From a virus, in the IMG/VR virus record IMGVR_UViG_3300043429_000442, positions 1-24,517 of that record: DNA of 24,517 nt; one strand, given 5' to 3'. Made by a program: the position numbers and the translations under genes. The notes beneath the pieces are model-generated. The model did no database searches. It had not been told where the DNA came from and saw only the letters and a program-made list of their open reading frames with translations. This document shows, in pieces, positions 1 to 24,517 of the stretch (within the stretch, counting starts at the first letter, position 1; every line of letters starts with the position of its first letter).

Positions 1-1
1 T

Positions 2-2173
2 GACGAACTTCAAAAAACCAATACCAAATACGAGATATTTGATAACTCTAGCATTTCTAAAGATAAAAAAATACAGAGACTGTCCGTTGTTAATAGATTT
101 GATAATGAGATGGAAAATGGTATGGGTGGAACCAGGGTATCTAATCTATATTACCATCAGTTGATGTATAATTCTACATCGGATGATAAAAAAAGACGAA
201 TTGATGATTATCGTTCCATGGCAAACTTTTCAGAAGTAGAGAGAGCATTGCGAGAGATTTGTAATGAATTTTTTGAAACAGACGAACGCGGTCAGACCTT
301 AAAAATAAAACTTAGAGGAGAACATAATGAAGAAGTACAATCTCTTATAGAAGAAGAATTTTTATCTTTCGTAGAAGTCTTGAAATTAGAAGACAGGGGT
401 AGAAAAATGATTTGGGACTGGCTTATAGAAGGTGAATTATTTTTTGAAAATATAATTTCCACAAAAAAGCCAGAACTCGGTATTATAGGGTTAACTAGAA
501 TTGCTGCTGAACGCTGTGACCCCCTCTATTATGATCTTGATAATGAGTTAATTGATTGTTTCCTTTTGAGAAATAAATCACCTGATATGTATCCTTTTCA
601 GTGGGGAAAATTTACTGCTCAAGCGTCCTACGGTTCCAACCACAAACACCAAATTCTATTTTTAAACGAAAAGCAAATAACGCATATAGCTAATGATCAA
701 TGGGCAGATGGAAAAAAATACAGACTACCAGTTCTTTCTTATGCTAATAGACCTTATCGCCAACTCTCCCTCATAGAAGATGCTACTATAATATACATGT
801 TAGTACGTGCCCCTGAGAGGTTAGTGTTTAATGTGGATGTGGGAAATATGCAGCCTTCGAAGGCTGATCAATACATGAAACGTCTTATGTCTCAGTTTTG
901 GTCAAAGAAAACAGTAACACAAGATGGTCGGGTGGAAAACACATATGATCCACAAGGTATGTTAGAAAATTATTGGTTTCCTAAACATGGGGATGGTAAG
1001 GGGTCTACCGTCGAATCCGTGGGAGGTGGAAGTGCTAGTCCTGATAATTTAGAAATATTAAATTTCTTTGTTCAAAAGCTTTATCTAGCATTAAAAGTAC
1101 CACTATCTCGTTTAAATTCAGACACTGCTTTTTCAGACGGGGAAAGTATTACGCGAGAAGAATTAGGATTTGCTGAATATATTATAGATTTACAAAAATT
1201 ATGGGCAGCAGCTATTAAAAAAAGTTTCGTAGTTCATCTTAAACTAAGAGGTAAAAAACTCTTAGAATCTGCTAAAAAATTAAACGTTGATAAAGTAATA
1301 AAAACCGATAAAGATGGAAAAGTGAACTCGTTCCAAGTTTCACAAGTATTCAAAGATGATTATTTTAATAATAAGTGCTGGGATTATTATGATCTCTTAG
1401 TGGAAACTGTAAACGATAGGGTAAGTGTATTGGAAAAAGAATATGATTCACAATATAGTGTATTATTATCTGAGTATGATTCTTATAATGAAACTATAAA
1501 AAGAATGCAAGGAGGACTTATAACAGAATCAGAAGATTATAATGTAAAGTTGCTGAACGAAAAATTAGATTTTATAAAAGAACGCCTAGATACTATTCGC
1601 GAAGAGCAAGAAGAATTATCAGATACTAAAATTGATATGCAATCTTGGTGGGAACAATATGATCTTCGTGAAGAGGATCTAGATATTAAATTTGTAGAAC
1701 CTAGCCAATTTTTTGCACTTAGACAACAACAATTATTCCAATTAAAATTTGATAATTTTAACAATATGTCTCAGAATGATTTTATATCCAAAACATTTGC
1801 TCAAAAACTGTATTTAGGATGGAATGATAAGGAAATTCTTGCTAATAGAGAATTCCTGTTAAAAGACGCTGCATTTCGTTGGGAACTTGCACAAATTGAA
1901 CAAAATGGTCCAGATTTCCGCGAAAAAGCTCTTGAAGAGATGCAAGCAGCAACAGGTGAGGGCGGTGGAATGCCTGAAGGAATTGGTGCAATGGGTCCGC
2001 CATCAGGCGGTGGTAGTGGTCCAAGCCTTCCTAGTCCTGGAAAATCTGATACAAATCTTCCAAGTTTCGGAAAACCCTTAGAAGGTGAAGAAGATGCTTC
2101 GGAAAATGATAGTGAAGATTCCGCAGAGTCTGATGAAAATACTCCTCCTAAACCCCCTTCACCGGAAGGGTAG
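2..2173 (+). CDS. 20: portal (head-tail connector) protein, T4 gp20-like, 5' end outside window
   Basis: Forms the dodecameric portal at the capsid vertex through which DNA is packaged. The frame is open from base 2, so the true start lies left of the window; the first internal ATG is at 110. At least 723 residues are visible, against 524 in T4 gp20. The diagnostic T4-portal block begins near nt 808 with RAPERLVFNVDVGN, followed by a stretch ending in a FFVQKLYLALKVPLSRL-type segment (about nt 1063-1113), the same order as in T4 gp20. A region rich in Glu and charged residues (about nt 1430-1640) looks helical or coiled-coil. The extra C-terminus (about nt 1945-2170) is Gly/Ser/Pro-rich then acidic, a low-complexity tail I do not recall from T4. 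Stop is TAG. Family call is firm; the N-terminus is unseen. Confidence 0.93.
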   Translation, partial: DELQKTNTKYEIFDNSSISKDKKIQRLSVVNRFDNEMENGMGGTRVSNLYYHQLMYNSTSDDKKRRIDDYRSMANFSEVERALREICNEFFETDERGQTLKIKLRGEHNEEVQSLIEEEFLSFVEVLKLEDRGRKMIWDWLIEGELFFENIISTKKPELGIIGLTRIAAERCDPLYYDLDNELIDCFLLRNKSPDMYPFQWGKFTAQASYGSNHKHQILFLNEKQITHIANDQWADGKKYRLPVLSYANRPYRQLSLIEDATIIYMLVRAPERLVFNVDVGNMQPSKADQYMKRLMSQFWSKKTVTQDGRVENTYDPQGMLENYWFPKHGDGKGSTVESVGGGSASPDNLEILNFFVQKLYLALKVPLSRLNSDTAFSDGESITREELGFAEYIIDLQKLWAAAIKKSFVVHLKLRGKKLLESAKKLNVDKVIKTDKDGKVNSFQVSQVFKDDYFNNKCWDYYDLLVETVNDRVSVLEKEYDSQYSVLLSEYDSYNETIKRMQGGLITESEDYNVKLLNEKLDFIKERLDTIREEQEELSDTKIDMQSWWEQYDLREEDLDIKFVEPSQFFALRQQQLFQLKFDNFNNMSQNDFISKTFAQKLYLGWNDKEILANREFLLKDAAFRWELAQIEQNGPDFREKALEEMQAATGEGGGMPEGIGAMGPPSGGGSGPSLPSPGKSDTNLPSFGKPLEGEEDASENDSEDSAESDENTPPKPPSPEG

Positions 2174-2176
2174 TAT

Positions 2177-2184
2177 TATAAATA
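2177..2184 (+). promoter_or_regulatory. late-type promoter box TATAAATA
   Basis: Perfect match to the T4 late consensus, ending 9 nt before the ATG at 2194. No Shine-Dalgarno lies between box and start. With T4 spacing the transcript would start about 4 nt before the ATG. Confidence 0.6.
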
Positions 2185-2193
2185 AATAGAAGT

Positions 2194-4290
2194 ATGTCAA
2201 GTATTATACCCGAGGGATTCGGCTCCACAGCATTAAATGGTAGAATAAGCTCATATGCAGACTTAGTTTATAGAACTAAGTCTCTATTAGGCTGGCCTTC
2301 TACTCCAATTGAACTCACTGATGTTCAATGGGCGCATATCATAGATAAAGCTGTTGAAGATTTTACAGAATTTGAAGGTAATCGAGAAGAAGAATATCTA
2401 GTATTTTGTTCCAATCTATATAAACGTGGATGTGGAGTTAAACTGGATGAGCTTCTACCAGTTGCATGTAATACAAATCAATGTTTCCAAACCATTGCCA
2501 CAGAAACAGTGACAGCAACATATTTAAGTTGTGAAGATATACAGACTACTACTGCATATTTATCAGTTACGCCTTTTGAATATCCGACTGATTATAATTT
2601 TTTGGACCCACTTTCAGTCGCATATTCGGGGACTAGTGGGCAGAATTCTTATCTCTACTTCGATCCTGAAAACCCGTGGAATGCAACAAATGTATGTGCA
2701 GCCAATTGTATTACAATAAATCCGATAAGTTCACAATACTTTCAATTATCTAGTAATCCGAATTTATCTGCACATGTTTTTAATTTTGAGAATTCTACAA
2801 TATTAGAAAATGTTCTTTCTACAATATCAGCCGAAATTATAGGATACGATTTCAGTGCCGTTCCGTTAAGTGGATTAGGAAATGCTCTATCAGCCATACC
2901 CATAAGTTACTTTGATTTGTCTGCATTTTATTCAGATAATATTTTATTCGGACCACCTGTTCAAGCATGTGTAAATATTGGAAAGGGTTTAGGATATATA
3001 TATCCTAATTGTAATACATCCTTGATAAGTTCATGTAATGCATTAACAGCACAATATGGAATTTCTCCTACTGTTACATATATTTTAACATCTGATATTA
3101 TTTCTAGTATTGATATTGTTTTATCGGCTGCTAATTTTTCTGCTGTCTCAGCATACTATACAAGTTATTGTGAAGAATGCAACTGTAAATGTGAACTACT
3201 TTCAACATTTACAGATACTACTTCTTCGTATCATTTTGAATTATTTTCACCATATATAAGTGCAAGCACCGGGATTGTATGGGATCTATCAGCAAGAGAT
3301 ATATCAGATGCAACGCATATACGGCTTTTTGGCGTGCCTTCATGCACCACTGATGGTTCGATACCTCTCGACTCAAACAACGGCATTCTTGGCACCTTTA
3401 CGCTATGTAATACAGCGTTCTCTACGAATGGTCCTATGACGCTTGAGAAAGTTCAATTCTTCGAAGATTCTAAGCCACCTCTAGAAATATTATATGATCA
3501 AAACTGTGCATGGACAAATAACGGGTTTACGTTTTCTTATTACAATTCTGCCCATACGGCATGTGTTCGTCCGACTCCTAAAAAGGTTAAAGTCGATGTA
3601 TCGTTTAAAAATTGTTCTACAGTAACCGAGGTAGGTGTAGTTAGCACTGTTATCGATGGTGGATATGATGATGTTCTTAACCGTAGAAGAAAAGTTCTCG
3701 GGGTGTTTGCGGCAGATAATGCGGGACAAGGTGGATATTTCGGGGGCGGTGGTGATCTATTATTCAATTTTGATTATGCACTTCTTGCAAGTACATTTGG
3801 TTATGACTTAATGGGTAGCAGAAACAACCTAGGCAAACAAGGCTATGATTTACTAACATATCATATGGCAAGAGATTTTGTTGACCACTCCAAGAAAATG
3901 CTAAGATATGTTTCTTATCAATTTAATCCAAGAACACAGTATTTAAAAATAACTCCTGAACCTGCTGGTACGACATTTGGATTTGAAACTTCTTGCTGCA
4001 ATAATCAGGTGAATAGAGGGGGTAATCAATGTTATGTATTAGGGGTTTATATCGAACCTTCTGTGGAAACTTTGCTAAATACTTATTTCATTAAAGAATA
4101 CGTACTTGCACTTGCAATGATCACTCTTGGAAGAATTCGTTCAACTTTTGGTGGTGTTACGCTTTATGGTGGTGCAACACTAGAAGGCGCTCAATTAGTT
4201 GAAAAGGGTGAGGCAAAGGCAGAAAAATTATTAGCAGAACTTCGTGATGAGTATAGATATTCAAGTCCTATGGGATTCTATATCGGATAA
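2194..4290 (+). CDS. virion structural protein, probable neck/head-tail connector family
   Basis: A 698-residue protein directly after the portal. Its N-terminus (residues about 20-70) has the pattern YADLVYRTKSLLGWP, then ELTDVQW, then an AVEDFTEF helix, which I associate with connector-like structural proteins of large T4-type phages. The C-terminus (about 590-698) has a conserved-looking block: a KEYVLALAMITLGRIRS helix, a Gly-rich loop and a charged helix ending in ELRDEYRY. Between them is a long Ser/Ala/Cys-rich, probably beta-structured insert, including the cluster C326-E-E-C-N-C-K-C333. T4 neck proteins are much shorter (gp13 about 309 aa). Position after the portal supports a head-completion or connector role, but the exact T4 equivalent, perhaps gp13, is inferred. 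Confidence 0.6.
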   Translation: MSSIIPEGFGSTALNGRISSYADLVYRTKSLLGWPSTPIELTDVQWAHIIDKAVEDFTEFEGNREEEYLVFCSNLYKRGCGVKLDELLPVACNTNQCFQTIATETVTATYLSCEDIQTTTAYLSVTPFEYPTDYNFLDPLSVAYSGTSGQNSYLYFDPENPWNATNVCAANCITINPISSQYFQLSSNPNLSAHVFNFENSTILENVLSTISAEIIGYDFSAVPLSGLGNALSAIPISYFDLSAFYSDNILFGPPVQACVNIGKGLGYIYPNCNTSLISSCNALTAQYGISPTVTYILTSDIISSIDIVLSAANFSAVSAYYTSYCEECNCKCELLSTFTDTTSSYHFELFSPYISASTGIVWDLSARDISDATHIRLFGVPSCTTDGSIPLDSNNGILGTFTLCNTAFSTNGPMTLEKVQFFEDSKPPLEILYDQNCAWTNNGFTFSYYNSAHTACVRPTPKKVKVDVSFKNCSTVTEVGVVSTVIDGGYDDVLNRRRKVLGVFAADNAGQGGYFGGGGDLLFNFDYALLASTFGYDLMGSRNNLGKQGYDLLTYHMARDFVDHSKKMLRYVSYQFNPRTQYLKITPEPAGTTFGFETSCCNNQVNRGGNQCYVLGVYIEPSVETLLNTYFIKEYVLALAMITLGRIRSTFGGVTLYGGATLEGAQLVEKGEAKAEKLLAELRDEYRYSSPMGFYIG

Positions 4291-4311
4291 CTATATACAG
4301 TTGAATAATTT

Positions 4312-4319
4312 AATAAGTA
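4312..4319 (+). promoter_or_regulatory. late-type promoter box AATAAGTA (one mismatch to TATAAGTA)
   Basis: Ends 6 nt before the ATG at 4326, in the 35-nt gap after the connector-like gene. It differs at the first base from the TATAAGTA form seen before the kinase-like and sheath genes. Confidence 0.4.
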
Positions 4320-4325
4320 TAACAT

Positions 4326-4625
4326 ATGACCGAGAAATTTGACGAATTTGTTTACAACCTATTACATGAGGGTAAAAAACCTCGTTGTACTGGGCCTACA
4401 CTTCCACAATTATCTGATAATCCTCGTTATGTGTTTAGTAGATGTGCGCCAAATCCCTACACCGCTGGATATAAAAGAATTTATTATCTTCGTCGTGGAG
4501 AACCTCTTACGTTGGATAAATGTAAGAATGATCCTAGATATGGCACTTCGAAATATGAAGATTGTCGTCTAGCAAGACGGGCTGCTGCTAATCGCAAACG
4601 TCGTTTAAGAAGACGTAAAGGTTAA
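4326..4625 (+). CDS. small basic protein with Arg/Lys-rich tail, unknown
   Basis: A 99-residue protein that I do not recognise. It has four cysteines (C21, C40, C66, C80) and an extremely basic end (about residues 83-99, RRAAANRKRRLRRRKG), which suggests nucleic-acid binding or neutralisation of DNA charge. It has no membrane segment or signal peptide. It follows portal and connector genes on the same strand, so a virion-associated or packaging role is possible but is inference. Its TAA overlaps the TAA of the convergent PAS gene in the sequence TTAA. Confidence 0.75.
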   Translation: MTEKFDEFVYNLLHEGKKPRCTGPTLPQLSDNPRYVFSRCAPNPYTAGYKRIYYLRRGEPLTLDKCKNDPRYGTSKYEDCRLARRAAANRKRRLRRRKG

Positions 4626-5263
4626 TGTGTTTGGGTAATAGTCCCATGATAACCTAGAATAGTTCCATCCACTGATTTGTGGGGATATATAGTACATTTA
4701 ACATCTTCAGTTATGCCTGTTTGTTGGTGTTTTATTATGAACTCGGATTCAAAGGGTATATTATACTTTATACTATTTTGCCACAATGCCCACACTTTAT
4801 CCCGAAAATCCTCCTCTATGCTAATAACCCATGAATTTGACTTAACACTTTCAGAATCAAGGCCAGTCATGTTTAAAAAGGCTTTATTAGCCCATACCAA
4901 TTGCCCGGTTTTATCAAACTCAACCATTCCTGTGGTTACTAAATTTGATGCAATAAGCTTGGATCGCAATTCCGCCAAACGAGTATTATCGTCTATTCGT
5001 AGTATTCTATCCATAATAGACTTACCACTGTTTTTTGAGAACTCTTTATTTAAAGATTGAATAACTGGTAATATTTCGGTATTAATAATATTAACCGTCT
5101 CCGCCATTTTATCTATCTTAGAAATGTGGCCCATGATAGGGTTGTATACGAATCTTAGCCAGCACGGTTTTATCATATAGGTATATATAGGTATACTAAA
5201 ACCAGCCACAGTTATTGCGGCGACGATAAATTCTAAAATATCCTTAGTGTTTGTAAAATCCAT
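4622..5263 (-). CDS. membrane-anchored PAS-domain protein
   Basis: A 213-residue protein with one hydrophobic segment near the N-terminus (about residues 10-31), a linker with helical character (about 45-103) and a C-terminal PAS domain (about 104-211). PAS hallmarks visible are GMVEFDKTGQLVWANKAFL, then NMTGL, the helix around W158-W161, and the final strand GYHGTITQT. PAS domains sense ligands, redox state or light, or mediate protein-protein contacts. There is no kinase, GGDEF or methyl-accepting output domain, so it could act as a sensor, a dimerisation platform or a decoy for a host signalling protein. It stands alone on the minus strand between virion genes and is preceded by a late-type box 5 nt upstream, suggesting late expression at the inner membrane. 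Confidence 0.8.
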   Translation of the reverse strand: MDFTNTKDILEFIVAAITVAGFSIPIYTYMIKPCWLRFVYNPIMGHISKIDKMAETVNIINTEILPVIQSLNKEFSKNSGKSIMDRILRIDDNTRLAELRSKLIASNLVTTGMVEFDKTGQLVWANKAFLNMTGLDSESVKSNSWVISIEEDFRDKVWALWQNSIKYNIPFESEFIIKHQQTGITEDVKCTIYPHKSVDGTILGYHGTITQTH

Positions 5264-5268
5264 AAGAA

Positions 5269-5276
5269 TATTTATA
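5269..5276 (-). promoter_or_regulatory. late-type promoter box TATAAATA
   Basis: Reads TATAAATA on the minus strand, ending 5 nt before the ATG of the PAS gene. No Shine-Dalgarno sequence lies between them. Confidence 0.6.
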
Positions 5277-5292
5277 TATTAAGTGAAGCATA

Positions 5293-7710
5293 TTACCATA
5301 CAGTAACAGTACTTAATGTTCCGAACTGTAATTTTATTCCCAATAATCTTGCATCAGTTGCAAGATTATCATTAACATTATTAACATCACGATATATTCT
5401 AAAATAGACAAGACTATTTTGGGTAGGTGTTCCACTGAAAGTTATAGTATTCGATATGTCTGAAATATGTAATGCACTGAGAGTGTTTAGTTGATCAACC
5501 ACACTAACCGCTGTTCCCCAAGATTGATCAATCGATTCGAGATCGTTTTTTACCATACTCTGAATAGCAAATACTGCGGAAGTAGTTACAGTTCCTGTAG
5601 TACTTGTCCAATAGAATCGAGTTTTAAAATTCCCTAGATTCCAATTAAGAGGAGGAGATATTTTAAAATGAACATATTCAACAGAACCTGCATCAAAATC
5701 ATAACAATCAAAGGTTATATAATTAGACGATAGACATATCGTAGATGCTTGTGCGGGGGAACCTATTTGGGGTGCCATTGCGCCCGCATCTATCCACACC
5801 TCATCAGTACCTCTCACAGACCATAAACTACTATTTGCATTTACAGTGGTGTATACACCACTGTAACTTTGTGCCCATGTAGTAAAAATAGGATCAGATT
5901 CTATTGATATTCCTGATAGAATCCATAAAGAAGAATTACTCTTCACAACATTATCTGTGGATATCAATCCGGCAGAATTTGTGTTTACGAAAGTGTCAAC
6001 TTCAGTATTATCACCAATTCCCCAAAATGTGCTATTATTCATAACAGTGGTTTTGGTACTATCCCATTCACTAGATAATGTTTTTAAATCGGTGCCCTGA
6101 TAGTTCCAATTTGTTGCAGAATTCAGAGTAACAGCACTATATAAAGTTTGTATATTCAATGCACTAGATTCTAGCCATGTGGTAAAAATAGGATCTGACT
6201 CGGTACCCACTCCACCACTTAAAATCCATAGTGCAGAATTATTTTTAACAGTAGTATTAATCAATACTATGTCAGAAGAGTTCGAATTGACAAAAGTATT
6301 AACTTCAGTATTATCAGTCCCGCCATTTCCCCAATTGGAACTATTAGTTTGAACTGTGATGAAAGACGATTGCCAGTCGCTAGAAAGTGTTTTTAAGTCT
6401 GTACCTTGATAGTTCCAAGTTATTGATGAGTTGGAATTAACAGTACTGTATAGTGTTTGTATATTTGATGCACTAGAATTTAACCATGCAGTAAAAACAG
6501 GATCTATTTCAGAAGTCGAAGAACCGCTTAAAATCCATAGTGCGGAATTATTCTTTACCGTATTGTTTATCAATACAATATCTGAAGAATTAGAGTTGAC
6601 GAATGTGTTGACTTCAGTATTATCCGAATCATTTTCCCAATTAGAACTATTAGTTTGGACTGTGGTATAGGTTGACTGCCAGTTACTAGAAAGACTCAAA
6701 TCTGGAACGAAAAGATATGCTGCACTGTTTGATATTAAATTATTATACGACACTTCATAGTTACTAGAATATGTTTGTGCCCATGTAGTGAAAACAGGAT
6801 CTGTTTCCGTTGAGGATATAGTATTTCCACTTAAAATCCATAGTGCAGAGTTATTCTTGACTGTGTTGTTTATTAAGGTAATATCTGAAGAGTTTGAATT
6901 AACAAAAGTATTAACTTCAGCATTATCCAGATCGTTCTCCCAATTGGAACTATTAGTCTGAACTGTGGTGTATACCGCATTCCAATTAGAACTGTTAGAT
7001 ATTGTCAGATTACTAGTGTTAATAATCACAGAGCTATAGCTCTGTGCCCATGTAGTAAAAATGGGATCAGTTTCAGAAATTGAAGAACCACTTAAAATCC
7101 ATAATGCAGAATTATTTTTAACAGTAGTATTAATCAATACTATGTCAGAAGAGTTTGAATTAACAAAGGTATTAACTTCAGCATTATCCAGATCGTTCTC
7201 CCAATTGGAACTATTAGTCTGAACTATATTATAGGTTGACTGCCAGTTACTGGAAAGTGTTTTTAGGTCTGTACCTTGGTAGTTCCACTGAACAGAAGAA
7301 TTACTTTTGACTACATTAAATAAAGAATTTAAATTTGAACCACTGTTTCCTAACCATGTAGTAAAAATAGGATCTGTTTCAGATCCTCCGGTAGACCATA
7401 TTCCCGAATTTGCTTTAACAACGGTTTCTACTTGTTCCCAATCAGAGGTCAATGTTTTAATATCTGTTCCCTGATAGTTCCAATTTGCACTATTGCTGTT
7501 GACTGTATTATAAGAACTAACCAAGTTGGCACTATATGAATTGGACCATGATACGAACAAAGGTTCTCCACTTATTGCGACACCTGTATTATAATCGTCT
7601 AACACATCAAGTGCAATAGAACTTACACCACTTACAAAATCGGTAATGTCAGATGTTGTGTGGGTATGGTTTACAGTTCGAACTGTTAGTTTTTGGCAAT
7701 TAGAGGACAC
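5293..7710 (-). CDS. repetitive long fibre / probable adhesin, trimeric coiled-coil type
   Basis: An 805-residue Asn/Ser-rich protein starting at a GTG placed 5 nt after a TATAAATA box. The N-terminus has the HTHTTSDITDF pattern common in phage tail fibres. Residues about 50-640 are repeats built from modules around TDPIFTTW (six copies plus a degenerate first one), NWNYQGTD (four), EVNTFVNSNSS (five) and NNSALWILSG (five). A short unit V-x-x-N-S-x-x-W occurs about 18 times and fits a coiled-coil a/d heptad with Asn at d. The last ~170 residues are non-repetitive and look like a beta-rich tip domain ending in LLGIKLQFG. Likely a receptor-binding or whisker-like fibre; its attachment point on the virion is not evident. 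No chaperone gene is visible beside it. Confidence 0.8.
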   Translation of the reverse strand: MSSNCQKLTVRTVNHTHTTSDITDFVSGVSSIALDVLDDYNTGVAISGEPLFVSWSNSYSANLVSSYNTVNSNSANWNYQGTDIKTLTSDWEQVETVVKANSGIWSTGGSETDPIFTTWLGNSGSNLNSLFNVVKSNSSVQWNYQGTDLKTLSSNWQSTYNIVQTNSSNWENDLDNAEVNTFVNSNSSDIVLINTTVKNNSALWILSGSSISETDPIFTTWAQSYSSVIINTSNLTISNSSNWNAVYTTVQTNSSNWENDLDNAEVNTFVNSNSSDITLINNTVKNNSALWILSGNTISSTETDPVFTTWAQTYSSNYEVSYNNLISNSAAYLFVPDLSLSSNWQSTYTTVQTNSSNWENDSDNTEVNTFVNSNSSDIVLINNTVKNNSALWILSGSSTSEIDPVFTAWLNSSASNIQTLYSTVNSNSSITWNYQGTDLKTLSSDWQSSFITVQTNSSNWGNGGTDNTEVNTFVNSNSSDIVLINTTVKNNSALWILSGGVGTESDPIFTTWLESSALNIQTLYSAVTLNSATNWNYQGTDLKTLSSEWDSTKTTVMNNSTFWGIGDNTEVDTFVNTNSAGLISTDNVVKSNSSLWILSGISIESDPIFTTWAQSYSGVYTTVNANSSLWSVRGTDEVWIDAGAMAPQIGSPAQASTICLSSNYITFDCYDFDAGSVEYVHFKISPPLNWNLGNFKTRFYWTSTTGTVTTSAVFAIQSMVKNDLESIDQSWGTAVSVVDQLNTLSALHISDISNTITFSGTPTQNSLVYFRIYRDVNNVNDNLATDARLLGIKLQFGTLSTVTVW
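5990..7230 (-). repeat. tandem imperfect repeats inside the fibre gene
   Basis: Five copies of a segment encoding EVNTFVNSNSS lie near nt 5990, 6291, 6600, 6900 and 7161, so the period is about 260-310 bp. The copies near 6889-6965 and 7150-7226 are almost identical in DNA sequence and offset by 261 bp (87 codons). Length variation by recombination is expected. Confidence 0.8.
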
Positions 7711-7715
7711 ATAGT

Positions 7716-7739
7716 TATTTATAATCTGGATTATAAATA
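7716..7739. promoter_or_regulatory. palindromic divergent late promoter
   Basis: Two perfect TATAAATA boxes point outward: minus strand 7716-7723 for the fibre gene and plus strand 7732-7739 for the 67-aa gene. They form a perfect inverted repeat, TATTTATAATC and GATTATAAATA, with a 2-nt centre. Each box ends 5 nt before its start codon (GTG at 7710, ATG at 7745). The palindrome is therefore the whole intergenic regulatory region. Confidence 0.65.
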
Positions 7740-7744
7740 CTATT

Positions 7745-7948
7745 ATGAAATACCTTACTATGATATTCGATCTTTTTAAAATCGTCCAAACATTTGGGGG
7801 ATTTATACAGAATCTGATTCAAACATCTAAACGAAAAAAAGAAATAAAACACGTTGAAGAAGTTAAAAAAGAGGTTTCTCATATAATAGAAAAACCTATT
7901 AACGACGAAAAGGATATCAAGGATTTGAATGATCGCTTAATGTTCTAA
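7745..7948 (+). CDS. small protein with N-terminal hydrophobic helix and charged tail, unknown
   Basis: A 67-residue protein. Residues about 1-25 are hydrophobic or amphipathic and could be a membrane segment; the rest is Lys/Glu-rich and probably helical (about 28-66), ending in a LNDRLMF motif. This architecture resembles small phage lysis-associated or inner-spanin-like peptides, but nothing specific proves it. An alternative ATG at 7760 exists; 7745 is preferred because it sits 5 nt after the TATAAATA box, the spacing seen at several other starts here. The stop abuts the stop of the convergent VWA gene (TAATTA). Confidence 0.6.
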   Translation: MKYLTMIFDLFKIVQTFGGFIQNLIQTSKRKKEIKHVEEVKKEVSHIIEKPINDEKDIKDLNDRLMF

Positions 7949-9193
7949 TTATTCAAAATCTGATAATTTATAAACCTTAGATTTTTTAGGAATGTAGTTT
8001 CGGTAGTCACTGGATAAGAACCAGTACCATTTTTCCGGTTTTTCAGGAACTACAGTAGTACCATATCCGTCCGAAATAATCCATACCGCATGGGGATATT
8101 TCTTGTTCTCGGTTTTCATTATACTTTGAATTTTATTTTCTATTATACCGAAATTTGTACCTCCACCACCGTATATATTATTAGAAATAATATTCGTTTC
8201 TTTCACAACAGTATCAAAACAAAACAATCTTATGTTGAATTTTTTAGGATTTAGACTTCTAGCGGCTTTAAAAAATCTATCAGCTAGATTTATACAAGAA
8301 CCTGATGTATCCAGAAAAAAGTACACATCGATTTTATCTTTAACCAGATGTTCATCTAATACCCTATGTTCAGAGGGAAGGTGTGTATTATCGGATAATA
8401 TATGGGAATATCTCGGATTTATTCGATCCCATCGTTCAAAATGATGAATATCTTCCTTCTTATAAAAAGATTCCCATTTTTTAATAATGGTTTCCCACTT
8501 GGCCTTTCTTCTAAAAGGAGCCTTGATAGAAATATTCTTTCCTAAGCCGTAACCCGCTATAACATCAGATTTGCAAGATTTTGGAATATTATCTATAAAG
8601 GAATTATCAATATTGTCTAACACACCTGAATCTTCTAACTGTTTTTGAATATTTGTTTGTTGCTCATCAGTTAGTATTAAATGCTTGTCTATAGAATATA
8701 AATTCTGTAAAGGAGTATTGGTCTTAAGTTTATTGAAATAATATTCCGTACTTTCATCTCTACGAATGTTATTATCGTTTTTAAAAACTGTATTCATCCA
8801 GCATCCCTCATTAGCTAATTTAGTATCTAGTGCATACCTATTAAACCCAAATCCCGAAATAAGCATTTCGTTTATAACGACATCCGCTGCAATATTCATA
8901 GTTGAAAAATCTTCGGTTTTGAAATAATGTTTAAACCTAAACCCATGCCGTAGAACAACGTGCAACATCTCATGGCATATGAGGAAAAGTCTAGTATCAG
9001 CATTTAAAGATTGCCAAAATTCTTCATTTATTAGTAAATTCAGAGAATCTCCCTGCTCATTAAAGGTAATTGCCGCCGTGTCTAAATCTTCAAATTTTCC
9101 AACTATAGGATTGCCGATATCCCAAAAACTCCTAAATAGATAGTGGTGTTTTTGGAGTTTTTGGGCGATTTCTAGCTTATCTTCTATGTTCAT
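7949..9193 (-). CDS. VWA-like protein with N-terminal metallopeptidase-type domain (DUF2201-like)
   Basis: A 414-residue protein. The N-terminal half carries a zinc-peptidase signature HEMLHVVLRH (H74-E75-x-x-H78, with H83 nearby), as in the putative metallopeptidase domain of DUF2201 proteins. The C-terminal ~130 residues form a VWA-like domain with MIDAS-type motifs: DTSGS (D295-S299), GGGGTNF (342-348) and SDG (374-376). Its ATG overlaps the TGA of the upstream AAA+ ATPase (ATGA), so the two are almost certainly co-translated and work together, as MoxR-type ATPases do with VWA partners. The likely role is metal-dependent remodelling or maturation of a protein complex; the target is unknown. 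Whether the HExxH site is an active protease cannot be told from sequence. Confidence 0.85.
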   Translation of the reverse strand: MNIEDKLEIAQKLQKHHYLFRSFWDIGNPIVGKFEDLDTAAITFNEQGDSLNLLINEEFWQSLNADTRLFLICHEMLHVVLRHGFRFKHYFKTEDFSTMNIAADVVINEMLISGFGFNRYALDTKLANEGCWMNTVFKNDNNIRRDESTEYYFNKLKTNTPLQNLYSIDKHLILTDEQQTNIQKQLEDSGVLDNIDNSFIDNIPKSCKSDVIAGYGLGKNISIKAPFRRKAKWETIIKKWESFYKKEDIHHFERWDRINPRYSHILSDNTHLPSEHRVLDEHLVKDKIDVYFFLDTSGSCINLADRFFKAARSLNPKKFNIRLFCFDTVVKETNIISNNIYGGGGTNFGIIENKIQSIMKTENKKYPHAVWIISDGYGTTVVPEKPEKWYWFLSSDYRNYIPKKSKVYKLSDFE

Positions 9194-10788
9194 AACTTAC
9201 TTTCGGAAAACGCTTTCATCATAGATTTGATATCTTTTATTTTTTGTAGGAATTCTTCAGGAACTCCCATAAAAAGATTTGTGGGTTTTCCTAAGAGATA
9301 TTCAGTAAAATCTTCTATTCGGTTAGACGATATTTTGCTTCTATTGTTTAATATGATATCTGCTATCCTTTTGAGTGTATTCTCATCAAAGTGTTTTTTC
9401 ACCAAAATGCACATAGTACCTAATAATGGTATAAATGCTTTATTTTTTTGTATAGTTCCTGCTTGCATGGATGATAGGCATCCTAGAATAAAACTACTAC
9501 TTCTGTTGATTGGAACACTGTAAATGTTAGTTTGCAATAAATCTAGTAAAATATTCCTAACAGCCGTATTGATATTGCTCCCAGATCCTAGAGATTCTGG
9601 TGAAAATTTTGTTGATGTTATCGGAACAAACGGAGCAAACCGATAATCAGTAGAAAAGGTGTCTGGCTGTGATGCCTGTAATATAGGTATTACAGGGAAT
9701 TTAATGCCATCCCCTACCAATTGCGAAATATTACATTCATCAGGTGGAGTATACTTTTGCGCTTTTAACACTTTTATTATTCTTAGGAGTTCGTTGGAGG
9801 GGTCAGACTTAGATATTTCTACTAATTGCTCTTTATAAAAATTAGAATTTTTACAGATTTTATACATGGCAAAATTAGCAAAATTCTCGTTTGTTTTTAT
9901 TTCGTTTACCACAAATTCGGGATTGGCATGTTCCCAGTATTTCCAATATTTAGATTCTTTTAATTTTCCTCTATACTTTAAGAATTTATCATCGTTCTTA
10001 ACAAATTCTATCATTTCTTCGTCGTTTGGCGACTCTAATAATTTTCGAATTAACTCTTCACTTTCATCCGACGAAAGTTTTTTTATCAAAACCCCCGCAT
10101 TGGCAGATGCAGGAAGTAAAAATTTAACATCGAGACCTTTGTTAAAAGAATCTCCTATATACTCTAACCTACGAGGACTCAAAATCTTCTTAGATTCTAC
10201 AGATTGTTCTTTCCACCAATCTACTAGTATTTTGCCATAATACTCACCGAATCTCTTTTTAAAGAACGTTAGATCAGGCTCATTCGGCAATTCTACAATT
10301 ATATGGAAACGGTCTAATTGCGCTGGATCTAATTCATCTACATCATAATCGGCAGAACTGTCATCAGAATCATCTTTTGGAGGATTAACAGCCCCCCAAA
10401 CTATTTTGAGATTAGGAAACTTACGACCGTTAATAGACTTAAACTGCTGAAGTTCTAATAATGCATTTCTTACTACTTTATTAGTTCTATTCCACTCGTC
10501 ACAGAAAATAGCCTGAACATCATTATCAAGATTTTCAGGTAGAATAAATTCCATTTTTTCTTTTCCATCTTGTTGAACTTTAGCTTTTGGTATTCCTAGG
10601 AGATGAATCCATGGATCAAGTGTGGCACCAGAAAAATATGCATATTTCAATTTATTTCTATCGAATGCATTTAATATTTGTGCTGATTTACCGACACCTT
10701 TTTCTCCGATTAATAAAACATTAACATCGGCATGAATCCATTGATCAAGAAGTTTATCATTTAACTTACATTTATTAAATTTGAGCAT
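9190..10788 (-). CDS. MoxR/AAA_5-type AAA+ ATPase
   Basis: A 532-residue protein. The AAA+ core is at the N-terminus: Walker A GEKGVGKS (28-35), Walker B IFCDE (94-98), sensor-1 Asn in WGAVNPP (131-137), a LDPAQLDRFH segment (153-162) typical of MoxR/dynein-like AAA_5 ATPases, and a later LSPRRLEY helix that may carry the sensor-2 arginine. The C-terminal ~300 residues have no recognisable domain and may bind the partner. It starts 18 nt after the gp15-like stop on the same strand and overlaps the VWA gene by 4 nt, forming a three-gene run. No TATAAATA box or good Shine-Dalgarno precedes its ATG, fitting an internal position in the run. Confidence 0.88.
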   Translation of the reverse strand: MLKFNKCKLNDKLLDQWIHADVNVLLIGEKGVGKSAQILNAFDRNKLKYAYFSGATLDPWIHLLGIPKAKVQQDGKEKMEFILPENLDNDVQAIFCDEWNRTNKVVRNALLELQQFKSINGRKFPNLKIVWGAVNPPKDDSDDSSADYDVDELDPAQLDRFHIIVELPNEPDLTFFKKRFGEYYGKILVDWWKEQSVESKKILSPRRLEYIGDSFNKGLDVKFLLPASANAGVLIKKLSSDESEELIRKLLESPNDEEMIEFVKNDDKFLKYRGKLKESKYWKYWEHANPEFVVNEIKTNENFANFAMYKICKNSNFYKEQLVEISKSDPSNELLRIIKVLKAQKYTPPDECNISQLVGDGIKFPVIPILQASQPDTFSTDYRFAPFVPITSTKFSPESLGSGSNINTAVRNILLDLLQTNIYSVPINRSSSFILGCLSSMQAGTIQKNKAFIPLLGTMCILVKKHFDENTLKRIADIILNNRSKISSNRIEDFTEYLLGKPTNLFMGVPEEFLQKIKDIKSMMKAFSESKL

Positions 10789-10806
10789 ATCGTACAGTAT
10801 ACGACA

Positions 10807-12063
10807 CTAATTCAAATCGTCAACTGTTATTGAGCCTAATTCCATGAGTTCTCGTATTTTTTGTAAGATAGTATCTCTATCTAATACAGGTTCTTCCTCA
10901 AGTGTTATAATTTGAGCAGATTTATCTAATACATCCGTATTTAGATCATTAGTGCTAATAAGACCGTTTATATAAGGAAACTGTAATACACACCAATTAT
11001 AGTGCTCTGGGTTAGTTATAGGATATGGATTCTCAACTCGACTACATCTATTAGCATCCTCTGTGAGTTTCCCCCATCCACATTCATTAACAGCGATAAT
11101 ATCTATAAATCCTAATCCTGAAGGGGCGGGTAATACAAATGTCAATGAATTAGGTGATTTTTCAAATTGATCAATTAATAATCCTTTAAATGCTATTGAA
11201 CCAGATGATAATGGATCATAATCAGTCAAGTCATACATTCCATTCGATGCACTGACATATAGACTATCTACTGAATCCAAATTATATCCTTGTAATTTTA
11301 TATTAGGAGTATCACCTGTTTTAATAAAATACGGAGCAACATATCTAAGAACTGGTCTACCAGATAATGTATAGGAATCTGTCTGGTTTGCACTTGTGTT
11401 CTCTATTAATGTTTCATAATTACAGTAGAATTTATCAGTGAATATATAGTCAGCGTTTATTTTGCATATATTTGCTACTGGTGATAAATCCGAACGGAAT
11501 AGCCACGTTTTTATAGTAAAATTGGCTTTTGCAATAAATCTATAGGGTTTAGTGTGATCTAGGTCAATTGGATAATCTATAGACACATTATTATCCCACA
11601 GTACTTCGGTCCTAACCTCTTTTCCTGTTCGTGGTTCTTGCCAAGAAAAAACTATGTAAGGATCATTATGAACAGCAAAGTTTTGAACTATCTGATCAAT
11701 ATCAGTTTGATACTTTGCCATTATAGTAAGTTCAACATTTATATTCCACGGAATTCTTTTTAAACGAGCATAGCTCCCATCTGGTTTTCTATACAAATCC
11801 TCCTCCAATTTATTTTTAACTCGTTCTGGATCACGTCCCATAGCTGTTGGAATAACTGCTGCAACTGGAAATTTAATAGTGTCTGTTTGGCCTTTAAGAT
11901 CTGCTAATAATCTCGACTTGGGACCATAATAGAAATTTAATTTGATCCAATCTTTTGTAAATCCCGTCCCATCCTCATATCTGCGAATAGATACATCATC
12001 AAATGCAGATTCAAACATTTTTAATGCTTTCTGTATTTCATTATGGAAGTTGTAATCGTTCAT
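10807..12063 (-). CDS. 15: tail terminator / sheath-stabiliser, T4 gp15-like, with Ig-like insert
   Basis: A 418-residue protein, against 272 in T4 gp15. Residues about 15-190 follow the gp15 layout: DDVSIRRY start, the FPVAAVIPTAMG strand pair, IPWNINVELTIMAKYQTDIDQIVQNF, and the FIAKANFTIKTWLF strand. gp15 caps the tail and binds the neck. Residues about 240-333 look like an IPT/TIG-type Ig-like domain (PYFIKTGDTPNIKLQGYNL to FIDIIAVNECGWG), a decoration absent from T4 gp15. Proline and charged residues follow to the end. It is divergent from the gp14-like neck gene with overlapping promoter boxes, consistent with co-production of neck partners. The gp15 call rests on pattern similarity by eye. 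Confidence 0.75.
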   Translation of the reverse strand: MNDYNFHNEIQKALKMFESAFDDVSIRRYEDGTGFTKDWIKLNFYYGPKSRLLADLKGQTDTIKFPVAAVIPTAMGRDPERVKNKLEEDLYRKPDGSYARLKRIPWNINVELTIMAKYQTDIDQIVQNFAVHNDPYIVFSWQEPRTGKEVRTEVLWDNNVSIDYPIDLDHTKPYRFIAKANFTIKTWLFRSDLSPVANICKINADYIFTDKFYCNYETLIENTSANQTDSYTLSGRPVLRYVAPYFIKTGDTPNIKLQGYNLDSVDSLYVSASNGMYDLTDYDPLSSGSIAFKGLLIDQFEKSPNSLTFVLPAPSGLGFIDIIAVNECGWGKLTEDANRCSRVENPYPITNPEHYNWCVLQFPYINGLISTNDLNTDVLDKSAQIITLEEEPVLDRDTILQKIRELMELGSITVDDLN

Positions 12064-12069
12064 TGTTAC

Positions 12070-12081
12070 TATTTATAAGTA
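12070..12081. promoter_or_regulatory. overlapping divergent late promoters
   Basis: The 12-nt string TATTTATAAGTA contains a minus-strand TATAAATA (12070-12077) ending 6 nt before the gp15-like ATG at 12063, and a plus-strand TATAAGTA (12074-12081) ending 5 nt before the GTG at 12087. The two boxes share the central TATA, so both polymerases would contact the same bases. Confidence 0.55.
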
Positions 12082-12086
12082 AAGAG

Positions 12087-12872
12087 GTGGCATATAATAT
12101 TTCAACACCTTTTAATCCTCAGAGAAATTTCTCTTTTAATCCTGTAAATGATAAAGAGAATGCAGTGGGTAATATATCTCCGAACAATGTTCAAGATAAT
12201 CCATATGTTCCGACATGTGCCAACCAAGAATCGACGATGATTACAAATCATCACCAACAAGTTAGAAGTTATGTCAATCAATTCGGTCAGACTATTTCAT
12301 ATCAACCAGTAAAATATAATTTTAATACACATAATTTCTTATATGGTGAAGATCCAACTAGTGGCTACCATTATGCACGAAAACTAAAAGCCATCGTTGA
12401 TTTTAAAAGTTATACTACGTTTTTAACTAAGTTTGGTATAATGAGTGATGCTGAACTCATAATATATATCCCTATACAAGACTTTGAAGCAGTGTGGGGA
12501 CCGTCGAAGGGAGTAACCTTTCCTCTTGCAGGAGATTTATTTATAATAGACAATTCGTCCTGTGATAGACCATTAGGACAGACTGCGATGTGTTGGGAAG
12601 TTATTGATAAAGATGATAAAATAAATCCTACAGATTTTATGGGTCGTCATTTTTATTGGAAATTGACCTGTAAACGTTTTGACTATAGCTATGAACCCGG
12701 AGTAACTCCCGAGAAGTTCCTAGATCAAACATCGGGAGACTCCGCAGAGTTTGGTAGATTATCAGGTGGAGTAAATCCTGAAGAAATGGGAACGGGTTCT
12801 GGTGATGCGGATTCCTTTGCAAAATCTGAATTTGATCAACCAAAAAATAGTATATATGGTGATTATCTATAA
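12087..12872 (+). CDS. 14: neck protein, T4 gp14-like
   Basis: A protein of about 261 residues (T4 gp14 is 256). The order of motifs follows T4 gp14: FLYGEDPTSG, then a LTKFGIMSDAELIIYIPI segment, then FPLAGDLFIIDNS, then PLGQTAMCWEVIDKDDKINP and a C-terminal acidic YGDYL end. gp14 joins the packaged head to the tail. The frame is open upstream to an ATG at 12003, but that would overlap the divergent gp15-like gene. GTG 12087 is chosen because it lies 5 nt after the TATAAGTA box and gives the family length; no ATG occurs in this region of the frame. It is followed 22 nt later by the prohead protease gene. Confidence 0.78.
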   Translation: MAYNISTPFNPQRNFSFNPVNDKENAVGNISPNNVQDNPYVPTCANQESTMITNHHQQVRSYVNQFGQTISYQPVKYNFNTHNFLYGEDPTSGYHYARKLKAIVDFKSYTTFLTKFGIMSDAELIIYIPIQDFEAVWGPSKGVTFPLAGDLFIIDNSSCDRPLGQTAMCWEVIDKDDKINPTDFMGRHFYWKLTCKRFDYSYEPGVTPEKFLDQTSGDSAEFGRLSGGVNPEEMGTGSGDADSFAKSEFDQPKNSIYGDYL

Positions 12873-12877
12873 TTAAG

Positions 12878-12885
12878 TATAAATA
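12878..12885 (+). promoter_or_regulatory. late-type promoter box TATAAATA
   Basis: Perfect box in the 22-nt gap between the gp14-like and gp21-like genes, ending 9 nt before the ATG at 12895. Confidence 0.6.
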
Positions 12886-12894
12886 TAAACATAT

Positions 12895-13581
12895 ATGATA
12901 TTATCAAGAAAATTAATTGTTGAACAGCCATTCTATGACCTGGAATATGAAACAGTCCAAGAATCACGCGATAATGAAAAGAAATTATATTTTACTGGAC
13001 AGTATATAATGGTTAATCGTCGTAATAAAAATAATAGGGTGTACGAGGAATCTGAAATGGCTCCTGCGGTTAATAAATTTATAAAAGAATATGTCAACAA
13101 TCATCGCGCAGGAGGGGAATTGAACCACTCCAACGACCCCGATATTAAATTAGAAAGACTTGCACATAAAATAGTATCACTTGAGAGAGATAAACATAAC
13201 CCTGATTATTATATAGGAAAATCTGAAGTTATAACTTCAAATCCGTCTGGTAAAATTCTCGAAGGTTTGATTAAGCATAATATGCGTTTCGGACTTTCTA
13301 CAAAATGTTTAGGACGTATAGAAGAGTCTTCTAATTCAGATGCACATTACGTTAAATCACCTCTTATAGTTTCAGTGGATGCAGTTTATGAGCCTAGTGC
13401 AAATTCTGAATTTGTTAATGGAATTCTCGAAAACAAGTCCTATATTATAGGTGATGACGGATATGTTGCAGAAGCATATGAGAAACTTGAAAAGAAATTA
13501 TCCAAGTATCCTTCCCATCATCGCGACGATATCAAAAAACATATTGTCGAAAGTTTAGCAACATTCCTAAAATCGTTATAA
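12895..13581 (+). CDS. 21: prohead core protease, T4 gp21-like (peptidase U9 type)
   Basis: A serine protease that matures the prohead by cleaving scaffold and capsid proteins. 228 residues, close to T4 gp21 (212). Motifs match: NRRNKNNRVYEE near 41-52 (T4 has a similar NRNKRLYP), GELNHS with catalytic His78, MRFGLSTKCLG with nucleophile Ser135, and VSVDAVYEPSA after it. The T4 GVSSRG motif is replaced by GLSTKC, keeping the Ser. It begins a run with two small genes: 1 nt separates it from the next ATG. The expected (L/I)-x-E cleavage site is present in the capsid protein of this window. Confidence 0.9.
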   Translation: MILSRKLIVEQPFYDLEYETVQESRDNEKKLYFTGQYIMVNRRNKNNRVYEESEMAPAVNKFIKEYVNNHRAGGELNHSNDPDIKLERLAHKIVSLERDKHNPDYYIGKSEVITSNPSGKILEGLIKHNMRFGLSTKCLGRIEESSNSDAHYVKSPLIVSVDAVYEPSANSEFVNGILENKSYIIGDDGYVAEAYEKLEKKLSKYPSHHRDDIKKHIVESLATFLKSL

Positions 13582-13582
13582 T

Positions 13583-13819
13583 ATGAAAGATTTAGAATCT
13601 ATATACGAAAATATGCAAAATGCATTTTATGCAACCTCCTCTGGACATGAGTCCGAAGAATTGAAGACTGTAAAGGCTATGCTTCCCCATATTCATACTC
13701 TAGAAACTATTGCAAATCGCGCATACGAGAAGGAATATAAGAAACAACTTTTAAATGAAATAAGGTTTATAAAGTCATATGTGGATGAATTAATAAATCT
13801 ACATCAAGGAAGATTATGA
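13583..13819 (+). CDS. small helical protein, unknown
   Basis: 78 residues, mostly helical by composition, no membrane segment, no motif I recognise. It sits between the protease and the DUF5661-like gene: the ATG is 1 nt after the protease stop and its TGA overlaps the next ATG (ATGA). This tight coupling inside the head-maturation run makes it a real gene. Function unknown; a small core or accessory protein is possible only by context. Confidence 0.7.
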   Translation: MKDLESIYENMQNAFYATSSGHESEELKTVKAMLPHIHTLETIANRAYEKEYKKQLLNEIRFIKSYVDELINLHQGRL

Positions 13820-14016
13820 CTTCGGAATTTGATAAAATTGTAAAAAATCTTACCAAGAAATATGGTAAGTCTGAAGTTAATTCGGGATTGGACGTGGAAA
13901 AAGAACACAATGATGTTACTCACGGAAACAAAGCCGACATAGCAAAAATAACAAAGGCTCATCTTGACGAAGAGCCTTTGTATTATAAGAAGCTTAAAAA
14001 ATACGTAGAAAATTAA
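13816..14016 (+). CDS. DUF5661-like small phage protein
   Basis: 66 residues. The stretch VEKEHNDVTHGNKADIAKI, followed by AHLDEEPLYYKKLKK, is the pattern I associate with DUF5661-type phage proteins (EHT..., AHL.EDP.YY.KL); the family has no defined function. AAGGA lies just upstream of the ATG, one of the few Shine-Dalgarno-like sequences here. The stop shares TTAA with the convergent phosphatase gene. A 9-bp inverted repeat (CAAAGGCTC / GAGCCTTTG) lies inside the coding sequence at 13952-13980. Confidence 0.75.
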   Translation: MTSEFDKIVKNLTKKYGKSEVNSGLDVEKEHNDVTHGNKADIAKITKAHLDEEPLYYKKLKKYVEN

Positions 14017-14528
14017 TCAAACTTTCTACGTTTATCATTTACTATAAGTGGTGTTGGTTTAGGAGGATCATACTGATTATTCAGTTGGTGGTACCTATTC
14101 CACTCTTCTACTAATTTTTCGAATATATACTTATTCGGTCCAATATGTGCATAACTCCTGTTGCGACTTTCTTGGTCCCATTCATGTCCTAAGAATTCAT
14201 GACAGAATCGAGAAATTGCACCACTACGCGAAACTCCTGCCGCACAATTACTTATAATATGTTTATCTTTATGAAGCATCAAAAACTGAAAAATATCTCG
14301 AATATCTTCGTCTGATGCAGGATAATAATATTCTTCGGGATCGAGCAAATCCTGTAGAGGTATGGTAACATCCCAGAACTTTAACTTTAAGTTGGGACAT
14401 GCGTCCAATTTACTGGCTATATGTTCATCATCAGGTTCTTGGATAGAAATCCATGCATGTTTTTCAGGATCTTGATATGTGGCATTGAGAGCCATTCTCC
14501 TTGGTATATTATATGCTATTTTAGACAT
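14013..14528 (-). CDS. Cys-based protein phosphatase (DSP/PTP-like)
   Basis: 171 residues. The P-loop NCAAGVSRSGAI contains the C-x5-R signature (C95, R101) of tyrosine/dual-specificity phosphatases. The upstream FWDVTIPLQDLL stretch and the HKDKHIISNC strand are placed as in small dual-specificity phosphatases. The C-terminal ~35 residues are polar and probably disordered. Its ATG overlaps the end of the thioredoxin gene by 8 nt, so the two are co-expressed. The substrate could be protein, or a phosphorylated nucleotide or lipid; it cannot be decided here. A kinase-like gene occurs 6 kb away in the same window. Confidence 0.85.
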   Translation of the reverse strand: MSKIAYNIPRRMALNATYQDPEKHAWISIQEPDDEHIASKLDACPNLKLKFWDVTIPLQDLLDPEEYYYPASDEDIRDIFQFLMLHKDKHIISNCAAGVSRSGAISRFCHEFLGHEWDQESRNRSYAHIGPNKYIFEKLVEEWNRYHQLNNQYDPPKPTPLIVNDKRRKFD

Positions 14529-14784
14529 TATGTTTTTTAATGTTTTCGATTATTACGTCCTTTGATAAGAGTCCAACATGCCGCCAAACTTCTTTATCAT
14601 CCTTTAATAGAATTAGAGTCGGAACCGAACGGATTCCATCATTTATCAGTACGTCTGGAGAAACGTCAAAAGTATTAATATCCTCATACTCTAATCCATC
14701 TATATTTTCAATAACAGTTTTTATAATAGGTGCCAACATTTTACAAGGTCCACACGAAGGATTGCCATATTTTATTAGTTTCAT
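14521..14784 (-). CDS. thioredoxin / glutaredoxin-like protein
   Basis: 87 residues from ATG 14784. The active site SCGPCK (C11, C14) and the cis-Pro motif RSVPTLIL (in the second half) define a thioredoxin fold, with the short N-terminus of phage thioredoxins. The frame extends upstream; a GTG at 14793 is an alternative start because a weak box (AATAAATG on the minus strand, 14799-14806) ends 5 nt before it, the favoured spacing in this genome. The role is thiol-disulphide exchange, perhaps feeding ribonucleotide reductase or protecting Cys-dependent enzymes such as the downstream phosphatase, whose catalytic Cys is oxidation-prone; the latter is inference. Confidence 0.88.
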   Translation of the reverse strand: MKLIKYGNPSCGPCKMLAPIIKTVIENIDGLEYEDINTFDVSPDVLINDGIRSVPTLILLKDDKEVWRHVGLLSKDVIIENIKKHNV

Positions 14785-14836
14785 ACTATACACGTTAACA
14801 TTTATTGCCTCTATACGCAAATATTATCTTAAAAAA

Positions 14837-14844
14837 TGTAAATA
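14837..14844 (+). promoter_or_regulatory. late-type promoter box TGTAAATA (one mismatch)
   Basis: Ends 8 nt before the ATG at 14853, the first gene of the plus-strand head-assembly run. Confidence 0.4.
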
Positions 14845-14852
14845 TAGATACT

Positions 14853-15020
14853 ATGACTAGTGAAGCACAGGCTAAAATACAGAAGATGATATATAATTTA
14901 ACTACCGAAAACCGAGCGGCGGCTGGACGAGATTTGAAGGAAATAATAGATTTGAAGGTCAAGGATGCCTTTAGACGCGAATACACACAAGTTATGCAAT
15001 CTTTCAAGGAAAATAAATAA
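14853..15020 (+). CDS. small prohead core protein, possibly T4 gp67-like
   Basis: 55 residues from ATG 14853. An in-frame ATG at 14805 is rejected because it would remove the spacing to the promoter box and overlap the divergent thioredoxin region. The core pattern (NRAAAGRDLKEIIDLKVKD followed by FRREY) recalls the T4 gp67 N-terminus, where an AARKLFAEAMA helix is followed by an IDLIKEE segment. It lacks the long acidic tail of gp67. Position just before the scaffold gene matches the head-core cluster order. Moderate call; it could be an unrelated small core peptide. Confidence 0.55.
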   Translation: MTSEAQAKIQKMIYNLTTENRAAAGRDLKEIIDLKVKDAFRREYTQVMQSFKENK

Positions 15021-15025
15021 TTTTC

Positions 15026-15033
15026 TATAAATA
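15026..15033 (+). promoter_or_regulatory. late-type promoter box TATAAATA
   Basis: Perfect box, ending 6 nt before the scaffold ATG at 15040. Confidence 0.6.
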
Positions 15034-15039
15034 ACTATT

Positions 15040-15930
15040 ATGATAAACGAATTAAAAACTATATTCGAAAAGGTAGATTCTGAGATTCTCTCCGAAGATA
15101 TACTCAAAAATATTGCTTCTCTTGTAGAAGAAAAGGTTAATGCAAAAGTTGAAGCGCGTTCTGCACTCGAAGTAGAAAATGCACTTAAATTACAATTGGA
15201 AAGATTTGAACGTGCTAGTAAAATCGTTCTTGAGAATATCGACAAGGACCACACTGCAAAAATTAAACAGGTCGTCGAACATATCAACAAGGATCACATC
15301 GATAAACTTAACCAGATTAAAGAACAACATGAAAAAATTCTAAAAGAAACCGCGATTCAACATCGTGACTTTATTCTAGAAAGTGTTGATGAATTTATCG
15401 ACATGTATATTGAAAAAAATCTCCCGCGTGAACATATCGCAGAAGCAGCAAGAAATCAATATGCACTTAAACAGATCGAAGAGGCTCGTAAGATTCTTGG
15501 TGTGGATGAAAAGTTTATTAAGAATAATATAAAAGAAGCCTTAGTGGATGGTAAAAAACAAGTAGACACTCTTGTAAAAGAGAACGCCGAACTTAAAAAA
15601 TACCAACTCATGGAAGAGAGTAAAAATATTCTCACTAAAAAGGTTTCCAATCTCCCTAGCAATGTTGCGAAATTCGTTCGCAGTCGCTTAGAAGGAAAGT
15701 CGCCAGAATTTATCAAAGAAAATTTCCAATATGTCCTTGATTTGTATAAACGTTCCCAAAAACAGGAAAAACGTTCGGCATTAATCAATGAAGGTAAAAA
15801 TCTAAACGTTGATCGGACAAGGGTAGCCGATGAAATAATAAAAGAAAACACTGAACATAACCAATCACGTACAAATATCTCAAATGACCCAATGGATATG
15901 TATGTTGAGGGTATGAAATACAGAAAATAA
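15040..15930 (+). CDS. 22: prohead scaffold / core protein, T4 gp22-like
   Basis: 296 residues (T4 gp22 is 269), highly charged, Lys/Glu-rich and almost entirely helical, with probable coiled coil about residues 25-115. It contains the scaffold-type stretches DEFIDMYIEKNLPRE and AEAARNQYALKQIEEARKI, and a C-terminal MDMYVEGMKY end. It lies immediately before the capsid gene, the conserved T4 order 21-22-23. The scaffold fills the prohead and is degraded by the gp21-like protease; several L/I-x-E sites are available. Confidence comes from composition plus position rather than a strict motif. Confidence 0.85.
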   Translation: MINELKTIFEKVDSEILSEDILKNIASLVEEKVNAKVEARSALEVENALKLQLERFERASKIVLENIDKDHTAKIKQVVEHINKDHIDKLNQIKEQHEKILKETAIQHRDFILESVDEFIDMYIEKNLPREHIAEAARNQYALKQIEEARKILGVDEKFIKNNIKEALVDGKKQVDTLVKENAELKKYQLMEESKNILTKKVSNLPSNVAKFVRSRLEGKSPEFIKENFQYVLDLYKRSQKQEKRSALINEGKNLNVDRTRVADEIIKENTEHNQSRTNISNDPMDMYVEGMKYRK

Positions 15931-15939
15931 AAACAAAAC

Positions 15940-15947
15940 AATAAATA
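15940..15947 (+). promoter_or_regulatory. late-type promoter box AATAAATA (one mismatch)
   Basis: Ends 7 nt before the capsid ATG at 15955, in the 24-nt gap after the scaffold gene. It is not a perfect box although the gene should be the most expressed; read-through from 15026 probably adds to expression. Confidence 0.45.
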
Positions 15948-15954
15948 AAAATAT

Positions 15955-17565
15955 ATGCAATCACTAGCTTCAAACTACGTAGACTCGGCTCCCTCCATGA
16001 TCAATAAAGAACGTGGGCGTGCCCTCATCGGTAAATGGAATAAAATCCTAGACTTTACCGACTCACAAACTAAGCCTATCGAAGGCTATCAAAAACGTTT
16101 GGCAACCGCACTTATGTGCGAAAACCAAGAAACCTGGCTCCGTCAAAACGGTCTTATGCCTCGCCAACTTCTTCAAGAAGCTCCATTGAATGGTGCTCCT
16201 TCATTGGGTGGTGCTGCTAACACTCCGTTTGTTGCTGGTGGAAGTGACACCGTATGGGGTGCTACCGCTAACAATGGTGCTCATGGTGCTCAATATGGTC
16301 CTGGAACTGGTGGAAACCAAGATTTCTATGCTCCTGGTGATGCACGTCTTCCAAAGACACTCATTCCTATGATTCGTCGTACATTCCCTGAGTTAATTAC
16401 TCATGAAATCGTCGGTGTTCAGCCTATGAGCGGTCCTGTAGGTCTTGCATTTGCTCTTCGTTATTTCTATGACGAATCTCCTCTCGCATGTAGTCCTTAT
16501 AATGATAAGGGTTGTGCAGTAGGTGGCAAAACTTTCCCAACAGGTCATCTTGGTACTTCTAATGATGAAGCTGGTTATCAGAAACTTTTCACTGGTCACA
16601 CTGGTATTTCTGCTGCTGGTCTTTCTGGTGCAGGTTCCACTACTTCAAATTCTACTTCTGGATCTGTCTTCGACTTCACTCCACAAGACTCTGGTGTTGC
16701 TCAACTTCTTAGCCACTTCGAAGCTTCTAGCAATATTCCTACAATGTCCCTTCGTATCGAGAAACAAGCTGTTGAAGCTGGTACTCGTCGTCTTGGAACA
16801 TCTTGGTCTATGGAACTCGAACAAGACCTTATGAATATGAACGGTATTGACATTGACTCAGAAATGACCAATGCAATGTCCTATGAAATTCAAGCGGAAA
16901 TTGATCGTGAAATGGTTATCCGTATGATCCAAGTTTCACTTAATAGTGGATTTGGTACTGGATATTCTATCTGGAAACCACAACTTGCTGACGGACGTTG
17001 GTTCGCAGAACGTGGTGTTGATTTCTATGCAAAAATCGTGGTGGAAGCAAATCGTATTGCGATTCGTAACCGTCGTGGTCCTGCAAACTTCATCATCGCA
17101 ACTCCAAAGGTTTGTACAATCCTTCAGTTGCTTCCTGAATTCCGTGCATTTGAAATTTCTTCAAATATCCAAGTTCACCCAAATGGTGTAGCTCGCGTCG
17201 GAACTCTCGCAGGTCAGTTCAATATCTATCGTGATACTAGAACAGAAGCTCAATATCTTGCCGGTATCCGTGCAGAACCAGTTGAGTATGCTCTTCTAGG
17301 TTATAAAGGTTCTGAATTCTGGGATACAGGTATCGTTTACTGTCCTTATATCCCTGTTCTTGTTCAAAGAACTATTTCTCCTCATACATTCACTCCAAAC
17401 GTGGGTATGATGACAAGATATGGTGTTATTGATCATCTCTTCGGTTCCGGTAATTTCTACCACTTAATCATCGCTCGCGATCTTAATAACGGTCATCTTA
17501 CTACTGCTGGTACTGCTCAAACAGCTACTAACCCAAGCACTCTTAACTACACTTACCTAAGTTAA
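15955..17565 (+). CDS. 23: major capsid protein, T4 gp23-like
   Basis: 536 residues (T4 gp23 is 521). The hallmark block FPELITHEIVGVQPMSGP followed by GLAFALRYFY matches T4 (IPNLIAFDICGVQPM... FALRAVYG). A maturation site fits T4: L73-Q-E75 followed by A76, comparable to T4 cleavage after Glu65 before Ala. After cleavage about 461 residues remain. Codon choice shifts to GGT, GCT, CGT and ATC-type codons and the DNA is less AT-rich than its neighbours, as expected for a very highly expressed protein. A strong terminator follows 16 nt after the stop. No Shine-Dalgarno precedes the ATG. Confidence 0.95.
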   Translation: MQSLASNYVDSAPSMINKERGRALIGKWNKILDFTDSQTKPIEGYQKRLATALMCENQETWLRQNGLMPRQLLQEAPLNGAPSLGGAANTPFVAGGSDTVWGATANNGAHGAQYGPGTGGNQDFYAPGDARLPKTLIPMIRRTFPELITHEIVGVQPMSGPVGLAFALRYFYDESPLACSPYNDKGCAVGGKTFPTGHLGTSNDEAGYQKLFTGHTGISAAGLSGAGSTTSNSTSGSVFDFTPQDSGVAQLLSHFEASSNIPTMSLRIEKQAVEAGTRRLGTSWSMELEQDLMNMNGIDIDSEMTNAMSYEIQAEIDREMVIRMIQVSLNSGFGTGYSIWKPQLADGRWFAERGVDFYAKIVVEANRIAIRNRRGPANFIIATPKVCTILQLLPEFRAFEISSNIQVHPNGVARVGTLAGQFNIYRDTRTEAQYLAGIRAEPVEYALLGYKGSEFWDTGIVYCPYIPVLVQRTISPHTFTPNVGMMTRYGVIDHLFGSGNFYHLIIARDLNNGHLTTAGTAQTATNPSTLNYTYLS

Positions 17566-17580
17566 TCCTTAGATAGGAAG

Positions 17581-17610
17581 AAAAACCCGCTAGGAAACTA
17601 GCGGGTTTTT
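17581..17610 (+). terminator. intrinsic terminator after capsid gene
   Basis: Perfect 13-bp stem AAAAACCCGCTAG / CTAGCGGGTTTTT with a GAAA tetraloop, followed by more T-rich sequence. It lies 16 nt after the capsid stop and isolates the capsid transcript from the endonuclease gene. The A-run makes it potentially bidirectional. Confidence 0.92.
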
Positions 17611-17624
17611 TATTTACAGAACGG

Positions 17625-17653
17625 TTGAAATGACCATTTATGTGGTGTAAATT
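17625..17653 (+). promoter_or_regulatory. possible sigma70-type promoter for the endonuclease
   Basis: TTGAAA (17625-17630), a 17-nt spacer and TAAATT (17648-17653) lie between the terminator and the ATG at 17659. Alternatively TGTAAATT (17646-17653) is a degenerate late box ending 5 nt before the ATG. Either reading is weak. Confidence 0.3.
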
Positions 17654-17658
17654 ATGTA

Positions 17659-19146
17659 ATGGCAAATAAAAAGATGTCCCTTGAATCCTTTAAAGATAAG
17701 GCAAACACGGTTCATGATAATAAATATAATTACGATAAGACTGAATATAAAACACTCCGGGATTATATCATTATCACCTGTCCCGAGCATGGTGATTTTA
17801 CACAGAGAGCAAATGCCCATTTAGATAAACAGGGATGCAGAAAATGTAGAAATACATTAGTAGGTAATAGATTCCGTTCCAATAAAGAAGAGTTCGTCAA
17901 ACAAGCGAATATCTTACACGATAATAAGTATAATTACGATAAATTCGTATATGTCACGGATAAAATCCCAGGTATTATATATTGTCCTATTCATGATTTA
18001 GAGTTTTCTCAAACTCCATGTAATCATAAGAAAACTAAAGAAGGATGTCCTAAATGTTCTAGAGAATTACATGCCAAATTAAAGAGAAATTCCTTAGAAA
18101 AAACAATAGAGTTATGTGAAAATAAACACGGTAAAGGAGAATATGATTATTCTAAAATACCAGAAAATGTACATAGTCACGATAGAGTTATTATTAGATG
18201 TAATACATGCGGCGGAGATTTTGAACAATTGATGTATTCCCATTCTAATATCGGAAACGGCTGTCCTATTTGTAAAGTTTCTAAGGATGAGATTCAATTA
18301 GGTAAATTCATCGAAGAATTGGGCTTAGTAATTACTAGGAGTGATAGGACTGTTTTAGAAGGGAAAGAAATAGATATATTAATTCCTTCACATAAATTAG
18401 GAATAGAGATAAATGGTAATTACTGGCATTCAGATTTAATTACAAACCATGATAAACAATATCATCTAGATAAAACGTCCAGAGCATCTAGTAAAGGAAT
18501 ACAGCTTCTTCAATTTTTCGGGGATGAGATTTTCTACAAAGAGGATATATGTAAGTCTATTATACGGAATAAACTAGGACTTGCTAGTAGATTATATGCA
18601 CGGAAATGTGTAATAAAAGAGGTATCCATAGAAGATAAAAATACATTCCTTAATAATAATCATATACAAGGTAAGGATCATTCTAAAATAAAGCTAGGAT
18701 TGTACCATGATGACGAATTTGTTTCTCTTATGACCTTTGGCGCACCTAGATATAATAAAGAGGTTGAATGGGAATTGATACGTTTCTGTTCTAAATTAAA
18801 TACATGTGTTGTTGGTGCAGCATCTAAACTGTTTCAACACTTCATTAAAAATTACAATCCAAAATCTATAATATCATATGCGGATAAAAGAATAAGTGAT
18901 GGTAATTTATATGACGTTTTAGGGTTTGTCCATACTCATGATGCATCTCCTAGATATTATTATATGCATCGTAAAAATTATCTGAAACGCCTGCATCGTT
19001 CCAATTTCACCAAGGATAGAATTAAAAAACTATACCCAGAGGTGGATATAGTTAATAATGATGAATGGAGTATTATGCAATCCCTAAACTATGATAGAAT
19101 ATGGGATTGTGGAAATAAAGTTTACGTATGGACTTGCGTTCCTTAA
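17659..19146 (+). CDS. free-standing endonuclease: zinc-ribbon repeats plus Vsr-like nuclease (probable homing endonuclease)
   Basis: 495 residues. The N-terminus holds three repeats of a DUF723-like unit, each with paired ligands: C41/H44 with C60/C63, C109/H112 with C130/C133, and C181/C184 with C202/C205; the first two start with an H-x-NKYNYDK pattern. A PD-(D/E)XK/Vsr-like nuclease core follows: GKEIDILIP (D239), then LGIEINGNYWHSD (E250, N252, H257). The C-terminal part (about 295-495), with NNHIQGKDHS, VSLMTFG, LIRFCSKLNTCVVGAASKL and a final WDCGNKVY, is shared with other phage endonucleases of this type. Probably a selfish homing element parked beside the conserved capsid gene. It lies behind its own terminator, so it is expressed separately. 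Confidence 0.85.
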   Translation: MANKKMSLESFKDKANTVHDNKYNYDKTEYKTLRDYIIITCPEHGDFTQRANAHLDKQGCRKCRNTLVGNRFRSNKEEFVKQANILHDNKYNYDKFVYVTDKIPGIIYCPIHDLEFSQTPCNHKKTKEGCPKCSRELHAKLKRNSLEKTIELCENKHGKGEYDYSKIPENVHSHDRVIIRCNTCGGDFEQLMYSHSNIGNGCPICKVSKDEIQLGKFIEELGLVITRSDRTVLEGKEIDILIPSHKLGIEINGNYWHSDLITNHDKQYHLDKTSRASSKGIQLLQFFGDEIFYKEDICKSIIRNKLGLASRLYARKCVIKEVSIEDKNTFLNNNHIQGKDHSKIKLGLYHDDEFVSLMTFGAPRYNKEVEWELIRFCSKLNTCVVGAASKLFQHFIKNYNPKSIISYADKRISDGNLYDVLGFVHTHDASPRYYYMHRKNYLKRLHRSNFTKDRIKKLYPEVDIVNNDEWSIMQSLNYDRIWDCGNKVYVWTCVP

Positions 19147-19154
19147 TTCCTTAT

Positions 19155-19162
19155 AATAAATT
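19155..19162 (+). promoter_or_regulatory. degenerate late-type box AATAAATT
   Basis: Two mismatches to TATAAATA, ending 6 nt before the ATG at 19169. Listed because spacing fits the window-wide pattern; weak on its own. Confidence 0.25.
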
Positions 19163-19168
19163 ACTAAT

Positions 19169-19468
19169 ATGTTAGAAAATATGAAAGCAGCTATCTCCTC
19201 TACTATTAGAAATTCGTTAAAACTGTTTGAGGAGAAAGAATTTCCGAACAATTCAAATACCCGTAAAATGGTTGTGGATGTGTTGAGCGAGGCACTATCA
19301 AAAATAACATCGCATGACTACGTGGTAATATGTGATGAACGAAATAATCCTCCTGTTCGTGATCCTACAAAAATTATGGTGGATATCTATGTTAAAGAAA
19401 ATATAAATGATAGATATTTAGTATTTCCCGAATCTTTACCAATTCTTAAAACCTCTCTCGACTCTTAA
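19169..19468 (+). CDS. small protein resembling the tail-sheath C-terminal domain
   Basis: 99 residues. Residues about 26-85 align by eye with the C-terminal domain of the sheath protein in this same window: both have PNN-x-x-TR, a hydrophobic helix, then DYVVICDERNN (here) or DYILVCDDRNN (sheath), an Asp, then VDIYVKE or VAVYIKP and a final Y-L/I-V strand. This is the conserved fold of contractile-tail sheath C-termini. It may be a sheath-like cap, a tail-end adaptor or a remnant of a duplicated sheath gene; an intact reading frame argues for function. It overlaps the convergent 93-aa gene by 23 nt. Confidence 0.7.
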   Translation: MLENMKAAISSTIRNSLKLFEEKEFPNNSNTRKMVVDVLSEALSKITSHDYVVICDERNNPPVRDPTKIMVDIYVKENINDRYLVFPESLPILKTSLDS

Positions 19469-19727
19469 AAAAAGTTGAGTCGAATATTGCATGAGGCGTA
19501 TCTATCGCACCATCAATAGTATCGATAGTTTCAGAAAAACCATTATCGGCTCTTTCTTTTTGCTCAAAATCATGTTTGAGTTGTTGTAGCCCCAATTTTA
19601 GAGAACTGAATAAGCCTTGAATCTTTTCAATTCTTTCTTTTATGCTAATTCCTCCAGATGGAAATCTGTTTACACCTTTAACCGGAACAAGGTAATTTTC
19701 TATATAAAGTTCTTCAAGATCTTTCAT
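19446..19727 (-). CDS. 93-aa protein, unknown, coupled to the lipoprotein gene
   Basis: 93 residues, no signal peptide or membrane segment. The central part (about 28-62, IKERIEKIQGLFSSLKLGLQQ) is helical and may be coiled-coil; the end is basic. Its ATG overlaps the TAA of the lipoprotein gene (TAATG), a translational-coupling arrangement. I do not recognise a family. It overlaps the end of the sheath-domain gene by 23 nt. Confidence 0.65.
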   Translation of the reverse strand: MKDLEELYIENYLVPVKGVNRFPSGGISIKERIEKIQGLFSSLKLGLQQLKHDFEQKERADNGFSETIDTIDGAIDTPHAIFDSTFFKSRERF

Positions 19728-19963
19728 TATCGTATATTCTTATTTACTTTCCAAGTTTCTATACGCTTGTAATAATCTGTTAATAACGTAGAATTCAATA
19801 TTAATTCACCAGTAACTTCATAGTTGTTTCCAATTTTTCTTACAACTGGTGGAACAGTATATTGCTTTAATTGCGGGTTAGCCGGAAAATCTGTAATAGG
19901 TGGTTTAGGGGAAGAACACCCTATTAGTGTAATACACATTAAGATTGAAAGATTTTTTAACAT
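19727..19963 (-). CDS. small lipoprotein, candidate outer-membrane spanin
   Basis: 78 residues from ATG 19963, chosen because it sits 7 nt after a perfect TATAAATA box and starts a signal peptide; the frame extends upstream to an ATG that would overlap the divergent gene. The signal sequence MLKNLSILMCITLIGC ends in a lipobox L-I-G-C (cleavage before C16), followed by a Ser/Pro-rich segment (SSPKPPITDFPANP). Small, Pro-rich phage lipoproteins are often Rz1-like outer spanins that help disrupt the outer membrane. No embedded inner-spanin gene is visible; the coupled 93-aa gene lacks a membrane segment. Other roles, such as superinfection exclusion, are possible. Confidence 0.7.
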   Translation of the reverse strand: MLKNLSILMCITLIGCSSPKPPITDFPANPQLKQYTVPPVVRKIGNNYEVTGELILNSTLLTDYYKRIETWKVNKNIR

Positions 19964-19964
19964 A

Positions 19965-19978
19965 CATAAGTATTTATA
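19965..19978. promoter_or_regulatory. overlapping divergent late promoter boxes
   Basis: Plus-strand CATAAGTA (19965-19972) ends 5 nt before ATG 19978. Minus-strand TATAAATA (19971-19978) ends 7 nt before ATG 19963. The boxes share 2 bp, and the last base of the minus box is the A of the plus-strand ATG. Confidence 0.5.
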
Positions 19979-20505
19979 TGAATTCAGACCAATCTTTAGA
20001 TGATGTATTAAATGCACTATCTGTTGCAAATATACCTACTACACCTCCTAAAACTCCCTCAAAAGATAAAGAATATGTAGAAGAGGATATTCTTCGAGAA
20101 ACTCTTGAAGCTGTTGATGAACTTATTGCTGCGAATAGTGAAGTATTGGAAGAAAATAGACGTTTGGTAGAATCTACAGGCGATAAGGATTATTTAGAAA
20201 CATATGCATCTGTCAGTAAATCACAGGCAGAAGCCATCAAAATGAAAATGAAGCTCTTGACTGATAAGGAGAAGAATAAAGATTTCCGAGAAACTAAATA
20301 TAAAGAAATCGCAGTTAAGGAGAAACTCGTAGATTATCAAATCGGCGACTTAGAGAATAAGAAAAATGCACTACCAGCAGGTGCAACACTTAATCAGACT
20401 AATATAATTATGCCGGGTGCAAGCCGCGAAGAAGCATTAAAATTTGTCAGAGAAATGCAACTAGCAGAGAAGAGTATAAAAGAAGGGGTTGTTGTAGATG
20501 TTTAA
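19978..20505 (+). CDS. 16: probable small terminase subunit, T4 gp16-like
   Basis: 175 residues from ATG 19978 (T4 gp16 is 164). The in-frame ATG at 19945 is rejected because it lies inside the divergent lipoprotein gene. Layout resembles gp16: a short acidic N-terminus, a long central helical or coiled-coil region (about 38-125) with a LETYASVSKSQAEAIKM segment comparable to the gp16 MEVFATLMGQM helix, then NQTNIIMPGASREEAL, comparable to gp16 N-x-Q-N-A-T-V-F-x-G-S-P-T-E. The small terminase ring recognises DNA and stimulates packaging. No large terminase is in the window. Moderate call: helical proteins can mislead. Confidence 0.6.
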   Translation: MNSDQSLDDVLNALSVANIPTTPPKTPSKDKEYVEEDILRETLEAVDELIAANSEVLEENRRLVESTGDKDYLETYASVSKSQAEAIKMKMKLLTDKEKNKDFRETKYKEIAVKEKLVDYQIGDLENKKNALPAGATLNQTNIIMPGASREEALKFVREMQLAEKSIKEGVVVDV

Positions 20506-21218
20506 ACCAACGGATCGGTTATAACTATCTCATTTGTAGAAGGTCTGATCATGAAATTACCTAAATGTATATCAAAATACATGCCAAGATTATTTCGCCT
20601 AACATATAACATTAAATTATATAACGTTTTTGCGATAGGTAAATAGTTTTCAATAAAGAAGTCGAGGCGGTCTAACGATCTTCTTTTTATACCGTATTCT
20701 TTTCTGGCATATTCATTAAGTCGCGGATGCAAATTCAGTCTCGTTTTAAGATTCTGTCGTCCGATTTCATTTTCATTTATATATGTATCCCTAAAAGATT
20801 GTAAAGCGTTTTCGAACGAAGTGTGTATAGACGATGTAGATAATGTCTGCCCAAATTCCGCAGTTAATCGCGAAATCCATCTATATTTAGTCTCCTCGAT
20901 GGGTTTTAATTTCTCAAGGGCGACGACTCCGAGAAAATCTTCACTATTAGATGATATTATTTTTCTTTTTATTTTAACCAAATGGGGATTATTCGCTTCC
21001 TTTTCAAGAAATTGTAAAAAACTATCATATCCTTTATCTCTATACACCTTTAATACATAATTTTTACTAGGTTTACTAAACACAACTCCATAAGCTCCCG
21101 ATCCGATATACTCCCATCCACTTTCTTTTAAGTACGCAGTATAATCATGTAAAGAGTCTCGTCGCTTTAACAAAGCCTCTTTGACTACTATATGTTCGGT
21201 CAATTCTTTGAAATTCAT
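20502..21218 (-). CDS. protein kinase-like fold protein
   Basis: 238 residues from ATG 21218, 5 nt after a TATAAGTA box. Kinase landmarks are visible: Gly-rich loop G39-S-G-A-Y-G44-VV, the VLK lysine K57, a likely helix-C Glu (E74), the catalytic-type motif D216-I-H-L-G-N221 and a metal-binding Asp in ITDP (D235). The protein stops three residues after D235, so the activation segment and rest of the C-lobe are missing, as in aminoglycoside-kinase-like and short phage kinases rather than full eukaryotic-type kinases. It could phosphorylate a host protein or a small molecule. Its stop shares TTAA with the small terminase gene. Confidence 0.8.
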   Translation of the reverse strand: MNFKELTEHIVVKEALLKRRDSLHDYTAYLKESGWEYIGSGAYGVVFSKPSKNYVLKVYRDKGYDSFLQFLEKEANNPHLVKIKRKIISSNSEDFLGVVALEKLKPIEETKYRWISRLTAEFGQTLSTSSIHTSFENALQSFRDTYINENEIGRQNLKTRLNLHPRLNEYARKEYGIKRRSLDRLDFFIENYLPIAKTLYNLMLYVRRNNLGMYFDIHLGNFMIRPSTNEIVITDPLV

Positions 21219-21223
21219 ATAGA

Positions 21224-21231
21224 TACTTATA
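21224..21231 (-). promoter_or_regulatory. late-type promoter box TATAAGTA
   Basis: Minus-strand box ending 5 nt before the ATG of the kinase-like gene. Confidence 0.5.
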
Positions 21232-21244
21232 AAAGTAGACAATA

Positions 21245-21276
21245 AAAAAACCCGCTAAGAAATTAGCGGGTTTTTT
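21245..21276 (-). terminator. intrinsic terminator after sheath gene
   Basis: Perfect 14-bp stem AAAAAACCCGCTAA / TTAGCGGGTTTTTT with a 4-nt loop (GAAA on plus, TTTC on minus). It lies 14 nt beyond the sheath stop on the minus strand and has a T-run on both strands, so it can act both ways. The core AAACCCGCTA is the same as in the capsid terminator at 17581-17610. It separates the sheath transcript from the kinase-like gene. Confidence 0.9.
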
Positions 21277-21290
21277 GTTTAGAACTTTAA

Positions 21291-24200
21291 TTAGATAAGC
21301 TCGTTGAAATCTACAGAACTTCCTGTTATAACCAAATCTACCAAGATGTACTTGACTGGACGGGTCGGCTTGATATATACTGCAACATTTAATACACCTT
21401 GATCAACAGATTCAAGGGTGTTATTTCTGTCATCGCATACTAGGATATAATCATATAATCCACCATTATCTTTCATGTATTGAAGGATAGGACGAAGTGT
21501 ATTAACAATTCGTGTTCTAGTCACAACATTATTAGGAAGACCGATGAACTGTGAAAGATTTCCTTGGATACTCTTTGCAAGCCATAATGCACCACGACGT
21601 ATTGAAATTTCTTTCAATGCAGAACTCTCTTTCATGAGAGTTGTGGAATTATATGCAAAAGTTCCTGAAGGTTCTCTCACAATCGGATTAATTCCGATAC
21701 GGGAAAGAAGATCACGTTCTCTCTGATTAGGATTGATTGCAAGATCATTCACATTTGCGAATATACCATTAGATAATCCGAGCGGGGAAGCCCAAGGATA
21801 TTGGTCACGGTCATTTCTTGCATAAAGTGCCGCAGCGAATGCAGAAGGTCCAAACCAATTGAAACTATCAGTATTAGAATCATATGATTTAATCCAGTTT
21901 GCATAAGAGATGCTATAAGAAGAATTAATACCCTGGTATAGATTTCTAAGGTATGAATAAATGTTACGTCCAAAGGTTGCATACTTTTCAGTAGGTTGAC
22001 CTGTTGATGGGTCAAGTGTTAAACCTTTTTGACGCTGAACAATCTTATAATCCTTACCGTTTACAAATATTTGACGAAGAGGATCTTGGATATGAACATG
22101 TGGCACACCACCAGCGGATTTACGAGTATATCTCGCAAAGCTGTCAAAGATGTTGTATATGACTTCCCATGCATCTTGCAGAGAACTATTCATAACTGTT
22201 CCGTCATAAGGACTTAGAGAATCAGTATTTACATAATATGTATCATCAAAGTTGTAACAGATGGTAGGACTTGTAACACAAGAATCGGTAGTAACAGCCT
22301 GACGAGTTGCCCATATAGTAGATAGACCATTATCAATAGTTATATCAATAGGGAATTCAATTGGGTTTTCGACATTTCTGAGTGCTCTTTCAAGTTTAGC
22401 AGGAAGATTTCCTATATCCTTTTTGTAGCAAAGATCATATAGTGCATCACGGCAATATCCTGTATAAGTTCCTGCACCGTATAGTTTATCTCCATATGCA
22501 CGAAGAGTTGCCTCTGCATCGAAGTTATCAAATACATTGCCAGTCTTTTCACGGAACATACGAACAGTTTTTTGTGGTTTACCAGAGCTATCTGTCCAGC
22601 AATTATTTTTAGAAAGATATGGGTTAACCATAACTTTAAGATAATTACTAGAATTGTTGACGGTGTTTTCTAGGAAATAAGAGCGTGCAGGACCACCAAA
22701 ACTATCATTTTCTTTACGATCACTATTTAGAGAACCTACAAACTGTTCAACACGAATTTGATCAAGTTTGTTAATTGTCTCTGTAAGACGTGTAGGACGA
22801 AGTTTGAATAGGGAAAGGATAAGGGAATCGTTATATTCAGATTTACCAAATTCTACACCAGCATTTTGATGAACAATTTCAGTGATAGATCCCGCTGTTC
22901 CATTGAATGTTTCAGAAATTTTGAAATTCCAACGATCTTCTGGCACAGTTACCCATTCGCCAGAAACACCTGGACATACTTCGTTATAATATCCAGAAAC
23001 ACCTGTTAGATCATCAAAATCAGTTGCAGGATTTACGTTGAGGTTATCATTAAGTGCAAGATAAAATCCGGTAAAGTCTTCTAGTTGAGCAGTTTTTAAT
23101 TTATTGACAACTATAATACCTGCCCGAATATCATTATTAACAACGTCTAAATGAGCTTCTGCATTAGCATATGCTCCACATTTCCAGTTGAACTGTTCAT
23201 TTTCAATAAGTTGATACTCACTTGCATTAAGTGTTTTAGAGATAGGTTCACCGAGAACATAGAAGTTTGCATCATTTAGTTGTGCATCACCACTTACAGG
23301 ATAGAAATCGTAACGATCCTTCTCAGGAATAGTGAGACCTAATGCAGTAATAGTTGCACAGGATAGTCCTGCTTCTACTGGAACACCGCAGAATTCGATT
23401 AAGAAATCCTGTGTAGATGCATCAATAGCAGTAGTAGTTACTGCGAATGTTGCGCCTGCACTAATTGTGGACAATGTGGTAAGATTTGTTTTATAACTTC
23501 CTGCAACATCAGTGCTTGCATTGAAATATTTAAGAACTGGATTGCTTGCAATAGAATATGTTCCAAACACATCTCCCGCAGAAACTTGAATACCACTTAC
23601 AGTGCTACCTGATAATAGTCCACTGGTTATAGAGTATGCTTGAGCATATGGGGATGATGAAATATTAACTATAAGACGTTTAGAATCATTTGAGAGATTT
23701 GTTGAGTCTTCGTCAACACTTGCATAGATAGAGGAAAGATTTAAAGAAGTTACAACGCTATATGTGGTTGTGGTTCCACTAACAGTTGGACGAAGTTGGA
23801 AAACTCGAAGTTGTTCTTGAGTACTATCCGCATCAACAACAAATTTAAATCCGGTTAATATGGAATTATACTCAAATGGGTGATCATGAATATAAAGGTA
23901 TCCAGGGTCTTCATCGGAAGAATTTAAAGGACATTCCATATTTGATGATCCATAGCAAATGGAACTGGATACGAAATGGTCAGTATAGAGCCAAGGGAAA
24001 TTTACTCGGCAGGTTTCTTCATCAACGCTTCTGTAGTAGTCGCATACATTCTTTTCTACTGCACTAAGTCCAATAACAGGGAATACTAAGGTATTAACCA
24101 AATCCGAATAGCCAAGTCCACCACCAGAACCATAAGGCATTCTAGTGAATGTCACACTCGCATTGGTGGTAGTCAATATCTGTTTTACCGCATTATGTGA

Positions 24201-24413
24201 ATATTTTTCTGCTGGTGTGGAGGGTAAACCACATACCTCTTCGAATTCGTTGAGTGTGGAGAATCTCATCGGTTCGTCCGTTGGTCCTTGGGAAGTGAAT
24301 CCTACAATAAATATATTTGTTCCAACTGCATTTGTAGTTGTTGGGGATATATCTCTTTCTTGGATCGAAACTCCAGGCGATTCTAAAATAGAATTAAGTT
24401 TTGTATTTGCCAT
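21291..24413 (-). CDS. 18: tail sheath protein, T4 gp18-like
   Basis: Contractile sheath subunit, 1040 residues against 659 in T4 gp18. ATG 24413 is preferred over an in-frame upstream ATG at 24437: it lies 8 nt after a TATAAGTA box and gives the typical start ending in SPGVSIQERD. The N-terminus (NIFIVGFTSQGP, RFSTLNEFEEVCGLP) and C-terminus (IRRGALWLAKSIQGNLSQF, DYILVCDDRNN, VAVYIKPTRPVKYILVDL) are classic sheath regions. The middle, roughly residues 115-470, is a Ser/Thr/Ala-rich beta-type insertion absent from small sheaths and probably facing outward as decorations. It is followed by a strong terminator. Confidence 0.93.
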   Translation of the reverse strand: MANTKLNSILESPGVSIQERDISPTTTNAVGTNIFIVGFTSQGPTDEPMRFSTLNEFEEVCGLPSTPAEKYSHNAVKQILTTTNASVTFTRMPYGSGGGLGYSDLVNTLVFPVIGLSAVEKNVCDYYRSVDEETCRVNFPWLYTDHFVSSSICYGSSNMECPLNSSDEDPGYLYIHDHPFEYNSILTGFKFVVDADSTQEQLRVFQLRPTVSGTTTTYSVVTSLNLSSIYASVDEDSTNLSNDSKRLIVNISSSPYAQAYSITSGLLSGSTVSGIQVSAGDVFGTYSIASNPVLKYFNASTDVAGSYKTNLTTLSTISAGATFAVTTTAIDASTQDFLIEFCGVPVEAGLSCATITALGLTIPEKDRYDFYPVSGDAQLNDANFYVLGEPISKTLNASEYQLIENEQFNWKCGAYANAEAHLDVVNNDIRAGIIVVNKLKTAQLEDFTGFYLALNDNLNVNPATDFDDLTGVSGYYNEVCPGVSGEWVTVPEDRWNFKISETFNGTAGSITEIVHQNAGVEFGKSEYNDSLILSLFKLRPTRLTETINKLDQIRVEQFVGSLNSDRKENDSFGGPARSYFLENTVNNSSNYLKVMVNPYLSKNNCWTDSSGKPQKTVRMFREKTGNVFDNFDAEATLRAYGDKLYGAGTYTGYCRDALYDLCYKKDIGNLPAKLERALRNVENPIEFPIDITIDNGLSTIWATRQAVTTDSCVTSPTICYNFDDTYYVNTDSLSPYDGTVMNSSLQDAWEVIYNIFDSFARYTRKSAGGVPHVHIQDPLRQIFVNGKDYKIVQRQKGLTLDPSTGQPTEKYATFGRNIYSYLRNLYQGINSSYSISYANWIKSYDSNTDSFNWFGPSAFAAALYARNDRDQYPWASPLGLSNGIFANVNDLAINPNQRERDLLSRIGINPIVREPSGTFAYNSTTLMKESSALKEISIRRGALWLAKSIQGNLSQFIGLPNNVVTRTRIVNTLRPILQYMKDNGGLYDYILVCDDRNNTLESVDQGVLNVAVYIKPTRPVKYILVDLVITGSSVDFNELI

Positions 24414-24421
24414 ATAGGTAA

Positions 24422-24429
24422 TACTTATA
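24422..24429 (-). promoter_or_regulatory. late-type promoter box TATAAGTA
   Basis: Minus-strand box ending 8 nt before the sheath ATG at 24413, in the 40-nt gap after the preceding minus-strand frame. Confidence 0.5.
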
Positions 24430-24453
24430 ATTTTCAAGTGAAAACTTAATTAA

Positions 24454-24516
24454 TTATAGAAGGGACATTTTTATATAGTTAAACTCAAATGTGAAATTAG
24501 ATTCTAACTCTGCACT
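24454..24516 (-). CDS. C-terminal end of a minus-strand gene entering from the right edge
   Basis: The only minus-strand frame open from the right edge gives 20 codons, ending ELESNFTFEFNYIKMSLL then TAA at 24456-24454. The other two frames stop within a few codons. It lies just upstream of the sheath promoter box, where another tail gene would be expected. Too short to identify. Confidence 0.4.
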   Translation of the reverse strand, partial: SAELESNFTFEFNYIKMSLL

Positions 24517-24517
24517 A

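Follow-up and report, generated by a model that had tools for sequence, protein, structure and literature searches.

T4-type late promoter boxes sit 5–9 nt before the start codons of virion genes in an uncultured T4-like phage clade and predict leaderless late messages

In a large uncultured clade of T4-like phages, the late box of phage T4 lies almost against the start codons of the virion genes, a placement from which the late virion mRNAs are predicted to be leaderless or nearly so. We found this arrangement in a 24,517-nt stretch of viral DNA (the window) and in its relatives. The boxes would be T4-type late promoters whose −10 element, NNTAARTA, is read by a gp55-type sigma factor on the host RNA polymerase; transcription would start at the A of AUG or 1–8 nt upstream, and the messages would be translated without Shine-Dalgarno (SD) pairing. 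Many other genes would have sigma70-type promoters at an equal distance, some with both kinds, an arrangement already suggested for the middle genes of RB49 and S-PM2, and the downstream genes of tight runs would be translated by coupling, with a weak SD contribution at most. We consider this model, taken as a whole, very probable.

A scan of the window for TATAARTA gave 13 sites, 11 of which end 5–9 nt 5′ of a start. The raw count is close to chance (7.8 expected; 8 of 100 shuffles reach 13), but the placement before 26 starts is far beyond it (P ~4e-27 for uniform placement). Starts in all counts come from our own gene caller, and the list of 26 includes 12063 and 12087, added by hand where the caller had picked 12018 and 12003; the caller's starts alone give 9 boxes at 24 starts against 0.14 expected. 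The remaining two exact matches (12538 and 14249) lie within genes. The first-pass annotation had placed perfect boxes before 11 starts, and all 11 were recovered, with gaps of 5–9 nt. On the plus strand, TATAAATA occurs at 2177..2184 (9 nt before start 2194 of the Ad2/neck gene, 2194–4290), 7732..7739 (5 nt before start 7745), 12878..12885 (9 nt before start 12895, head maturation protease), and 15026..15033 (6 nt before start 15040). On the minus strand it occurs at 5269..5276 (5 nt before start 5263), 7716..7723 (5 nt before GTG start 7710), 12070..12077 (6 nt before start 12063, tail sheath stabilizer), and 19971..19978 (7 nt before start 19963). The form TATAAGTA is found at 12074..12081 (plus; 5 nt before GTG start 12087, head closure), 21224..21231 (minus; 5 nt before start 21218, kinase-like, phrog_15752), and 24422..24429 (minus; 8 nt before start 24413, tail sheath). 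The boxes at 12074..12081 (plus) and 12070..12077 (minus) overlap as a divergent pair, and the tail sheath gap of 8 is seen again in G001, G002, G006, G008, and G021. The four one-mismatch boxes of the same annotation, all on the plus strand with coordinates derived from the gap, were likewise confirmed: AATAAGTA at 4312..4319 (6 nt before start 4326), TGTAAATA at 14837..14844 (8 nt before start 14853), AATAAATA at 15940..15947 (7 nt before start 15955, major capsid protein), and CATAAGTA at 19965..19972 (5 nt before start 19978, opposite the 19963 box). Among capsid orthologs, the core TAARTA lies at 5–9 nt in 16 of 18; G019 and G020, both far records, have none.

The reported absence of the box from genes internal to runs held for 9193, 13583, 13816, and 14528, where neither a box nor its core comes within 20 nt, but not for 19727, with a core at 13 nt, nor in its simple form for 10788 (ATPase-like, phrog_1297), which has a sigma70-type (early) promoter of its own (TTGACG-16-TATACT, 10796..10823, minus strand, gap 7 nt, coordinates from the gap) and hence is not simply internal. 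In the close set, the full box precedes 2 of 104 genes that follow a co-directional gene at a gap of ≤3, against 40 of 149 with a gap of ≥15; the corresponding values are 2/106 and 11/104 in the mid set and 0/124 and 7/137 in G019. Among orthologs of T4 genes, the core at 5–9 nt was found before 63 of 79 late and none of 26 early genes (Fisher 6e-14), or 62/75 and 0/17 once tightly coupled genes were left out. Terminase (gp17) genes account for 8 of the 16 late orthologs missing the core, and uvsW, a T4 late gene, lacks it in 3/3 copies; a first tally of 63/76 against 0/29 was dropped, uvsW having been placed there among the early genes. Rarity before tightly coupled genes and absence from the early orthologs bear out the proposal of a promoter rather than a translation function.

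In the relatives, where the box takes the form NNTAARTA (a TATAAATA-like 8-bp box with variable first bases), eight close relatives have 63 exact boxes at a gap of 4–10 nt before 380 starts (not deduplicated), with 0.98 expected. Exact boxes peak at 5–7 nt, are most frequent at 5 in the close set, and do not occur at 0–4 nt; this lower edge of 5 nt is common to the close, mid, and far groups, and gaps extend up to 13 nt in the wider clade. According to the accessible text of the source, the T4 late box covers positions −13 to −6 relative to the start site (PMC1524935), so the start site would be box+6, and a gap of 5 would put +1 on the A of AUG. A pyrimidine-A step at box+5/box+6 is present in 54 of 115 genes whose sole near core is 9–14 nt away, compared with 17 to 46 at seven neighboring steps; box+7/+8 is nearly as frequent (46/115), and T at −1 is raised also with the box 8–13 nt away and in genes without a core. 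The mark of the leaderless class, a −10 element some 6 nt ahead of the start codon, is a feature of the clade, and many of its promoters lie so near this codon that transcripts are expected to start on it or a few bases off. The earlier proposal that this spacing implies leaderless late mRNAs is supported in silico, as a prediction, by the lack of exact boxes below 5 nt, the restriction to T4-late orthologs, the scarcity of boxes before tightly coupled genes, the lack of SD sites at boxed genes, and the contrast with T4.

The plan is not restricted to late genes. Many core-less genes have a sigma70-type promoter at the late-box distance: TTG-16..18-TANNNT at a gap of 5–8 nt gave 29 placements in 105 genes against 1.05 expected, and 23/81 against 0.6 and 22/131 against 1.0 in the other sets, where one gene may count at more than one gap. 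Two such plus-strand matches occur in the window, with coordinates from the gap: TTGAAA-17-TAAATT at 17625..17653, 5 nt before start 17659 (HNH homing endonuclease), and a weak one, TTGCGT-17-TAAATT at 19134..19162, 6 nt before start 19169. The late-transcription scheme first proposed therefore stands for the boxes at late orthologs, but not as a late-only scheme, since sigma70-type promoters share the distance. Some core genes seem to carry both kinds. A TTG lies 16–17 nt upstream of the core in 36/216, 21/115, and 10/70 single-core genes; in the close set it accompanies 28 of 141 cores without a leading TA (~5 expected) and 8 of 75 exact boxes (~2 expected), so most boxed genes are without it, and among T4-late orthologs it is found in 4/36 (1 expected). 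From this excess, some of the loose cores would be sigma70 or overlapping promoters, and the loose core is probably not purely late. In a 221-kb relative, 49 of 349 genes have a putative promoter of a third kind, in which GGAAC stands about 5 nt ahead of a TATAAT-like −10. The suggestion that A or G at box position 6 marks two promoter classes is ruled out, as A and G alike occur before orthologs of gp13, gp17, gp18, gp20, and gp21; G makes up ~15% of cores (52/344).

SD sites, described beforehand as mostly absent here, are indeed missing from boxed genes: none of 79, 21, and 13 has an SD-like core. Over all genes, SD-like sequence occurs at 2–9% per record, which is background (5–10% in random 15-mers). 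Tightly coupled genes show a small excess in G019, the most distant relative (15/124 against 5.1%, P 0.002), and a borderline one in the mid set (14/106 against 8.3%, P 0.05). Recoded stops in G019, considered separately, were unsupported, TAG readthrough opening less sequence than TGA readthrough.

Given this background level of SD-like sequence throughout the clade, the host seems not to need SD sites, and TAARTA could itself be a translation signal, an A/U-rich stretch ahead of AUG in a host that initiates without SD sites, with promoters lying further upstream; sequence ahead of starts is generally AU-rich in this DNA. We think this unlikely, because tightly coupled genes, which also need translation, rarely have the box, the early orthologs lack it, and the motif is identical to the T4 late promoter consensus. 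Moreover, in other genes a −35/−10 promoter takes over the same register, and the exact boxes of T4, AG-345-L05, and S-BM3 are at least 14 nt away. To late promoters with short functional leaders of about 3–8 nt, arising from a start site further upstream than that of T4 or from 5′ trimming, we assign a similarly low probability: gaps of 7–13 nt do occur and are commoner in the wider clade, but the exact-box edge at 5 nt in all three groups fits +1 at box+6 and would otherwise be a coincidence.

An artifact of AT-rich sequence or of start calling would agree with the near-chance motif count and with reversed-motif counts over whole records, which are similar or higher, yet it is hardly credible. 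The AT-only permutations TTATAAAA and TAATAATA give no peak; stop-to-start calling cannot create the gap-5 peak, whose frame differs from that of the core TAA (the in-frame gaps are 6 and 9); and T4 and Campylobacter phage CP81, whose GC is similar or lower, have none or one. The reversed motif proved unsuitable as a control, since TATAAATAT contains it one base over. We also observed that ATTATAAA and the reversed motif do peak, but both can overlap the box by a shift.

T4-type late promoters fused to start codons thus remain the preferred reading, and their putative reader is encoded in the clade. Homologs of gp55 are present in G006, G013, and G019, three of the 11 longer relatives, all of whose records are fragments; the window, a 24.5-kb fragment, gave no gp55 match. 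Of the late factors sought, neither gp33 nor gp45 was found: home-made models for the two had no hit in the fragmentary records of the relatives, and phrog_223 had none in these fragments, where no control gave a hit either. A clamp-coupled late mechanism as in T4 would be conjectural here.

T4 late transcription is the textbook system with SD-led late messages. The clade shares with it the 8-bp −10 box before late-gene orthologs and, in three relatives, the gp55 homolog. In T4, however, exact boxes lie 14–29 nt before starts (one at 73), with none at ≤10 nt among 133 starts, and 11 of 12 late-half boxed genes have an SD, which agrees with the longer, SD-bearing leaders attributed to T4 at the outset; in the clade the distance is 5–9 nt and the SD is absent. 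The clade differs further in that a minority of its boxes carry TTG where a −35 would lie and in that gp45 and gp33 homologs went undetected in the relatives' fragments. For the marine T4-like phage S-PM2, the part of the source available gives a late consensus NATAAATA and proposes overlapping early and late promoters for middle genes (PMC2984593). The degenerate first base and the ATAAATA core are found here too, as, apparently, are overlapping promoters, but S-BM3 and AG-345-L05 have no core at 5–9 nt before starts and P-HM1 has one. The cultured Pelagibacter phage HTVC008M, which groups with Mosig and Melnitz outside the clade of the window, does have the core at 5–9 nt in 18 of 188 called genes (12 at exactly 5; SD in 2 of the 18), and also at 0–4 nt in 8 of the 188. 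It differs in having 14 genes with a core 14–40 nt away, 10 of them with an SD, and in an SD common genome-wide (49%). As far as the accessible text goes, middle and late transcripts of the lytic Thermus phage phiYS40 are mostly leaderless (PMC3594737), a likeness to the messages predicted here. Our literature search found no report of leaderless messages from T4-type late promoters, leaderless phage messages as such being already known from phiYS40. To our knowledge, those of phiYS40 do not come from a T4-type late promoter. Leaderless genes of Actinobacteria and Deinococcus-Thermus have, in the portions of the sources seen, a −10 element ~12 bp before the start and no SD (PMC3160421, PMC12340547), but these are cellular genes served by host sigma factors, whereas the late box here belongs to a phage and lies in a phage genome.

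In searches for a host, the major capsid protein had no relative in an alignment against 84,980 GTDB species and was not found in 379 genomes drawn from the Paceibacterota/Parcubacteria phylum, a search without a positive control. A sugar gene of G006 matches five MAG contigs at 55–61%, three titled Paceibacterota or Parcubacteria and two without a taxon; among 285 genomes of the class to which G022 belongs, it is present at E ≤ 1e-40 in two, G022 and one other. TATAATN{4,8}ATG is commoner than its reversed control in G022 (145 against 80) and G024 (132 against 24), but not clearly so in G023 (37 against 35), G025 (105 against 101), or G026 (34 against 29). In gene-called stretches of G022, G023, and G024, −10-like hexamers cluster 6–8 nt before starts (mainly 6 in G024), with no SD-like excess in G022 and G024 and a slight one in G023 (13/102 against 8%). 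The 12 genes in a 20-kb stretch of G026 show neither signal.

We lean slightly toward the wider view that the clade, itself widespread, dropped leaders and SD sites for promoter-proximal genes in all phases (early sigma70-type, late gp55-type, and the third kind in the 221-kb relative) and relies on leaderless translation, in hosts that are themselves largely leaderless and possibly Patescibacteria. The accessible part of a report on pelagimyophages states that late-promoter prediction failed there (PMC7029224), and start-codon-fused late promoters may explain that failure. For gene finding, the arrangement supplies a rule, the promoter marking the true start, and it predicts hosts that translate leaderless mRNA well. 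HTVC008M, cultured and with both kinds of late gene, would allow the comparison inside one phage and makes the prediction testable. If the model is true, the same T4 promoter has been fused to the start codon, and leader and SD would be dispensable for high-level expression of virion genes.

The window, an entire IMG/VR record of 24,517 bases, encodes a T4-like portal, neck, sheath stabilizer, head closure, protease, capsid and sheath, and neither a tRNA nor an Rfam match at gathering score was found in it. Its capsid protein is 31% identical to the best deposited phage among the matches listed, and relatives at 53–100% are encoded by 34 loci in uncultured viral contigs, all but 15 of which were followed to whole records. 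A profile scan gave at least 599 stretches, at least 598 of them relatives, and the best 80 loci were retained. In a capsid tree, midpoint-rooted for drawing, a very long branch (support 100/100) sets the 24 sampled clade rows apart from T4, P-HM1, S-BM3, AG-345-L05, HTVC008M, Mosig, Melnitz and CP81; the program warns of long branches. Two HNH endonuclease genes lie within the structural region, one (7949–9193) overlapping the preceding gene by 4 nt and the other (17659–19146) with its own sigma70-type promoter. The N-terminal part of the tail sheath (21291–24413, 1040 aa) is unusual, because sheath families match only the C-terminal quarter (about residues 808–1046 of the longer frame).

The late element TATAARTA occurs 13 times in the window, near the 7.8 expected by chance, yet 11 of the 13 exact boxes end 5–9 nt before a start (26 starts considered, two added by hand), in agreement with the first-pass annotation. 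When 24 starts were checked singly, 11 had a perfect box at 5–9 nt and 4 a one-mismatch box at 5–8 nt. Another 4 (10788, 14784, 17659 and 19169) showed a sigma70-type match at 5–7 nt, weak and perhaps due to chance at 14784 and 19169. Genes internal to runs had been said to lack the box; 9193, 13583, 13816, 14528 and 19727 have none of these elements at those distances, and 10788, likewise without the box, has its sigma70-type match. The core, TAARTA, stands 13 nt away from start 19727, and a sigma70-type match of poor quality lies 9 nt from 13583. The proposal that the A/G alternation marks two promoter classes was rejected, as the letter does not divide the genes. Late promoters overlap or closely adjoin in the divergent pairs 12063–12087, 7710–7745 and 19963–19978, two of whose starts are GTG exactly 5 nt after the box. 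A late box also ends 5 nt upstream of the gene (20502–21218) for a kinase-like protein matching phrog_15752, which is described as an inhibitor of host transcription.

Genes were called in 20 records, the window included, with a simple codon-based caller blind to the box. At gaps of 4–10 nt, eight close relatives had 63 exact boxes over 380 starts (0.98 expected), seven mid relatives had 22 over 344 (0.14 expected) and two far relatives had 15 over 366 (0.28 expected), with expectations derived from gaps 20–69, repeats kept in, and two records nearly identical to the window (G001 and G017) excluded. The peak lies at gap 5 in the close and far groups and at 6–7 in the mid group, and no exact box lies at gaps 0–4 in any of them. 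The relatives show a looser form of the claimed element, NNTAARTA; the core stands at 5–9 nt before 27–72% of genes in eleven of the twelve longest records and 20% in G019, the most distant. Across 69 wider-clade loci (571 starts) we counted 64, 50, 30, 15 and 15 cores at gaps 5, 6, 7, 8 and 9, 62 at 10–13, 92 at 14–39 and 29 at 0–4 (14 of them at gap 2), and SD-like sequence before 54 starts.

Among co-directional genes, with repeats removed, the full box precedes 40 of 149 close-set genes whose intergenic gap is at least 15 versus 2 of 104 whose gap does not exceed 3; the corresponding counts are 11/104 versus 2/106 in the mid set and 7/137 versus 0/124 in the far set. T4 orthologs were found by phmmer with 39 T4 proteins, rows sharing an identical 42 nt upstream being counted once, and the core stood at 5–9 nt in 63 of 79 late orthologs versus none of 26 early ones. 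The 16 late exceptions are gp17 (8), uvsW (3), gp15 (2) and one each of gp20, gp21 and gp23; in the far records, G019 and G020, the core is missing before the capsid gene (gp23). Core-less genes that are not tightly coupled carry TTGNNN-16..18-TANNNT ending 5–8 nt before the start (29 placements for 105 genes, 23 for 81 and 22 for 131, against 1.05, 0.6 and 1.0 expected from shuffles). A search for late sigma factors, as the annotation had proposed, detected gp55 homologs in G006, G013 and G019 but no gp33, and no gp45 was detected in the relatives either. The gap-dependent placement, the restriction to late orthologs, the sigma70-type match in core-less genes and the gp55 homologs together suggest that the boxes act as promoters.

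The T4 late box is placed at −13 to −6 (PMC1524935; see also PMC2988020), so that +1 falls on the sixth base downstream of the box, which at a gap of 5 is the A of AUG. The lower edge of the exact-box gaps is indeed 5. Among 115 genes with a core 9–14 nt away, pyrimidine-A is most frequent at box +5/+6 (54 genes; 17 to 46 at the other steps), which fits an initiator, although other causes also raise T at −1. SD-like sequence precedes 2–9% of genes per clade record versus 5–10% at random, and 29–75% versus 6–12% in eleven comparator stretches; an excess was seen in tightly coupled genes of G019 (15/124 versus 5.1%, P 0.002) and, borderline, of the mid set (14/106 versus 8.3%). The box geometry, the edge at 5, the pyrimidine-A step and the background-level SD argue for a leaderless reading.

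In T4, exact boxes lie 14–29 nt before starts, with one at 73, in contrast to 5–9 nt in the clade, and an SD precedes 11 of the 12 boxed genes in the late half. Genes with a core at 5–9 and at 14–40 nt, respectively, number 0 and 6 in the first 50 kb of T4, 1 and 14 in its late part, 0 and 29 in AG-345-L05, and, in parts of other phages, 0 and 6 (S-BM3), 1 and 4 (P-HM1), 1 and 11 (CP81), 0 and 6 (Cr30) and 0 and 0 (IC12). Mosig (1 and 5) and Melnitz (1 and 9) were covered over about 41 kb each, possibly an unfair comparison, since the annotated gap-5 genes of HTVC008M cluster in its first 50 kb (9 of the 11 in its first 100 kb). Whole HTVC008M mixes short-gap and leadered genes, with 18 genes that have the core at 5–9 nt (2 with SD), 14 that have it at 14–40 nt (10 with SD) and 8 cores at 0–4 nt. 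Only 4 of the 29 leadered AG-345-L05 genes have an SD, and thus leadered genes are not always SD-led.

Some cores also have TTG 16–17 nt upstream (36 of 216 close, 21 of 115 mid and 10 of 70 far genes with a single core at 5–9 nt). It is commoner at close-set cores missing the leading TA (28/141, about 5 expected) than at close-set exact boxes (8/75, about 2) or T4-late orthologs (4/36, 1). Part of the loose-core class is therefore possibly sigma70-type or carries overlapping early and late promoters, resembling the RB49 and S-PM2 middle genes for which such overlap has been proposed (PMC2984593). In G019 (IMGVR_UViG_3300040801_004034), for example at 164–219 kb, GGAAC ends 15–21 nt before the start of 49 of 349 genes, against 1.3 expected. 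In most cases a TATAAT-like −10 follows it by about 5 nt, with the start codon about 6 nt beyond and, by eye, no regular −35. This is a putative distinct promoter class. GGAAC is so placed in 0/101, 0/90, 1/116 and 0/53 genes of the relatives G006, G011, G013 and G015. At 120–160 kb (L061 and L062) the same T4-like phage carries 39 tRNA genes (ARAGORN), including one whose anticodon is CTA, together with a tmRNA (tag GENQLMAA) and a GOLLD RNA (RF02032).

A polysaccharide-synthesis gene of G006 (L042:149–1075) matches five MAG contigs among GTDB genomes at 55–61% identity, three of them titled Paceibacterota or Parcubacteria, a weak host lead. In three bacterial MAGs (G022, G023 and G024; L181–L197), -10-like hexamers concentrate 6–8 nt upstream of starts, a sign that their own genes may be largely leaderless; SD-like excess is absent from G022 and G024 and slight in G023.

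Leaderless genes with a −10 adjoining the start are described as common in some bacteria (PMC3160421, PMC12340547), leaderless middle and late messages are known for phiYS40 (review PMC3594737), and phage transcripts are remarked in passing to be often leaderless (PMC5312081). For T4-like phages, none of the papers listed in searches of the open-access literature was seen to report leaderless late promoters; the relevant passages on Melnitz count 15 late promoters without the leaderless point (PMC9004378), and late-promoter prediction in pelagimyophages is reported as failed (PMC7029224). In the present clade the messages of the boxed genes are predicted to be leaderless or nearly so, and this predicted geometry is unchanged whether the promoter is sigma70-type or overlapping.
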